The position numbers and the translations under genes are program-made. Below the pieces are notes generated by a model. It was not told the origin of the DNA, made no database searches, and was given only the letters and a program-made list of their open reading frames with translations. From Sphaerisporangium rubeum (GTDB lineage: Bacteria; Actinomycetota; Actinomycetes; Streptosporangiales; Streptosporangiaceae): a DNA stretch of 64,000 nucleotides. The stretch lies in assembly GCF_014207705.1 (NCBI RefSeq), contig NZ_JACHIU010000001.1, forward strand, positions 992,001 through 1,056,000. Direction: 5' to 3'. Shown in pieces: positions 1 to 64,000 of the stretch. Within the stretch, counting starts at the first letter, position 1. The number at the start of each line of letters is the position of its first letter.

Positions 1-1
1 G

Positions 2-271
2 ACCGGTCACGCGCTCGACGACATCGACGCACCGCCGGGTGAGTGGGTTTCGGACTCACCGGATTTCGCGGCCCTGTACGACGAGTGCGCTCCGTTGCTG
101 GCCTCGACGTTCCACAAGCAGCCCGGTGGTCTCGGCCGCAAGGAGTTCTTCGCCGACGCCTTCGCCGCCATCGCCTCACGGCAGCGTCCCGCGCTGGTGG
201 ACATGCTGAACGGCGACACGCGCGCCGCGCTCAACGTCATGCTGTTCTTCAACAGGCGCTACGGAATCTAG
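2..271 (+). CDS. C-terminal part of an unidentified protein (cut by window edge)
   Basis: The frame is open from the window edge to TAG at 269-271, giving 89 residues with no start codon, so this is the end of a longer gene. The piece is mixed acidic/basic, has no membrane segment, and ends in FFNRRYGI. I do not recognise a family. A small gene on the same strand starts 10 bases after the stop, which suggests one transcript. The reading frame is supported by GC-rich third positions and by the short gap to the next gene. Confidence 0.6.
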   Translation, partial: TGHALDDIDAPPGEWVSDSPDFAALYDECAPLLASTFHKQPGGLGRKEFFADAFAAIASRQRPALVDMLNGDTRAALNVMLFFNRRYGI

Positions 272-281
272 GTGATCCGCC

Positions 282-530
282 ATGTACGTCATCCGGCTCG
301 CGGACGGGAGGTTGCGGATCCCGCGTTCCCTGACCAGCGGCGACGGCCGCCTGATCGGCAACGCCTACCTGGAGGTCGCGCCGAACGACCCCGACTACGA
401 CCGCTGGCTCCCCGAGTCGATCACCGAGGAGCAGGACGCCGAGCGCCGGCGTCAGTGGCGGGAGGGGAACGACGAACTGGAGCGTGAATTCCTCGCGTTC
501 AAGGAGTCACAGGCCGGCTCGGACCGCTGA
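282..530 (+). CDS. small hydrophilic protein of unknown function (82 aa)
   Basis: ATG start at 282, TGA stop at 528-530. The protein is short, soluble and highly charged, with a C-terminal half rich in Glu and Arg (EEQDAERRRQW and following) that is probably helical. No known motif is visible. It follows the preceding gene closely on the same strand and the two are probably cotranscribed. After its stop there is an AT-rich stretch (about 590-640) before the convergent bldC-like gene; I see no gene in that gap. Confidence 0.55.
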   Translation: MYVIRLADGRLRIPRSLTSGDGRLIGNAYLEVAPNDPDYDRWLPESITEEQDAERRRQWREGNDELEREFLAFKESQAGSDR

Positions 531-732
531 GGAGCGGGGAGTGCATCAGGGGGGCCCGATGGTGCGGGCAATCGTGCCCCCGGATTAGTTGATACACATT
601 TAAAGCAGTTAAGGACATCCGTAAAAAGAACAGTGACCCTGCGGCTTCCGGGGGGCACGCAGGATCACCGGGTGGTACACGGCCGGATCGAGATCACCGG
701 GCATCGTGCTCGGCGGCCCCGGGACCGGCGGT

Positions 733-954
733 TCAGACACGCGGCGAGTCGCCGTTCGGCCGTTCGGCCGTGAGGACTTCCTCGCCACGCAGGAGGGCGT
801 GCACCTCCGACTCTCGGAAACGCCGGTGCCCTCCGGGGGTACGGATACTGCTGATGCGACCGGCCGCCGCCCAGCGCGTCACCGTTTTTGGATCGACCCG
901 GAAGAGGGCGGCCACCTCTCCAGGGGTCAGCAGACGCTCGCTGCTACTCTCCAC
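733..954 (-). CDS. bldC: BldC-family MerR-like DNA-binding protein
   Basis: A 73-residue protein with the compact winged-helix motif typical of BldC: LLTPGEVAALFRVDPKTVTR, then a WAAAGRISSIRT turn and GGHRRFRESEVHALL. BldC proteins are single-domain relatives of MerR that bind direct repeats cooperatively and control the timing of sporulation genes in Streptomyces (family knowledge). The frame is open upstream to an ATG at 1053, but I chose GTG at 952-954: it sits 5 bases after a strong ribosome binding site (GGGGGAGAG) and gives the family length (about 68 aa). It is transcribed away from the DUF4229 gene. Whether it is the developmental BldC or a paralogue cannot be decided here. Confidence 0.8.
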   Translation of the reverse strand: MESSSERLLTPGEVAALFRVDPKTVTRWAAAGRISSIRTPGGHRRFRESEVHALLRGEEVLTAERPNGDSPRV

Positions 955-1151
955 AATCTCTCCCCCTCGCGTCCCGCATCTCCAAGCGGGCGGACAGGTA
1001 TCCAGTTTGCCGAGCGAAATCTGATATATCCGCGATTTAGCTTGAAAGATCACGGGTTGTTATCAGCTGACTGCCCGTTTGTTATATGATAGAGCCTCTT
1101 TGGGGCGCTCGTGGGTGTTTCTTTACATAAGCGCCGTGTTGGGAACACTAG

Positions 1152-1183
1152 CAGTGCTCGCTCCCGATGCGAAGCGAGCACTG
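1152..1183. other. perfect 11-bp hairpin between divergent genes
   Basis: CAGTGCTCGCT (1152-1162) and its exact complement AGCGAGCACTG (1173-1183) flank a 10-base loop. It lies between the 5' ends of the bldC-like gene and the DUF4229 gene, so it terminates neither. It would sit upstream of one or in the leader of the other. The surrounding 1020-1100 stretch is AT-rich and probably holds the promoters. Confidence 0.5.
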
Positions 1184-1216
1184 TAAAGCTCCACCTGCGA
1201 AATCGCTCTCCGTGGG

Positions 1217-1465
1217 GTGGCGGGGGTAGACCGCTCCAGCACGGGGTGGCGTAACCTCGACCGTGTGCGACCGATTCTCGTTTACACCGCGTCACGCCTC
1301 GGACTGTTCGCGGTCACCCTCGGTGTGCTCTATCTGATCGGCCTCCACAACCCTCTCTGGCTGCTGGTGATCAGCTTTGCGATCAGCGGCATAGCCAGTT
1401 ACGTGCTGCTGTCCAAGCAGCGGGATGCGGTGAGCCGGCAGATCAGTGAGCGCCACAAGGGCTAG
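1217..1465 (+). CDS. DUF4229-type small membrane protein
   Basis: Up to 82 residues from GTG 1217. The core reads RPILVYTASRLGLF, two hydrophobic helices with a short loop, then a charged tail (SKQRDAVSRQISERHKG). This matches the DUF4229 family of small actinobacterial integral membrane proteins of unknown role. Family members usually begin right at the RPxLxY motif, so GTG 1265 is an equally good start (66 aa); neither has a clear ribosome binding site. The stop overlaps the end of the convergent beta-propeller gene by 4 bases. Confidence 0.7.
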   Translation: MAGVDRSSTGWRNLDRVRPILVYTASRLGLFAVTLGVLYLIGLHNPLWLLVISFAISGIASYVLLSKQRDAVSRQISERHKG

Positions 1466-2730
1466 AAGAGCGGGAACATGCCGACGCGGGCATGGTACTC
1501 GTGTCCGAGGCGCGTGGTGTCACTTCCGACGAGAAGGCCGCCTTTGTCGACGAGGAACGCTTTCACCCCAATGCCGCGCTCACGTGTGGGGTTCCACGGC
1601 AGCGCACGGCCGGTCACCGGATCGATCGCGCCGATGCCGGGCCGTGCCACCGCGCCGGGACCCGCGGTGTCCTTTCCGCGTGGGTTGTCGAGCCATCGCT
1701 GGTGCCCCCCGACGTACACCGCGGCACCGGTGACGGCCACCGAGTAGAGCGAGTCACCGCCGGTGTGGTTGACCCATGTCGGCCGCGCCGCGTCACGCGC
1801 CGTGGTTTCGAATCGGGCGGCCGAATCACAGAGCTTGCGCGCGCCGCCGGCACCGCCTGTCGTGACCACGACGAAGTACCGGCCGTCAGGTGAGAAGTCC
1901 AGACCTCGCACGTAATAAGGGAAGTCGTCTCTGCAGCGGGCCGCATACGCGTCGGTGCGCCACGGGGTCACCGCCGGCTTGGGTGCGCCGACGTCGATCA
2001 GGCCCACCTGGGGCCGGCGCAGCCCGTCGAGCGTGGTGAACGAGCCGATGACCGCGAGCACACGGCCGTACGCCGCCATGGCGTGGACCTTGAGCGTGCC
2101 GAGCCCGCCTCCCGGCGTGACGGTGAACGCGGGGTCCACCGCGCCGGTCGCGGCGTCCAGCCGCGCGAGCGCCGGACGCGTGGAGCGGCCGACCGCGGCG
2201 AAGTCGCCGCCGACGTACAGGTGGGGACCGGCCAGGACCAGCGTGGAGACGTCGCCGCCGCGCACCGGCGCGGCGAACCCCGGCACAGGGGCCCCGTCGG
2301 CGAGCCGCAGCCGCGTCAGGCCCATGGCCCGGCCCGGCCCGTAGAACGACCCGCCGGCGTACACCGTGGCGTCGGGGCCGGCCGCGAGCGCGGACACCGC
2401 GCCGTCGAGCCGCGGCGAGAAGTGGCGGTCCACCCGGCCGGTGAGCAGGTCGAACGCGAAGATGTTGCTCCGCCGGAGCTTCGCCGCCGAGCCGGCCTCC
2501 CGCACCCGGCTGAAGGACCCGCCGACGACGACGGTGCGGCCGTACACGGCGAAGGCGTTGACGATGCCGTCGAGCACGTGCGGTGTGGTGGCGACCGGAT
2601 CGGTGGAGACGACGCGGTCGTGGGGGACCAGGCCGGCGTCCGCGGGGACGGCCAGAACCGGCGACAACGCTCCGGCGAGCAGCGCGGCGACGGGAAGGAC
2701 CCGCCGCACGGGTGATTTTCCGGTAAACAT
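1462..2730 (-). CDS. secreted beta-propeller repeat protein
   Basis: 422 residues with a Sec signal peptide (KSPVRRVLPVAALLAGAL, cleavage near PADAG, about residue 33). The mature part is a series of blades of the form G.VVVGGSF..VR, VYAGGSFYG and LYVGGDFAAVG followed by hydrophobic strands. This is the delta-60/DUF5122-type repeat seen in secreted and surface propeller proteins. No catalytic residues are evident; a binding or cell-surface role is inference. It is convergent with the DUF4229 gene and divergent from menG, with a 76-base gap to menG that must hold both promoters. Confidence 0.75.
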   Translation of the reverse strand: MFTGKSPVRRVLPVAALLAGALSPVLAVPADAGLVPHDRVVSTDPVATTPHVLDGIVNAFAVYGRTVVVGGSFSRVREAGSAAKLRRSNIFAFDLLTGRVDRHFSPRLDGAVSALAAGPDATVYAGGSFYGPGRAMGLTRLRLADGAPVPGFAAPVRGGDVSTLVLAGPHLYVGGDFAAVGRSTRPALARLDAATGAVDPAFTVTPGGGLGTLKVHAMAAYGRVLAVIGSFTTLDGLRRPQVGLIDVGAPKPAVTPWRTDAYAARCRDDFPYYVRGLDFSPDGRYFVVVTTGGAGGARKLCDSAARFETTARDAARPTWVNHTGGDSLYSVAVTGAAVYVGGHQRWLDNPRGKDTAGPGAVARPGIGAIDPVTGRALPWNPTRERGIGVKAFLVDKGGLLVGSDTTRLGHEYHARVGMFPLF

Positions 2731-2806
2731 TTGCCAAGTCCTAGCAGACGGAGCGTGACGATGTGGTCACTTTGGGTCGATCGCCTGGTCCCACTAAGCT
2801 GTGCGC

Positions 2807-3550
2807 ATGACACGTGCATCGCTGGACAAACAGCCGCGGGAGATCGCGGCGATGTTCGATCGCACGGCCCGGCGCTACGACCTGGTCAACGACGTGCTGT
2901 CCCTCGGGCAGGACCGCCTGTGGCGCAAGGCGACCGCCGCGGCGGTCGACGCCGGCCCCGGTGAGCTCGTCCTCGACCTGGCCGCCGGCACGGGCACCTC
3001 GACCGACGCCTTCACCACTCTCGGCGCGCGTGCCATCGCGTGTGACTTCTCTCTCGGCATGTTGCGCGCGGGTGCCGAGCGACACGGCGGTTCCGGTGTG
3101 TCCGCCGAGGCCGGCGGGACGGGACGCATGGCCTTCGTCGGAGGCGACGCGCTGAAACTTCCATTCGCCGACGAGACGTTCGACGCCGTCACGATCTCGT
3201 TCGGGCTGCGCAACGTCCACGACACCGCGCAGGCGCTCGGCGAGATGCTCCGCGTCACCCGTCCCGGCGGCCGGCTGGTGGTGTGCGAGTTCTCCCGGCC
3301 GACGGTCCGGTCGTTCGACGTCGTGTACACCCAGTACCTGATGAAACTGCTGCCTCCGGTGGCCCGCGCGGTCAGCTCCAACCCCGATTCCTACGTCTAT
3401 CTGGCCGAGTCGATCAGGGCCTGGCCGGGCCAGGCGGGGCTCGCGCGGATCATCGGCGAGGCCGGGTGGGAAGGCGTCCGCTGGCGCAATCTCTCCTTCG
3501 GGATCGTCGCGCTCCACCGAGCCGTCAAACCGGCCGCACAGAGTAGGTAA
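2807..3550 (+). CDS. menG: demethylmenaquinone methyltransferase
   Basis: Class I SAM-dependent methyltransferase of the UbiE/MenG family (247 aa) that methylates demethylmenaquinone in the last step of menaquinone synthesis. Visible signatures: [16 protein letters not shown] near the N-terminus, the SAM loop [12 protein letters not shown] (about 57-68), [20 protein letters not shown] and the C-terminal [16 protein letters not shown] chose ATG 2807; a GTG six bases upstream is possible. Menaquinone is the electron acceptor of the complex I encoded just downstream, and menJ follows after a regulatory gap. Confidence 0.92.
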
Positions 3551-3557
3551 GCTCCAT

Positions 3558-3620
3558 CTGACATAGGGCAGGGGAAAAGGGCTAGACTTCCGCCGACAAG
3601 TTTGTGAAGTAGTTCACAAA
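3558..3620 (+). promoter_or_regulatory. candidate promoter with Rex operator upstream of menJ-nuo
   Basis: TTTGTGAAGTAGTTCACAAA at 3601-3620 is a perfect inverted repeat with a 4-base spacer and matches the published Rex operator consensus (TTGTGAA-N4-TTCACAA). Rex is a repressor released from DNA by NADH. A candidate promoter lies just upstream: CTGACA (3558-3563) and TAGACT (3583-3588), spacing 19. This puts the palindrome over the expected start of transcription, a normal position for repression. The target is menJ and, through it, probably nuoA-N. Confidence 0.8.
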
Positions 3621-3677
3621 GGCACGAAGGCCCCGATTTCCCAAAGGCCCTCGAACACCCAGGACAGGACAGGTCCC

Positions 3678-4952
3678 GTGAGCGAGTCAGCCCCCGCGTT
3701 GGACGCCGACGTCATCGTCGTCGGCGCAGGACCAGCGGGTTCGACCACGGCTTATCACCTCGCGCGGTCCGGCCTCGACGTGCTGCTGCTGGAGAAGACC
3801 CGTTTCCCCCGCGAAAAGGTCTGCGGAGACGGTCTGACGCCGCGCGCCGTGAAGGAACTGATCGACATGGGGGTCGACATCGACGCCCCCGGCTGGATCA
3901 GGAACAAGGGCCTGCGCGTGATCGGCGGCGGTCACCGCCTGGAACTGCCGTGGCCGGAGTTGTCCAGCTATCCCGATTTCGGGCTGGTCCGCACCCGCCT
4001 GGACTTCGACAAGATCCTCGCCGACCGCGCCGAGGCCGCCGGAGCCAGGCTCCTGCAAGGCGTCAACGTCACCGGCCCGGTGCTCGACCTGCGCAGCGGC
4101 CACATCATCGGCGTGACCGCCAAGCGCGACGGCGAGCCGGTGACGTACCGCTCGCGCCTGGTCGTCGCCGCCGACGGCAACTCCACCCGGCTGTCGCTGT
4201 CCATGGGCCTGCACCGGCGCGAGGACCGGCCGATGGGTGTCGCGGTGCGCACCTACTTCACCAGCCCCCGGCACGACGACGACTACCTGGAGTCGTGGCT
4301 GGAGCTGTGGGACACCGGCGACGACGGCCGCGCGCGGCTGCTGCCGGGGTACGGCTGGATCTTCGGCGTCGGCGACGGCACGAGCAACGTCGGCCTCGGC
4401 CTGCTCAACACCAGCGAGTCGTTCCAGAACCTCGACTACCGCGACCTGCTGCGCCGCTGGGTGAAGAACATGCCGGCCGAGTGGGGCTACACCGAGGAGA
4501 ACATGACGGGCCCGGTGCGCGGCGCCGCGCTGCCGATGGCCTTCAACCGGCAACCCCACTACACCAAGGGCCTGGTGCTCGTCGGCGACGCCGGCGGCAT
4601 GATCAACCCGTTCAACGGCGAGGGCATCGCGTACGCCATGGAGACCGGCAGGATCGCGGCGCGCACCGTCGCCGCCGCGCTCGCCGCCGCGACCCCCGCG
4701 CAGCGCGAGCGCCTGCTGCGCGCCTACCCCCTGGTGCTCAAGGACCACTACGGCGGCTACTTCACCCTCGGCCGGCTGTTCGTCGAGGCCATCGGCAAGC
4801 CCGGCGTGATGGGCTTCCTGACAAGGCACGGGCTGCCCCACCCCACTCTGATGCGGTTCGCGCTGAAGCTCCTTGCTAATCTCACGGACCGGCGGGGTGA
4901 CGTGTCGGACCGGCTCATCAACGCCCTGTCGAAGGTGACGCCTCCGGCATGA
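3678..4952 (+). CDS. menJ: geranylgeranyl reductase family FAD enzyme, probable menaquinone reductase
   Basis: 424-residue flavoprotein with an N-terminal FAD-binding Rossmann motif (VIVVGAGPAGSTTAYHLA, about 13-30), the family motif EKVCGDGLTPRAV (about 47-59) and the second FAD motif LVGDAGGMINPFNGEGIAYA. It belongs to the geranylgeranyl reductase superfamily. In mycobacteria the homologue MenJ saturates one isoprene unit of menaquinone. Position between menG and nuo supports that role; archaeal-type lipid reduction is unlikely here. GTG start at 3678. It is the first gene after the Rex-type palindrome and 115 bases before nuoA. Confidence 0.87.
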   Translation: MSESAPALDADVIVVGAGPAGSTTAYHLARSGLDVLLLEKTRFPREKVCGDGLTPRAVKELIDMGVDIDAPGWIRNKGLRVIGGGHRLELPWPELSSYPDFGLVRTRLDFDKILADRAEAAGARLLQGVNVTGPVLDLRSGHIIGVTAKRDGEPVTYRSRLVVAADGNSTRLSLSMGLHRREDRPMGVAVRTYFTSPRHDDDYLESWLELWDTGDDGRARLLPGYGWIFGVGDGTSNVGLGLLNTSESFQNLDYRDLLRRWVKNMPAEWGYTEENMTGPVRGAALPMAFNRQPHYTKGLVLVGDAGGMINPFNGEGIAYAMETGRIAARTVAAALAAATPAQRERLLRAYPLVLKDHYGGYFTLGRLFVEAIGKPGVMGFLTRHGLPHPTLMRFALKLLANLTDRRGDVSDRLINALSKVTPPA

Positions 4953-5067
4953 CCAGACACCCGGGACGAAGACAGATGATCGCCGTGCCTAGACTCAGCA
5001 ACCGGCCGAGAGGCGCCCGCGCGCTCGGACACATCAGAACGACGAGAGACGAAGGAGACCGATAGCC

Positions 5068-5427
5068 ATGGAACTGTACGCCCCGATCGTGGTGCTGGCG
5101 GTTCTCGCGTTCGGCTTCGCGGTCTTCTCCGTCGGCATCGCCCCCTTCACGGGGCCGAAGCGGTGGAACCGCGCCAAGCTCGACGCCTACGAGTGCGGCA
5201 TCGAGCCGACACCGCAGCCGGTGGGCGGCGGCAGGTTCCCGCTCAAGTACATGATCACCGCCATGCTCTTCATCGTCTTCGACATCGAGATCATCTTCCT
5301 GTACCCGTGGGCGGTCGCCTTCGACGATCTCGGTGTCTTCGGTCTGATCGAGATGGTGCTGTTCATCGTCGCCGTCCTGGTCGCGTACGCCTACGTGTGG
5401 CGTCGGCGCGGCCTGGACTGGGACTGA
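5068..5427 (+). CDS. nuoA: NADH-quinone oxidoreductase subunit A
   Basis: 119 residues, three transmembrane helices, with the family motif PKRWNRAKLDAYECGIEP in the first loop and FDIEIIFLYPWA in helix 2. NuoA is a small membrane subunit near the quinone site of complex I. A good ribosome binding site (AAGGAG) precedes ATG 5068. First gene of an unbroken 14-gene operon; a TAGACT box at 4990-4995 in the gap from menJ could be an internal promoter. Confidence 0.96.
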   Translation: MELYAPIVVLAVLAFGFAVFSVGIAPFTGPKRWNRAKLDAYECGIEPTPQPVGGGRFPLKYMITAMLFIVFDIEIIFLYPWAVAFDDLGVFGLIEMVLFIVAVLVAYAYVWRRRGLDWD

Positions 5428-5466
5428 GAGGCGGCGTGCCCTCGGCGCGCGGGAGGAAGCACTGAC

Positions 5467-6018
5467 ATGGGTCTCGAAGAGAAACTGCCGAGCGGGTTCG
5501 TCCTGTCCACGGTTGAGCAGGCGGCGGGCTGGGCACGCAAGAACTCTGTCTGGCCGGCGACGTTCGGCCTGGCCTGCTGCGCCATCGAGCTGATGGCGAC
5601 CGGCGGGCCGAACCACGACCTGGCGCGCTTCGGCATGGAGCGGGCCTCCGCCTCGCCGCGCCAGGCCGACCTGATGATCGTGGCGGGCCGGCTGTCGCAG
5701 AAGATGGCGCCGGTGCTGCGCCAGATCTACGACCAGATGGCCGAGCCCAAGTGGGTCATCGCCATGGGTGTCTGCGCGTCCAGCGGCGGCATGTTCAACA
5801 ACTACGCGATCGTGCAGGGTGTCGACCACGTCGTCCCGGTGGACATCTATCTGCCGGGCTGCCCGCCTCGTCCCGAGATGCTGATCGACTCCATCGTGAA
5901 GCTGCACGACAAGATCCAGAACATGAAGTTCGGCGCGCACCGCGCCAAGCAGATCGAGGAGCTGGAGCAGCAGGCTCTGCGGTCTCTTCCGCTCATCGAT
6001 CAGGGGAGCCCGAAATGA
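5467..6018 (+). CDS. nuoB: NADH-quinone oxidoreductase subunit B
   Basis: 183 residues. Carries the ligands of the terminal iron-sulfur cluster N2: the paired cysteines in [11 protein letters not shown], the cysteine in [11 protein letters not shown] and the one in [11 protein letters not shown]. NuoB passes electrons from the cluster chain to quinone together with NuoD. The stop overlaps the start of nuoC (ATGA), so the two are translationally coupled. Confidence 0.97.
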
Positions 6019-6692
6019 GCAGCGACAACCTGCCGGGTGTACCGGAGGAGCCGGTCGCGCGGCTCGGCATGTTCGGTGCGACCGGCACCGGCGACACTTC
6101 CGGCTACGGCCGGCTCGTGGTGCGCCGGCCGCCGAAGCGGTCGAGCGTGCGGCCGTACGGCGGCTACTTCGACGAGGTGGCCGACGCGCTGGAGGCCGCC
6201 GCCGGTGACGCGTTCTCCGGCATGGTGGAGCGCGTCGTGGTCGACCGCGGCGAGCTCACGCTGCACGTGGCGCGCGAGCGGCTGACCGAGGTCATGAGCC
6301 ACCTGCGCGACGACCCCGCGCTGCGTTTCGAGCTGTCGCTCGGCGTCTCCGGCGTGCACTACCCCGAGGAGACCGGCGCCGAGCTGCGTGCCGTCTACCA
6401 CCTGTGCTCGATCACCTTCAACCGCCGTGTGCGCGTCGAGGTGGCCTGCCCCGACGCCGACCCGCACGTGCCGTCCACGGTGTCGATCTACCCGACCCAC
6501 GACTGGCACGAACGCGAGACCTACGACTTCTTCGGCATCGTCTTCGACGGCCACCCCGCGCTGACCCGCATCGAGATGCCGGACGACTGGGACGGCCACC
6601 CGCAGCGCAAGGACTACCCGCTCGGCGGCATCCCGGTGGAGTACCGCGGCGCCACCATCCCCGCGCCGGACCAGAGGAGGTCGTACGCATGA
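6015..6692 (+). CDS. nuoC: NADH-quinone oxidoreductase subunit C
   Basis: 225 residues, homologous to the 30-kDa subunit of complex I. The conserved C-terminal block is present: [17 protein letters not shown], then [20 protein letters not shown]. The N-terminal 45 residues are a variable actinobacterial extension. The frame is open far upstream; ATG 6015 is chosen because it overlaps the nuoB stop. Structural peripheral-arm subunit without cofactors, next to NuoD. The stop overlaps the nuoD start. Confidence 0.96.
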
Positions 6693-8041
6693 CCACCGTG
6701 CACGACGGCGACACCGAGCGCCGCGACGACGACGCCACCGAGGGCCGGGTCTACAACGTCAACGGCCAGGACTGGGACCAGGTCGTCGGCGCGGTCGCCG
6801 AGTCCTCCGAGGAGCGCCTCGTCATCAACATGGGCCCCCAGCACCCGTCCACCCACGGCGTGCTGCGGCTCGTGCTCACCCTGGACGGCGAGACCGTCAC
6901 CGAGGCCCGCACCGTCATCGGCTACCTCCACACCGGCATCGAGAAGAACATGGAGTACCGGACGTGGACCCAGGGGGTCACGTTCGTCACCCGCATGGAC
7001 TACCTCTCGCCGATCTTCAACGAGACGGCGTACTGCATGGCGGTGGAGCGGCTGCTCGGCATCACCGACCGGGTGCCGGCGCGGGCCCAGGCAATCCGCG
7101 TCATGATGATGGAGCTCAACCGCATCAGCTCCCACCTGGTGGCCATCGCGACCTTCGGCCTGGAGCTCGGCGCCACCACCCCCATGCTGTTCGGCTTCCG
7201 TGAGCGCGAGATGGTGCTCGACCTGTTCGAGTACATCACCGGCCTGCGCATGAACATGGCGTACGTCCGGCCCGGCGGCGTCTCGGTGGACCTCCCGGCA
7301 GGCGCCGTCGACAAGATCGGCGAGTTCCTCAAGGTCATGCCGGGCCGCATCAAGGAGATGCGCAAGCTCCTGGACGCCAACCCGGCCTACGTCCGCCGCA
7401 CCAAGGACGTCGCCTACCTCGACCTCACCGGCTGCATGGCGCTCGGCATCACCGGCCCCATGCTGCGGGCCGCCGGCCTGCCGTGGGACCTGCGCAAGTC
7501 CCAGCCGTACAGCGGCTACGAGACCTACGACTTCGACGTGCCGACCGAGACCTCCTGCGACGTCTACGGCCGCTACCTCGTGCGGGTGGCCGAGATGGAG
7601 GAGTCGCTCAAGATCATCGGTCAGTGTCTCGACCGGCTGGCGGGCTCGGAGCTCAAGGGCAAGCCCATCATGATCGAGGACAAGAAGATCGGGTGGCCCG
7701 CGCAGCTCGCGCTCGGCGCCGACGGCCTCGGCAACTCACCCGACCACATCGCCCACATCATGAGCTCCTCCATGGAGGCGCTCATCCACCACTTCAAGCT
7801 GGTCACCGAGGGCTTCCGCGTCCCGGCCGGCCAGGCGTACGTGGGGGTGGAGTCGCCGCGAGGCGAGCTCGGAGCGCACGTCGTGAGCGACGGCGGCACC
7901 CGGCCGTACCGCGTGCACTTCCGCGACCCGTCCTTCACGAACCTGCAAGCCGTGCCGGCCACCTGCGAAGGCGGCATGGTTGCCGACGTCATCGCCGCGG
8001 TCGCGTCCATCGACCCGGTCATGGGAGGTGTGGACCGGTGA
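6689..8041 (+). CDS. nuoD: NADH-quinone oxidoreductase subunit D
   Basis: 450 residues, 49-kDa subunit lining the quinone-binding chamber. Motifs: [36 protein letters not shown] and the C-terminal [12 protein letters not shown] that is diagnostic for NuoD. ATG 6689 follows an AGAGGAGG ribosome binding site and overlaps the nuoC stop. About 45 acidic residues precede the conserved core. The final codons overlap the GTG start of nuoE. Confidence 0.97.
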
Positions 8042-8706
8042 CGACCTACTCGCCGGAAGTCCGCGAGCGTCTCGAACGGGACGCCAAAGAGATCATCGGC
8101 CGTTACCCGCGGCCCCGCTCGGCGCTGCTGCCGCTGCTCCACCTGGTGCAGTCGGAGGAGGGCTACGTCTCCGACGCGGGCCAGGAGTTCTGCGCCGAGA
8201 TGCTCGGCCTCACCAAGGCCGAGGTCGTCGGCGTGTCGACGTTCTACACGATGTACAAGCGCAAGCCCGCCGGTGAGTACCACGTCGGGGTCTGCATCAA
8301 CGCGCTGTGCGCCGTCATGGGTGGCGACCAGATCTGGGACGAGCTGACCGAGCACACCGGCGCCGGCAACGGCGACACCACCGCCGACGGCAGGGTGTCG
8401 CTGGAGCGGCTGGAGTGCAACGCCGCCTGCGACTTCGCGCCGGTCATGATGGTCAACTGGGAGTTCTTCGACAACCAGACCCCCGAGTCGGCAAAGCAGC
8501 TCGTCGACGACCTGCGCGCCGGCAAGGAGGTCAGGCCGACCCGCGGCCCCGGCCGCCTGTGCACGTTCAAAGAGGCGTCGCGGGTGCTCGCCGGGCTCCC
8601 CGACGGCCTGGCCGGTGACGGCCCCTCGGCGGCGGGCCCCTCGCTCGAAGGTCTCAAGATCGCCAAGGCCAACGGATGGACGGCGCCGAAGGGGGCCTCG
8701 GAATGA
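8038..8706 (+). CDS. nuoE: NADH-quinone oxidoreductase subunit E
   Basis: 222 residues, 24-kDa thioredoxin-like subunit holding the [2Fe-2S] cluster N1a. Cysteines are in [10 protein letters not shown] and in [16 protein letters not shown], spaced as in the family. GTG 8038 follows a GGGAGG site inside the end of nuoD. The protein is longer than the E. coli one because of a C-terminal extension (about 60 residues). The stop overlaps the nuoF start. Confidence 0.95.
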
Positions 8707-9992
8707 CCACGCTGACGCCGGTCCTCACCGCCAACTGGGACCAGGCCGACTCCTTCACCCTCGACGGCTACGGCGAGTACGCGGCGGCGCGCAAGGCGCT
8801 CGGCATGGACCCCGACGCCATCATCAAGGCCGTGAAGGACTCCGGGCTGCGCGGTCGCGGCGGCGCCGGGTTCCCCACCGGCATGAAGTGGGGCTTCATC
8901 CCGCAAGGGGACGGCAAGCCGCACTACCTGGTGGTCAACGCCGACGAGTCCGAGCCGGGGACCTGCAAGGACATCCCGCTCATGATGGCCAACCCCCACT
9001 CGCTGGTCGAGGGTGTCATCATCACCTCCTACGCCATCCGCGCCAACCAGGCCTTCATCTACATCCGCGGCGAGGTCCTCCACGTCGTGCGCCGGGTGCA
9101 GGCGGCGGTGCGCGAGGCGTACGAGAAGGGCTACCTCGGCACCGACATCCTCGGCTCGGGGTACGACCTGGAGCTGGTGGTGCACAGCGGCGCCGGCGCC
9201 TACATCTGCGGTGAGGAGACCGCGCTGCTGGACTCGCTGGAGGGCTACCGGGGTCAACCTCGCCTCAAGCCCCCCTTCCCCGCCGTCGCGGGCCTGTACG
9301 CGTGTCCCACCGTCATCAACAACGTCGAGTCGGTGGCGAGCGTTCCGAGCATCGTCGCCAACGGCGCCGACTGGTTCGCCGGCATGGGGACCGAGCGGTC
9401 CAAGGGCTTCGGCATCTTCTCCCTCAGCGGTCACGTCACCCGTCCCGGCCAGTACGAGGCGCCGCTCGGCATCACGCTGCGCGAGCTGCTCGACATGGCC
9501 GGCGGCGTCCGGGCCGGCCACCGGCTGAAGTTCTGGACCCCCGGCGGGTCCTCCACCCCGATCTTCACCGACGAGCACCTCGACGTGCCGCTCGACTTCG
9601 AGTCGGTCGGCGCCAAGGGCTCCATGCTCGGCACCCGGGCCCTGCAGATCTTCGACGAGACGACCTGCGTGGTGCGGACCGTCCTGCGGTGGACCGAGTT
9701 CTACGCGCACGAGTCCTGCGGCAAGTGCACCCCCTGCCGGGAGGGCACCTACTGGCTCAAGCAGGTGCTGCGGCGGCTGGAGAAGGGGCAGGGCACCGAA
9801 GAGGACCTGACGACCATCACCGACATCGCCGACAACATCCTCGGCCGGTCGTTCTGCGCGCTCGGTGACGGCGCCACCAGCCCGATCCACTCGTCGGTGA
9901 AGCACTTCCGCGACGAATACCTCAAGCACTTCGAGATCGGCGGATGCCCGTTCGACCCGGCGGCGTCCACCGTGTGGGGGGCCACCGCATGA
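8703..9992 (+). CDS. nuoF: NADH-quinone oxidoreductase subunit F
   Basis: 429 residues, 51-kDa subunit that binds NADH and FMN. Glycine-rich FMN/NADH motif [17 protein letters not shown] (about 56-72), [12 protein letters not shown], and the C-terminal [4Fe-4S] cluster motif [12 protein letters not shown] with the fourth cysteine in FCALGDGA. Entry point of electrons into complex I. ATG 8703 overlaps the nuoE stop. Confidence 0.97.
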
Positions 9993-12400
9993 CCGTTCAG
10001 ACGACGCCGGAGGGGCAGATCGAGCAGCCCGTCGAGATGGTGAACCTCACCATCGACGGGTTCCAGATCGCCGTACCCAAGGGCACGCTGCTGATCAGGG
10101 CCGCCGAGCTGCTCGGCATCCAGATCCCGCGCTTCTGCGACCACCCCCTGCTCGACCCGGTCGGCGCCTGCCGCCAGTGCCTGGTCACGATCGAGGGCAT
10201 GCCGAAGCCCGCGGCCTCCTGCACCATCGTGTGCACCGAGGGCATGGTGGTGCAGACCCAGCTCACCTCGCCGGTCGCCGAGAAGGCGCAGCGCGGCGTG
10301 ATGGAGCTGCTGCTGATGAACCACCCGCTCGACTGCCCGGTCTGCGACAAGGGCGGCGAGTGCCCTCTGCAGAACCAGGCCATGTCGAACGGCCAGGGCG
10401 AGTCGCGGTTCACCGAGGCCAAGCGCACCTTCGAGAAGCCGATCCCGCTGTCGAGCGAGGTGCTGCTCGACCGTGAGCGGTGTGTCCAGTGCGCGCGGTG
10501 CATCCGGTTCTCCGACGAGATCGCCGGCGACCCGCTGATCGACTTCTTCGAGCGCGGCGCTCAGGAGCAGGTCGGCGTCGCCGACGGCGAGCCGTTCCAG
10601 TCGTACTACTCCGGCAACACCATCCAGATCTGCCCCGTCGGCGCGCTCACCGGCGCGGCCTACCGGTTCCGGGCCCGGCCGTTCGACCTGGTGTCCACGC
10701 CGAGCGCCTGCGAGCACTGCGCGAGCGGCTGCTCCCTGCGCACCGACCACCGCCGCGGCCGGGTCACCCGCCGCCTCGCCGGTGACGACCCCCAGGTCAA
10801 CGAGGAGTGGAACTGCGACAAGGGCCGGTGGGCCTTCTCCTACGCCACCGAGCCCGACCGCCTGCGCACCCCGCTGGTCCGCGACGAGGACGGCCACCTT
10901 CGGCCGGCCTCCTGGCCCGAGGCGCTCAGCGCCGCCGCCGAAGGGCTCGCGAGGGCCCGCGGCCGGGCCGGTGTGCTGGTCGGCGGACGCGTCACCGTCG
11001 AGGACGCCTACGCGTACGCCAAGTTCGCGCGCGTCGCGCTCGGCACCAACGACGTCGACTTCCGCGCACGCGCGCACACGCAGGAGGAAGCCGACTTCCT
11101 CGCGCACGCCGTCGCCGGCAAGGGCATCGAGGTCTCCTACGCCGACATCGAGAAGGCCCCGGCCGTGCTGCTCGCCGGGTTCGAGCCCGAGGAGGAGTCG
11201 CCGATCGTCTTCCTGCGCCTGCGCAAGGCGTGGCGCAAGCACGGTCTGCGGGTCACCTCCATCGCGCCGTTCGCGACCGAGAGCCTCGCCAAGATGGGAG
11301 GCACGCTGGTGCGCACCCTCCCCGGCGCGGAGGCCGAGGCCATCGGCGACCTGATCTCCGAGTCCTCACCCACCGCCGAGGCGCTGCGCGCTCCGGGGGC
11401 CGTCATCCTCGTCGGCGAGCGGCTCGCCACCTCACGTGGCGCGCTGTCGGCCGTCGTCCGGCTGGCCGCCGTCACCGGCGCGCGCCTCGCCTGGGTGCCG
11501 CGCCGCGCCGGTGAGCGCGGCGCCGTCGAGGCCGGCGCGCTGCCGGGCCTGCTGCCGATCGGCCGTCCCGTCACCGACGAGGCGGCGCGCGCCGAGGTGG
11601 CCCGCGCCTGGAACGTCGCCACCGTCCCGGCCACCCCCGGCCGCGACACCGCCGCCATCCTGGCCGCCGCGCTCACCGGCGAGCTGGACGCGCTGGTCGT
11701 CGGCGGCGTCGACCCCTACGACCTGCCCGACCCCGAGGCCGCGCTCACGGCCCTGGAGAACACCCCGTTCATCGTGTCCCTGGAGATGCGGGCCAGTGCC
11801 GTCACCGACCGCGCCGACGTCGTGCTGCCGATCGCCGCGGTGTCGGAGAAGAGCGGCACGTTCGTCGACTGGGAGGGCCGCGGCCGCAGCTTCGAGCGGG
11901 CCATCGAGGTCCCCGGCGTGCTGAGCGACCTCGGCGCCATCGCCGCGATCAGCGACCACATGGACGTCCACCTCGGCCTCCCCGACACCGCCGCCGCGCG
12001 CCGCGAGCTCGCCGCGCTCGGCGCGTGGCGCGGCGCGCGGCCGGGTGGCCCGGCCGTCAGCGGCGGCGCGCACCCCGCGCCGCGCGCCGGCCAGGCCGTG
12101 CTCGCCACGTGGCACCAGCTCATCGACGCCGGCCGCCTGCAGGACGGTGAGCCGTACCTCGCCGGCACCGCACGGCCCGTCGAGGCGCTGCTGTCGGAGG
12201 CCACCGCGGCCGAGATCGGCGTGGTGCACGGCGGTAAGGTCACGATCACCGCGGAAGGCGGTACGGTCGGCCTGCCGGTGCGGGTCGCCGACCTGCCCGA
12301 CCGCGTCGTGTGGGTGCCGGCCAACTCACCCGGGTGCTCGGTGACCCGGGACCTTCGCGCGGTGGCCGGGGACGTCGTCGAGATCGGGAGCGCGGAATGA
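9989..12400 (+). CDS. nuoG: NADH-quinone oxidoreductase subunit G
   Basis: 803 residues, the large iron-sulfur subunit. In order: a [2Fe-2S] ferredoxin domain (FCDHPLL...GACRQCLV), a His-Cys3 cluster region ([17 protein letters not shown]), a [4Fe-4S] region ([13 protein letters not shown]) and a molybdopterin-oxidoreductase-like C-terminal half. The extra cluster-type motif [10 protein letters not shown] is also present. The C-terminal 500 residues are Ala-rich and less conserved, as usual in actinobacteria. ATGA overlaps at both ends. Confidence 0.96.
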
Positions 12401-13758
12401 GACTCTTGCTGGCCGCACCGGCGGATCCGGTCGGCCCCACCCTGGCCGACTTCGGCAAGGATCCGCTGTGGATCTCCATCATCAAGGCGCTGTTCATCTT
12501 CGTGTTCTTGATGCTGGGTGTGCTGTTCGGCGTGTGGACCGAGCGCAAGCTCATCTCGCGCATGCAGCACCGCTACGGCCCCAACCGGGCCGGGAAGTTC
12601 GGCCTGCTGCAGTCGGTCGCCGACGGCATCAAGATGGGGCTCAAGGAGGACATCCTCCCGCGCACCGTCGACAAGGTCATCTACGTGATGGCGCCGGTCA
12701 TCATCGCCGTCCCCGCCTTCCTGTCGTTCGCCGTCATCCCGTTCGGGCCGATGGTGTCGATGTTCGGGGTGCGCACGCCGCTGCAGCTCACCGACCTGCC
12801 GGTCGCGGTGCTCGTGGTGCTCGCCATGGCCTCGATCGGCGTGTACGGCATCGTGCTCGCCGGCTGGGGCTCGCGCTCGCCGTACGCCGTGCTCGGCGGG
12901 CTGCGCTCCACCGCGCAGGTGATCTCGTACGAGATCGCGATGGGTCTGTCGTTCGTGGCGGTGTTCATCTTCGCCGGCACGCTGTCCACGTCCGAGATCG
13001 TCAACGCTCAGGCGTCCGGCGGCACCTGGCACGTGCTCGGGCTCGACGTCCCGCTGCCGTCCTGGTACGCGGTGCTGCTCATCCCGTCGTTCCTGATCTA
13101 CGTGATCACGATGCTCGGTGAGACCAACCGCGTGCCGTTCGACCTGCCCGAGGGTGAGGGCGAGCTCGTCGGCGGGTTCCACACCGAGTACTCCTCGTCG
13201 CTGAAGTTCGCGATGTTCATGCTGGCCGAGTACGTCAACATCTTCACCGTGTCGGCGCTCAGCATCACGCTGTTCCTCGGCGGCTGGCGCGCACCGTTCC
13301 CGATCTCGCTGTGGGACGGCGCCAACACCGGCTGGTGGCCGATGCTGTGGTTCTTCGTCAAGCTCGTGCTGGTGTTCTCGTTCTTCATCTGGGTGCGCGC
13401 CTCGCTGCCTCGCATCAGGTACGACCAGCTCATGGCCTTCGGCTGGAAGGTCCTGATCCCGCTGAACCTCGCGTGGATCCTGCTGGTCGCCAGCTTCCGC
13501 GCTCTGCGCGTCCCCGGTGAGCAGCGCACGCTCGTGATGGTCATCGCGGCCGTCGTCGTGATCTCGTGCCTGGCGATCTACTTCTGGTTCGACACGGCGA
13601 ACCAGCGCCGCAGGGAGGCCCAGGCCGAAGAGGTCAGGGCCGAGTTCGAGCAGCTCGGCGAGGAGCCCACCGCGGGCGGCTTCCCGGTCCCCGCGCTGGA
13701 CCTGCCCCACTATCACGGCGTCAACGGACGCAAGGAGGTCCCCAGTGGGACTAACTGA
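12397..13758 (+). CDS. nuoH: NADH-quinone oxidoreductase subunit H
   Basis: 453 residues, about eight transmembrane helices. Motifs [19 protein letters not shown] in the first cytoplasmic loop and [18 protein letters not shown], which form part of the quinone tunnel. It links the peripheral arm to the proton-pumping arm. The C-terminal 60 residues are charged and cytosolic (an actinobacterial extension). The end overlaps nuoI by 14 bases. Confidence 0.96.
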
Positions 13759-14260
13759 TTTCCTGAACCCCGTGAAGGGGTTCGGCGTGACCTTCCACCA
13801 CATGTTCAAGAAGCCGGTGACGACGAACTACCCGGAGGAGAAGCGGCCCACCGCGCCGCGTTTCCACGGCCGTCACCAGCTGAACAGGTGGCCGGACGGG
13901 CTGGAGAAGTGCGTCGGGTGCGAGCTGTGCGCCTGGGCCTGTCCCGCCGACGCCATCTTCGTGGAAGGCGCCGACAACACCGACGAGGAGCGTTACTCGC
14001 CGGGTGAGCGGTACGGCCGCACGTACCAGATCAACTACCTGCGCTGCATCCTGTGCGGGCTGTGCATCGAGGCGTGCCCCACGCGCGCGCTCACGATGAC
14101 CAACGAGTACGAGCTCGCGAACTCCAGCCGTGAGAGCCTCATCTACACCAAGGAGATGCTGCTCGCGCCGCTCGGCCCCGGCATGGAGACGCCGCCGCAC
14201 CCCATGCGCCTCGGCGAGACCGAAGAGGACTACTACCGGTTGGGCCGTAGCAATGGGTGA
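13745..14260 (+). CDS. nuoI: NADH-quinone oxidoreductase subunit I
   Basis: 171 residues, ferredoxin-like subunit with two [4Fe-4S] clusters (N6a and N6b): [12 protein letters not shown] and [12 protein letters not shown], each followed by the usual proline. It relays electrons from NuoG to NuoB. GTG start at 13745 inside the end of nuoH. The start of nuoJ lies 8 bases inside the end of this gene. Confidence 0.96.
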
Positions 14261-15092
14261 GACCATCACGTTCTGGGTGCTCGCCGTCGTCGCGGTGGCC
14301 GCCGCGTTCGGGCTCGTGTTCAGCAGGAAGGCGGTCTACTCCGCCCTCATGCTGGGTGTCGTCATGCTCTCGCTGGCCGTGCTGTACGCCGTCCAGGACG
14401 CTCCGTTCCTCGCCGTGGTGCAGATCATCGTGTACACCGGCGCGGTCATGATGCTCTTCCTGTTCGTGCTGATGCTGGTCGGCGTGGACTCCTCCGACTC
14501 GCTGGTCGAGACGATCCGCGGCCAGCGGTTCTGGGCCTTCATCGCAGGCCTCGGCTTCGCGGTGCTGCTCGCGGCGGGGCTCGGCAACGTCGCGTTCGGC
14601 GGCGCGACCGGCCTGACCACCGCGGTGCAGCAGAGCGGCGGCAACGTGCCGGGCCTGGCGTCGCAGATCTTCACCCGGTACGTCTTCGCGTTCGAGGTCA
14701 CCTCCGCGCTGCTGATCACCGCCGCGCTCGGCGCGATGGTGCTGGCGCACCGCGAGCGGTCCACGCCGAAGCCCACGCAGAAGGACCTGTCGCGCGCGCG
14801 GTTCCTCGGCGACCACCCGACCCCGCTGCCGGGCCCCGGCACGTACGCCAGGCACAACGCCATCGACATGCCGGCCCTGCTGCCGGACGGCACGGTGTCG
14901 GAGCTGTCGGTCAACCGCGTCATCGCGCGGCACGACGTCGAGGACCGGCGCCTGCCTGAGGACCCGCGGCTCGCGCAGGCGATCAGGAACGTCGCCGGCG
15001 GTTCCCGGCGCGCGGCCGACCCGGTGGAGACTGAGCGGCCCGCCGCGGCGCGGACCGTCGAGGGTCACGTCGTCGAGGAGGAAGGCAAGTGA
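14253..15092 (+). CDS. nuoJ: NADH-quinone oxidoreductase subunit J
   Basis: 279 residues. The first 165 form the five-helix membrane domain ([20 protein letters not shown] at the start, then [19 protein letters not shown], the helix with the conserved pi-bulge). The remaining 110 residues are a hydrophilic tail that many bacterial NuoJ lack but that is common in actinobacteria. ATG 14253 overlaps the nuoI end; the stop overlaps the GTG of nuoK. Confidence 0.94.
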
Positions 15093-15385
15093 CCACCCAC
15101 TACCTGGTGCTCTCGGCGCTGCTGTTCGCCATCGGCGGCGTCGGCGTGCTGGTGCGCCGCAACGCCATCGTGGTGTTCATGTGCGTCGAGCTGATGCTGA
15201 ACGCCTGCAACCTGGCCTTCGTCACGTTCGCGCGCCAGCATGGCAACCTCGAGGGCCAGGTGATCGCGTTCTTCGTGATGATCGTGGCCGCGGCCGAGGT
15301 CGTCGTGGGTCTGGCGATCATCGTGACGATCTTCCGAACCCGCAGGTCCGCGTCGGTCGACGACGTCAACCTGCTGAAGTACTAA
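15089..15385 (+). CDS. nuoK: NADH-quinone oxidoreductase subunit K
   Basis: 98 residues, three transmembrane helices, with the two conserved membrane glutamates of the proton path in [16 protein letters not shown] and [14 protein letters not shown] 15089 follows a GAGGAGGAAGG ribosome binding site. Antiporter-like (MrpC) subunit of the pumping arm. Confidence 0.96.
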
Positions 15386-15394
15386 GAGGTGGCC

Positions 15395-17311
15395 GTGGAA
15401 CCCGCTGAGATCATCCAGCACTCCGGCGGAGTGATCGGGATGTCCTGGCTGATGATCGTCCTGCCGTTGCTCGGCGCGGCGATCCTCCTGCTGGGGGGCC
15501 GCCGCACCGACCGATGGGGTCACCTGCTCGGCGTCGTCATGTCGCTGGCGTCGTTCGTGGTCGCCGTGCTCGTGCTGTTCGAGCTGCTCGGCCTCGGCGC
15601 CGAGCAGCGCCGCAGGGTCGTCCATCTGTACGACTTCCTGCCGGCCGGCGCGTCGCTCCAGGTGAACATGGGTCTGCTGCTGGACCCGCTGTCGATCTCG
15701 TTCGCGCTGCTGATCACCGGGGTCGGGTCGCTGATCCACATCTACTCGATCGGCTACATGGCCCACGACCCGGGCCGGCGGCGGTTCTTCGGCTACCTGA
15801 ACCTCTTCGTCGCCGCGATGCTGCTGCTGGTGCTGGCCGACAACTACCTCGGCCTGTACATAGGCTGGGAAGGCGTGGGCCTGGCGTCCTACCTGCTGAT
15901 CGGCTTCTGGCAGCACAAGCCGACGGCCGCGACCGCCGCCAAGAAGGCCTTCGTGGTCAACCGCGTCGGCGACATGGGCCTCGCGCTCGGCATCTTCGTG
16001 ATCTTCACGACGTTCGGCACCGTCGCGTACGGCCCGGTGTTCCAGCACGTCGGCGACCCGCAGGTGTCGCAGGGCACGCTGACCCTGATCGGCCTCGCGC
16101 TGCTCGTCGGCGCCTGCGGCAAGTCCGCGCAGCTCCCCCTGCAGTCCTGGCTTCTGGACGCCATGGAGGGTCCGACCCCGGTGTCGGCGCTCATCCACGC
16201 GGCCACCATGGTCACCGCCGGCGTCTACCTGGTGGTCCGCTCCGGCCTGATCTTCGAGGGAGCGCCGACCGCGCAGCTCGTCGTCACCATCGTCGGCGTC
16301 GCCACGCTGCTCGCCGGTGCGATCATCGGTACCGCCAAGGACGACATCAAGAAGGCCCTCGCGGGCTCCACGATGTCGCAGATCGGCTACATGATGCTCG
16401 CCGCGGGCCTCGGCCCCATCGGGTACGCCTTCGCCATCGCGCACCTCATCGCGCACGGCTTCTTCAAGGCCTCGATGTTCCTCGGCGCCGGTTCGGTCAT
16501 GCACGCCATGAACGACGAGGTCGACATGCGCAAGTACGGCGGCCTGGCCTCGGTCATGAAGATCACCTGGATCACGTTCGGCCTCGGCTACCTCGCGATC
16601 ATCGGCTTCCCGCTGCTGTCCGGCTACTGGACCAAGGACGGCATCATCGAGGCCACGATGGAGCACAGTCCCGTCCTCGGCTGGCTCGCCGTGATCGGCG
16701 CCGGCATCACCGGCTTCTACATGTCGCGCCTGTTCTTCATGACCTTCCACGGCGAACGCCGCTGGGAGAAGGACGCGCACCCGCACGAGTCGCCTGCCGT
16801 GATGACCTGGCCGCTGATCCTGCTGTCCATCGGCTCGGTGTTCGGCGGCGCGTTCCTCATCGTCGGCAACCGGTTCATGGAGTTCCTCTCGCCGGCCGTC
16901 GGCCGTCCCGAGGAGCTGCCGGTGTTCCACCCGTTCAGCGTCCCCGGCCTCGCCACCCTGGCGCTGGTCGCCGTCGGCGTCGCGTACGCCTGGATGCGGT
17001 ACGGCCGGGCCCCGGTGCCGGCGGTCGCACCACGCGGCTCGTTCCTCACGACCTTCGCGCGGCGCGACCTGTACGGTGACGCGCTGAACGAGGCGCTGTT
17101 CATGCGTCCCGGCCAGTGGCTGACCCGGCTCGCGGTGTTCTTCGACAACCGCGGCATCGACGGCCTCGTGAACGGGCTCGCGGCGACCATCGGCGGCACC
17201 TCGGGCCGCCTGCGCCGCGTGCAGACCGGGTTCGTCCGCTCGTACGCCTTGTCGATATTCTTCGGTGCCGCTCTCCTGGTCGGCGCACTGTTCTTCGTAG
17301 GGAACCTGTGA
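15395..17311 (+). CDS. nuoL: NADH-quinone oxidoreductase subunit L
   Basis: 638 residues, the most distal antiporter-like proton-pumping subunit, with about 15 helices plus the long lateral helix. Motifs: [39 protein letters not shown] and the lysine/histidine proton path. GTG 15395 is chosen over GTG 15389 because GAGG at 15386-15389 gives it a normal 5-base spacing. The stop TGA shares its A with the nuoM start. Confidence 0.95.
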
Positions 17312-18840
17312 TGCCCTGGCTCTCAATCCTGATGGGCGTGCCCGTGCTGGGCGCGCTGGCGGTCGCGGCGGTGCCGAAAGGCAACGACAAGCTCGCCAAG
17401 CAGCTCACGCTCGCGGTGTCGCTCGCCGTGCTCGTGCTCACGCTCGTCATGGCGGCACAGTTCGACCCGTCGGGTGCGCGCCAGCAGTTCAGCGAGGTCC
17501 ACGACTGGATCCCCGCGTTCGGAGTGCACTACGCCGTCGCGGTGGACGGCATCGCGCTCGTGCTCATCGCACTGGCCGCGGTGCTCGTGCCGATCGTGGT
17601 CCTGGCCTCGTGGCACGACGCCGAACGGCCGGACGCCAAGCGGTCGGTCAAGACGTACTTCGCGCTCATCCTGGTGCTCGAAGCGATGATGATCGGCGTC
17701 TTCGCGGCGACCGACGTCTTCCTGTTCTACGTGTTCTTCGAAGCCATGCTGATCCCGATGTACTTCATGATCGGGTCCTACGGCGGCGCGCAGCGGTCGT
17801 ACGCGGCGGTCAAGTTCCTGCTGTACTCGCTGTTCGGCGGCCTGCTCATGCTGGTCGCGGTCATCGCGCTGTACCACCTCGCCGCCAAGAGCACGTTCCT
17901 GCAGCCCGAGCTGATCGGCGCCATCACCGACCCGAACACCCAGAAGTGGCTGTTCCTCGGGTTCTTCGTCGCGTTCGCCGTGAAGGCCCCGCTGTGGCCG
18001 TTCCACACCTGGCTGCCGGACGCCGCCGCGCAGGCACCCGCCGGCGCGGCCGTGCTGCTCGTCGGCGTGCTCGACAAGGTCGGCACCTACGGCATGCTGC
18101 GGTTCTGCCTGGAGCTGTTCCCCGACGCCGCCAAGTTCTTCACACCGCTGATCATCGCGCTGAGCGTCGTCGGCATCGTGTACGGCGCGATCGTGGCCAT
18201 CGGCCAGACCGACATGAAGCGGCTCATCGCCTACACCTCCATCTCGCACTTCGGCTTCATCACGATGGGTGTGTTCGCGCTGACCGCCGACGCGCAGTCC
18301 GGCGCCACGCTGTACATGGTGAACCACGGCTTCTCCACCGGAGCGCTGTTCCTGCTCGCCGGTTTCCTCATCCACCGGCGCGGTTCGCAGTACATCGCCG
18401 ACTACGGCGGCGTGCAGAAGGTCGCGCCGGTGCTCGCCGGCACGTTCCTCGTCGCCGGCCTGTCGTCGCTGTCGCTGCCGGGCCTGTCGACGTTCGTCTC
18501 CGAGTTCCTCGTGCTGATCGGCACCTACGAGCAGTACGTCGTACCGGCGATCATCGCGCTGATCGGCATGGTGCTCGCCGCCGTCTACATCCTGTGGATG
18601 TACCAGCGCATGATGGGTGGGCCCACCGCCGAGTCCGTACGCGGGCTGCCTGACCTGAACCTCCGCGAGAAGCTCGTGGTGGCGCCGCTCATCGCACTGC
18701 TCATCGGTTTCGGGTTCTTCCCCAAGCCGCTGCTCGACGTGATCAACCCCGCGGTCCGGCACACGCTCACCAGTGTGCAGGCGCCGCAGTTCACCCCGGC
18801 CATACCCGCGGCTGCCGACCAGAAGGGGCCAGGAGAATGA
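17311..18840 (+). CDS. nuoM: NADH-quinone oxidoreductase subunit M
   Basis: 509 residues, antiporter-like pumping subunit. Conserved FVFFEAMLIPMYFMIGSYGG (glutamate of the channel), PFHTWLPDAAAQAPAGAAVLL and KRLIAYTSISHFGF. The open frame extends upstream into nuoL; ATG 17311 overlaps the nuoL stop by one base. The end overlaps the start of nuoN. Confidence 0.96.
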   Translation: MPWLSILMGVPVLGALAVAAVPKGNDKLAKQLTLAVSLAVLVLTLVMAAQFDPSGARQQFSEVHDWIPAFGVHYAVAVDGIALVLIALAAVLVPIVVLASWHDAERPDAKRSVKTYFALILVLEAMMIGVFAATDVFLFYVFFEAMLIPMYFMIGSYGGAQRSYAAVKFLLYSLFGGLLMLVAVIALYHLAAKSTFLQPELIGAITDPNTQKWLFLGFFVAFAVKAPLWPFHTWLPDAAAQAPAGAAVLLVGVLDKVGTYGMLRFCLELFPDAAKFFTPLIIALSVVGIVYGAIVAIGQTDMKRLIAYTSISHFGFITMGVFALTADAQSGATLYMVNHGFSTGALFLLAGFLIHRRGSQYIADYGGVQKVAPVLAGTFLVAGLSSLSLPGLSTFVSEFLVLIGTYEQYVVPAIIALIGMVLAAVYILWMYQRMMGGPTAESVRGLPDLNLREKLVVAPLIALLIGFGFFPKPLLDVINPAVRHTLTSVQAPQFTPAIPAAADQKGPGE

Positions 18841-20396
18841 GCCTGCTCGCCCTCGCTCCCATCCCCGCGCCGAAGATCGAGTACGGGACGCTGTCCCCGC
18901 TGCTCCTGGTGTTCGGCGCGGCCATCGCCGGGGTGCTCGTGGAGGCGTTCACGCCGCGCTACCTGCGCAAGTCCCTCCAGATGCCGATCACGCTGCTGTC
19001 CCTCATCGGGGCTTTCGCGCTGACCGTCTGGCAGGGCACGCAAGGGGTGCGCGAGGCCGCCGCCATGGGAGCGGTCGCGGTCGACGGGCCGTCACTGTTC
19101 GTGTGGGGCGCCATCCTGCTGCTCGCCGTCGTCAGTGTCCTCCTCGTCAACGACGACGACCACTTCGTCGCGCAGGCGTCCGCCGTCCCCGGCAGCGCCG
19201 AAGAGGACCAGGCGATCAGCCAAGGCGGCGCGCACACCGAGATCTACCCGCTCGTCCTGTTCGCGGTCGGCGGCATGATGCTGTTCCCCGCGTCCAACGA
19301 CCTGCTGATCATGTTCGTGGCCCTTGAGGTCATGTCGCTGCCGCTGTACCTGCTGTGCGGCCTCGCGCGCCGTCGCCGTCTCCTCTCGCAGGAGGCGGCC
19401 ATGAAGTACTTCCTGCTCGGCGCCTTCTCCTCGGCGTTCTTCCTGTACGGCACCGCGCTGCTGTACGGCTTCGCCGGCACGGTCGACCTCGGCGGCATCG
19501 AGCAGGCCATCGGCGCGAACCTCGGCCAGGACAACCTGCTGTACATCGGCGCCGCGATGCTCGGCGTGGGCCTGCTGTTCAAGGTCGGCGCCGCGCCGTT
19601 CCAGGCGTGGAAGCCCGACGTGTACCAGGGCTCACCCACCCCGATCACCGCGCTCATGGCGTCCGGCACGCTGATCGCCGCGTTCGGCGCGCTGCTGCGG
19701 GTGTTCTGGGTCGGCCTCGGCAACCTCGACCAGATCTGGCAGCCGGTGCTGTGGGCCGTCGCCATCCTCACGATGGTGATCGGCGCCATCCTGGCGATCA
19801 CCCAGACCGACATCAAGCGCATGCTGGCGTACTCCTCGATCGCGCACACCGGCTTCCTGCTGGTCGCGGTCGTCGCCACCGGCAAACTGGCGCAGAACGC
19901 CGCGGCACTCGGCGGCATCCTGTTCTACCTCGTGGCCTACGGCTTCGCCACGGTCGGCGCCTTCGCGGTCGTCACCATGGTCCGCGACGCCGGCGGCGAG
20001 GCGGGGCACCTGTCCCGGTGGGCCGGACTCGGCAAGAGATCGCCGGCGCTGGCCGGCATCTTCGCGCTGTTCCTGCTCGCCTTCGCCGGCATCCCGCTCA
20101 CCTCCGGCTTCTTCGGCAAGTACGCCGTGTTCGCCCCCGCCGTGGCCGGTGGCGCGACGGCCCTGGTCATCGTGGGTGTCGTCACCTCGGCGATGGCGGC
20201 GTTCTTCTACGTCCGCGTCATCGTGCTGATGTTCTTCAGCGACCCCGCACCCGAGGGCCCGACCATCGCGATCCCCAGCATGGGGACCGCGGCTGTGGTG
20301 GCTCTTTCCGCGGCGGCTACCGTAGTCCTCGGGGTCTTCCCGCAGCCGGTGCTCGACCTGGCGCACTCGGCCGCGCAGTCGTTGTTCGTTCGTTAG
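18837..20396 (+). CDS. nuoN: NADH-quinone oxidoreductase subunit N
   Basis: 519 residues, third antiporter-like pumping subunit. Motifs VALEVMSLPLYLLCGLARR, AAPFQAWKPDVYQGSPTPIT and IKRMLAYSSIAHTGFLLVA. It closes the nuo operon; the polyprenyl synthase gene follows after 7 bases and has its own AGGAG site, so it is very likely part of the same transcript. Confidence 0.96.
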   Translation: MSLLALAPIPAPKIEYGTLSPLLLVFGAAIAGVLVEAFTPRYLRKSLQMPITLLSLIGAFALTVWQGTQGVREAAAMGAVAVDGPSLFVWGAILLLAVVSVLLVNDDDHFVAQASAVPGSAEEDQAISQGGAHTEIYPLVLFAVGGMMLFPASNDLLIMFVALEVMSLPLYLLCGLARRRRLLSQEAAMKYFLLGAFSSAFFLYGTALLYGFAGTVDLGGIEQAIGANLGQDNLLYIGAAMLGVGLLFKVGAAPFQAWKPDVYQGSPTPITALMASGTLIAAFGALLRVFWVGLGNLDQIWQPVLWAVAILTMVIGAILAITQTDIKRMLAYSSIAHTGFLLVAVVATGKLAQNAAALGGILFYLVAYGFATVGAFAVVTMVRDAGGEAGHLSRWAGLGKRSPALAGIFALFLLAFAGIPLTSGFFGKYAVFAPAVAGGATALVIVGVVTSAMAAFFYVRVIVLMFFSDPAPEGPTIAIPSMGTAAVVALSAAATVVLGVFPQPVLDLAHSAAQSLFVR

Positions 20397-20403
20397 GAGT
20401 CTC

Positions 20404-21399
20404 ATGGCCGCGCCGCCCGTAGTCGACCTGCCTTTCATCGACGAGGGACTGGCAGCGGACATCGCCAGCGGTCTCGACGCCGTCGAGAAGCTGCTGCGGG
20501 CCTCCGCCGACAGTGAGGACGCCTTCGTCGCGGAGGCGTCCAAGCACCTCATCGAGGCGGGGGGCAAGCGCTTCCGCGCGATGATCGTGCTGCTGGCCTC
20601 GCACTTCGGCGACCCGAGCGCCCCCGGCGTCGTGCCGGGGGCCGTGGTCATCGAACTGACCCACCTCGCGACCCTCTACCACGACGACGTCATGGACGAG
20701 GCCCCGGTCCGCCGCGGCTCCCCGTCCGCCAACGCGCGCTGGGACAACACCGTCGCCATCCTCACCGGCGACTACCTGTTCGCGCAGGCCTCCGAGATCC
20801 TCGCCGACCTCGGCCCCGAGCTCGTCCGCATCCAGGCCCGCACCTTCTCCCGCCTGGTCCGCGGCCAGATCCGCGAGACCATCGGCCCCCGCACCGGCGT
20901 CGACGACATCACCCACTACCTCGAGGTCTTGGCCGACAAGACCGGCTCCCTGATCGCCACCGCCGGCCGCTTCGGCGCCATGCTCGCCGGAGCCCCCGAC
21001 CCGATAGTCGACCGCCTCACCAGCGCCTGCGAAGCCATCGGCGTGGCCTGGCAACTGGGCGACGACCTCCTCGACGTGGCGTCCTCGGCAGGCCAGAGCG
21101 GCAAAACCCCCGGCACCGACCTCCGCGAAGGCATCCGCACCCTCCCCGTCCTGTACGCGCTGGCCGCGAACCCCCCCGCGAACCCTCGCCTCCACGACCT
21201 CCTCAGCGGCCCCGTCCCCGAGGAACACGTAGCGGAAGCCGTAACCCTCCTGCGCGCCGACCCCGCCATGACCCAGGCGAGAGCCGAACTGATGGCCTGG
21301 GTGGACCGCGCAAGGCAAGACCTCCTCACCCTCCCAGAAATCCCAGCCCGAGAAGCCCTGCTAGCCCTCTGCACCTACGTAGCAGACCGCTCCGGCTGA
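20404..21399 (+). CDS. polyprenyl diphosphate synthase (trans-isoprenyl, menaquinone side chain)
   Basis: 331 residues, all-helical prenyltransferase. First Asp-rich motif LYHDDVMDEAPVRRG, GGKRFRAMIVLL before it, and the second Asp-rich motif WQLGDDLLDVASS with GKTPGTDLREGIRTLPVL after it. These enzymes build the C35-C50 chain of menaquinone from isopentenyl diphosphate. Its place behind nuoN, with menG and menJ ahead of nuoA, makes the menaquinone role likely. The residues around the first motif do not let me fix the chain length. The last codons recur downstream as a short repeat (see 21376-21683). Confidence 0.93.
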   Translation: MAAPPVVDLPFIDEGLAADIASGLDAVEKLLRASADSEDAFVAEASKHLIEAGGKRFRAMIVLLASHFGDPSAPGVVPGAVVIELTHLATLYHDDVMDEAPVRRGSPSANARWDNTVAILTGDYLFAQASEILADLGPELVRIQARTFSRLVRGQIRETIGPRTGVDDITHYLEVLADKTGSLIATAGRFGAMLAGAPDPIVDRLTSACEAIGVAWQLGDDLLDVASSAGQSGKTPGTDLREGIRTLPVLYALAANPPANPRLHDLLSGPVPEEHVAEAVTLLRADPAMTQARAELMAWVDRARQDLLTLPEIPAREALLALCTYVADRSG

Positions 21400-21683
21400 C
21401 CCCCACACACCCCACCCACCCGGCCCCGCACCGCTAACGTGGCCGACCGCTCCTTCTGACCAGCCCCATGTGCCCTGTCTGTGCGGCCGACCGACCTCCG
21501 ACCCAGGCCCCCCGGTCCCCACACAGCCCATGTGGCCGACCGCTCCTTCTGACCACGACGTCTCTCTCCTATGAGGCAGACCCTTCGGCCGGACCAGTCG
21601 ACCTCACCAGACCCCACGCGCTCTCGACCCTTCATCAGGCCCTCACACGGTTCACCCCAACGTGGCAGACCGCTCAGGCTGAG
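21376..21683 (+). repeat. four copies of the polyprenyl synthase gene tail
   Basis: The last 25 bases of the synthase gene (21376-21400, ending in the codons for VADRS and the stop) recur with few changes at 21436-21460, 21529-21553 and 21659-21683. The shared string is ACGTGGCCGACCGCTCCTTC or close variants, each followed by TGA. Weaker echoes are at about 21481 and 21571. The last copy is inside the 3' end of the convergent rarD gene. No other gene is seen in 21400-21651. Confidence 0.75.
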
Positions 21684-22599
21684 CGAGAGGCCGGCCCCGA
21701 TCCACGTGCGGCACGGCACGCCGTACCGCACGCGCGTGCCGCAACCCATCCCAGGTGAACACCGCGAGCGCCAGCCAGATCACCGCGAACCCGACCCACC
21801 GGCTCGTCGGCATGACCTCCCGCGCCACCAGCACCCCGCACAGGAACTGCAGTATCGGCGCGATGTACTGCATAAGCCCCAGCACAGTGAGCGGCACCCG
21901 GATCGCCGCCGCCGTGAACATCATCAACGGCACAGCCGTCACCACCCCCGCCCCCGCCAGCAACACCGCATGCCCCACCCCGAACCCACCGAACGTCCCG
22001 TCACCCTGAACCCCCAGAAAAATTAGATACCCCAACGCCGGCCCGAGCAGCACCAACGTCTCCACCGCCATGCTCTCCGCCGCCCCCACCCCCGCCGACT
22101 TCTTCAGCAACCCATACGTCCCGAAACTCACCGCCAGCACCAACGCGATCCACGGCAACCTCCCGTAGTCCACCGTCAGCACCACCACCGCCACCGCGCC
22201 GAGCCCCACCGCGACCCACTGCCACCCCCGCATCCGCTCCCCGAACACCACAACCCCAAAAAGCACGTTGACCAGCGGATTGATGAAGTACCCCAGCGAA
22301 CTCTCCACGACATGCCCGCTGTTCACCGCGTAGATGTACACCCCCCAGTTCACCGTGACCGCCGCCGCCGCAAGCGTGAGCAGCAGCAACGTCCGAGGCC
22401 GCCGCACGATCCCCCTCACCCACGACCAGTGCCGCCGCACCACCAGCACCCCGACCACCACGACAAGCGACCAGACGATCCGGTGCGCCAGGATCTCCAC
22501 AGCCCCCGAAGGCCGCAACAACGGCCAGTACAACGGAAACAACCCCCACATGGCATACGCAGCCACACCAAACAGGACACCACGTCGTGAGTCAGACAT
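21652..22599 (-). CDS. rarD: RarD-type EamA transporter
   Basis: About 315 residues with ten transmembrane helices (two EamA repeats). Signature RRGVLFGVAAYAMWGLFPLY at the start, then EILAHRIVWSLVVVV and SSLGYFINPLVNVLFGVVVF. RarD proteins are DMT-superfamily permeases of unsettled substrate. I chose ATG 22599 because it places the first helix as in other RarD proteins; an ATG at 22611 and a GTG at 22623 are possible. The last residues (QPERSATLG) are encoded on the reverse of the tail repeat described at 21659-21683. Confidence 0.88.
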   Translation of the reverse strand: MSDSRRGVLFGVAAYAMWGLFPLYWPLLRPSGAVEILAHRIVWSLVVVVGVLVVRRHWSWVRGIVRRPRTLLLLTLAAAAVTVNWGVYIYAVNSGHVVESSLGYFINPLVNVLFGVVVFGERMRGWQWVAVGLGAVAVVVLTVDYGRLPWIALVLAVSFGTYGLLKKSAGVGAAESMAVETLVLLGPALGYLIFLGVQGDGTFGGFGVGHAVLLAGAGVVTAVPLMMFTAAAIRVPLTVLGLMQYIAPILQFLCGVLVAREVMPTSRWVGFAVIWLALAVFTWDGLRHARAVRRAVPHVDRGRPLAQPERSATLG

Positions 22600-22787
22600 G
22601 CCCCCCATCATGCTCCGCCCCACCCCTTAACCACAAATAAGCAACAACACCCCCAACAGTTAAGCGAAGCTAACCCCAGGGAACAACCCACCCCACCCCG
22701 TGGTTGCTCAAACTGCACCCCTCGCCAGGGGACCTCGACCCGAGGACCCTGGCCCGAGACCCTGCTCCCAACCGGAGGTGTCCCCAA

Positions 22788-23450
<663 letters not shown>

Positions 23451-23469
23451 ACCAGCAGCTTCACCATCA

Positions 23470-23650
23470 CCGTGGCCCAGGATCACCCGGCATGCCCGGC
23501 CCTGATCTTGGGCCAGCGCTATTTCCGGCGAGGATCTTCTCTACAAGGTCAAGGGCAGCCCGCCTGCGGCGGTCTGCCGCGCCTCGGGCGTCGCTGGCCG
23601 CGCTGCGGCTCTTCGGCCGGTCGTGGCCACCGCCGCCCACGCGACCTGAC
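23470..23650 (+). repeat. dispersed repeat, copy A, downstream of msrA
   Basis: Segments GATCTTGGGCCAGCGC, CTTCTCTACAAGGTCAAGGG and GCGGCTCTTCGGCCGGTC recur in order downstream of the msrA-tail copy at 58.6 kb (58660-58850), on the reverse strand at 47320-47510 and partly at 48140-48210. No open frame explains it. It fills most of the gap between msrA and the next gene (23451-23788); the rest of the gap is AT-rich and empty. Confidence 0.6.
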
Positions 23651-23788
23651 GACTCCCAGAGAACTTGCAGCAGACATACAAAGCACGCACGAACAGCAAC
23701 GACGACGAGCGCGTCAAGCTGAGGGCCGTGATTTGATCAACACCGTTCTGTTTCGCTCGGACTCTAAAGTGACAGGGCCAGACAGGTT

Positions 23789-24808
23789 CTATTTTGCATC
23801 TGGCGGCAGACAGTATGGGGAGCCGACCGGATGATTGGCGGGATTGGAAGCGCGGGTCATCGTGGTATTACCAAGTTCCCAGATATCCTGATAGGAAATG
23901 CGTCCATCGATCCAGCCGTCTGGTATGAGTTTGGTGGGCCTGGTGCAGTTGAGCGCCGTGAGGGCAAATGGCCTGCCATTGTTTGTTAGTATTAAATGTT
24001 TAGGCTTCCCGGAAATGCGATAGTCAATACGAAGCTCGAAGCTGACGGACCATCGCGTGGTGATCGACTTTATAATAACGGTATCCTCGAAGCCATTCTT
24101 GAGAGTAATGGTTCGATTGCGGAAATAGATGTCACCTGGTTTGGCCTCTTCGAAGTCTTTGCCAGCCTTGTCGCGAGCCTGAGGTTGCGCTTCATCGAAG
24201 TCGAGAATCATTTGGAGGGCTTCGCCGCCATCCTGTGGCGGAAAATTCACAAGGGCACCAGTGAGGGGCTTTGTGCGCTTGATATTCACGGGTCGTATCT
24301 CGTCAATGGATATCGACTGGTTCCGCGGACCTGCGAGCTTGATTGTCAAATACTGCTTGTTAACGCTTGCAGCACCAACAGCCTGAAGGTCCCCGCGGAT
24401 GCGATCTCCGTATCCGTGGGGATTTTCGTTAGTATATGACCACTCTTTCAGATATCGCACTTGCTGTGAAGTCAGTCGCACATCGGCCGGTGTGGCTAAC
24501 TGAAGAGGACCAGACTCTGAGATGTCGACGATGGTGAATTGCACATTTTGCTCACCTGGCATCGGAGATGGGGTTGGAGTGGCCTCTGATGCACCACCGC
24601 GTGGGTAAACGAGAGCAACTGTTAAGGCTAAGATCAATACTGCCGCCGCTATTGAAAGTTTTGGCCAACGGGTAGATGTCAAATTAATAATCGTCTGATA
24701 AGCATTTCCATGAATGGTCGAATGCTTGATCGTTTGAGTCTTCTCTTCTCTACTTTTTCCGTGAGCCCTGAACCAAGGAAATGATGGACGTCGCCATCTG
24801 GAGGCCAT
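23789..24808 (-). CDS. membrane-anchored protein of unknown function (339 aa)
   Basis: One transmembrane helix at about residues 50-68 (LSIAAAVLILALTVALVYPR), a 50-residue basic cytosolic N-terminus and a 270-residue extracytoplasmic part rich in polar residues and beta strands. The N-terminus contains HSTIHGNAYQTI. ATG 24808 has an AGGAG site. Base composition is markedly lower in GC than the neighbours, a sign of transfer. It follows the small membrane gene at 24820-25131 after 11 bases, so the two form an operon. I recognise no family. Confidence 0.75.
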   Translation of the reverse strand: MASRWRRPSFPWFRAHGKSREEKTQTIKHSTIHGNAYQTIINLTSTRWPKLSIAAAVLILALTVALVYPRGGASEATPTPSPMPGEQNVQFTIVDISESGPLQLATPADVRLTSQQVRYLKEWSYTNENPHGYGDRIRGDLQAVGAASVNKQYLTIKLAGPRNQSISIDEIRPVNIKRTKPLTGALVNFPPQDGGEALQMILDFDEAQPQARDKAGKDFEEAKPGDIYFRNRTITLKNGFEDTVIIKSITTRWSVSFELRIDYRISGKPKHLILTNNGRPFALTALNCTRPTKLIPDGWIDGRISYQDIWELGNTTMTRASNPANHPVGSPYCLPPDAK

Positions 24809-24819
24809 TGCCGCTCCTG

Positions 24820-25131
24820 TTACTGGCTCTGTGACAGGTCGCCGCCTACATCGGAATCTGACACCCTCTGCTCCCCCGAAACGTTCATGATCTGTTTCGC
24901 TGACCCATTAACTCTTGTGTTGCTAATGCTCTGAGTCCGGATGGGAGGCGATGTCGGCTCAGCAATGGTCAACCATGCCTGGATAACCCCGCCGATCACC
25001 ACGAGTGCGGCGATCGCGATCCACCAGGCCAGGTCCCACTGCTGGGTGAGCATCCCAGTGGCCACATTCACCGCGGCCGCGATTGCCACTGTCCCTGCCG
25101 CCGCAACCCCACGCCTGACCTTGATACTCAT
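24820..25131 (-). CDS. small two-helix membrane protein (103 aa)
   Basis: Begins MSIKVRRGVAAAGTVAIAAA. Two hydrophobic helices (about residues 8-27 and 33-52), then a polar tail with repeated Ser/Asn/Val (QSISNTRVNGS, DVGGDLSQSQ). The start at 25131 is chosen over a longer frame because the upstream residues are basic and unrelated to the helix pattern. Cotranscribed with the membrane-anchored protein downstream. No known family; a partner or anchor role for its neighbour is inference. Confidence 0.65.
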   Translation of the reverse strand: MSIKVRRGVAAAGTVAIAAAVNVATGMLTQQWDLAWWIAIAALVVIGGVIQAWLTIAEPTSPPIRTQSISNTRVNGSAKQIMNVSGEQRVSDSDVGGDLSQSQ

Positions 25132-25793
25132 TCGCTGCACCCCCAGAGGACGCGCTAGTACGCCATGAGTATGCCAGACTGGCAATCGATACGTTGCCGT
25201 ATGTTGTAGTTCCAGCGGGTTCGCGGCGATGGAGGGCCTCTACCGCACGTGGCACCACGTGGCACATTGGCCTTGTTTGCTAGTGCGATTAACTCGAAGG
25301 GTGTCGAGAAAGGTTTCGAATTCTTAGAGCGAGTGTGAACGGCTGTGAGCGTCTTGCTCCACGGGACACAACTTTCCAACGTACGACGACCTATTTTGCA
25401 ATCAGACATTCGAGCAAACACGCCACCAATTGGTTTTTTTCCGGCAACGGCCGTGACGATCGCCGACTTCGCGTATCGCCGACCGTGGCCGGCAGCGAGT
25501 GACTATGGCTGAGGTGACACGAAACGCGCCGCGCGGCCGGTGCCCTCCCGGCCGGGAGCACCGACCGCCGCACGTGAGCAGCCTTGCGCCGCGAGAAGCG
25601 TCTACGCGAGGGACCGCCAAGCTACTGGCTAGCAGGGTGGCAGACGTCCCTAGGCATCCGTCAGTACAGCTCTACGATCGCCATGCGGCGGCTTGTCTCC
25701 ACACGGGGTCGGGGGCGATCGAAGGCCCGGCGCTTCGCACCGGTCCATCGGGAGCCCGGGGAACTGCCCGCAGCAAACTTGCCCGGCATGGAT
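25132..25793. other. 662-base gap without a supported gene
   Basis: Contains the promoter side of the minus-strand pair 23789-25131. Short open frames exist on both strands but none has coding-like third positions plus a ribosome binding site. The part near 25260-25440 is AT-rich; the part near 25500-25600 is GC-rich. Confidence 0.4.
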
Positions 25794-25828
25794 GAGCCCC
25801 CCACCATCGCTTCCCCGGTGGGGGGCTC
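25794..25828 (-). terminator. 12-bp stem terminator after the 25853-27779 gene group
   Basis: GAGCCCCCCACC (25794-25805) pairs perfectly with GGTGGGGGGCTC (25817-25828) around an 11-base loop. It begins 25 bases after the stop of the last gene of the minus-strand group. There is no U-tract, which is common in actinobacteria. Confidence 0.75.
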
Positions 25829-25852
25829 CATCGTGCCGGACTACTTACGCCC

Positions 25853-26137
25853 TCACCCATCCAGCACGATGTGATCAGGGGGTGGTTGGTCTGGCCTGCC
25901 GCGTACGGCCAGGATCGTGCTCCACTCCTCATCGGACACCGGGGGGATGCCCAACGAGACGGCCGCGTTGTCGAGGTCCTCACGGTTGAGGTCCCAGGAG
26001 TGCACCAGGCCCTCAGCTCGGCGCCGTCGCCGTTCGCTCTCTACGATGTCCGCCACTGCCGAGCGGACCCGCTTGACGGTATCCGGATTCGCTTGCCGTT
26101 GATCTTCCGGTGGATCGTGGGGGATGTAGGGATACAC
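25853..26137 (-). CDS. small hydrophilic protein of unknown function (94 aa)
   Basis: GTG start at 26137. Charged and probably helical, with NPDTVKRVRSAVADIVESER and a run of arginines, then an acidic C-terminal half (SDEEWSTILAV). No membrane segment or known motif. It follows the 26150-26530 gene after 12 bases and ends just before a strong hairpin terminator, so it is the last gene of the group that starts with the HTH regulator. Confidence 0.6.
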   Translation of the reverse strand: MYPYIPHDPPEDQRQANPDTVKRVRSAVADIVESERRRRRAEGLVHSWDLNREDLDNAAVSLGIPPVSDEEWSTILAVRGRPDQPPPDHIVLDG

Positions 26138-26149
26138 GGCAACCGGGCC

Positions 26150-26530
26150 CTACCGCTCGGGTCCTGCCTTGGCCATCGCCGCTACCGACTGTGCGCCGTC
26201 GGCAGGGGCGTCGATGGGGCACAGCACTTGCGGGGCGCCGCCACCGCGCCGCCGGTAGGTGTAGCACGGGGTTTCGCTGGCGCGTCCATCGTCAATGGCG
26301 ATGGTCGTGACGGGCGATCCGTCGGCACCCCAGACGTCCAATTCCGGAGGGTAGAAGTCCAGCATGGACGTGGAAGCCTTGTAGTCGCCGCCCGCCACGG
26401 ACAGTTTGACCGTCTTCGTGATGAGGGTGAAGAGGCCCTGTTCTTCGAGTAAGGGCACCAGTTTCGCCAGGTAAGTACGGTGACGCTCGGCTTGTTCCTC
26501 TCGGCGGTCCACCCTCCAGCCTGCGACCAT
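26150..26530 (-). CDS. protein of unknown function (126 aa)
   Basis: ATG 26530 follows GGGAGGAG with normal spacing and codon bias becomes coding-like from here on. The core has LAKLVPLLEEQGLFTLITKT and a beta-rich part with YPPELDVWGADGSPV. Another frame (GTG 26664) upstream and overlapping also looks coding for about 45 codons (CACGDPETLPLLAQQMPW), so the gene may have lost its N-terminal part by a frameshift, or a second small gene overlaps it. I recognise no family. Confidence 0.6.
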   Translation of the reverse strand: MVAGWRVDRREEQAERHRTYLAKLVPLLEEQGLFTLITKTVKLSVAGGDYKASTSMLDFYPPELDVWGADGSPVTTIAIDDGRASETPCYTYRRRGGGAPQVLCPIDAPADGAQSVAAMAKAGPER

Positions 26531-26679
26531 TGCTTCGACTCCTCCCAGTGCTCGTTCCAGGGCATCTGTTGTGCCAGCAGCGGGAGTGTCTCGGGGTCGC
26601 CGCAAGCACATTCCCAGGGAACGCCCCTACCTGCGCTCGGGGAGTGGCCAGGGAGGGTGGCCACTCGCCGACATTTCTC

Positions 26680-27009
26680 CTAGAAGGGCTGAATGTAGAC
26701 GCGGGCGAACCAGGTGCCCACCGAGGCCGCGTGGAGATGGCCTGCTATGCCTCTGTCGCCCTGTACTGCCATCACGGCGTGGATGTGCGGCACGCCGTCA
26801 ACGATCTCGCCGGTGCCGTTCATCTCGGCGGGGAATTCGTAGTCGGTCACGATGTCTTTCGTCGCGTCGTCTTCCGGCATGGTGGAGATGCGGAACGAGT
26901 CGACGGCGCCGATGAGTGAGACGACCGCGCCGTTCGTGATGCCGAGTTCGGTGACGCGTGCCTGCAACGTCTCCAGCAGTTCGGCGTTCTTGATCTCAAT
27001 CAGATGCAC
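26680..27009 (-). CDS. PPC/DUF296-domain protein
   Basis: 109 residues matching the PPC (DUF296) fold: NGAVVSLIGAVDSFRIS, then HIHAVMAVQGDRGIAGHLH with the conserved histidines, ending GTWFARVYIQPF. Bacterial stand-alone PPC proteins form trimers and bind metal; plant versions carry AT-hooks, which are absent here. GTG 27009 with a GGAG site; overlaps the end of the HTH regulator by 10 bases, so it is coupled to it. Its role in a mobile element is unknown. Confidence 0.8.
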   Translation of the reverse strand: MHLIEIKNAELLETLQARVTELGITNGAVVSLIGAVDSFRISTMPEDDATKDIVTDYEFPAEMNGTGEIVDGVPHIHAVMAVQGDRGIAGHLHAASVGTWFARVYIQPF

Positions 27010-27779
27010 GGATCAGCTCCGTTCAGGATCAGGCCAATGGTGCGGATGTTCTCCGGGATCGGCTCAGATCGTAGAGCGGCGCGGAGGGCCGGAGTCACCA
27101 ACTCGGCCGGGCCTTGACGGAGCATCATCGCCGAGCACCAGCGAGCCCCGGCGTCCTTGGGGTTGTACAGCTCTTTGATCAGGGCTTTCGGGTTGTCACC
27201 TACACGTTTGCCGACAGCCCACATGTAGAGGTCACGAACCTCCGCATCACGCCGGAGTGCGTGTGTCGCGGAGTCGATCAAATCGAGCTTCGAGGTTTTC
27301 GCGACGATCCCACATGCGTTGACCCGCAGGACGGGCGGGCCCTCATCGAGCCACCGAACAAGATGGCGCACGGTCGCCATGTCCTGTGACGCGAAGTGCG
27401 AGATGAGCAAGTCGGTTTCGTGGGAGGTCTGGACGGTGGCCAGGGGGCTGGGATCGCCGCTCGCGATCGATGTCACGATCTCTGCTGCGGTGTTTCTGGT
27501 GGTCGGCGGAATCATCGGGCTCAACGCGCCGAGAGCGGTGCCCACGACGAACGTACGTCTTCTCACTTCCCCGAACTCCAAGACACTCAGAGGGACGTTC
27601 AGCGCTAGGGCCAGGAACGGGAGCCAGAACGCTGGTTTGCGCTTGCCGTTCTCCCAGCGTGAGACCGTTTCGCGGGTGACTGTCGGCCTGCTGGAGAGAT
27701 CGCAAAGGACGTCGGCAAGCTCCGATTGGGAGAGTCCGGCCGCTTCACGGAGGTCTTTGATCAGGGGTCCGATCGACAC
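27000..27779 (-). CDS. XRE-type helix-turn-helix regulator
   Basis: 260 residues from GTG 27779. N-terminal HTH of the Cro/CI type: LIKDLREAAGLSQSELADVL, a short insert, then TVTRETVSRWENGKRKPAFW. The remaining 190 residues are helical with a HEAT-like look (DLIDSATHALRRDAEVRDLY) and may sense a partner or ligand. It heads the group ending at the 25794 terminator and sits just downstream of rep on the same strand, so it could control element genes. The start is set by the HTH position; the ribosome binding site is weak. Confidence 0.75.
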   Translation of the reverse strand: MSIGPLIKDLREAAGLSQSELADVLCDLSSRPTVTRETVSRWENGKRKPAFWLPFLALALNVPLSVLEFGEVRRRTFVVGTALGALSPMIPPTTRNTAAEIVTSIASGDPSPLATVQTSHETDLLISHFASQDMATVRHLVRWLDEGPPVLRVNACGIVAKTSKLDLIDSATHALRRDAEVRDLYMWAVGKRVGDNPKALIKELYNPKDAGARWCSAMMLRQGPAELVTPALRAALRSEPIPENIRTIGLILNGADPCI

Positions 27780-27932
27780 GTCCCGATCGTACGCTTGGGA
27801 GCTTCTGACGACCTCGGGATCGGGGTGCTCACTCTGCAAAGGGTGGCGTCGCCGGCCCCAACCGCTTCGCGGCCCCTTCGGGATGCTTCGCATTGGCGCC
27901 GGCCACTCCACTACGTACGAAGGCGGCCGACC

Positions 27933-29339
27933 CTATCCCGCGGATTCCGAGTGCTGTTGCTCGCGTGCGATCCGGCGGGCGGTGGAGATTTGTTGCCGCG
28001 CGAGTTCCGCCCAGAAGTGCTCTCCGTCGCGGTGCCCGCTGCCGACGTACCGCCACTCTCCGGCTGTGACCGTCTGACGAGTGTCGAGGTCTGGGAGGCC
28101 GCGCCGTTGCCGAGAGGCTTCGGCCTGGTGGTCGGCCCGTGCCTGCCGCAGGGCACCCAAGGTGGTGGAGTAGTGGCGGCTCTTGGTGGAGAAGTGGCCC
28201 CGGTAGCCGAGCATGTGAGCCCACTGCCGCAAGGGCAGCAGCCGGAACTCCGGCTTGCGGTCCAGGATGAAGCACGTGTAGATCATGCGCCGGGCGTGCT
28301 CGGTGACCTCCAGCCCTGACACATACCTGATGTCGCGGATCGGGCGGTCCACCGTCCCGGCGGACTCGGCGCCTTTGATGGCGTATTTGGCGATGTAGGA
28401 CGCGACCCGTTGGTCTGCGACACCCTCAAGCGTGGTGGACACGTAGATGGGGTCCACATCGAGCTGACTTCCCCACTGGCCGACAAAGGAGGAGCCGTCG
28501 TCAGGCGCCGGGACCGAGACGGATGCCACCGTCTCGCGTATGGCGTCCTGGAGGATGGGGACGGCGGCCCAGTCGGGGGGACGGTCGGTGGGGCCGTCCG
28601 GTCCGTCGAGGCGGATCACGGCGTGAAAGTGGACCAGGCCCCGCGCCTGGTACTCGGCGACCTTGGCGTACGACAGCCGCATCCGCTTGCGCAGTGCCGC
28701 ACGGGTGATGCCCAGCCGCCGGGCGAACGCGGCCGGGAGTGCTTGGGTGAAGCGCCGCCACAGCTCACCCGCGTGCGCATTCCACAGCACGGCGCCGACG
28801 TAGTCGTAACAGTCCACGCAGACGGGTTGCCCGACCTGCGGATCATCTTCCTCATGCCGTGCGCCGCAGCTTTCCGGCCGTCCGTGCGAGCACACCGGGT
28901 TGTCTCGCCTAGGCCGACACATCAGCGCCTTGCCGTCCCGTTCGCGACGCGCGTGGACGGCGCCGAAGGACGGGGCGGTGAAGGTGGCGAAGACGCGTGG
29001 GTGGGCGCTCACGTCTTCGGGGACACCCTTGCCGCCCCGCAGGCCGGAGAGGATCAGGTGGTAGGTGTCGTCGCGGTAGGTCTCCGAGCAGGCGGGGCAG
29101 CGGCAGGCACGGCGGTTGCCGCAGGCGGTGAGCAGGTATCCGCTCGGTTCATCGGCCGTCTGGTAGACGTCCAGGATCTCTAGGGCGGAGTCGAACGTGA
29201 TCCGGTGGCCCTGGAGCCGGATCGGTTCGGCGCATCCTCCCGTTGCGCGCACCATCTGTTGCCAGCGGGCGAAGTCCGGCATGGATGCGCGTCGAGCAGC
29301 CGCGAAGACCTCGGGGGAGAAGGAGGGAGCCTCGCTCAT
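27933..29339 (-). CDS. RepSA-type rolling-circle replication initiator
   Basis: 468 residues. A cysteine-rich segment (CGNRRACRCPAC, about 73-84) precedes the HUH-type motif VHFHAVIRLDG (His-Phe-His about 237-239) and the catalytic tyrosine motif YIAKYAIKG (about 315). This order matches rolling-circle initiators of actinomycete integrative elements such as pSAM2 RepSA. It would nick the excised circle and drive its replication. ATG 29339 overlaps the stop of the small upstream gene (ATGA). A close relative is at 33459-34874 and a nearly identical truncated copy at 54207-54920. Confidence 0.88.
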   Translation of the reverse strand: MSEAPSFSPEVFAAARRASMPDFARWQQMVRATGGCAEPIRLQGHRITFDSALEILDVYQTADEPSGYLLTACGNRRACRCPACSETYRDDTYHLILSGLRGGKGVPEDVSAHPRVFATFTAPSFGAVHARRERDGKALMCRPRRDNPVCSHGRPESCGARHEEDDPQVGQPVCVDCYDYVGAVLWNAHAGELWRRFTQALPAAFARRLGITRAALRKRMRLSYAKVAEYQARGLVHFHAVIRLDGPDGPTDRPPDWAAVPILQDAIRETVASVSVPAPDDGSSFVGQWGSQLDVDPIYVSTTLEGVADQRVASYIAKYAIKGAESAGTVDRPIRDIRYVSGLEVTEHARRMIYTCFILDRKPEFRLLPLRQWAHMLGYRGHFSTKSRHYSTTLGALRQARADHQAEASRQRRGLPDLDTRQTVTAGEWRYVGSGHRDGEHFWAELARQQISTARRIAREQQHSESAG

Positions 29340-29521
29340 GCGGCATCCCTCCCACTCTCGGCGGACGGGGCGGGGGCGGGTACGTCATCGACGTACTCCA
29401 TCCCGTGGATGGTGGCGATGCGGCGCCACTTGTCCGCAGACCACCGGGGCGACTCGGCGATTTTGCGCTTGCACCACTCCTCCGCAAGCGCGGCATACGG
29501 TCCCAGTTCATCGGGTACCAG
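29336..29521 (-). CDS. conserved small gene before rep, apparent CTG start (61 aa)
   Basis: Reads VPDELGPYAALAEEW, then CKRKIAESPRWSADKWRR and an acidic tail. The frame has no ATG, GTG or TTG between an upstream non-coding stretch and the conserved region; CTG at 29521 lies 6 bases after AGGAGG. The equivalent gene of Element II (33280-33462) also has CTG at exactly this codon with AAGGAG 7 bases upstream, and the proteins share VPDEL, EW.KRK and SADKWRR. The stop overlaps the rep start. Role unknown; replication accessory or excision factor is inference. Too short and oddly started for usual gene callers. Confidence 0.65.
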   Translation of the reverse strand: MVPDELGPYAALAEEWCKRKIAESPRWSADKWRRIATIHGMEYVDDVPAPAPSAESGRDAA

Positions 29522-29977
29522 CAGGGGCCTCCTTTCCTCGGACGGAAGCCACCCGCCTCGTCCGAAGACGACGAAAGCACCAACGCACGGCAGGCCGAGG
29601 ACAGGTGACGGCCTGTGGAGCGGTGGTGCTTTCAGCGAGAGGAGATCATGGAGTGTTTGTCTGCGACGGGTTAACCGGTGAGCGCTGCCAAGTTCTGAGG
29701 CCTACCGCTGGGCCGGGACCCTCCAGCGGAACGGCTGATCATGTCTTTTCGCCCGGTGGCTTTCGTGCGCTCGCGTCTGCTGTCGCGGCCGGTTTCTCGC
29801 TTGCTTCGACGGGATCGGGGGACTCTCGGACTCTTCTACATCTACCACTTCACAACGGATAAGCGCAGCTCAGCGTTCCTTTCATGCGACAAACCACACG
29901 GGTCTCAGGACGTCCCTCCGTGTCTGTAGGCGTGTGTAGACGTCCGTCTGTGCAGGAGTATTTCCGGCCCAAAGTAA
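29522..29977 (-). promoter_or_regulatory. leader of the small gene and rep, Element I
   Basis: No gene fits here. Two blocks are conserved in the same order with Element II: AAACACTCCAT (reverse of 29648-29658; 33155-33165 in Element II) and CTCTCGCTGAAAGCA (reverse of 29628-29642; 33170-33184). GGACGTCC repeats lie further upstream. The region is the likely promoter and possibly the nicking origin of rep. Confidence 0.5.
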
Positions 29978-30030
29978 GGGAGCCATCACCCCGGAGTTAG
30001 GCTGACGGCTCCCGAGACGTCCTGGACGTC
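29908..30030. repeat. GACGTC repeat cluster, Element I
   Basis: GGACGTCC at 29908-29915, AGACGTCCGTCT at 29938-29949, GACGTCC at 30016-30022 and GGACGTC at 30024-30030, all between the end of intA and the rep leader. Element II has the same motif cluster in the same place (32757-32970). Binding sites for Rep or another element protein are likely. Confidence 0.6.
29978..30013 (-). terminator. hairpin after intA
   Basis: GGGAGCC (29978-29984) pairs with GGCTCCC (30007-30013), extended by TCA/TGA pairs. It lies 24 bases past the intA stop and corresponds in position to the stronger terminator after intB. Confidence 0.55.
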
Positions 30031-30036
30031 TTCCGG

Positions 30037-31191
30037 TCATTCCTCGCGCCAGATCGGTACGAGCAAGTTCGGATCAAACTTCTTCCGTCCCTTGCCCGCC
30101 GGATGGACGACCACCGCGTGCAACGCCTCTTTGACGTGGCCACGCTTCTGGGACAGTGCCAACCCGCCCTCTTCCTCCGGCATGTACCAGCGCTTACGGA
30201 TCTCCGCTGTGTCCTTTGTCGCACGAGCCTGCCGCCGCTCGTTCGACGCCTTGAACCTGGCCGACTCCGCGCGAAGATCAGCGATCGACTTCTCCAGCCG
30301 AGGAAGCAAGCGGAAGTAGTGGTCGTTCGTCACCTGGCCCGCCTCCCACTGCTGGGTGAGCGCTTCTAGCCGGTTCCTCGCGTCCTGGTATTCCTGCTCC
30401 CGAGGCCACGCCGTCACCGTGTCGGAGCTGGTGAACGTCGCCTCTTCCTCCATCTTCGTGAGCACCAGTTCCGAAATGAAGAAGTCAACGAGGTCACCGC
30501 GTCGGCCCACGCCGCCGCACCCGCCTTGCGTCTTGTCCGGGCACACGTAGATGTGCTGCTTGCAGTCACGTTGGTGGGTGACACGCATGGACGCGTTGCA
30601 GGTCGCGCCGTCCGGCTTCACACGTCCACATCGGAGGATGCCGGTGAGGAGGTACCGGTATTCCGTAAAGTCGGGGGGACGAATATCGCCGATCTTGCCA
30701 CCTGGGTAGACCTGACGACCCCGGCGGGCATCCATGATGGCCTTGATCGCCAACCACTGATCAGGGGTGATGACGGGCTCCCATCGCCCCACGACCGGAT
30801 CACCGTTGGTGTCCCGGACCAGTTCCCCGCCGAGCTGACGCCAGCCGCACATGCGAGGGTTGTCCAGCGCCAACCGCAGCGATCTCGACGTCCAGAGGTT
30901 GCCGCGCGACGTCATGATCTCCCGGCGTTGCCATTCAACGACAATCGAGTGGATTGAACGTCCCCGGATGAAGTCGATCGCCGCTTGTCGGAGAAGCGGC
31001 GCTTCGTCAGCGTCCAAGGTCAAGCGATCGGCCTGCCAGCCGAACGGCCGAGTCCCACCGACCGGTTCGCCCCTCTCGGCGCGGGCCCGGTGGGAACTCC
31101 GCATGCGGCGTTGCATCTTCCGGACCTCCATCTTCGAGATGACCACCCCGAAGAGCCCCATGCTCTCGACGTCTTCGCTGTACAGGTTCTT
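30037..31191 (-). pseudogene. intA, C-terminal part (DNA-binding region), separated by Element II
   Basis: Large serine recombinase fragment of 384 codons: from NLYSEDVESMGLFGVVISKM (end of the catalytic domain and long helix) through the recombinase domain, zinc ribbon (ILRCGRVKPDGATCN ... YVCPDKTQGGCGG) and coiled coil. An in-frame TAG stands just before KNLYSED, at the junction with Element II. The missing 125 N-terminal codons, with the catalytic serine, are at 47611-47985. Joined at the shared CTT the sequence reads FADAKQINKNLYSEDVES without a break, giving 508 residues, the length of IntB plus three. The internal ATG 31161 could still start an inactive fragment. Confidence 0.88.
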
Positions 31192-31213
31192 CTAGTTCTG
31201 CATCTCAGGCATG
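31189..31213 (+). other. attL of Element II
   Basis: Left junction: intA sequence up to CTT (31189-31191), then element sequence containing the half-palindrome TCAGGCATG (31205-31213). The matching half is at 47593-47601. Confidence 0.85.
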
Positions 31214-31235
31214 ATGTCCACAGGAGGTGCGCAGG

Positions 31236-32753
31236 ATGCCGACGAATCCCCCCGTCCCCGTGGTCTCGTACGCACGTATCTCGGCCGACACCAAACGGGA
31301 CGAACACGGTGTTCAAGATCAGCACAAGGTCAACCGCCAGACGGCCGCACGGTGCGGCTGGACAGTAGTCCACGAGTTCACCGACAACGACAAGTCGGCT
31401 GCCAAGGAAGGCATCGTCCGCGACGGTTTCGAAGCGATGGTCCGCGCACTGCGCGCCGGCAAGCTGCCGGACGGCACACCTGTCCAAGGTGTCGTCATCG
31501 TGGCGGAAGACCGATTGGCGCGGCGTCCAGGGGACTATGAGCGCTTCGTGGACGCGTTCACCTTCCAGGACGGCCGCGTGTTCGCCGATGCCAGGGGCAG
31601 CAAGGATCTGTACAGCGAAGACGTCGAAAGCATGGGACTGTTCGGGGCGGTGATCTCCAAAATGGAGGTACGGAAGATGCAGCGCCGCGCACGGCGTTCG
31701 CATCGCGCTCGCGCCGAAGCGGGGACCCCGTCCGGCGGGCCGCGTCCCTTCGGGTGGAACGAAGACCGGCTGACGTTGAACGAGCGTGAGGCCGAACTCC
31801 TTCGACAGGCGGCGCGGGCCTTCCTCGGCGGACGTTCCATGTACTCGATCACCCGCGAGTGGCAGAGGCATGGCGTGAAGACGTCGCTCGGTAACGACTG
31901 GAGCGTGCGCTCCCTCAAAGTCGCGCTCATGAACCCCCGCACCTGTGGCCTGCGGGAGTTGGACGGGGAACTGGTTCGCGGGACGGACGGTGAGCCGATC
32001 GTCGGCAGGTGGGCGACGATCCTCACGCGGGAGGAATGGAACGCGATCCGTGCCGTCTTCAACGCGCGGAAGGGCCACTTCATCACGAGGGATATGCAGA
32101 TCGGGAGGGCTCACCCTGCCGACTACCGTGACCCGGCCTATCTCCTGTCCGGCATCATTCGCTGTGGTCGCATCAAAGAAGACGGAAGCCTCTGCAACAC
32201 CCCCATGCGGGTCAACGTGAAGAAAGGGGCGGGCCACCACGCGTACGTCTGCCGGAGCAAGGCGGAGGGTGGCTGTGGTCGTTGCAGCCGGCGGGGAGAC
32301 CTGGTTGACCTCTTCGTGACCGAAGCCGTTCTGGCGAAGCTCGAAGAGGCGACTTTCACCGAACCCGAGGAAGGCGGCAACCCGCACGCGGAGGAACGGC
32401 TCAAGGCGGCCCAAGAACGTTTGGACGGGCTGATGGCGCAATGGAACGCGGGTCACATCGGGAATGAGTTGTTCTTCAAGCTCGCTCCGGGTCTGGAGCA
32501 GGAGATAGCACGACTGCGCGGAGAAGTCAGCAAGAGCGCCGCCTCGGCCGAGTTGCGCCGCAAGCGGGCCGTCACCGATGTCGCGGAGATCCGGCGGCGG
32601 TGGTTCCTACCTGAGGCGGAAGGCGGGTTGCCGATCTCTCAGAAGAGGACCTACATCCGCGAGGCTTTGCACACGGTGATCGTCCGTCCGGCCGGCAGAG
32701 GTCAGAAGATCTTCAACCCTGACCTGCTGGAACCGGTGTGGCGTGAGGACTGA
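31236..32753 (+). CDS. large serine integrase IntB of Element II
   Basis: 505 residues. N-terminal resolvase domain with the catalytic serine in VVSYARISAD (Ser 16) and HGVQDQHKVN, ADDRL-type motif VVIVAEDRLARRPGDYERF, then the long helix (EDVESMGLFGAVISKMEVRK), recombinase domain, zinc ribbon (IIRCGRIKEDGSLCN ... CGRCSRRG) and a C-terminal coiled coil. ATG 31236 follows AGGAG by 9 bases; GTG 31227 is too close to it. It catalyses integration of Element II; the target used here was the gene of its relative IntA. Complete and apparently intact. Confidence 0.93.
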   Translation: MPTNPPVPVVSYARISADTKRDEHGVQDQHKVNRQTAARCGWTVVHEFTDNDKSAAKEGIVRDGFEAMVRALRAGKLPDGTPVQGVVIVAEDRLARRPGDYERFVDAFTFQDGRVFADARGSKDLYSEDVESMGLFGAVISKMEVRKMQRRARRSHRARAEAGTPSGGPRPFGWNEDRLTLNEREAELLRQAARAFLGGRSMYSITREWQRHGVKTSLGNDWSVRSLKVALMNPRTCGLRELDGELVRGTDGEPIVGRWATILTREEWNAIRAVFNARKGHFITRDMQIGRAHPADYRDPAYLLSGIIRCGRIKEDGSLCNTPMRVNVKKGAGHHAYVCRSKAEGGCGRCSRRGDLVDLFVTEAVLAKLEEATFTEPEEGGNPHAEERLKAAQERLDGLMAQWNAGHIGNELFFKLAPGLEQEIARLRGEVSKSAASAELRRKRAVTDVAEIRRRWFLPEAEGGLPISQKRTYIREALHTVIVRPAGRGQKIFNPDLLEPVWRED

Positions 32754-32756
32754 CAA

Positions 32757-32970
32757 GACGTCCTAGACGTCCTGGACGCTTCGAGGGTTGTCGCCTCTGT
32801 CTGAGGGGTGACAACCCTCTTGCTTTTTGCCGTCATGGAAAGTGTGGGGCCGGACTTCTAGGGACGTCCCAGGACGCGGACGGACGTCGGCGGACATCCC
32901 AATCGGTGTCCGACCGGGGAACCCTCGCCTGGTGCCATGCGTTGTTGAAGTGGTACACCTGAAGACGTCC
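32757..32970. repeat. GACGTC repeat cluster, Element II
   Basis: GACGTCC at 32757-32763 and 32766-32772, GGGACGTCCC at 32861-32870, GGACGTC at 32882-32888 and GACGTCC at 32964-32970, with degenerate copies between. Same motif and same position (between int and rep) as in Element I. Confidence 0.6.
32783..32829 (+). terminator. Rho-independent terminator after intB
   Basis: GAGGGTTGTC (32783-32792) pairs perfectly with GACAACCCTC (32810-32819), followed by TTGCTTTTTG. A canonical stem plus U-tract, 30 bases past the intB stop, separating int from the rep operon. Confidence 0.88.
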
Positions 32971-33279
32971 AAGTCACCCGATCACGAGAGACAGGAACAG
33001 CGAGAAACCGGCCCGCGAACTGTTCGGCGCGAATAATCTACCGGGAAATATAACTTAAATACATGGTTGCCGTTCCACTGGAGGGACCCGGCCCAGTGGT
33101 AGGCCAAAAAATTGGCGCGCCAACCGGTCTATAAATCATCGCGCACATACTTTTAAACACTCCATATTTCTCTCGCTGAAAGCATCATCGTCACCCCATG
33201 CCGCATGTTCGGCATGCTCGCGATGGTGCTTTCGCCGTCCCGTGCCACGGTGGCTCCCTTCGGCGAAAGGAGTCCTCCA
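32971..33279 (+). promoter_or_regulatory. leader of the small gene and rep, Element II
   Basis: No gene supported. AT-rich core near 33030-33070, then AAACACTCCAT (33155-33165) and CTCTCGCTGAAAGCA (33170-33184), both conserved in Element I. A short ATGCCG/CGGCAT hairpin follows near 33200. Probable promoter and origin region of rep. Confidence 0.5.
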
Positions 33280-33462
33280 CTGGTACCCGACGAACTGGTG
33301 CCACACCTCGCACTTGCTCAGGAGTGGGGCAAGCGCAAAGCTGCCGAGTCGCCGCAATGGTCCGCCGACAAGTGGCGACGTGTCGCGGTCGTCTTCGGCG
33401 TCGAAGTAGGTCCGGAACACGTGGAGAAACCGGCCCCTGACCGGGACGGGACGGCCGCATGA
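33280..33462 (+). CDS. conserved small gene before rep, apparent CTG start (60 aa)
   Basis: Counterpart of the gene at 29336-29521: VPDELVPHLALAQEW, GKRKAAESPQWSADKWRR, then a variable acidic tail. CTG 33280 is 7 bases after AAGGAG. Here an in-frame ATG exists at 33205, but the residues it would add are not conserved in Element I, where no ATG is available, so CTG is preferred. The stop overlaps the rep ATG. No known family. Confidence 0.62.
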   Translation: MVPDELVPHLALAQEWGKRKAAESPQWSADKWRRVAVVFGVEVGPEHVEKPAPDRDGTAA

Positions 33463-34874
33463 GCGACGTCCCTGGTTTCTCTCCTGAGGTCTTCGCCGCT
33501 GCTCGGCGTGCGGCCATGCCGGACTTCCCCCGGTGGCAACAGATGGTGCGCGCCACTGGCGGCTGTGCCGAACCGATCCGGCTGCAAGGTCACCGGATCA
33601 CGTTCGACAACGCGTTAGAGGTCCTGGACGTGTACCGGACGGCCGATGAACCAACCGGGTACCTGCTCACCGCCTGCGGTAACCGTCGTGCCTCCCGGTG
33701 TGCGGCGTGTGCCGAGGTGTACCGGGACGACACCTATCACCTGATCCTGTCCGGCCTGCGTGGCGGCAAGGGTGTCCCGGAGGACGTCAGCGCTCACCCT
33801 CGGGTGTTCGCCACGTTCACCGCTCCGTCGTTCGGCGCGGTCCACGTCCGGCGGGAAAAGAACGGCAAGCCACTGCCGTGCCGGCCACGCCGCGACAACC
33901 CCGTGTGCGAACACGGACGGCCCCAAGGGTGCCGGGCACATCACGGCGAAGATGACCCCCAGGTCGGGCAACCGGTCTGCGTGGACTGTTACGACTACGT
34001 CGGCGCGGTGCTGTGGAACGCGCACGCCGGTGAGCTGTGGCGGCGGTTCACCCAAGCGCTTCCGGCCGCGTTCGCGCGACGGCTGGGCATCACCCGTGCG
34101 GCCCTGCGCAAGCGCATGAGGCTGTCGTACGCCAAGGTTGCCGAGTATCAAGCGCGGGGCCTGGTCCACTTTCACGCCGTGATCCGCCTGGACGGACCGG
34201 ACGGCCCTGCCGACCGTCCCCCCGGCTGGACGACCGTCCCGGCCCTTCAGGACACCATCAGGGAAACGGCGGCGTCCATCACAGTCCCGGTCCCGGAGGA
34301 CGGCTCGGGGTTCGTCGGCCGATGGGGAAGTCAGCTCGACGTGGAACCCATCTATGTGTCCAGCACCCTGGAAGGCGTGGCGGACCAGCGGGTCGCGTCC
34401 TACATTGCCAAATACGCCACCAAAGGGGCCGAATCCGCGGGGACGGTGGACCGTCCGATCCGTGACGTCAGATACGTATCCGCTCTGGAGGTCACCGAAC
34501 ACGCGCGGCGCATGATCTATACGTGCTTCGTCCTGGACGGCCAATCGGCGTTCGGGTCGTTGCGGCTGCGGCAGTGGGCTCACATGCTCGGCTACCGGGG
34601 CCACTTCTCCACCAAGAGCCGTCATTACTCCACGACCCTCGGCGCGCTGCGTCAGGCTCGGGCCGAGTATCAGGCGCAAGCGTCCCGTGAGCGGCGGGGC
34701 CTGCCGGACCCTGGTACCCGTGAGACGGTCACAGCAGGACAGTGGCGCTACGTCGGCAGCGGACATCGCTACGGGGAACACTTCTGGGCTGAGCTGGCAC
34801 GACAGCGCATCTCGACGGCGCGCCGGATCGCACGCGAGCAACAACGCCAGGAGTCGGCGAGTGAGGGGGACTGA
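33459..34874 (+). CDS. RepSA-type rolling-circle replication initiator, Element II
   Basis: 471 residues, about 85 percent identical by eye to the Element I protein. Same cysteine-rich segment (CGNRRASRCAAC), HUH-type motif VHFHAVIRLDG and tyrosine motif YIAKYATKG. Presumed nickase that replicates the excised element. ATG 33459 overlaps the stop of the small gene. The differences from the other copy are spread through the protein, so this is an old divergence, not a fresh duplication. Confidence 0.88.
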   Translation: MSDVPGFSPEVFAAARRAAMPDFPRWQQMVRATGGCAEPIRLQGHRITFDNALEVLDVYRTADEPTGYLLTACGNRRASRCAACAEVYRDDTYHLILSGLRGGKGVPEDVSAHPRVFATFTAPSFGAVHVRREKNGKPLPCRPRRDNPVCEHGRPQGCRAHHGEDDPQVGQPVCVDCYDYVGAVLWNAHAGELWRRFTQALPAAFARRLGITRAALRKRMRLSYAKVAEYQARGLVHFHAVIRLDGPDGPADRPPGWTTVPALQDTIRETAASITVPVPEDGSGFVGRWGSQLDVEPIYVSSTLEGVADQRVASYIAKYATKGAESAGTVDRPIRDVRYVSALEVTEHARRMIYTCFVLDGQSAFGSLRLRQWAHMLGYRGHFSTKSRHYSTTLGALRQARAEYQAQASRERRGLPDPGTRETVTAGQWRYVGSGHRYGEHFWAELARQRISTARRIAREQQRQESASEGD

Positions 34875-35070
34875 CCGCTGACGTAGTGGCGTGGCCGGCG
34901 GAATGCCGTAGATACCCGAATGGTGATCGGGGGGGAGTTCCGCCGGCCCCACCGTCTTGCACGTGGGCCACCCACAGCAACCCGCCTGCCTGTCCGTCCC
35001 GTCTGCCGTCATCCCGCCCCTTGGGGCAAGCGGGCCAGGGGCAGGGGTGCCAGGTGGAGCCCCCTACTGG

Positions 35071-36764
35071 GTTCTGGTTCGTTTTTGGTGGTTGGTTGCG
35101 GGGTGTGATGGTGCTCAGGTGGAGGAGAGGACGCGGCGGCGGAGTAGGTCGAAGTTGGCCCGGCCGAACATCTGGCGTTTGAGCATCTTGATTCTGTTGA
35201 CGTGGCCTTCGACGGGGCCGGAACTCCAGGGGAGGGTGAGGCCGGCGGTTACTGCGGCGTGGTCTCGTTCGATGCCGCGGATGAAGGAGTTCAGGCCGGG
35301 GAGATCGCTGTTTGCGGCCTGGGTGAGCCAGTGGGTGAGCTGGGTGCCGTTGCGTTTGCTCATCATGATGGCGAAGCGGCGGACGTGGCCGGTGAGTGCG
35401 GTCAGCTCGGGGCATCTGCTCAGGATCTGGCCGAGTGCTTGCTGGTGGTCGGGTGTGAGGTTGTCGGGGTGGGTCGTGATCCAGGTGACCACGGTGTGGA
35501 CCGGTGGAGGTGGCGCGGACGCCGGGTGGTGCCGGGCCCAGGTACGCAGGCGGCGGACGTAGTCGCGGACGTTGTGGTAGCTGCCGTTGTAGCCCTGGGC
35601 GTGGATCTCCTCAAATAGCCGGATCGGTCGGGTGACGCCTGCGGTGAAGCGTTCGTGCAGGTAGGGCTTGAAGTTGTCGAGGTTGCTCGGCCGGGCGGCC
35701 TGGGTCAGCTTGTCGTCGACGGTAGCCGCGCGGGCGTAACGTTGCACGGTTCCTCGCGCAAGGCCGAGCCTGCGTGCGATCGGTTTGATGCCGTGCCCCT
35801 GGGCGAGTAGTTCCTGAACCAGCGCGTAGCGCTCGCGGATCCGCGTGTTCAGCCGGGTCTGCATCTGTAGTTCATCGCCGCCGGCCGGTGCCGGTGGCCG
35901 CTGGGGGTCGTTCGCGGTTGCCGAGGAGGGTTCGGGCAGGCAGGCGCGATGCTGGATGACGCATTTCTCGACGGCTTCGATGAGGTTGTGCCAGACATGC
36001 CATCGGTCGGCCACCTGGACCGCGTGGGGTGCCGCGCTACGGGCGGCCTCGGCATAGCTGCTCGCCCGGTCCCGGCAGATGACCTCGACTCCCGGGTGTG
36101 CGGTCAGCCACGTGGCCAGCGTGTGAGCGTCCCGGCCGATCAGCAGTTCGATCGGGCGGCGGGTCATCATGTCCACCAGGACCGTTCCGTATACCTTGCC
36201 ACGGCGCAGTGAAAAGTCATCGACTCCCAGGACCACCGGCGCCGTGACAGGCGGCTCCGGCAACGCGCGGATCACCCGCAGCAGTGTCGTCCTGCTGGCC
36301 GGTGACCCAAGCACCCGGGCCAGACGAGCCCCGGCACGACCGGCCAGAGCCAGCGCGATCGACGCCAAGGCCATGGTCAGCGGCAGACTGCGCCGCCCGT
36401 GCCGGTAGGTCACCTCCGGCACCTGCTCAGCGAAGATCTTGCGCCCGCAGCTCGGATTGACGCACACGAACCTCCGTACCTCCAGCTCGATCACCGCGGG
36501 CTCGCCACCCACCGCCAGATCACCCAGCCGGCGCCTGTAGCGGCCATGCACCCGCAACGACAGAACGCCACATGCCGTACAAGCCGCCCCCTGACCGACC
36601 GTACGCCCCACTATCCGCAGGCCAGAGGGCATTCGATCGACCCGCTCCACGGAAACCCCACGCAGATGCGGAAACATCACCTCAAGATCGCCAAAACCGC
36701 ACAGCACACATGATCACAGCATTGATCACCGACCGTCACCCGATCACCAAAAGTGAACCAGAAC
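35071..36764 (-). mobile_element. complete ISL3-family insertion sequence (1694 bp)
   Basis: Terminal inverted repeats GTTCTGGTTCGTTTTTGGTG (35071-35090) and CACCAAAAGTGAACCAGAAC (36745-36764) match at 18 of 20 positions. CCCTACTGG flanks both ends (35062-35070 and 36765-36773) as a 9-base direct repeat; ISL3 elements usually make 8 bases, so one base may be chance. One intact transposase gene inside. It lies downstream of rep in Element II. Confidence 0.88.
35115..36677 (-). CDS. ISL3-family transposase
   Basis: About 520 residues. N-terminal zinc-finger region (CTACGVLSLRVHGRYRRRLG, then CVNPSCGRKIF), DDE domain with VLGVDDFSLRRGKVYGTVLVD and CRDRASSYAEAARSAAP, an HTH insert (ARRLGLARGTVQRYARAA) and the C-terminal WSSGPVEGHVNRIKMLKRQM with the conserved glutamate. 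Intact. ATG 36677 is chosen; GTG 36707 is possible. Confidence 0.9.
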   Translation of the reverse strand: MFPHLRGVSVERVDRMPSGLRIVGRTVGQGAACTACGVLSLRVHGRYRRRLGDLAVGGEPAVIELEVRRFVCVNPSCGRKIFAEQVPEVTYRHGRRSLPLTMALASIALALAGRAGARLARVLGSPASRTTLLRVIRALPEPPVTAPVVLGVDDFSLRRGKVYGTVLVDMMTRRPIELLIGRDAHTLATWLTAHPGVEVICRDRASSYAEAARSAAPHAVQVADRWHVWHNLIEAVEKCVIQHRACLPEPSSATANDPQRPPAPAGGDELQMQTRLNTRIRERYALVQELLAQGHGIKPIARRLGLARGTVQRYARAATVDDKLTQAARPSNLDNFKPYLHERFTAGVTRPIRLFEEIHAQGYNGSYHNVRDYVRRLRTWARHHPASAPPPPVHTVVTWITTHPDNLTPDHQQALGQILSRCPELTALTGHVRRFAIMMSKRNGTQLTHWLTQAANSDLPGLNSFIRGIERDHAAVTAGLTLPWSSGPVEGHVNRIKMLKRQMFGRANFDLLRRRVLSST

Positions 36765-36940
36765 CCCTACTGGAGGAACGACCTGGTACCCCTGCCCCTG
36801 GTCTGCTTGGCTTTGCCCTGGATGACGGCAGCGGGTCGGACAGGCTTCCACAGCAACCCGCTACGGTCTTTCGGCAACCCCTGCACTGCTCCCGGAGCCT
36901 GATTCCCCCGCCGGAGGCGCATCCCTGTCGAACACGCAAA

Positions 36941-36962
36941 AGCCCCCACCGGAGTAGGGGCT
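36941..36962 (-). terminator. terminator of the XRE-DUF397 operon
   Basis: AGCCCC (36941-36946) and GGGGCT (36957-36962) form a stem; read on the minus strand it is followed by TTTT. It lies 31 bases past the DUF397 stop. Confidence 0.6.
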
Positions 36963-37115
36963 CTTACGCTGATCACCGTCTCAACGCGATGCCTAGATGG
37001 CGTCAGCCTGCTTGATGTAGTGCAGGAACGCCGACCATGGCTCAGGGGTGACGGTGGGCCTTTCCCCCTGAACGTGGACACCTTGGAGACTGGATCTTGA
37101 GGTCCAGGGGAAGAG

Positions 37116-37463
37116 ATGTCTCTGATGGTGATGAAGAACTATCCGGCCGAGTTCAAGGCCGACGCGGTGGCGCTGGTGCTGTCGAGGCCGGACCGGACGA
37201 TCACGTCGATCGCGCGGGATCTGGGGGTCAGCCGCGAGACGCTGCGGGTGTGGGTACGCGCCGCGCAGGCTCGGGGTGAAGGCGGGCAACGAGCGGCCGG
37301 CGGGGGCAGGACCGGCAAGGACACGCCGGCCGGGCACCTACCCTCGGACGACGTGCTGGAACAGGAGAACAAGCAGCTCAAGGCGCGGATCCGGGAGCTG
37401 GAGCAAGAGCGGGACATTCTGCGTAAGGCGGCCAAGCTTTTCGCGGGCGAGACGAACTGGTGA
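37116..37463 (+). CDS. IS3-family transposase OrfA
   Basis: 115 residues. HTH of the IS3/IS911 OrfA type (YPAEFKADAVALVLSRPDRT, RDLGVSRETLRVWVRAAQ) and a C-terminal leucine-zipper-like helix (LEQENKQLKARIRELEQERD). It binds the IS ends. The last four bases overlap the GTG start of orfB; the fused OrfAB transposase is normally made by -1 frameshifting in this zone. Confidence 0.9.
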   Translation: MSLMVMKNYPAEFKADAVALVLSRPDRTITSIARDLGVSRETLRVWVRAAQARGEGGQRAAGGGRTGKDTPAGHLPSDDVLEQENKQLKARIRELEQERDILRKAAKLFAGETNW

Positions 37464-38350
37464 ACCGCTTCCAGTTCGTTGAGGATCACAAGGCGCTCTA
37501 CGGGGTGAAGCGGTTGTGCCGGGTGCTGCAGGTGTCACGCTCGGGCTTCTACCGATGGTTGAAGGGCGCCGCGGCGCGGCTGGCCCGCCGCCAGGCCGAT
37601 GAGCAGCTGGCCGAGCAGGTACGCAGGATTCATGCCGAGCATGACGGCACCTACGGCTCGCCTCGGATGACGGCCGAGTTGCGTGCGGCCGGGATCGTGG
37701 TCAACCACAAGCGGGTGGAACGGGTGATGCGCGAGCACGGCATCGCCGGGCTGCGTCTGCGCAGAAAGGTCCGCACCACCATCCCGGAGCCGGATGCGGC
37801 ACCCGTGCCGGACCTGATCCAGCGCGACTTCTCCGCCGGGCTGCCGAACACCCGCTACGTCGGCGACATCACCTACCTGCCCGTCGGTGGCGGCCGGTTC
37901 CTCTACCTGGCTACCGTGGTGGACTTGTGCTCACGCCGGCTGGCGGGCTGGTCGATCGCCGATCACATGCGCACCGAGCTTGTCGTGGACGCGCTGCAGG
38001 CCGCGGCGCACACCCGGGGCGGCCGTCTGGACGGCGCGGTGTTCCACAGCGACAACGGGGCACAGTACTGCTCGCGGGAGTTCGCGCGGGTCTGCAGCCG
38101 GCTCGGCGTCACCCGCTCGCGCGGCGCGGCCGGGACCAGCGCCGACAACGCCGCCGCCGAGTCCTTCAACGCGAGTCTGAAACGCGAGACGTTGCAGGGC
38201 GCGCACCACTGGCCCGACGCCCGCACCGCCCGCCTGGCCGTCTTCCGCTGGATCACCCGCTACAACACCGTCCGGCGGCATTCCAAACTCGGCCAGCTCA
38301 GCCCGATCGCCTACGAGAAGACGCCAGATAACCTGAAGCCTGCCGCCTGA
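37460..38350 (+). CDS. IS3-family transposase OrfB (DDE catalytic part)
   Basis: 296 residues. HTH_21-type region (HAEHDGTYGSPRMTAELRAA), rve integrase core with D in YVGDITYLPV, D in VFHSDNGAQYCSREF and E in AAESFNASLKRE, ending RRHSKLGQLSPIAYE. All three catalytic acidic residues are present, so the element is probably active. Confidence 0.93.
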   Translation: MNRFQFVEDHKALYGVKRLCRVLQVSRSGFYRWLKGAAARLARRQADEQLAEQVRRIHAEHDGTYGSPRMTAELRAAGIVVNHKRVERVMREHGIAGLRLRRKVRTTIPEPDAAPVPDLIQRDFSAGLPNTRYVGDITYLPVGGGRFLYLATVVDLCSRRLAGWSIADHMRTELVVDALQAAAHTRGGRLDGAVFHSDNGAQYCSREFARVCSRLGVTRSRGAAGTSADNAAAESFNASLKRETLQGAHHWPDARTARLAVFRWITRYNTVRRHSKLGQLSPIAYEKTPDNLKPAA

Positions 38351-38539
38351 AATCGGTGTTCACGTTCATGGGGGAAGCCCCGGTGACTACGGGGCCGGTC
38401 GGGGTCTTGCTGTCCCTGACTCCGATGATGCCGGGCAGGTTGGATGCCACCTCGACGCAGTCACCCCCGTTGTTGCTGTAGGTGCTCTTGCGCCAGCGCA
38501 AGCGAGGCGGGCCAGTCTCCGTCCCTGCGGCTTCAGAGT

Positions 38540-39397
38540 TCATGATCCCCACCCTTCAGTGGATACACGAGCGAGGAGGTTCCGGGTCTGATCCGGATCA
38601 AGTGCTCTGGCTCGCAAGTGGTTGAACACCAGGTTATACCGGTCAATTGCCACTCTTTCTTCCAGATACACAGCACCAACCTGGTTCTCCAGATACACCA
38701 CGTCCGGGTCTGGTGCTTCGGGGAAGCCCAGGGAAACGAAGCCTCCGTCCATGGCGGGGTGCGGCCCTGCGCTGAACGGAAGCACTTGAAGAGTGACGTT
38801 CGGACGACGCGACATCTCGATCAGGTGTTGCAGTTGAGCACGCATCACGTCCGCGCCACCCACAGGCCGCCGGACAGCGGCTTCGTTCACAATCACCCAC
38901 AGCTTGAGCGGGTTGTCCCCGGTGACCCGCTCCTGCCTGGCCACCCGGAAGTCGATCTTTCGAGTGATCTCCTCAGTACTCGCCCCTGTAGCAGCGGTAG
39001 CCAGGAACGCGCCGTAGTACTCCGGCGTCTGGAGTAGCCCAGGTATCAGCTCAGAGTGGTAGCTCCGCACCTCGGCGGCTTCCGCCTCCAACCCCACGAA
39101 CACTTGGAACCATTCGGGAACCACGTCCCCATAGGTGTGCCACCAACCACGCTGCCGGGCCTGTCGCGCCAACGTCAGAAGCTCGTCCCGAGCGTCCCCG
39201 TGGATCTCGTACACATCGAGCAATGCCCGTAGGTCGATCGCTCTGATTCCACGCCGGCCGGTCTCAATGCGACTCACCCACGACGGATCAAGTTCGAGCC
39301 TGTCGGCCACAGCTTCGGCCGTAAGGCCCTTCTCCTTCCGGATCCGGCGCAGCTCGCTGGCAAGTCGTCTCCGCCTCACTGTGGGACTGCTCCCCAT
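38540..39397 (-). CDS. WhiJ-like XRE regulator with DUF5753 domain
   Basis: 285 residues. HTH (LASELRRIRKEKGLTAEAVA, ELDPSWVSRIETGRRGI) followed by the DUF5753 domain: YHSELIPGLLQTPEYYGAFL, VIVNEAAVRRPVGG and TLQVLPFSAGPHPAMDGGFV. These regulators pair with DUF397 and ATPase genes in actinomycetes (WhiJ/Scr1 type). Start at ATG 39397 from the HTH position. Followed by the broken DUF397 gene, which probably disables part of its switch. Confidence 0.9.
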   Translation of the reverse strand: MGSSPTVRRRRLASELRRIRKEKGLTAEAVADRLELDPSWVSRIETGRRGIRAIDLRALLDVYEIHGDARDELLTLARQARQRGWWHTYGDVVPEWFQVFVGLEAEAAEVRSYHSELIPGLLQTPEYYGAFLATAATGASTEEITRKIDFRVARQERVTGDNPLKLWVIVNEAAVRRPVGGADVMRAQLQHLIEMSRRPNVTLQVLPFSAGPHPAMDGGFVSLGFPEAPDPDVVYLENQVGAVYLEERVAIDRYNLVFNHLRARALDPDQTRNLLARVSTEGWGS

Positions 39398-39567
39398 GGT
39401 CAACCCGATCACCTCATCTCTGACAGCAGTGTGCCGTGCGAGATCACCCCATGGGACCACCATGGGCAAATCGGAAACTTGTCGATGGCATCTTGCCATC
39501 TCCAGGTTGACGACTGCACCATGGTACCGGCAAGAGGCCATCCCCACCCGACTTTGGGGAGTCAACA

Positions 39568-39906
39568 ATGGGCGACAAGGTCCCCGGTGCAATGGCGTCT
39601 CCGCTCAGGAGAACGAGAGGTGATTCCGCCACGACAAAACGCGAACCCCGCACCATCAAGGAGATTCAGTACACCCATCTCGTACGACTGGCTTGGGAGC
39701 TGAACAAGCGCGGCGTCGGCACGGTGCTCAGCATCCCCACGAACAACGCGGTAACGCTCTTGTTCCCTCGCGCTTCGCAGAGGGTAAAAATCATGGTCGT
39801 ACAAATTAACCAAGTCTGGTTCTACGCCTGGGGCCGGAGTCGTGCTCATCGCGTGAGCACCCGCGATCCTGACGCCGTCGAACGAGTTTGGGAACTAGCC
39901 CAATGA
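39568..39906 (+). CDS. small basic protein of unknown function (112 aa)
   Basis: Divergent from the WhiJ-like gene (170-base gap) and overlapping the next gene by ATGA. The conserved-looking core is LVRLAWELNKRGVGTVLSIP and VKIMVVQINQVWFYAWGRSR, probably a small alpha/beta fold. Small genes of this kind often sit in WhiJ/ATPase loci; I cannot name a family. Confidence 0.6.
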   Translation: MGDKVPGAMASPLRRTRGDSATTKREPRTIKEIQYTHLVRLAWELNKRGVGTVLSIPTNNAVTLLFPRASQRVKIMVVQINQVWFYAWGRSRAHRVSTRDPDAVERVWELAQ

Positions 39907-40367
39907 ACCGGTCGCCAGACAAGCCGTTGAACCAGATCGGCAATGTTCTGTTGCTGGCCCGTGCCAGCTCGGTTCAACTTGCACGTGAGTACGTCTGCGC
40001 ACAACTGACCCTTGTCGGAGTCCCAATCCCAGAAGATCTAGAAATACTGACCAGCGAATTAATGACTAATGCGATCAAGCATTCCGACTCAGGTCGACTC
40101 CCAGGCTTCGTTAGGCTACGGGTATTCGCGGACCAGAGGATGATCCGCGTCTCGATAAACGATGCTGGGGCCAAAGCTGGTAGCGTCCCGCGTATTCTCC
40201 CGCAAGCCGACCCTATGGCGGAGAACGGGCGCGGTCTGTGGTTGATCCAAGAGCTGTCCCATCAATGGGGATGGATGGAAGACCCCACCGGTCGGCTTGT
40301 CTGGTTTGAAATGCTCACCCCTCGCGTTCCTAGCTCTATGTCCCGCAGATCAGACCCCATGGTGTAG
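39903..40367 (+). CDS. AbaA/anti-sigma-like ATP-binding protein (HATPase)
   Basis: 154 residues, HATPase_c_2 type. N-box ILTSELMTNAIKHSDSG, G1-like VSINDAGAKAG and G2-like ENGRGLWLIQELSHQWGW. Single-domain kinase-like ATPases of this sort either act as anti-sigma factors or accompany WhiJ/DUF397 proteins. The neighbours favour the latter. Start ATG 39903 overlaps the previous stop. Confidence 0.82.
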   Translation: MNRSPDKPLNQIGNVLLLARASSVQLAREYVCAQLTLVGVPIPEDLEILTSELMTNAIKHSDSGRLPGFVRLRVFADQRMIRVSINDAGAKAGSVPRILPQADPMAENGRGLWLIQELSHQWGWMEDPTGRLVWFEMLTPRVPSSMSRRSDPMV

Positions 40368-40443
40368 CGGGAGAACCGCTGCTCGGCCAGGCGGCGGCGT
40401 GGTCGATTCTCCCCGCGCTGCCGCCGGCTCCATCGGCACACTT

Positions 40444-41210
40444 AGACCGTGTTCTACGTGGTGAGCCGGGCAAACCGCTTGTAGCAGCACAGTGCTGCCG
40501 CGAGGCCGAGAAAAGCCAGGTAGTTGCCGGAGTAGCGTTCGTAGCGGATGGTGAGTCGTCGATAGCCGGTCAGTCAGGACATGGTCCGTTCGATCACCCA
40601 GCGATGCCGGCCTAATCGCTGACTGGACTCGACTCCCCGGCGGGCGATACGAACGGCGATGCGCTTGCCGCGTAGCCACCGGCGCAGGTCATCGCGGTCA
40701 TACGCCTTATCCGCGTGGAGCTTGCCGGGCTTGATGGGACGGCCATGGCGAGGGTGGTGTCTCATTTGGAGTTCGGTCACCATGGGCTTGAGGCGCTCGC
40801 TGTCGTGGGTGTTACCAGATGAGACACCGACCACCAGGGGCAGCCCGGACCGGTCGGACAGGATGTGCATCTTCGAACCCGGCTTGCCCCGGTCCACCGG
40901 GCTCGGTCCTGTATCGTCGCCCCCTTTTTCGCCCGTACGTGGGCCAAGTTCAGCACGACACGAGACAAATCCAGCAGGTCGGCGGCAGCAAGTCTGTCGA
41001 GCACGGCATGGTGCAGCCTCCTCCACACACCGGCCCGCGACCAGATCACAAACCGGCGGTGCACGGTGGACTTCGATATCCCAAAACACGGCGGCAGGGC
41101 CCGCCAGGCGCATCCGCTCACCAAGACGTAAACGATGGCCGCGAACACCGTTTCATCAGGCGTGTTCTGCGTCCCGCGGGCCGACTCCGGTTGCTTGAGC
41201 CCCACCGGGA
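40444..41210 (-). pseudogene. IS5-family transposase with premature stop and lost 5' end
   Basis: First part VFAAIVYVLVSGCAWRALPP and HRRFVIWSRAGVWRRLHHAV, then after a shift at GCGAAAAAGGGGG the DDE part (PVDRGKPGSKMHILSDRSG, KAYDRDDLRRWLRGK, RRGVESSQRLGRHRWVIERT). The frameshift is normal for the group, but the codon after ERTMS is TGA where the family has Trp; the frame then continues to TAG at 40454-40456. The 3' terminal repeat (AGACCGTGTTCTACGTGGTG) is present at 40444, the 5' end is missing where the protease gene ends. Confidence 0.82.
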
Positions 41211-41215
41211 AAGCG

Positions 41216-43651
41216 TCACATCCAGAACCGTATGTTCGCAGGGATATTGACGATGACAGCAAGGACAAGGGACAGCACGATCAACGCAACGAGGACGGTG
41301 ATGTGACGCGGCCAGGCGGTCTGATACGTAGGTTGCTCGACGGAAATTCCATGCAAAACAGTCCGATGCTGGCGAAGGATCCTGCCGATCCCGGTAGCGA
41401 CCAGGGTTGCGGGAATGGCGGCCAAGAGCCCTCTGGCGAGAATCACCTGTAAATCCGAGGTGTAACTACCGACAGAGAGAACAGGGGCCTGGCATTGCGT
41501 TCCGGGTAAGTTGAAAAGGTCGATGCAGAAGGCGGTCGTCCAGGTGAGAGCTCTGCCCAGCACCGCGATGATGCCGGCTGTCGAGATGGAGAGCAGGACG
41601 AGTGCAGGGCGCAGGCGTGTCGTGACGACCGATGTCGCCGCAGCGGCGGTGGCGAGTCCTAGGGTCGCAACCATGGTGTAGGAGTCTCTCCATATCAAGC
41701 CGAAAAAAGGCGGAGACCCCGAGTCAATCAGATCGTCGCTAGGAATATATCCCCGGGCATCGGGAGCCACAACACCATCCATCAAAAAAGTCAAGCCCAC
41801 GCCGAGGGCAACCACGATCAGACCCGCGCAGAAACCCACGGCCATCGCCCGACCGATCCGAGGCAAGGGCATATTCGCGGACTGGTGACGGGATACCAGG
41901 ATGGGCCCGAGCCATAGAGTAAGGACGGCCGCCACGGTGGGTATCCCGAGTTCCAGACCCAATAGAGCGCTGTTGCTGAACTGGGTCCAATGAGACAATT
42001 TGGCATACCATGCAATGGAAGCGCCCGGGAACGGGTCCGGCCCGGGAGTGACCTTCCAAAATCCGCCCGACCGATCCACGGCGAACCAGATCGAGAAGCA
42101 GGGCGCGGCCGTGACGGCGGCGATGACGATCGTCATGTTGGACACTCGCCGATCGGACGCAACAATGCGGGCGGTGGAAATGATCCATCCCGTCAAAAGA
42201 AGACCACCTACGAGCAGCAGGAGAACGGTAGCCAAGGTCCGGACTGCGGTGAAGGCCAAGCCGAAGTGTGCCCATCCGTCGGATGTGCCCGCCGGCTCAA
42301 GGCTGTTTCCTATGACGAAGCCGACAGCGAGCATCGCGGCCGGGGCAAGCCAGGCATGCGGGCCTGGCCACAGAGTCGCACCGGCGGTCGCGCGGTACAG
42401 GCCCGCGGCGAGCAGGCCGGCCATGAGGGCCCCGGCTGGGACAGCGCTCAGCATCGTTGCCGTCAACGATTTCTCTAACATCACCACGGATATGGCGAAT
42501 CCCAGTGACCGTGTGAGCAGACCTGCGGCAAGGCCGGCACCGACCATTTCCCAGAGACGGATACGCGTCAAACGCCCCGGGTCCTTTATGGTGGCGAGGC
42601 GCACGCCGGGCCAGGGATGAGGGCTGAACGAGGTGCGCCACCGTCGCGTCGACGGCAGCGGCAGAGCAACAATGACACGGGGGAGGATCTCACCCTGTCC
42701 CTCCAGTGCCGCAGCCATCGCGTCCGCGTGAACCTCGCGCGTACGGAAAATAGCATTGCGGATCATATAGATCAGTAACGCCGTCGAAGCCACCAGCGTG
42801 AGCCAGTAACTGGTGTCGATGGGATCAGAGATCAGGAGCGGAACGCTCCATTTCCAGTTCCACGGAAGGTTGACCAGCCCAGGCTGGAGCATCATCACCG
42901 CGAACGGAACGACTGCCGTCACGATGAATGCCCGCCAGAGAGCGATGGTCGCGTAGGTCCTGCCCACATCACGGTTACGCAGATGAGCCAGCTCGTGGAG
43001 AACGACTGCGCGGAAACCTGGCCGGTCGGCAATGAAGCGGGTGACCAAGCCTGCGTCGAGACGTACCTGATGACGGAGAAACGTGCCGAAGACCTGGCCC
43101 GTTGCCGAGGCCGAATAGGGGGCCAGAAGCCAGCGAGGCGGGCGGGACAGTCCGGCCTGCCGAGACAGATCGTTGAGTTCTCCGATGAGATCCGGTGATT
43201 CGTTCTGATTCAGTGGAGTCAGCCGGGAACGTCGGATGATCCATGGCGGATGCAGTGCGTACAACAGGATAGCGAACACGAATTCGGCCATCAGCCCCAG
43301 CCCGGCCCCGGCCGCCCACCGCAGATTCGACGGCATTATGCAGCGTTCGAGGTACTCCAGGACCCTCTGATCTCCAACTCGTGCAGGGCTCAGACTATCG
43401 AGGAGATCGTCGAGGCCCACGGCGGGTCGCCCGCGGATCAGCGCAGCCTCGTTTACGCATCGTTGCGTGGTCGCATTGATGTCCTCGCCCCGCTCAGGCA
43501 CCCTGCTGTAAAGCATCATGAACAATTGGGCACTGATCGCGGACATGGCGACGATCAGGAGAGTGAACTGGATGCCGGTTCCCGAGCGTGTTCGCAGCAG
43601 TGATCGAACCCGTGCCGTGTTATCTGTTTGCGGTGCTCCAGCTTCCGGCAT
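41216..43651 (-). CDS. multi-pass membrane protein with M48 metalloprotease domain
   Basis: 811 residues. Two N-terminal helices, then an M48 (HtpX/Ste24-like) domain with the zinc motif VVLHELAHLRNRDVGR and the third ligand region FRTREVHADAMAAAL, and a long C-terminal half with about ten more helices. This is roughly twice the length of HtpX. Start ATG 43651, 20 bases after the partner gene. Function is unknown; a membrane protease with its own partner in the cargo of an element could serve in defence or stress. Catalytic residues look complete. Confidence 0.8.
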   Translation of the reverse strand: MPEAGAPQTDNTARVRSLLRTRSGTGIQFTLLIVAMSAISAQLFMMLYSRVPERGEDINATTQRCVNEAALIRGRPAVGLDDLLDSLSPARVGDQRVLEYLERCIMPSNLRWAAGAGLGLMAEFVFAILLYALHPPWIIRRSRLTPLNQNESPDLIGELNDLSRQAGLSRPPRWLLAPYSASATGQVFGTFLRHQVRLDAGLVTRFIADRPGFRAVVLHELAHLRNRDVGRTYATIALWRAFIVTAVVPFAVMMLQPGLVNLPWNWKWSVPLLISDPIDTSYWLTLVASTALLIYMIRNAIFRTREVHADAMAAALEGQGEILPRVIVALPLPSTRRWRTSFSPHPWPGVRLATIKDPGRLTRIRLWEMVGAGLAAGLLTRSLGFAISVVMLEKSLTATMLSAVPAGALMAGLLAAGLYRATAGATLWPGPHAWLAPAAMLAVGFVIGNSLEPAGTSDGWAHFGLAFTAVRTLATVLLLLVGGLLLTGWIISTARIVASDRRVSNMTIVIAAVTAAPCFSIWFAVDRSGGFWKVTPGPDPFPGASIAWYAKLSHWTQFSNSALLGLELGIPTVAAVLTLWLGPILVSRHQSANMPLPRIGRAMAVGFCAGLIVVALGVGLTFLMDGVVAPDARGYIPSDDLIDSGSPPFFGLIWRDSYTMVATLGLATAAAATSVVTTRLRPALVLLSISTAGIIAVLGRALTWTTAFCIDLFNLPGTQCQAPVLSVGSYTSDLQVILARGLLAAIPATLVATGIGRILRQHRTVLHGISVEQPTYQTAWPRHITVLVALIVLSLVLAVIVNIPANIRFWM

Positions 43652-43671
43652 CAGCGGGGTGGCGGAGGCAC

Positions 43672-44151
43672 TCACTCGAGGGTGTCCCCGAGTAGAGCGC
43701 GACCCACTACCGCGTTCGCCAGTAGATCCGCCTTCGTCTTGGGTGTGCCCAAGCTGACAGCCGTGTCGCGGACGATGTCCCTTACCCTTGCCCACTGTTC
43801 AGGGGTCAGTGGCAGAGGTCCTTCGTCCTCGGGCTCCTGGTCGGTGCCGAAGAGCCTGCGTATCTGGCGGATGGTCGATTTGGTGTGGTGTAACAGACCT
43901 TCGGCTATCAAGGTGGTCACCACCCCATGCGATGCCTCTAGAAGAATCGGGGTGGCAAGCATGGCGACCTCGGCCACACCGAAGCCCAGCAACCCACTGC
44001 CTTTGTCGTCACCCGCCAGGGCGCGTTTTCGGTCGGCGAAATACGCGCGGGACAACGGGTCGAATATCGGCACCTCACTCGGTGCGGCCCGTTGTACCAT
44101 TACCCGGGCCACCTCGGTCACCAGCGCGTCCTCCGCCAGTAACTCGGTCAT
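43672..44151 (-). CDS. partner protein of the M48 membrane protease (159 aa)
   Basis: Starts MTELLAEDALVTEVARVMVQ after a GAGGAGGAGG site. A helical protein with a Gly/Ala-rich amphipathic stretch (LLGFGVAEVAMLATPILLEA) and a segment HTKSTIRQIRRLFG, ending in an acidic, regulated-looking tail. Immediately upstream of the protease on the same strand. No known family; the pairing is inferred from spacing only. Confidence 0.65.
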   Translation of the reverse strand: MTELLAEDALVTEVARVMVQRAAPSEVPIFDPLSRAYFADRKRALAGDDKGSGLLGFGVAEVAMLATPILLEASHGVVTTLIAEGLLHHTKSTIRQIRRLFGTDQEPEDEGPLPLTPEQWARVRDIVRDTAVSLGTPKTKADLLANAVVGRALLGDTLE

Positions 44152-44680
44152 CGAGTCCTCCTCCTCATGGCATCGATGGCCATGTCCCACCCCCTGAAGC
44201 GGACCCTCGTATCCCGCCCTGAGGAACCCATGCTCGGGAGCCAGCCTCCTTCAGTCATGCTCGAACAGTATCCCGTGAATCATGATAGAGAGAGTATTTC
44301 GTGAAATCACGGGCCTCACCCACCCATTCAGTTGTCACCACCACCGTTCACATGTCCTAATAGCAGGCAATCATCGGAGAAATCGGACATCGCCTGCTGT
44401 CAAAATAGGCACCCGTGACCGCGCCAGCTGATCGTGTGCGCCTGCAAGCACGGGCTCGCGCGATGAAGGCCGCCGGCACCCTCAGACGCACACGATGGGC
44501 CGACGAGAGTCGGCGCGAAGATCGTCGAAGGCCTGTTCTTCTCGGGCGTCGCCGTCAAGCCCGTCATCCCAAACGGCTATGCCAGCGCCAGGATCGCCTC
44601 TAGAACCCGCAGGTGGTGGGGCTGCGGCGGACGATGTCCCGTCGCGGGCCGCGACGGCGCCGACCTGCGAAGCTCCACGG
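44152..44680. other. gap with promoter of the protease operon and decayed coding traces
   Basis: 44240-44410 is AT-rich and probably holds the promoter for the minus-strand pair. In 44510-44600 one plus frame reads GAKIVEGLFFSGVAVKPVIP, which looks like protein, but it is broken on both sides. No intact gene. Confidence 0.4.
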
Positions 44681-44941
44681 GACAAGGGCTACGACCATCC
44701 CCACCTGCGCGCGTTCCTGCGCGGCCGGGACATCGTCCCGCGCCTCGCCCGCCGTGGGATCGAGTCCAGCCAGCGCCTGGGGCGTCACCGGTGGGTCGTC
44801 GAACGGACGGTCTCCTGGCTGGCCGGCTGTCGCCGCTCACACCGGCGCTACGAGCGCCGGGCCGACCATTTCGCGTCCTTCGTCGCCCTCGCTGCGGCCC
44901 TCATTTGCTACCGCCGACTCGCAAATGAGTCACCGTCTTAG
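44681..44941 (+). pseudogene. C-terminal fragment of an IS5-family transposase
   Basis: Reads DKGYDHPHLRAFLRGRDIVP, GIESSQRLGRHRWVVERTVS and WLAGCRRSHRRYERRADHFA to TAG. This is the end of a different IS5-group transposase from the one at 40.4 kb. The N-terminal two thirds are missing. It abuts the short inverted-repeat element at 44940. Confidence 0.8.
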
Positions 44942-45142
44942 ACCGTGTCCTACGTGGTGAACGGTCGTTAGCGGGGCATGGGGATGAAGGAGTGAGGTGA
45001 CCGAACTCCACACCACCCTCGCCATGGCCGTCCCATCAACCGCTACGAACGCTACTCCGGCAACTACCTGGCTTTCTCGGCCTCGCGGCAACTCTGTGCT
45101 GCTACAAGCGGTTTGCCCGGCTCACCACGTAGGACACGGTCT
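44940..45142 (+). mobile_element. 203-bp internally deleted IS5 derivative (MITE-like)
   Basis: Perfect 21-base terminal inverted repeats (44940-44960, starting AGACCGTGTCCTACGTGGTG, and 45122-45142). Inside, the first part matches the middle of the IS5 transposase of 40.4 kb (VTEL...HGRPIK region) and the second part its last codons (YERYSGNYLAF, CCYKRFAR), so it is that element with most of the gene deleted. Same ends as the 40444 terminus, so it could be moved in trans. Confidence 0.82.
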
Positions 45143-45396
45143 TAGATTGACAGCTCGGCACAACTGACAGGCGCGCCCATCCCTGACCTTGCGAGGGTCG
45201 GGGCATTGTCGTGTACGGGCCGCAGTGATCCGGCGTGCGGGGAGCTGGTCACGACGTAGAGAGCTAGTCGCCCTGCTCCGGCGTGTGATGGCGGACGTCG
45301 GCGTGAGGTGTTGGGCGGCCCTGTTGCTGTACTTTCCTGCTGTACGTCTTCCCGCTGGCATGGCACCTTGAGACCAGGCGGCGGACGGAGAACGCC

Positions 45397-45720
45397 ATGC
45401 GTGTCACTGGATGGAACAACGGTAGCCACCATCCCAACGGCTCGGGCTACGGACTACGAGTCTCGAAAGCGGATCGAGATCGGCTCTTCAACCCACGCTG
45501 GCGTATCGTGATCTTAAATCTAGAAGATGACCAAGCTGTCATAGTCCCGGTCGCACCGTCCTTCTGGCGAGGTTGCACCGAACTCAGGAGCCGAGACATC
45601 GGTCGCTGGCTGATTAAGCGTAGCCTTGCTCCGTGGCCTAGGGGAAAGCCACCGCTGCTCATCATGGAGCAGGTGGTGGCGAACCAATTTGTTGTATCGC
45701 CGATCCCCCTGAGAACATGA
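45397..45720 (+). CDS. small protein of unknown function (107 aa)
   Basis: MRVTGWNNGSHHPNGSGYGL start, then FNPRWRIVILNLEDDQAVIV and RDIGRWLIKRSLAPWPRGKP. A compact beta-rich domain without membrane segments. Convergent with the ATPase gene, only 3 bases between stops. GC content is lower than the chromosome. In many bacteria small proteins with a WNNGSHH/GYG start sit in defence or element cargo; no family name is certain. Confidence 0.65.
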   Translation: MRVTGWNNGSHHPNGSGYGLRVSKADRDRLFNPRWRIVILNLEDDQAVIVPVAPSFWRGCTELRSRDIGRWLIKRSLAPWPRGKPPLLIMEQVVANQFVVSPIPLRT

Positions 45721-45723
45721 GAC

Positions 45724-47082
45724 TCAATTCATGCCGTGAGTACGCCAATATAGAACACGCTGACCAACAGCGGAATTGTTCGCCTGGCCAGCTATTATAG
45801 CCTTAACTTCCTCTGACTTAGGGTCCACATCTGCATCCACTCTCCACCTGAGGAAGAAGGCAAAGAAGGGATCGGAGATGTATAGCCTAGAAAGGCTCTC
45901 ATCGTAATCTACGACCGGCTCTCCCTCGATGTGTACGCGCGCAATTTTCGACATCTCTTCCAAGACGCGAGTGATCTCCTGCCGTTGGGGCACTTCACTG
46001 CTCAGGATTTCGCGCAATGATGCGCGTAGAGCTTCGTATGTCACAGAAGTAAGCGGGCCGGTGTGGGCAATACCCGCAAGGACAACCCCGTAGATATCCG
46101 TTGCAGTGCCGCTTTTAAGAGTGCGCACCTTCCGGTCCGTACGCTGACGTGGACCTTGCACGAGCATATCGAAGGCTGTTCGAGAGGTATTCGATGCACG
46201 TGCCGCGAAGAAGTCGTCCCATATGGGGGCGGTAATAATGGCGCCTTCTTGCGACCGTTCCCGCACTCCATTCTCTTTGCAAACGTGCAGGCAAAATGTC
46301 TGCATCAAGTGCGGGCTTGAGAAGCTCTCGCCGGCCAACCTCTCGGCAACTTCACCATTCGGATCTTGCACATTTAGGGCTTCGAATCCCTTATGCGCGA
46401 TCGCAAGCAGCTCGTTTTTAGACCAGAAACCTACCTCCAACTGCTCGACACGGCCAGTCATCTCCTTCTCGACTCGTACAACATCGTACGCTCGATGAGG
46501 AACAGCTATGACGATTACCGGCAAGCCATCGAAGACGAGGTCCTTCAGCCCACGCACAATCTGAAGCTGAACGTCAGGCTCAATATAGTGAAAGTCATCA
46601 ATCACCAAAGAGTGCAGGCCACTCCGCAAGGCATCTCGGGCTACCGAGGAGATGGATCTACTTCTAGCGGTGCGATCACTCGTGGTGTAGGAGGTTGCCG
46701 ACTGACCTTCCTTCGCCCCTTTCAGTACACCAACACCCAACTCGCCTTTCGTTGTGCGACTATCCGTCTCGGAGGAGGTCTGTGTTGTTTCCACTTGCGT
46801 GATGAGTCCTAGGTAATCCGCGATCAGCGACCACAGTTCATCAAGGGATGATATCGTCCCCCCGGAGAGCCAAATGGCGTCCTCTCTCGCAAGAACACTC
46901 TTAACCAAAACCGTTTTACCGGTCTTCGTAGGTCCAGATATCGAAAGAATTCGGTGCCGCTCGTCAAGGTAGTCCTGGATCTTCTGTTCTAGCCTGTACT
47001 CCTCTCGGCTGATGTAGGTGAGCGTGGGAAGACCCCCTGCCACGAAGACTTGTCCTACCTTGACATTTCCTGACCCTGCCAT
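45724..47082 (-). CDS. P-loop ATPase of the AAA/STAND type (452 aa)
   Basis: Walker A in ISGPTKTGKTVLVKS (about 48-62), Walker B in SLVIDDFHYIEPD, an arginine-finger-like region, and a winged-helix-like C-terminal part (FFAFFLRWRVD). The N-terminus has GNVKVGQVFVAGGLPTLTYI. Between Walker A and B there is a Ser/Thr-rich insert (about 100-145). Lower GC than the surroundings and placed at the right end of Element II next to attR, a usual cargo position. A sensor or defence ATPase is possible; nothing here proves it. Confidence 0.75.
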   Translation of the reverse strand: MAGSGNVKVGQVFVAGGLPTLTYISREEYRLEQKIQDYLDERHRILSISGPTKTGKTVLVKSVLAREDAIWLSGGTISSLDELWSLIADYLGLITQVETTQTSSETDSRTTKGELGVGVLKGAKEGQSATSYTTSDRTARSRSISSVARDALRSGLHSLVIDDFHYIEPDVQLQIVRGLKDLVFDGLPVIVIAVPHRAYDVVRVEKEMTGRVEQLEVGFWSKNELLAIAHKGFEALNVQDPNGEVAERLAGESFSSPHLMQTFCLHVCKENGVRERSQEGAIITAPIWDDFFAARASNTSRTAFDMLVQGPRQRTDRKVRTLKSGTATDIYGVVLAGIAHTGPLTSVTYEALRASLREILSSEVPQRQEITRVLEEMSKIARVHIEGEPVVDYDESLSRLYISDPFFAFFLRWRVDADVDPKSEEVKAIIAGQANNSAVGQRVLYWRTHGMN

Positions 47083-47562
47083 GGCTTCAGTCTAAGGCAG
47101 GATGCGCACGCCCATGGAAGATCGTCACACGCCACGATTTGCACCTTATGTGGTTTTTCTTCCTGATCGACATCAGCGACCGGGCCATGGCAGGTTTCGA
47201 GCGATGCTAAGCCGCATCTTGCTCCGCGCCGTACGTCCGGCCTGGCGGCTCGACACTACGGTTCACAGCAGCCGATCGCTGGCCAACTGTGGCGAGGCGA
47301 AGTGGGTGATCGTCACGGCGTTCAGTGACCCTCTGCCGGCTTCTGGGCGCGCGGGGCGGTGCGTGCCCGGACCGGCCGAAGAGCCGCAGCCGGGCACGCA
47401 GACCGCCGGCGCGCCCGGCGGGCCGTGAAGCGGACCGCCCTTGACCCTGTAGAGAAAGTCGTCGCCGGATCGGGGCGGGCTCAAGATCGGCCATAGCTGG
47501 AAGTTTGGGAGGTCGGGACGAATGCGCAGCTCAGCAAGCACGTTGGTCGGGCGGGGAATGAT
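47083..47562. repeat. right end of Element II with dispersed repeat, copy C
   Basis: No gene. On the minus strand 47510-47320 contains GATCTTGAGCCCGCC, CTTTCTCTACAGGGTCAAGG and GCGGCTCTTCGGCCGGTC, in the same order as the repeat after msrA (23470-23650). Upstream 47083-47200 is unremarkable. Confidence 0.55.
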
Positions 47563-47985
47563 CTAGGCGGCCAGAACGTAGGCCGTTCTCTTCATGCCTG
47601 AAGTGAAGGGCTTGTTGATCTGCTTCGCGTCCGCGAAGACGTAGCCGTCGTTGTACGTGAACGCTTCCACGAAGCGCTCATAGTCGCCAGGACGGCGGGT
47701 TAATCGATCATCGGCGACGATCACGACACCCCGAACCGGCGTGCCGTCGACCAGCTTCCCCACGCGAAGCGCCCTCAGCATGGTTTCGAAGTCATCCCGC
47801 ACGACGTCAGCCTTTGCCGCTGACTTGTCGTTGTCCGTGAACTCATGCACGACGGCCCAGCCATGCCGCCCCGCTGTCCGCCGGTTGATCGCGTGCTGGT
47901 CCTGAACACCGTGTTCATCACGCCGTGTATCCGCCGAGATGCGAGCGTAGGAGACGACGGGAACGGCCGGGGGAATCTGGTCCAT
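47563..47985 (-). pseudogene. intA, N-terminal part (catalytic domain), separated by Element II
   Basis: ATG 47985 follows GGAGGTGCTC. Codons 1-125 (47985-47611) encode the resolvase domain with the catalytic serine in VVSYARISADTRRDEHG and VVIVADDRLTRRPGDYERF, ending FADAKQINK. From 47610 the frame runs into Element II for 15 foreign codons and stops at 47563. The remainder of the gene is at 30037-31191. The gene reads inward from the msrA-side border of Element I, so IntA is the integrase that used msrA. Without the DNA-binding part it cannot work unless Element II excises. Confidence 0.9.
47593..47613 (+). other. attR of Element II
   Basis: Right junction: half-palindrome CATGCCTGA (47593-47601), then the shared CTT (47611-47613), after which intA sequence resumes on the minus strand. 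Confidence 0.85.
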
Positions 47986-48022
47986 GAGCACCTCCACAAG
48001 ATTTACAGCCCTGGGAGTACTA

Positions 48023-48122
48023 CTACCACCAGCAGTACCTCCACAAGGTCCCCAACGGCTACTGCGGCATAGGCGGGACAGGCGTGTCCTGTCCGGTCGG
48101 CCTGACCGCTGGTGAAGCCTGA
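48023..48122 (+). repeat. displaced original 3' end of msrA (copy 2)
   Basis: Encodes [18 protein letters not shown] and the remaining C-terminus with CPVG, ending in TGA: a complete msrA tail without a body. Bases 48024-48044 are identical to 23352-23372 in msrA. Since intA begins 38 bases to the left, this is the right att site of Element I and the tail the chromosome had before integration. The first 54 bases recur exactly at 51858-51911. Confidence 0.88.
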
Positions 48123-48409
48123 TCTTCCGAACACCACCGGCCCTTGATCGCCCGGCTTGCCGGTCCCCGATCGAGGGCCAGAGCCGTTTCCGGCGGCACA
48201 TCAGTCGTTGGGCAAGATCGTGAGTCGCTGCCCCTTAGGCAGGGGGCGAGGAGCAACGACAAGCCGCGTCTGGTTTCGCGCCAGGAAACCTGCTCACGAC
48301 ATGGTCGCCTGAAGCTGAGATGATCGCTGGACGACGACGTCCGTACGGCAGACGGTGCGGAGCCACCGTTCCTGACCGAGGTCGGCACGAGCCAGGTCGG
48401 GTACGTCGG
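48123..48409. other. gap with partial dispersed repeat, copy D
   Basis: GATCGAGGGCCAGAGCCG and TTTCCGGCGG near 48170-48200 resemble the repeat downstream of msrA. No gene. Convergent ends of the msrA tail and the response regulator lie on either side. Confidence 0.4.
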
Positions 48410-49063
48410 TCACTCCGGGATGAGGCCTGCTTCGTGGGCGAGGACGGCCGCTTGGACCCGGTTTCGCAGGTCGAGCCGGGTGAGGATGGCGCTGACGTGA
48501 CCCTTTACGGTTCCCTCGACGAGCCCCAGTCGGCGGGCGATCTGGGCGTTGGACAACCCGGCGCCCAGCAGGGCCAGCACGTCGCGTTCCCGTTCGGTGA
48601 GTGCCGCCGTCCTGGTGCGGGCGGTCGTCGCACGGCTGAGTCCCGAGGAACGTAGTTCGCCGATGACCCGTGCGGCCACCCTCGGTGACAAGTACGCGCC
48701 GCCCCCGGCGACCGCATGGACGCCGGCGATCAGCTCTCGGGGGTTGCCTGACTTGAGCAGGAAACCGCGGGCACCTTCGTCGAGTGCCCGGGCCACGTAG
48801 GCGTCCTCGCCGAAGGTGGTGAGGATGGCGACGGCGACCGACGGAGCCGCACGGGAGATCTCGGCGCCGGCGGCCAGACCGTCCAACCGGGGCATTCGGA
48901 TGTCGAGCAGGGCGACGTCCGGGCGGTGTGCCAGGGTGAGCTCGATCGCCTCCCGACCGTCGCCGGCTTCGGCGATCACGTCGATGCCGGGGTCGGTGGT
49001 GAGGATGGCGCGTACGCCGGCTCGGATCAGCTCGTCGTCGTCGGCCAGCAGGATCCTGATCAT
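48410..49063 (-). CDS. NarL/LuxR-family response regulator
   Basis: 217 residues. Receiver domain with IRILLADDDELIRAGV (acidic pocket), the phospho-acceptor Asp in DVALLDIRMP and Lys in GFLLKS; C-terminal LuxR HTH (LTERERDVLALLGAGLSNAQ, GLVEGTVKGHVS). ATG 49063 overlaps the stop of the kinase gene, so the two form a coupled two-component pair. Third gene of the operon with the serine hydrolase. Confidence 0.92.
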   Translation of the reverse strand: MIRILLADDDELIRAGVRAILTTDPGIDVIAEAGDGREAIELTLAHRPDVALLDIRMPRLDGLAAGAEISRAAPSVAVAILTTFGEDAYVARALDEGARGFLLKSGNPRELIAGVHAVAGGGAYLSPRVAARVIGELRSSGLSRATTARTRTAALTERERDVLALLGAGLSNAQIARRLGLVEGTVKGHVSAILTRLDLRNRVQAAVLAHEAGLIPE

Positions 49064-50157
49064 GATTCTTCCCGGTGGGGCAGCGTGGCCGCGATCTCGA
49101 ACTCGTGCTCACTCGGTCCAGCGTGGAAGGTTCCGCCCACGAGTCGGACGTGCTCCCGCAGTCCTGACAGGCCGGTACGCGTGCCGCGGCCCCGCCGCGC
49201 GTTCCCCGACAGGGCATTGGTGACGGTGACCGCGGTGGTGCCGTCCGAGGTCGCCAGCCGCACCTGTACGGCCGCTCCGGCCGCGTGCTTCGCGGCGTTG
49301 GTCAGCGCCTCCTGGACGACGCGGCGTACGGCGACCTCCACTGTCGGCGGCAGATGCCGTTCGCCTCGCCACTCCAGCGTCACGGGCAGGCCGGCCTGGA
49401 CTGAGCGTTCGACGATGTCCTCGACGCGTTCCCTGACTGGTCGCAGGGGCGCGGGCTCGTCGTCGCGCAACAGGGTGAGGATCTCGGCCAGTCGTTCGGT
49501 CGCCCGCCCGGCTCCGGCGCGTAGCTCCGCCACCGTCGTCCGGTGCCGCTCGTCGAGCTCGGGCGCCACCTCCAGTGCTCCGGTGCGCAGCGCCAGCAGG
49601 CTCAGCTCGTGTCCGAGCGTGTCGTGCATGTCGCGGGCGATGCGGTGGCGCTCCTGCATCCGGGCGCGTTCGGCGGTGAACGCGATCAGTTCGGCCTGCT
49701 GATGTATGGAACGGCCCAGTGTCCACGGCAGTATCACGGTCAGGCCCAGCAGCAGAAAGCCCGTGCCCCACGTGTCACCCACCGCCAGGGAAAGCAGAAG
49801 GTTCAGCGCGGCCCCCGCGGCGAACACACCCAGCACGGGGGCCGGCTGGGGCGTCCGCCGACCGGCCAGCAGGCTGAGCACGAAGACCGCCCCGGCGAAA
49901 GCGGTACTCCACACCGGGACGGCGTCGGCCATACCCAGCGCCGTCCCAGCGCTCGTCACGGCGCACAGCCCCAAGGAGATGACCGGGTACGAGGCGGCGA
50001 GCGCCATGGCCGCGATGAGAGCCGGTAGGGCACCCGCCCATGCCCACACGGGCAGCTCGGCAGAGGACAGAACAATGACGATCAGCAGTGCCGCGATCAC
50101 GCCCAGCGCCCACGGTGGTACGGGCCATCTGGTCGGCCACCCACGGTTGTGGTTCAT
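49060..50157 (-). CDS. sensor histidine kinase (HPK7, NarX-like)
   Basis: 365 residues. Four to five N-terminal helices with almost no extracytoplasmic loops, so it probably senses within the membrane. Dimerisation/phospho-acceptor helix ERHRIARDMHDTLGHELSLL with the active His, then an HATPase with VQEALTNAAKHAAGA and GTRTGLSGLREHVRLVGG. ATG 50157 is chosen over a longer frame. Phosphorylates the regulator encoded next; preceded after 13 bases by a membrane-linked serine hydrolase that may be part of the same response. Confidence 0.92.
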   Translation of the reverse strand: MNHNRGWPTRWPVPPWALGVIAALLIVIVLSSAELPVWAWAGALPALIAAMALAASYPVISLGLCAVTSAGTALGMADAVPVWSTAFAGAVFVLSLLAGRRTPQPAPVLGVFAAGAALNLLLSLAVGDTWGTGFLLLGLTVILPWTLGRSIHQQAELIAFTAERARMQERHRIARDMHDTLGHELSLLALRTGALEVAPELDERHRTTVAELRAGAGRATERLAEILTLLRDDEPAPLRPVRERVEDIVERSVQAGLPVTLEWRGERHLPPTVEVAVRRVVQEALTNAAKHAAGAAVQVRLATSDGTTAVTVTNALSGNARRGRGTRTGLSGLREHVRLVGGTFHAGPSEHEFEIAATLPHREES

Positions 50158-50170
50158 CACGCCGCCGACG

Positions 50171-51676
50171 CTATCTCGTGGCAAGTTGGGCGGATTCCTC
50201 CGGTACGGGTGGAGCTTCGGGCGAGCGGCGTGCACGGACCAGCGCGACGACGCGGGCGACCAACACGCTGATGTTCATCACGGTCGCGACAGCGGACCAG
50301 GCGACCAGCGCCGCTGAGTAATAGCACAGTTGGAGGAAGGTGATGTCCCGTCCGCCTCCGACGAGCCCACCGAGCAGGTCGGGAAGGTTGATCAGCAGGG
50401 CGAGGGGGACGAGCCGAGGCGCCAGCCGTAGGGCGAGGCGCCACGATGGCCGGTTGGCGAGCCGGCTCGCCCAATGCCGCGTACGCCGCAGGTTGCGAAC
50501 GCCGAGGAGCACGCTCACCAGGGTGAGGCCGGCCAGTGACAGGTCGACGATGAGCCGCACTGGGGCGCCTGTTTGTGGCTCGCCACCGGTCACGAGGGTG
50601 GCCAGTTCGTCCGTCAGCGCGTAGATCCCCTCGTTGGCGAGGCCGATGCCGCTGTTCCCCATGACCGCGATGCCGTAGCCGCCGGGGAGCAGTAGCTGGT
50701 CGGCGGTGTAGGTGAACCAGATGCCGCTGTGATGGATTCGGCCTTTCTGGTCGTTGTCCCAGCCCATGCCGTACGTCCACCGCCGGTCGGAAGACGTGTG
50801 CATGGCCGTGACGCTTGTGGCCGAGACCAAGCGGGTCCCGTTCGCGGCCTTGCCCCCGTTGTTCTGCGTGATCAGCCATTGCGCCATGTCCTCGGCCGTG
50901 GTGATCACCCCGTCGGAGCCGTTGACGAACCGGGCCGGCTCTTCGGCGGGAATCGACATGCCGTACGCATAGACATATCCCTTGCGCATGGTATTGGGGA
51001 GATCACGTGGAGTCTGGTTGATCGTGGTTGTCGCGCGCATACCGATCGGCTCGAACACGTGACGCCGCATATAGTCCGCGAACGGCTCGCCGGTGACGAC
51101 TTCCACCAGGCGGGCCGCGAGGTGGTAGTTAGTGTTCGTGTAGTGATGCCTCGTGCCGGGTTCGGCGGCCAGCGTCGCATCGCGCGCACGCGCCACGGCC
51201 GCAGCTGGCGAGACCGGCTGCGGCAGGCTCTTCTCCCGAAAAGTGCCGTCGGTGATTCCGGAGGTCTGGTTCAGCAACTCGCGTACCGTGATTCGCGTCC
51301 CGCGCGGGTCGGCGATCCGGAAATCCGGCAGGTAGTCGCGTACCGGTGCGTCCAGCGTCACCTTCCCCGCCTCGGCCAACTGCATGACTGCGAGCGCCGT
51401 GAACGATTTGCTGACCGACGCGCCGGGCATCGGTGTTTTCGCGGTCACCGAGGCGCCGCTCGAGTCATGGCCGTACCCGCCCGTGTACAGCACCTGGTCG
51501 CCCTTGGTGATCGCGACGGCGATGCCTGGATAGCCCGCCTTGTCGGCGAAGCCGGACACTACCCGTCGTACGGACGCCTCGTCCGGCGCCGTGGCCGCGA
51601 ACCCCGGGTCCGCTGACAGCACCACAAGCCCGGCGGCCGCCGCAAGGCCCAGCCACCGTCTTCTGCTCTTCCACAC
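50171..51676 (-). CDS. secreted beta-lactamase-family serine hydrolase with membrane C-terminus
   Basis: 501 residues. Signal peptide (RRRWLGLAAAAGLVVLSAD), then a class C beta-lactamase/DD-peptidase fold: SxxK motif in GASVSKSFTA, YxN in HHYTNTNYH and HxG-type motif HHSGIWF. The last 130 residues form three membrane helices (LIVDLSLAGLTLVSVLLG and on). Penicillin-binding-like hydrolases of this kind act on cell-wall peptides or esters; activity on beta-lactams cannot be told. First gene of the operon with kinase and regulator. Confidence 0.88.
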   Translation of the reverse strand: MWKSRRRWLGLAAAAGLVVLSADPGFAATAPDEASVRRVVSGFADKAGYPGIAVAITKGDQVLYTGGYGHDSSGASVTAKTPMPGASVSKSFTALAVMQLAEAGKVTLDAPVRDYLPDFRIADPRGTRITVRELLNQTSGITDGTFREKSLPQPVSPAAAVARARDATLAAEPGTRHHYTNTNYHLAARLVEVVTGEPFADYMRRHVFEPIGMRATTTINQTPRDLPNTMRKGYVYAYGMSIPAEEPARFVNGSDGVITTAEDMAQWLITQNNGGKAANGTRLVSATSVTAMHTSSDRRWTYGMGWDNDQKGRIHHSGIWFTYTADQLLLPGGYGIAVMGNSGIGLANEGIYALTDELATLVTGGEPQTGAPVRLIVDLSLAGLTLVSVLLGVRNLRRTRHWASRLANRPSWRLALRLAPRLVPLALLINLPDLLGGLVGGGRDITFLQLCYYSAALVAWSAVATVMNISVLVARVVALVRARRSPEAPPVPEESAQLATR

Positions 51677-51857
51677 AACGCCGCTCCCGTCGTCTCGTTG
51701 ACGACGGCCACGCTAGGCACCGCGTTCTCCTGTCACAGGACCCGAAGGACACGGCCCACCCCTGACTTTCGTCAGGCCATCGTTTTGTGCTCCTGATCTC
51801 CGAAGGCTTTCGGGTTGAGATCATCGCGTCGGCAGATCTATTGCCTGTGGCGAACCG
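51677..51857. promoter_or_regulatory. upstream region of the hydrolase-kinase-regulator operon
   Basis: No gene. Holds the minus-strand promoter of the operon; the inverted GTCTCGTTGACGACG-like stretch at 51690-51707 could be a binding site but is not symmetric enough to call. Confidence 0.35.
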
Positions 51858-51927
51858 CTACCACCAGCAGTACCTCCACAAGGTCCCCAACGGCTACTGC
51901 GGCATAGGCGGAACCAACGTCAGCTAG
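51858..51927 (+). repeat. msrA tail, copy 3
   Basis: 54 bases (51858-51911) identical to 48023-48076, then diverging but still in the MsrA frame (GGTNVS) to an early TAG at 51925. Lacks the CPIG cysteine. Marks another junction within the island. The stretch from here to the toxin gene (51928-52130) has no gene. Confidence 0.85.
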
Positions 51928-52130
51928 GTGACCCATCTGTGTTCCTGACGGTCGAGCTTGGCGCCCGGTGAGCAATGACCCTGCAAGTCCTGGTTGTATG
52001 GCATGGCTGACCTCTGTGGCTTGAGCCGCATTCGGTCGTTTGGCTTGGCCGCCGCACGCATCGTCGGAAAGCTCATCGTGTTCAGGCGAAAGCAAGGCGT
52101 GACAGACTCAGGGCTCATAGCATCAACGCT

Positions 52131-52487
52131 ATGAGCTGGGGTACCGTAGAGCTGGAACCAGAGGTTCGGAAGTGGCTTGAAGATCTGCCTTCGGCGTCGT
52201 TCGCCAGGGTGGCGTTCTATGTCGATCTGCTGGCGGCGGAAGGCCCTCTGCTGGGGGAGCCCTACACGAAGCAGCTTGACGGCAAGCTGCGTGCGCTCCG
52301 GTTTCATCTCGATGAGTTCGCGGTGCGCATCACCTACTGGATCGCACCTCGTCGCCGGATCGTGCTCTTGACCGTGTTCCACAAGACACGATCACGCGAT
52401 CACCGTGAGGTTGAGCGGACTCGGCGAGCAATGCGTCGCTGTGTCGAACTGGCGCACACCGTCGACGAGGAAGAAGAAGCGGTATGA
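52131..52487 (+). CDS. RelE/HigB-like toxin (phage Gp49-like)
   Basis: 118 residues. VRKWLEDLPSASFARVAFYV, LLGEPYTKQLDGKLRALRFH and RRRIVLLTVFHKTRSRDHRE match the Gp49-like/HigB mRNA-interferase fold, including the basic residues expected for RNA cleavage. It precedes its antitoxin gene (toxin first, as in higBA) and overlaps it by 4 bases. The pair is enclosed by msrA-tail copies 3 and 4. Confidence 0.87.
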   Translation: MSWGTVELEPEVRKWLEDLPSASFARVAFYVDLLAAEGPLLGEPYTKQLDGKLRALRFHLDEFAVRITYWIAPRRRIVLLTVFHKTRSRDHREVERTRRAMRRCVELAHTVDEEEEAV

Positions 52488-52783
52488 GCGAGCAGGGAAG
52501 CTGGCGAGAGCTCAGGGATCGCCGGATGGCTGAGCCTGGTGCGGCTGAGGCCTATGAAGCCACACGTCTCGCCTACGAACTGGGCAAGACGGTGCGTGCG
52601 ATGCGTGAGGAGCGTGGCTGGAGCCAAAACGACTTGGCTCGTAAGGCCGGCATGACCCAGTCAGCGGTGGCTCGGTTCGAAGCGGGCGGAACCGTCCCCA
52701 CGTTGCCGGTTCTGGAGCGCCTGGCGCGTGCCTTGGACGCGGATGTCGAGGTCCGGCTGACGCCCCGGGCTCCCGCTGCCTGA
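52484..52783 (+). CDS. XRE-family antitoxin (HigA-like)
   Basis: 99 residues. HTH with TVRAMREERGWSQNDLARKA, MTQSAVARFEAGGTVPTLPV and VLERLARALDADVEV. N-terminal helix (DRRMAEPGAAEAYEATRLAY) probably binds the toxin. Antitoxins of this group also repress their own operon. ATG overlaps the toxin stop, so translation is coupled. Confidence 0.88.
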   Translation: MSEQGSWRELRDRRMAEPGAAEAYEATRLAYELGKTVRAMREERGWSQNDLARKAGMTQSAVARFEAGGTVPTLPVLERLARALDADVEVRLTPRAPAA

Positions 52784-52838
52784 ACTGGGGTCCCAGCGAA
52801 GCCCGGAAGCCCGCTATCACGTGCCGAGAGCCTTGGAA

Positions 52839-52904
52839 GCTACTGCGGGCCTCGGCGGCACCGGCGTGGTCTGTCCAATCGGTCTGACCGTCGATGAGGC
52901 TTGA
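52839..52904 (+). repeat. msrA tail, copy 4 (degenerate)
   Basis: GCTACTGCGGGCCTCGGCGG and following encode GLGGTGVVCPIGLTVDEA and TGA, clearly the MsrA C-terminus, but one extra base shifts the frame before GLGG. A remnant of another msrA version, 17 bases before the convergent broken regulator gene. Confidence 0.8.
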
Positions 52905-52920
52905 TCGATGAGCCCGCTGG

Positions 52921-53585
52921 TTACCTGCTCAGCGGTGATTCTTCGGCGAGTCCTGCCTGATAACCCGCGATAACGAGGTGGGCGCGGTCACGGGCGTCGA
53001 GTTTGGTCAGCAGTCGGCTGACGTGGGTCTTGAGGGTTGCCCGGCTGATGTGCAGGGTGGCCTGGATCTCGCTGTTGGACAGGCCGTGGGTGATCAGCGT
53101 CAGGACTTCGCGTTCGCGGGGTGTCACACCGTCGAGAGACCGGGTGGCAGTCGGTCGGTTGGTGAAGGCGGCGATGAGGCGGCGGGTGACGGTGGGGGCG
53201 AGCAGCGCCTCGCCGGCGGCGACCGTACGGATCGCGTCGAGCAGCCGCGGAGGTGTTATGTCCTTGAGGAGGAAGCCGCTGGCGCCGGCGTGCAGCGCCC
53301 GGTAGACATGGTCGTCCAGGTCGAAGGTGGTCAGGATGAGCACCCGGGCGGGTGCGGGCTGGCGGTGAGCTGTGCGGTCGCCATAATGCCGTCGATGTCG
53401 GGCATGCGGACGTCCATAAGGACGAGATCGGGACAAAAGTCGGCGGCGAGAGCCACGGCCTCGCGTCCGGTGCCGGCTTCGGCGACGACGGTGACGCAAG
53501 GGCTGGCGTCGAGCAGGCGGCGCACGGTGGCTCGGTAGAGGGGTTCGTCGTCTGTGAGCAGGACGCGGAGTGCATCGCCGGTCAT
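52921..53585 (-). pseudogene. frameshifted LuxR-family response regulator
   Basis: Starts MTGDALRVLLTDDEPLYRAT with the receiver Asp in DLVLMDVRMPDIDG, then shifts frame near 53350 (after QLTAS) and continues in another frame with RVLILTTFDLDDHVYRALHA, GFLLKDI and a LuxR HTH (LTLITHGLSNSEIQATL). One indel separates the two halves. Related to, but clearly different from, the regulator at 48410-49063. It lies next to msrA-tail copy 4 as the other one lies next to copy 2. Confidence 0.85.
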
Positions 53586-53634
53586 GTCGGGAAGGGGAGG
53601 GTGACGCGCACGGCGAATCCGCCGGTCGGTTCTG
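53582..53634 (-). pseudogene. last codons of a sensor kinase
   Basis: Reads EPTGGFAVRVTLPFPT and stop, the usual end of a histidine kinase ATPase domain, overlapping the regulator start as a normal kinase-regulator pair would. The rest of the kinase is gone; the sequence changes abruptly at 53634/53635. Confidence 0.65.
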
Positions 53635-53826
53635 CTTGTCGAACTCCACCAACTGGTGAGCCTGCTCTACCGGGGTCGGGACATCTCCTGGCTGCAGGCG
53701 GCCTATCTCTATCCGACACCCACGCTGCTGCTGACAGTGACGTCCGGAGCCGGTATCGCGGTCATAGTCTGCCGGCTGGCGTTCCTCCTCCGGACCCGGG
53801 CTCGTCACACTTCGGACCTGACCTGA
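53635..53826 (+). pseudogene. C-terminal membrane fragment of a serine hydrolase
   Basis: 63 codons to TGA 53824: LVELHQLVSLLYRGRDISWL, then two hydrophobic segments. GRDISWLQ and its setting match GRDITFLQ in the C-terminal membrane part of the hydrolase at 50171-51676. It is on the opposite strand to the neighbouring regulator remnant, unlike the intact operon, so an inversion or recombination joined these pieces. Confidence 0.7.
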
Positions 53827-54206
53827 ACCCCGCTTACCAACGGGAGACTGAGGCCGGGCTTGTTGGGTGATGTCCGAGGCGGTGTCAGGGGGTGGCCGGG
53901 ACGGTGCTGGTCGTGACGATGGAGCCGAAGAAGCGGACCCGCGACGCTTGCTTGAAAACACCCCGACGCGCGCTCGGTGCGATCGACAAAGGCCGTCACA
54001 TGCTTCCAGCGGGTCTCGCAACTGGTACAGGAATTTCTTCCGCGACCACGACCTTCTCTCCATCACCACCTGACCACTAGCCGCGAATTTTCGCCGGAAG
54101 AGAACCGCTACAAGGGGTGGCGTCGCCGGCCCTGGCCGCTTCGCGGCCCCTGCGGGGTGCTTTGCATTGGCGCCGGCCACTCCACTACACACAGAGGCAG
54201 CCGACC
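53827..54206. repeat. gap; 54103-54206 repeats the rep downstream region of Element I
   Basis: 54103-54206 is nearly identical to 27829-27932 (GGGTGGCGTCGCCGG, CGCTTCGCGGCCCC, TGGCGCCGGCCACTCCACTA). The remainder has no gene. Confidence 0.6.
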
Positions 54207-54920
54207 CTATCCCGCGGATTCCGAGTGCTTTTGCTCGCGTGCGATCCGGCGAGCGGTTGAGATTTGTTGTCGCGCGAGTTCGGCCCAGAAGTGCTCTCCG
54301 TCGCGGTGCCCGCTGCCGACGTACCGCCACTCTCCGGCTGTGACCGTCTGACGGGTGTCGAGGTCGGGGAGGCCGCGCCGTTGCCGAGAGGCTTCGGCCT
54401 GGTGGTCGGCCCGTGCCTGTCGCACGGCGCCCAGGGCGGTGGAGTAGTAGCGGCTCTTGGTGGAGAAGTGGCCCCGGTAGCCGAGGATGTGAGCCCACTG
54501 TCGCAGGGGCAGCAGCCGGAACTCCGGCTTGCGGTCCAGGATGAAGCACGTGTAGATCATGCGCCGCGCGTGCTCGGTGACCTCCAGCCGTGACACATAC
54601 CTGATGTCACGGATCCGGCGGTCCACCGTCCCGGCAGACTCGGCGCCTTTGGTGGCGTATTTGGCGATGTAGGACGCGACCCGCTGGTCTGCGACGCTTT
54701 CCAGCGTGGTGGACACGTAGATGGGGTCCACATCGAGCTGACTTCCCCACCGGCCGACGAAAGAGGAGCCGTCGTCAGGGATCGGGACCGAGACGGATGC
54801 CGCCGTCTCGCGGATGGCGTCCTGGAGGACGGGGACGGCCGCCCAGTCGGAGGGCCGGTCGGTGGGGCCGTCCGGTCCGTCGAGGCGGATCACGGCGTGG
54901 AACTGGACCAGGCCCGGCGG
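54207..54920 (-). pseudogene. truncated rep, near-identical to Element I rep
   Basis: About 235 C-terminal residues of the RepSA-type protein, with YIAKYATKG (catalytic Tyr) intact. The sequence breaks off at GLVQFHAVIRLDG; the first histidine of the HUH motif is replaced by glutamine and everything before it is missing. Identity with 27933-28640 is very high, so it comes from a close relative of Element I. Confidence 0.88.
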
Positions 54921-55047
54921 CTCCTGAGCTCGTGGCGGCGCCCCTTGTGGCCCGGCACCGGCCGCGGCGGACCGGGCCGCGCCCGGACGGCCGGACGGCC
55001 GGTGGTCCGCGTGTCCGCGAAGACCACCGGCCGCGCCGTCGTGCCGG

Positions 55048-57129
55048 CTAGGAGCCGAGCGTGACGTGGAAGATCTTCTCGTTTCCGTTGTTCGGGATGC
55101 CGTCCTTGTCGCCCTGGGTGCTGGTGGTCAGCCACAGGCCGCCGTCGGGAGCGGGCTCCACAGTGCGCAGCCGGCCGTAGGTGCCGTTGAAGAACACCTG
55201 CGCGCTGGGCAGGCTGCTCCCGCTGATCGGCACGCGGTACAGCCGGGTGGCGCGCTCGCAGGCGATGTAGATCACGTCGCTCACGATGGCGATGCCGGAG
55301 CAGGAGCCCTCCGCCACGGGGTAGGTGCGCTTGGGCGCGATGTACCCGGCGGTGCCGCAGGTGCCCGTCGTCCCCTCACACGCCGGCCAGCCGTAGTTGC
55401 CGCCCTTGGTGATCAGGTTGGTCTCGTCCATGATGGAGTTGCCGAACTCCTGCTCCCACAGCCGGCCCTGCGAGTCGAACGCCAGCCCCTGCGGGTTGCG
55501 GTGCCCGTAGCTCCACACATAGGTGCCGAACGGGTTGTCCGACGGCACGGTGCCGTCCGGGTTGAGCCGCAGGACCTTGCCGTTGAGGCCGTTCAGGTTC
55601 TGCGCGTTGTCGCCGTTCTGGGCGTCGCCGGTGCTGGCGTACAGCTTGCCGTCCGGGCCGAACCGTAGGCGGCCGCCGTTGTGGTACTTGTTGCGCAGGA
55701 TCCCGGTGAGCAGGATCTGCTCAGAACTGAGGGTGAGCCGGTCGTTCTCCAGCTTGATGCGGACGATCCGGTTGTCGGTCGACGTCGTGTGCATCATGTA
55801 CAGCCAGTGGTCGCTGGCGAAGGTGGGGGCGATGGCCAGCCCCATGAGGCCGCCCTCGCCGTCGGTGTCGTCGACGTTCGGCACCGTGCCGATGTTGGTC
55901 TTCGCCCCGGTGGCCGGGTCGAGGTGGATGATGTCGTGGACGTCCCTGCGGCTGTAGAGGATCGTGCCGTCGGGCAGCGTGAGCAGACCCCACGGGAGGT
56001 CGGTCTCGGTCGCGATCTGCGTCACCCCGCACACCGAGCCGGCGCACCCCCCGCCGGTGGTCACGGTCGCGGTGTTGCTGCGCGACGAGACGTTGGACTG
56101 CGCGTCGCGGGCCACCACGTAGTACTGGTAGCTCGTGTTCGCCGACAGCCCGCTGTCGATGAAGGTGGTGGCCGGCGGGTTGCCGGTGACCGTGCCCACC
56201 AACGTACCGCCGCGGTAGACGAGGTAGGCGCGGACCCCGACGTTGTCGGTGGCCGCGGTCCACCGCAACGTCACCGTGGTGCCGGACGCGGAGCCGGTGA
56301 GCTGGCTCGGGGCGGTGGGCGCCTGGGTGTCGGACTGGCACTGCGGTGGCGTGATCGTGACCGTCGCGCTCGCCTGGGAGACGTTGCCCGCCGCGTCGCG
56401 CGCGTTGACGTACAGACCCCACGTCGAACCGGGGACCACGGTGAGGGTGGTGGACAGGGTGGTCCCGCTCACCGACTTCATCAGCTGGCCGTCGTGGTAG
56501 ACGTCGTAGAACGCCACTCCGACGTTGTCGGTGGAGGCGCTCCACGCGAACGTGACCGAGTCGCATACCAGGCCGCTCACCCGCGGGTTGCCCGGCACCG
56601 TCGGAGGCTGGGTGTCGGCGCTTCCGGTGGACGTCGTCCACTTCTGGTTGCTCTGCCCGTTACACGTCCACAACTGCACCGGGGTGTTGTTGGTGGTCCG
56701 GCCTCCGCTCACGTCCAGGCACATGCCGGACTGCACGCCGACGATGCTGCCGTCGGAGTTGATCCGCCACTTCTGGCTGGCCGCCCCGGTGCAGGTGGAG
56801 ATCTGCAGCGTGGCCGGCGGCGTGGTGTCCTGGCCGACCACGTCCAGGCACCTCGGGGAGCTGTACACCCGGAGCTCTCCCGCCGTGGTGGAGGTCCACG
56901 TCTGGCTCGCCTGCCCGTTGCAGTCGTAGATGGTGACGCGGGCGCCTGGCGTCGTGGAGTTGCCGGCCACGGTCAGGCAGCGGCCGGACGCCACGCCGAC
57001 CACGGGCGAGGTGGCCGCCGACGCGGGCGTCGAGCTCACCACGATCGTGGCGGCCACCGAGGCGAGCGCGGCCACGAAGGCGGCCAGAGCGCGCGGCCAC
57101 GGCCGTCCGCGGGTGGTTAAGGCGAACAT
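55048..57129 (-). CDS. secreted ricin-lectin / fibronectin III / sugar dehydrogenase protein
   Basis: 693 residues. Signal peptide (about 1-38, ending PASAA); ricin B-type lectin domain with three QxW repeats (ASQTWT, ASQKWR, SNQKWT, about 40-165); two Fn3 domains (about 175-262 and 268-350, each with the TDNVGV motif); and a PQQ-type glucose/sorbosone dehydrogenase beta-propeller (LPWGLLTLPDGTILYSRRD, LRFGPDGKLYASTGDAQ, YGHRNPQGLAFD). It probably oxidises sugars on bound polysaccharide outside the cell. ATG 57129 with an AAGGA site. Not an element gene in type; it lies inside the island or at its edge. Confidence 0.9.
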   Translation of the reverse strand: MFALTTRGRPWPRALAAFVAALASVAATIVVSSTPASAATSPVVGVASGRCLTVAGNSTTPGARVTIYDCNGQASQTWTSTTAGELRVYSSPRCLDVVGQDTTPPATLQISTCTGAASQKWRINSDGSIVGVQSGMCLDVSGGRTTNNTPVQLWTCNGQSNQKWTTSTGSADTQPPTVPGNPRVSGLVCDSVTFAWSASTDNVGVAFYDVYHDGQLMKSVSGTTLSTTLTVVPGSTWGLYVNARDAAGNVSQASATVTITPPQCQSDTQAPTAPSQLTGSASGTTVTLRWTAATDNVGVRAYLVYRGGTLVGTVTGNPPATTFIDSGLSANTSYQYYVVARDAQSNVSSRSNTATVTTGGGCAGSVCGVTQIATETDLPWGLLTLPDGTILYSRRDVHDIIHLDPATGAKTNIGTVPNVDDTDGEGGLMGLAIAPTFASDHWLYMMHTTSTDNRIVRIKLENDRLTLSSEQILLTGILRNKYHNGGRLRFGPDGKLYASTGDAQNGDNAQNLNGLNGKVLRLNPDGTVPSDNPFGTYVWSYGHRNPQGLAFDSQGRLWEQEFGNSIMDETNLITKGGNYGWPACEGTTGTCGTAGYIAPKRTYPVAEGSCSGIAIVSDVIYIACERATRLYRVPISGSSLPSAQVFFNGTYGRLRTVEPAPDGGLWLTTSTQGDKDGIPNNGNEKIFHVTLGS

Positions 57130-57625
57130 TCGTATCAGTCCTTACCGGGGTCGTTCGAGGGGGGTTGCCAGGGGAGGGCTCTCGCGCGGCGCCGGCGGGA
57201 CCGCGGTGCGCGGTCACCACTGAGAAGCCGGTCGGCGCATTGCGGCGACGGCGCGGCCCTGGCTCGGGGGGGACGGCGCCGCCGACCGCACCCGTGAGGT
57301 CCATTCGCTACCAGATCCAGCAAAGTGCGACAGAGCCCATCAAGAATGAACAGCACCTCTCTGACATGCTGTCAGAAATATTGTCACGACTCCCGATGAA
57401 TGTGGCATATCGGATTGCCCGCTCACCGAAGCCGTCCGATGGCGGCCGGCACGCCAGGTTTGGCGATGGGGGCGCCTCACGCGGGTGACCGCGCCTTGAC
57501 GTGGGGCTCGGCCGCGGGTGGTGCCTCTACGTCACATGCGGCGCCGCCTGAAGATCATCGTTCCCGAGATGAAACATTCACCGCCCGCCCGCTCCCCGGA
57601 CCCCTCTGCCCGGACCAGACCGGAC
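57130..57625. other. promoter side of the secreted dehydrogenase; no supported gene
   Basis: 57310-57420 is AT-richer; one plus frame there reads NEQHLSDMLSEILSRLPMNV, which looks protein-like but has no start site or continuation. No intact gene. Confidence 0.4.
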
Positions 57626-58334
57626 CGCGAGATTGCGACGGATATGATCCACGCGCTGCGGTCGGCGAAGGGAGCGGGTGCACGAGGGCGGGAACACGCA
57701 GTCACACCGGACCGGCTACTGAGCGCAGCCTCTAACCGGGACGAATTCAACGACTACGAATGGCTGACGGAAGAGAACCGTAGGATACTCCGCGCTCGAG
57801 CTATCCGACTGGACGTGAACGGATACCACCTGACGGGCATTGTTCGCTCTGAATTCGAACCAGGTCATCCATCCGTACGCGAACGGGCGGAACATGCACG
57901 GGACCGCATCCTGGCGCGGCCAGATCCCGTTCCCGGATACGTTGAGGGGGACCAGTATGGTTCCCGACTCCCTACTTGGTCAGCGTCTGACTGCCTGGCG
58001 ATGAGAAGGAGGCATGCCTTGAGAAACTGGTGGGTGTGGCCCAAGATCCGCGTGAGGTGGCTTCAAACAGGCAAGATGCGCTCACGACCGCGCGCAACCT
58101 GGTCATCGGTCAGCGCTCAGAGGTCAAGCGTGAGGTATTTTTGGCATGCAAGGGATTGGGGATCAAAACGGCAGCCACCTCGACGATTTGACGGGCTTAG
58201 CCCACCCTCTCAGCTGGTTCGAGGCTAATATGGGATCTGCGTCACTGCGCGGCCAGGGACTGTACCTGGCCAAGGAAGCGGCACCACACTTGTCGATCAA
58301 GAGTGGGTCCGAAATCAAGCAGTCGGTTTGCTGA
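57626..58334 (+). pseudogene. decayed gene with probable frameshifts, unknown function
   Basis: Three overlapping frames each look coding in turn: EFNDYEWLTEENRRILRARA and following (to about 58010), LEKLVGVAQDPREVASNRQD (58017-58190) and LSWFEANMGSASLRGQGLYL (to TGA 58332-58334). GC content is lower than the chromosome. The simplest reading is one gene with two indels. No family recognised. Confidence 0.4.
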
Positions 58335-58602
58335 GCAGTGATGATCCCGTTGATGTTCAAGCCGCAGCGATGACGCTCAGCCGTCTGCCTAGGGAAGTTA
58401 CCAGCGAGCTAGACGTCAACCTCCTTGCTGCACATAACCATGTGGTGTCCGTCAATTGAGCGCAGCGCTTTGTATGTGGCAACCCGAGCGTTATCGGGAT
58501 ACAGCAATGCGCTCGCGGCTGATGAGGACTGCGGTCCTGGCTGATCCGGCAGTAGATCGCAGCTCTGCGCATGGGTCACATAGATACACGTTCGTGAGCA
58601 AC
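58335..58602. other. no supported gene
   Basis: Low-GC, without a usable open frame; probably decayed island sequence. Confidence 0.35.
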
Positions 58603-58645
58603 GGCGTCTCCTGTCCCATTGGCTTGACGACCCGACGAGGCGTAG
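58603..58645 (+). repeat. msrA tail, copy 5, outermost
   Basis: GGCGTCTCCTGTCCCATTGG and following, to GCGTAGACCAGCAGCTTC, matches the last 14 codons of msrA and the bases after its stop (23408-23466). The flanking dispersed repeat (58660-58850, copy B) also matches the sequence after msrA, so this is probably the far border of the island. Confidence 0.78.
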
Positions 58646-59068
58646 ACCAGCAGCTTCTCTATCGCCCTGGCCCAAGGTCATCCCGCAGGGGCCCGGACTC
58701 GATCTTGGGCCGGCTCCATGTTCAGCGAGGAGCTTCTCTTAATGGTCAAGGGCAGCTCGCTTCGTGACCTGCCGCGCGCCGGGCGCCTGGTGGGCCGGGC
58801 TGCGGCCTTCGGCCGGTCCCGGTCCACGCCGCCTGCGCGCGACAAGCGTTTGTGAGGCCCAAGAGCCCTAAGAGTGCGTTAAGCGAGCTAATCTCCTTTC
58901 GTCGTTGCGGTTGGTTGGATGAGGTCTGCTGGTCGGTCAGCCGCCGTTCGGCCTACCGGCGCGGCTGGCGCGGACACCGGGCCGCTCGTGAGCAGGTTCT
59001 CTGCGTATATCGCGACTGAACTGGTCACGGTCGCCCCTTGTCCGCGGCGACGGCCTTCACACGGATAC
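58646..59068 (+). repeat. dispersed repeat copy B and gene-free stretch
   Basis: 58660-58850 contains GATCTTGGGCCGGCTCC, CTTCTCTTAATGGTCAAGGG and CTTCGGCCGGTC in the order seen after msrA. 58850-59068 has no supported gene. Confidence 0.55.
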
Positions 59069-59557
59069 CTACTGTCGGAGGTCCTGTCGAAGGGCGGTCG
59101 TCGCGGGACCGGCTGGGACGGCGGGGGTTCGAGGCCAGGTCCAGGCGGAGCGCAGGATGAAGGCCAGGAGCAGCACCTCGATTCCGATGGAGAGGCCGTA
59201 GAAGGGGGCCCAGTCCCAGGACTCCCCTGCCGCGTTGAACCCCGAGTAGGGGATGTAGAGCAATGCGACGACGAGGTTCGTGGCGCGGTTCACCTGGGCG
59301 GGCAGCGTCACGGAGAGCATCACCATCAGGGCCGGGATCGCCACGGACGCGAGCATCATGGTCAACAACGTCGGGCTGATGTCGAACTCAAAGACGACGC
59401 CGGCGCGGAGGTCGTCGATGACGCCGGGTTTGTGGAGGTGGAAGTAGTCGACGTAGATGTAGAGGAACATGAAGCTGGTCCACGCGGCGGCGAGCTTGGC
59501 CTGCACGGGGATCGGCGGGCTGTCGAGCCGGTTCGGGGTTCTTGTTCGGATGGTCAT
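59069..59557 (-). CDS. DUF6326-like integral membrane protein
   Basis: 162 residues with four helices: AAWTSFMFLYIYVDYFHLHK at the start (the conserved YxDYFxLH pattern), PTLLTMMLASVAIPALMVML, NLVVALLYIPYSGFN and YGLSIGIEVLLLAFIL. Small four-helix proteins of this kind are common next to TetR regulators and probably respond to membrane stress, but the role is unknown. ATG 59557 is chosen by the start of the conserved part. Divergent from the TetR gene. Confidence 0.75.
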   Translation of the reverse strand: MTIRTRTPNRLDSPPIPVQAKLAAAWTSFMFLYIYVDYFHLHKPGVIDDLRAGVVFEFDISPTLLTMMLASVAIPALMVMLSVTLPAQVNRATNLVVALLYIPYSGFNAAGESWDWAPFYGLSIGIEVLLLAFILRSAWTWPRTPAVPAGPATTALRQDLRQ

Positions 59558-59839
59558 CGGTTCTTCTTTCGAGAGGAGCGGTCCCTCCGCCGGAGTAGCG
59601 GCAGGGATGTACCGAGGCCGCGCCCACCTGGACGAGCACATCGCCTCGATCGGGCAGCGGTAGCCCGGACCTCGGACGACTCGAGCGTTGACGGCAGGCC
59701 GTAGCGGTGCTGGTCGGCGGCCCGCTTCGTCGTCGCCGCGGCCGGACTCGCCCCCGGCACCAGGCGTTCTCCGGCATTTGATCGCTGTTCGATTCCCACA
59801 GAAGCCTCCTCACGTCCGAGCTACGACTCTCGCTGGTTC

Positions 59840-59883
59840 GTACATCGTACGTCGTACGCTGTACTACGATTAGTACGCTGTAC
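59840..59883. promoter_or_regulatory. triple GTAC-N3-GTAC repeat, likely TetR operator
   Basis: GTACATCGTAC (59840-59850), GTACGCTGTAC (59854-59864) and GTACGCTGTAC (59873-59883) lie between the divergent membrane-protein and TetR genes. Each is an inverted repeat of GTAC. Position and symmetry fit an autoregulatory TetR operator. No gene is seen in 59558-59839. Confidence 0.68.
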
Positions 59884-59936
59884 CATGACCGGACGCTGAA
59901 CGATTGTCAAGCCGTTCGAGGGAGCGAGGAGACCCG

Positions 59937-60611
59937 TTGTCTGCAAGGGAACGACGCCAGGTCGCGTCAGACGCGGGGCTGAGCAAGAAGCGGGTGGTGG
60001 TCGAGGCGGTCCGGCTCGCCGACCGCGATGGGGTCGATGGGCTGAGCATGCGCCAGCTGGCTCGCGCGCTCGGCGCGGGCGCGATGTCGCTCTACTACTA
60101 CGTGGCGAGCAAGGAAGAGTTGCTGGACGCCATGATCGACGTAGTGTTCGAGGAGATCGAGCTCCCGCCTGAAGAGTCCGACTGGCAGTCAGCGATGCGA
60201 CGGCGGGCGGTATCCACCCGACAGGTTCTCGCACGCCACCCGTGGGCGATCGGTCTGATGGAGTCGCGGACATCGCCGGGGCCCGCGAACCTTCGCCACC
60301 GCGAAGCGGTCACCGCCTGCCTGCGGAGGGCTGGCTTCCCGGTCTTGATGGCGACGCACGCCCACTGGTTGCTCGACAGCTACGTCTACGGTTTCGCACT
60401 GCAGGAAGCCAGCCTGCCGTTCGACACCGCCGATGAGTTCGCGGACATGGCCGAGGACGTCTTCCTGCCCCAGCTTTCTCCTGACGAGTTCCCCTACCTC
60501 AACGAGTCCGCCGCGGCGCTCGTCGCTGCCGGCTTCGACCCGGCGGAGGAGTTCATTTTCGGCCTCAACCTCGTCCTGGCCGCCCTCGAGTCCCTGAGAG
60601 TGCCTACGTGA
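59937..60611 (+). CDS. TetR/AcrR-family regulator
   Basis: 224 residues. N-terminal HTH: LSKKRVVVEAVRLADRDGVD, LSMRQLARALGAGAMSLYYY and VASKEELLDAMID. C-terminal ligand domain of the TetR_C type with WAIGLMESRTSPGP and LLDSYVYGFALQEASLPF. TTG 59937 is chosen for its AGCGAGGAG site 5 bases upstream; a TTG at 59904 is possible. Likely represses itself and the divergent membrane gene. Confidence 0.87.
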   Translation: MSARERRQVASDAGLSKKRVVVEAVRLADRDGVDGLSMRQLARALGAGAMSLYYYVASKEELLDAMIDVVFEEIELPPEESDWQSAMRRRAVSTRQVLARHPWAIGLMESRTSPGPANLRHREAVTACLRRAGFPVLMATHAHWLLDSYVYGFALQEASLPFDTADEFADMAEDVFLPQLSPDEFPYLNESAAALVAAGFDPAEEFIFGLNLVLAALESLRVPT

Positions 60612-60615
60612 GCCT

Positions 60616-60965
60616 CCATCCATGACTATCTTCCCCATGACCTGCCGCTCAAGGGCGCGACGTACTACTAATTCGCCAAATGGCGCGACGACGGCACCGC
60701 CGAGACGATCCACGACCTGTTGCGCCGGCGTCTGCGCGAGCAGAAGAAGCGATCAGCCGACCCGAGCCTGGTCGTGCTGGACACCCAAAGCGTCCACGTC
60801 GCGGCCGGGGCTCCCGCCGAAACGACCGGCCGGGATGTCGCCAAGGAGGTGCTGGGCCGCAAACGAGGCCTGGCCGTAGACGTGCTGGGGCTGGTCATCG
60901 CGATCGTCGTGCTCGCGGCCTCAGCTCACGAGAACGCCGCCGGGTCGCCCTCGGCGCCTGGTCCG
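60616..60965 (+). pseudogene. IS5-family (IS112-like) transposase remnant
   Basis: LPHDLPLKGATYY, an in-frame TAA, then FAKWRDDGTAETIHDLLRRR, KRSADPSLVVLDTQSVHVAA and KEVLGRKRGLAVDVLGLV: the N-terminal and central part of an IS5-group transposase, broken by a stop and lacking the rest. Confidence 0.8.
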
Positions 60966-60974
60966 CGGCTATGA

Positions 60975-61190
60975 ACATCTCCCATCGAGTTCCGAATCAC
61001 GGATGTACTTGGCGATGACGGACGTGATGTCCCGGCGTCTTACTTCTTCGACGCCGTCCTGGCGGTGGACATGACCAGGTCCGACACCCGCCCGCCCGAG
61101 CTCGGAACCTGGCTTCTGAACCGCCTCGATACCCGCGAACAGGCCCTGATCCGCCAGATCGAGCAGACCCAGACCGGCATCGACTTTTGA
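60975..61190 (+). pseudogene. unassigned gene fragment
   Basis: Open frame without start: SPIEFRITDVLGDDGRDVPA, then YFFDAVLAVDMTRSDTRPPE and LLNRLDTREQALIRQIEQTQ to TGA. Coding-like composition. It directly follows the IS remnant and is probably the end of a gene cut by it. The family is not clear to me. Confidence 0.4.
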
Positions 61191-61199
61191 CCGCGCGGC

Positions 61200-62219
61200 T
61201 CAGGCCGCCGACCGGAGCCCGGTGGGACGACGTCGGAGAGCGGGGTCGAGCAATGCCGGGGGCTTGTACTCCTGGTCGAGCGCGCTGACCTCGGTGCCCG
61301 GCGGGACGATCTTGTCGATCCGGTCGAGGATGTCGTCGGACAGCTCGACGTCGGCCGCGGCCAGAAGGTCGTCGAGGTGTTCCATGGTGCGCGGGCCGAG
61401 GAGCGCGGCGGTGACGCCTGGGTGGGCGATGGCGAACGCCATGGCCAGATGGGTCATGGGCAGGCCGGCCTCCTCGGCGAGCGGGATGAGCTGTTCGACG
61501 ACGTCGATGCGGCGCTCGTCGGTGAGGTGGCGGGAGAACTGGACGCGTTTGAGGTCGTTCTCACCGCCCTTGCGCACCCGGCCGGTCAGCAGGCCCTGGC
61601 CGAATGGACCCCACACCATGACGCCCATGCCGTACTCCTGTGCCAGCGGCAGGACCTCCCGTTCGATGCCGCGGTTCAGGATCGAGTACGGCGGCTGCTC
61701 GGTGCGGAACCGCTGCAGGCCGGCGCGTTCGGCGGCCCACTGCGCCTGGACGATCAACGAGGCGGGGGCCGTCGAGGAACCGATCACGCGCACCTTGCCG
61801 GCCCGGACGAGGTCGGTCAGAACGGAAAGGGTCTCCTCCAGGTCGGTGTCCGGGTCAGGCCGCTGGAGCTGATAAATGTCGATGTGGTCGGTGCCGAGCC
61901 GGCGCAGGGAGTTCTCGACGGCGGTGGTGATCCAGCGGCGGGAGGCACCCCGCTGGTTGACGTCCTCGCCCATGGGCATGCCGACCTTGGTGGCCAGGAC
62001 CACCTCGTCGCGGCGGCCCTTGAGGGCCTTCCCGACGATGTCCTCGGAGTCGGCGTAACGGTCGGCGGTATCGATGAGGTTGATCCCGGCGTCCACCGCC
62101 TTGTGGATGATCCGGACCGACTCGTCCGGGTCGTTGCCCATCTGGCTGGCGAACATCAACGTGCCGAGTGCGTAGGGGCTGACCTTGATCCCGGTCCGTC
62201 CTAGGTTGCGATACTTCAT
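61200..62219 (-). CDS. aldo/keto reductase
   Basis: 339 residues, TIM-barrel oxidoreductase using NADPH. Start MKYRNLGRTGIKVSPYALGT; NLIDTADRYADSEDIVGKAL with the catalytic Asp and Tyr; DIYQLQRPDPDTDLEETL, where the usual His of the HxHxxD motif is replaced (YQLQRPD), and VIGSST; the C-terminal GVTAALLGPRTMEHLDDLLA. Substrate unknown. ATG 62219 is preferred to a longer frame upstream. Divergent from the XRE gene, which may control it. Confidence 0.9.
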   Translation of the reverse strand: MKYRNLGRTGIKVSPYALGTLMFASQMGNDPDESVRIIHKAVDAGINLIDTADRYADSEDIVGKALKGRRDEVVLATKVGMPMGEDVNQRGASRRWITTAVENSLRRLGTDHIDIYQLQRPDPDTDLEETLSVLTDLVRAGKVRVIGSSTAPASLIVQAQWAAERAGLQRFRTEQPPYSILNRGIEREVLPLAQEYGMGVMVWGPFGQGLLTGRVRKGGENDLKRVQFSRHLTDERRIDVVEQLIPLAEEAGLPMTHLAMAFAIAHPGVTAALLGPRTMEHLDDLLAAADVELSDDILDRIDKIVPPGTEVSALDQEYKPPALLDPALRRRPTGLRSAA

Positions 62220-62384
62220 GTACGTGCCTCTTTCGGTCCCGGCCGGCGAGGGGTCTCCGCCGGCCACCGCCCGTCGGCCGGTACGTCCACCTTCCGCGGA
62301 CCCGCGGGCATCGACCAGTACCCGCCGCAGCCGGTGGACCCGGAGTACCACGACCGGACGCGGCCGATTGCCCATACTGGGGAG

Positions 62385-63218
62385 ATGACCGGATCCACCG
62401 ATCTCGGCAGGGCCCTGCACGCCTGGCGGGATCGCACGAAACCGGCCGAGGCCGGCCTGCCGGACGACGGACGCCGGCGCGCGCCAGGCCTACGGCGTGA
62501 GGAGCTCGCCCTGCTCGCCGGCTTGTCCGTCGACTACATCGTGCGGCTCGAGCAGAGCAGGTCGACGAATCCGTCCCCGCAGGTACTGTCCGCGCTGGCT
62601 CGTGCGTTGCGGCTGACGACGGCGGAGCGTGAGCACCTTTTCGTACTCGCCGGTCAGGCGGTGCCGGGTCCGGGGCAGATTTCCGACCATGTGCCGGCAG
62701 GCGTCCAGCGCCTGCTGGATCGGCTGACCGGCACACCGCTGAGCGTGTACGACGCCGCATGGAATCTCATCACGTGGAACCGGTTGTGGGCCGCGGTGTT
62801 CGGCAACCCGCCCGCGTCACGCGGCTTCGGGAGGAATGCGGTGTGGTGGTCCTTCGTGGAGCCGCCCGCCGGATACCCCGAGCCCGTGAGCAGGGAGACG
62901 GGTCACCGCGCCGCCTTCATGTCCGACCTGAGAGCGGCGTCGGCTCGCTATCCGAAGGACGCCGGACTGGCCGCGCTGATCGATGAGCTCCGTGCCCGCA
63001 GCGGTGACTTCGCGGCGCTGTGGGGCTCCGGCGTGGTAGGTGTGCACAAGCCCCTGACCAAGACGGTCCGGCACGCGAGCGTCGGCGAACTCACCCTCGA
63101 CTGCGACGTCCTCGCGACGCTCGGCACCGACCTGCGGATCATGGCCTTCACCGTGGCGGAGGGCAGCGAGACCGCCGAGCGGCTGCGGCTGCTGGAGGTC
63201 GTCGGCGTCCAGGCTTGA
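62385..63218 (+). CDS. XRE regulator with MmyB-like ligand domain
   Basis: 277 residues. HTH of the type RAPGLRREELALLAGLSVDY, IVRLEQSRSTNPSPQVLSAL, then the MmyB-like (PAS-like) domain: LTGTPLSVYDAAWNLITWNR, GNPPASRGFGRNAVWWSF and GVHKPLTKTVRHASVGELTL. Regulators of this group usually sit beside, and control, a redox enzyme such as the aldo/keto reductase here. ATG 62385 has GGGGAG immediately before it, an unusually tight spacing. Confidence 0.9.
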   Translation: MTGSTDLGRALHAWRDRTKPAEAGLPDDGRRRAPGLRREELALLAGLSVDYIVRLEQSRSTNPSPQVLSALARALRLTTAEREHLFVLAGQAVPGPGQISDHVPAGVQRLLDRLTGTPLSVYDAAWNLITWNRLWAAVFGNPPASRGFGRNAVWWSFVEPPAGYPEPVSRETGHRAAFMSDLRAASARYPKDAGLAALIDELRARSGDFAALWGSGVVGVHKPLTKTVRHASVGELTLDCDVLATLGTDLRIMAFTVAEGSETAERLRLLEVVGVQA

Positions 63219-63327
63219 CGGGCACCGGAACGGACACATGCTCGGAGAGCGTCGCCACCGGCAGGGTCATCGGGACCGAGCCTCTACACGGCCGTCAGCA
63301 GGCGAGCTGACTGAGACGATCGTGACT

Positions 63328-64000
63328 ATGAGACTGGCTGTGATCGCGGTGCTGAGCATCTGCGCGGCGGCGGCGTGCTCGGGCGACGGAGGCGGGGACC
63401 TGCGGCCCTCTCCGGCCCGCGAGAGAACGGCAAGTCACAGCGCTTCGGGTGGGGCGGTGGATCCGTCTCCGTCCGAGGAGGTCTGGACGGAAACATCCGG
63501 AGGGGGTGCGGCGATGACGAGTGTCGTCGCGCTCGCACCCGGCCAGGCCTGGGCGGTGGGCTACAAGGGTGAGATGGGGGACGACCCGTTCATGCGCTGG
63601 GACGGCCGCGCCTGGAAGCCCGTACGTCCGCCGGAGGGCCTGCGCAGTCCCAGAGTGGTGTCCGGGACGTCCGCTGACAACGTCTGGGTCTTCGACGACG
63701 ACGGGGATGCGTGGCGCTGGGACGGTCGCCGGTGGTCGGCCGGGGGACGACCGCGCTGGCCGCGCTCGACCGTCCTGAGGGACGCCGTGGTCGCGGGGCC
63801 GGAGGCGGTGTGGGTAGCCGGCAGCCAGAACATCGGCACATCGAACAGCCCGTCCTACCGCCCCGTCCTGGCGCGCTGGTCTCCCGCAGGCTGGTCCGAG
63901 GTACGCTCTCCCCGGTCCTCGGAGGCCGGCATCAACCGGTTCGGCGCGGTCGCCCCCGATGACCTGTGGGCAGTGGCCGGCAGCTTCGAAGACGGGTCCG
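63328..64000 (+). CDS. putative lipoprotein with WDG repeats (3' end outside window)
   Basis: Starts MRLAVIAVLSICAAAACSGD with a lipobox (AAAC, Cys 17), a 45-residue Ser/Pro-rich spacer, then repeated units FMRWDGRAWKPV, DAWRWDGRRWSAG and PVLARWSPAGWSEV separated by short hydrophobic stretches (TSADNVWVF, PDDLWAVAGS). The repeats suggest a surface beta-propeller. Still open at 64000. No enzyme motif seen. Confidence 0.8.
   Translation, partial: MRLAVIAVLSICAAAACSGDGGGDLRPSPARERTASHSASGGAVDPSPSEEVWTETSGGGAAMTSVVALAPGQAWAVGYKGEMGDDPFMRWDGRAWKPVRPPEGLRSPRVVSGTSADNVWVFDDDGDAWRWDGRRWSAGGRPRWPRSTVLRDAVVAGPEAVWVAGSQNIGTSNSPSYRPVLARWSPAGWSEVRSPRSSEAGINRFGAVAPDDLWAVAGSFEDGS

Follow-up and report, generated by a model that had tools for sequence, protein, structure and literature searches.

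The locus analysed here raises the question of how the integrase gene of one mobile element came to be split by a second element carrying an integrase of its own, and why that gene was chosen as the integration site. The window, a 64,000-bp stretch of DNA, is part of the 7.5-Mb genome of the soil actinomycete Sphaerisporangium rubeum, which is assembled as one contig and is 99% complete. The nested insertion is genuine: element II, 16.4 kb long and equipped with an intact integrase (IntB) and a RepSA protein, interrupts the integrase gene intA of element I. The minus-strand intA lies in two parts, of 123 codons (47985-47617) and 384 codons (31191-30037). The oppositely oriented intB lies just within one end of element II (ATG at 31236, end at 32753, plus strand). 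No tRNA or Rfam family was found at the insertion site in the window. The features of the locus are as follows.

22704-23450, plus strand: msrA, the target of element I, with complete 3' end (TIGR00401 and PF01625 over their cut-offs)
23352-23372, plus strand: 21-bp end repeat of element I, in msrA
27933-29339, minus strand: replication initiator of element I, RepSA-type (PF20199, E 1e-155)
30037-31191, minus strand: intA codons 124-507 and stop, with 0 internal stops
31190-47614, plus strand: element II, 16,425 bp with one core copy counted (from the TT core, the attP symmetry and seven relatives)
31190-31191: crossover core TT, IntB-proximal end (from the relatives' arms and attP symmetry)
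31205-31213, plus strand: attP arm TCAGGCATG, 13 bp from the core (from the sequence)
31236-32753, plus strand: IntB, large serine integrase of 505 aa (Resolvase N-terminal, Recombinase and zinc-ribbon domains, all over the Pfam cut-offs)
33459-34874, plus strand: replication initiator of element II, RepSA-type (PF20199, E 1.5e-156)
35115-36707, minus strand: ISL3-type transposase (PF01610)
37116-38350, plus strand: two transposase reading frames (domain matches HTH_Tnp_1 and rve), which we take to be IS3-like
38298-39592, minus strand: DUF397 protein and HTH/DUF5753 regulator (domain matches)
41216-43795, minus strand: membrane protein with an M48 peptidase domain (PF01435)
45724-47082, minus strand: ATPase similar to the defence candidate PDC-S59 (PADLOC, E 2.9e-30; AAA_16 below the Pfam cut-off)
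47563-47616, minus strand: element-encoded tail NKPFTSGMKRTAYVLAA, followed by a stop, on the N part of IntA
47593-47601, plus strand: attP arm CATGCCTGA, 13 bp from the core (from the sequence)
47615-47616: crossover core TT, far end (from the relatives' arms and attP symmetry)
47617-47985, minus strand: intA codons 1-123, the resolvase domain being cut at profile position 104 of 145
48024-48044, plus strand: 21-bp end repeat of element I, followed by the displaced msrA 3' remnant to 48118

A preliminary description of this DNA had placed the crossover at a shared CTT, with an inverted repeat centred on it and a restored integrase frame of 508 residues. The repeat, CATGCCTGA (47593-47601) and TCAGGCATG (31205-31213), is present, but its centre is TT rather than CTT. 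Joining the flanks does give an open serine-integrase frame; however, the true join is at TT and yields 507 aa, reading FADAKQIKNLYSEDVES instead of FADAKQINKNLYSEDVES (508 aa). On the coding strand the core reads AA (TT in plus-strand terms); it occupies 31190-31191 and 47615-47616, and the attP repeat is exactly symmetric about it (13+TT+13). The attP arms were complementary at 20 of 30 positions about the TT core versus 8 of 30 about the core first proposed; 20,000 random pairings from the window gave a mean of 8.3, an SD of 2.5 and a maximum of 18, and the relatives showed complementarity at 15 to 18 of 30 positions. Seven relatives inserted in a different gene, for an aldo/keto reductase (AKR), could be delimited on both sides; their far arm always consisted of AA, seven bases and TTC, and their IntB-side arm read CTAN and then AA. 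The TT join reproduces this seven-base spacing, whereas the CTT join leaves four bases. Similarly, the spacing between ERF and LYxxD was 20 residues in all 30 matches from 36 loci scanned, as it is after the TT join, compared to 21 after the CTT join. The attP symmetry, the arm spacing in the seven relatives and the homologue length thus establish TT as the crossover, which shifts the boundary of element II by 3 bp at one end.

The same junctions bear on whether repeat-mediated recombination, or an assembly artefact, rather than integration separated the two halves of intA. The two rep genes do constitute an inverted repeat (1,414 bp, 83%), but the breakpoints lie outside it, at attP arms common to seven relatives; the genome is a single contig with 99% completeness, and both intA halves are contiguous against the same relatives. 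This explanation therefore retains almost no probability. Both halves matched several of the same intact relatives (e.g., L018, L020 and L022); the first match stops at residue 120 and the second picks up at residue 123. Intact homologues of IntA possess the sequence across the join, with the 20-residue spacing. The proposal that the coding sequence of a related integrase acted as attB for element II was borne out, intA of element I being split as a result.

IntA occupies a long branch in the integrase tree (0.38). Searches with its C half ranked msrA-type integrases first, and those with its N half ranked L088 and L094 first. A chimera of two integrases was considered on account of this branch; it is not supported and seems unlikely, since several relatives are shared by the two halves and align to both without a break. 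The cut falls inside the catalytic domain, so that, for as long as element II is in place, element I should not be able to excise with its own integrase. IntA is presumably inactive, and the anatomy implies that element I would be immobilised by element II. Precise excision of element II would restore intA.

Element I encodes a RepSA of its own, and the repeats at its two ends consist of msrA 3' sequence, identical at 21 of 21 positions at the core. Full-length msrA lies at the left and a 3' remnant lies beside intA at the right, in the same layout as in msrA-inserted relatives. The sequences at 23352-23446 and 48024-48118 reflect a replacement msrA 3' end supplied by element I; because of this replacement, msrA stays full length despite the serine-type integrase. 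The inverted repeat formed by the rep genes of the two elements (27931-29344 and 33454-34867, 4.1 kb apart) could support inversion.

IntB is a large serine recombinase, and its relatives were searched in 341 genomes of the family with the best four candidates per genome; 63 genomes had a match at E 1e-50 or better. The 70 loci beyond the window were typed by the sequence adjoining int: 14 lay in an AKR gene (AKR family, PF00248), 16 in msrA (by BLAST) and the other 40 in different or unassigned genes. The AKR insertions occurred at the codons NL(L/V)YREE, as recognised by BLAST for 12 loci and by translation for L012 and L013. In a tree of 62 rows (60 loci, IntA and IntB), IntB grouped with 15 relatives, and all 14 with a readable flank sit in the chromosomal AKR gene; the remaining one, L016, ends at a contig end with 48 bp of flank and is outside the 14 typed. 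The fork of all 16 AKR-type rows had a support of 85/88, and an inner fork of 13 rows including IntB had 100/99. IntB was sister to the integrase of Sphaerisporangium album (L005) with a support of 100/100, and the S. album element, with which the first 3.7 kb of element II shares 77% identity, is inserted in AKR. This grouping and identity indicate that element II is an AKR-type element in an unusual place.

Ten relatives could be delimited at both ends and measured ~7 to 12 kb each; L012, L015 and L016 (contig ends or short stretches) are outside this set. The far ends of L006/L074 (G308) were not found within the 50 kb examined, nor was that of L011/L077, where the N part of AKR is incomplete. 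The preliminary description had taken intact relatives ending at other positions as a counter-argument: the relatives of element II in fact terminate in the att sequences seen here, although the gene that they occupy is a different one, AKR. Among the ten delimited elements in AKR, four have a distantly related AKR gene as cargo, 32 to 35% identical to the target (L076, 9373-10296, PF00248; L124, 6898-7818; L125, 9082-10002; L126, 11837-12772), which might compensate for the interrupted target gene. L079 carries defence-like cargo at 8667-11699, a Mrr_cat protein with weak NACHT/STAND matches.

The usual target is absent from the S. rubeum genome, where the best match to the AKR gene was 38% identical. 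An AKR match at E 1e-35 or better was found in 225 of the 341 family genomes and in 9 of 10 other members of the genus. In two genus-mates AKR adjoins a conserved block that the host retains (G000:C1:2928282-2936517), and no AKR was found near this block in the 18 kb examined. The exception in the genus, G217, also lacks AKR and gave no IntB match, which means that AKR loss has other causes too. Since the host is without the usual AKR target, intA most likely represents a secondary (pseudo-attB) site; we consider it probable that IntB used it as such in an AKR-less host. Such pseudo-attB integration without the canonical attB has been described for the phiBT1 integrase (PMC5937489). In the proposed mechanism, element II would be an AICE-like element whose IntB would normally target the AKR gene at the codons NL[LV]YREE, with the AA core on the coding strand, and here it would recombine attP with intA at about codons 123/124, which resemble the AKR half-site. 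IntB presumably catalysed the insertion, and AKR was presumably already absent at that time. The secondary-site reading draws on a single case and on sequence.

The intA site and the AKR attB have in common the AA core and the half-site CTSTACMGCGARGA. A pattern of half-site, core and four free bases, composed after both sites were known, occurred exactly in the whole genome in the intA remnant and in intB only; one mismatch admitted three more places, and the reversed control one place. However, a 42-bp matrix built from 23 intact AKR sites gave intA a score of -16, compared to 58 to 74 for true AKR sites and 1.96 for the vacant AKR paralogue of the host. Of the 3,325 AA positions in the window, 4 scored as high as intA or higher, and the attR junction was among these. 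Because the vacant paralogue outscores intA, likeness alone neither explains nor predicts the choice of intA. The AKR-like half-site in intB lies at 31602-31621, which would in principle make the integrase gene of element II a target for element II itself.

The half-site also suggests another reading, in which the specificity of IntB has shifted to the integrase family, the KDLYSED codons being its true attB and rivals being locked in place. Of 56 integrase genes of the family, 41 contain the half-site at the corresponding position and might each act as a site; within the host genome, exact matches are confined to intA and intB. Such an attB, however, would expose intB itself, the closest relative of IntB is inserted in AKR, and an integrase piece adjoins none of the other 70 loci. 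Furthermore, no other C half beginning at this point was found in the 341 genomes (best five candidates each). We regard the shift as unlikely. The half-site pattern was missing in 6 of 15 integrase genes of the AKR group versus 9 of 41 others; with a pattern composed ad hoc, self-immunity by half-site loss in AKR-type integrase genes was not retained.

The preliminary description had suggested an element-versus-element weapon or an excision-controlled integrase switch and had called for a search for IntB relatives inserted in integrase genes. In none of the 70 loci did the 400 bp upstream of int contain another piece of an integrase, L016 having been tested with its 48 bp of flank. No other IntA C half starting here, with a frame no longer than the match, was found among the best five candidates in each of the 341 genomes, a search that weak copies may escape. 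Two N halves ending at about residue 120 were rejected as IntB-type insertions: the frame of L035 is cut beside a Mutator-family transposase gene, and that of L036 runs into unrelated sequence, with the integrase C half absent from the 40 kb examined. A selected weapon or switch should recur, and the IntB group is found in AKR (14 of 14); a secondary site is thus simpler than a weapon. As for the switch, in which element II would be a regulated, reversible insertion turning the element I integrase on and off, the intA halves are free of stops and frameshifts and would be rejoined in frame by excision at the core, but this is a property of any precise serine-integrase insertion. The split-intA arrangement was not found elsewhere in the 70 loci or among the best five candidates of each of the 341 genomes, and no directionality factor was identified. 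The switch is accordingly very unlikely, and fewer assumptions are needed if, with the AKR gene missing from the host, a secondary site was taken opportunistically. A dedicated weapon or switch is not supported, and the immobilisation of element I would be a by-product. A broader tendency, by which AKR-type elements entering AKR-less hosts enter the integrase gene of a resident relative via AKR-like catalytic-domain codons and lock that element until the newcomer excises, is unlikely.

Insertion of AKR-type elements also extends the truncated protein of the host by an in-frame tail, which is encoded at the far end of the element. The tail ended in LAA and a stop in 6 of 11 cases read (the window, L073, L075, L076, L079 and L080), with synonymous codon differences only, and was without LAA in the other five (L078, L081 and three Herbidospora cases, L124 to L126); the count omits L132 and L133, which are copies of L080 and L079. 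The six LAA cases belong to one clade of the tree. The tmRNA tag of the host, ADNTRTQGRMALAA, also ends in LAA, and the tail may be a degron supplied on integration. The virally encoded repressor of mycobacteriophage BPs carries an ssrA-like tag that targets it for degradation, and integration takes this tag away (PMC4557955), whereas integration of AKR-type elements would add one.

We compared the two elements with known systems. Element II has an intact integrase and a pSAM2-type RepSA replication protein by PF20199, as expected of an AICE; the NCBIfam RepSA model scored 516 and 521 bits, under its 700-bit cut-off. An FtsK/SpoIIIE (TraB-type) translocase had 16 matches in the genome and none in the window, and neither element was therefore filed as an AICE. 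The combination of a serine integrase and RepSA is nonetheless common to element II and AICEs with serine integrases, some of which insert in protein-coding genes (PMC3218068). AKR and integrase genes are not among the targets noted in the material available from that source, and elements I and II differ from AICEs in having no FtsK/SpoIIIE.

The phiBT1 integrase in Nocardia likewise turns to secondary sites when its host lacks the canonical attB, but as a laboratory vector, whereas element II is a natural element with its site in the integrase gene of another element (PMC5937489). Nested elements are also known: a Tn1806-like ICE lies in snf2 of ICESpy009 (PMC12942858), and IMEs insert in genes of ICEs (PMC5357655). 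As with element II, a gene of one element is the integration site of the other, giving a composite; however, in the cases described there the target is recurrent and is not the partner's integrase gene, while element II is a single secondary-site case. Helper-embedded PICIs similarly reside within a gene of another element that is restored on excision, but 491 further cases and a regulatory role are reported for them, as opposed to one case and no recurrence for element II (PMC10111431). No earlier report of an element inside an integrase gene was among the literature matches listed, many of which concerned HIV, and we do not claim its absence from print. The locus thus offers a natural example, resolved to the base, of how a serine-integrase element may behave in the absence of its attB gene, the secondary site here being the integrase gene of a competitor. 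A single integrase, its attP and two targets would suffice for experiments on how sites are chosen and how elements interfere with one another. The comparison also outlines an actinobacterial serine integrase family whose elements occupy AKR, msrA and further coding genes and whose att sites are evident at the junctions.
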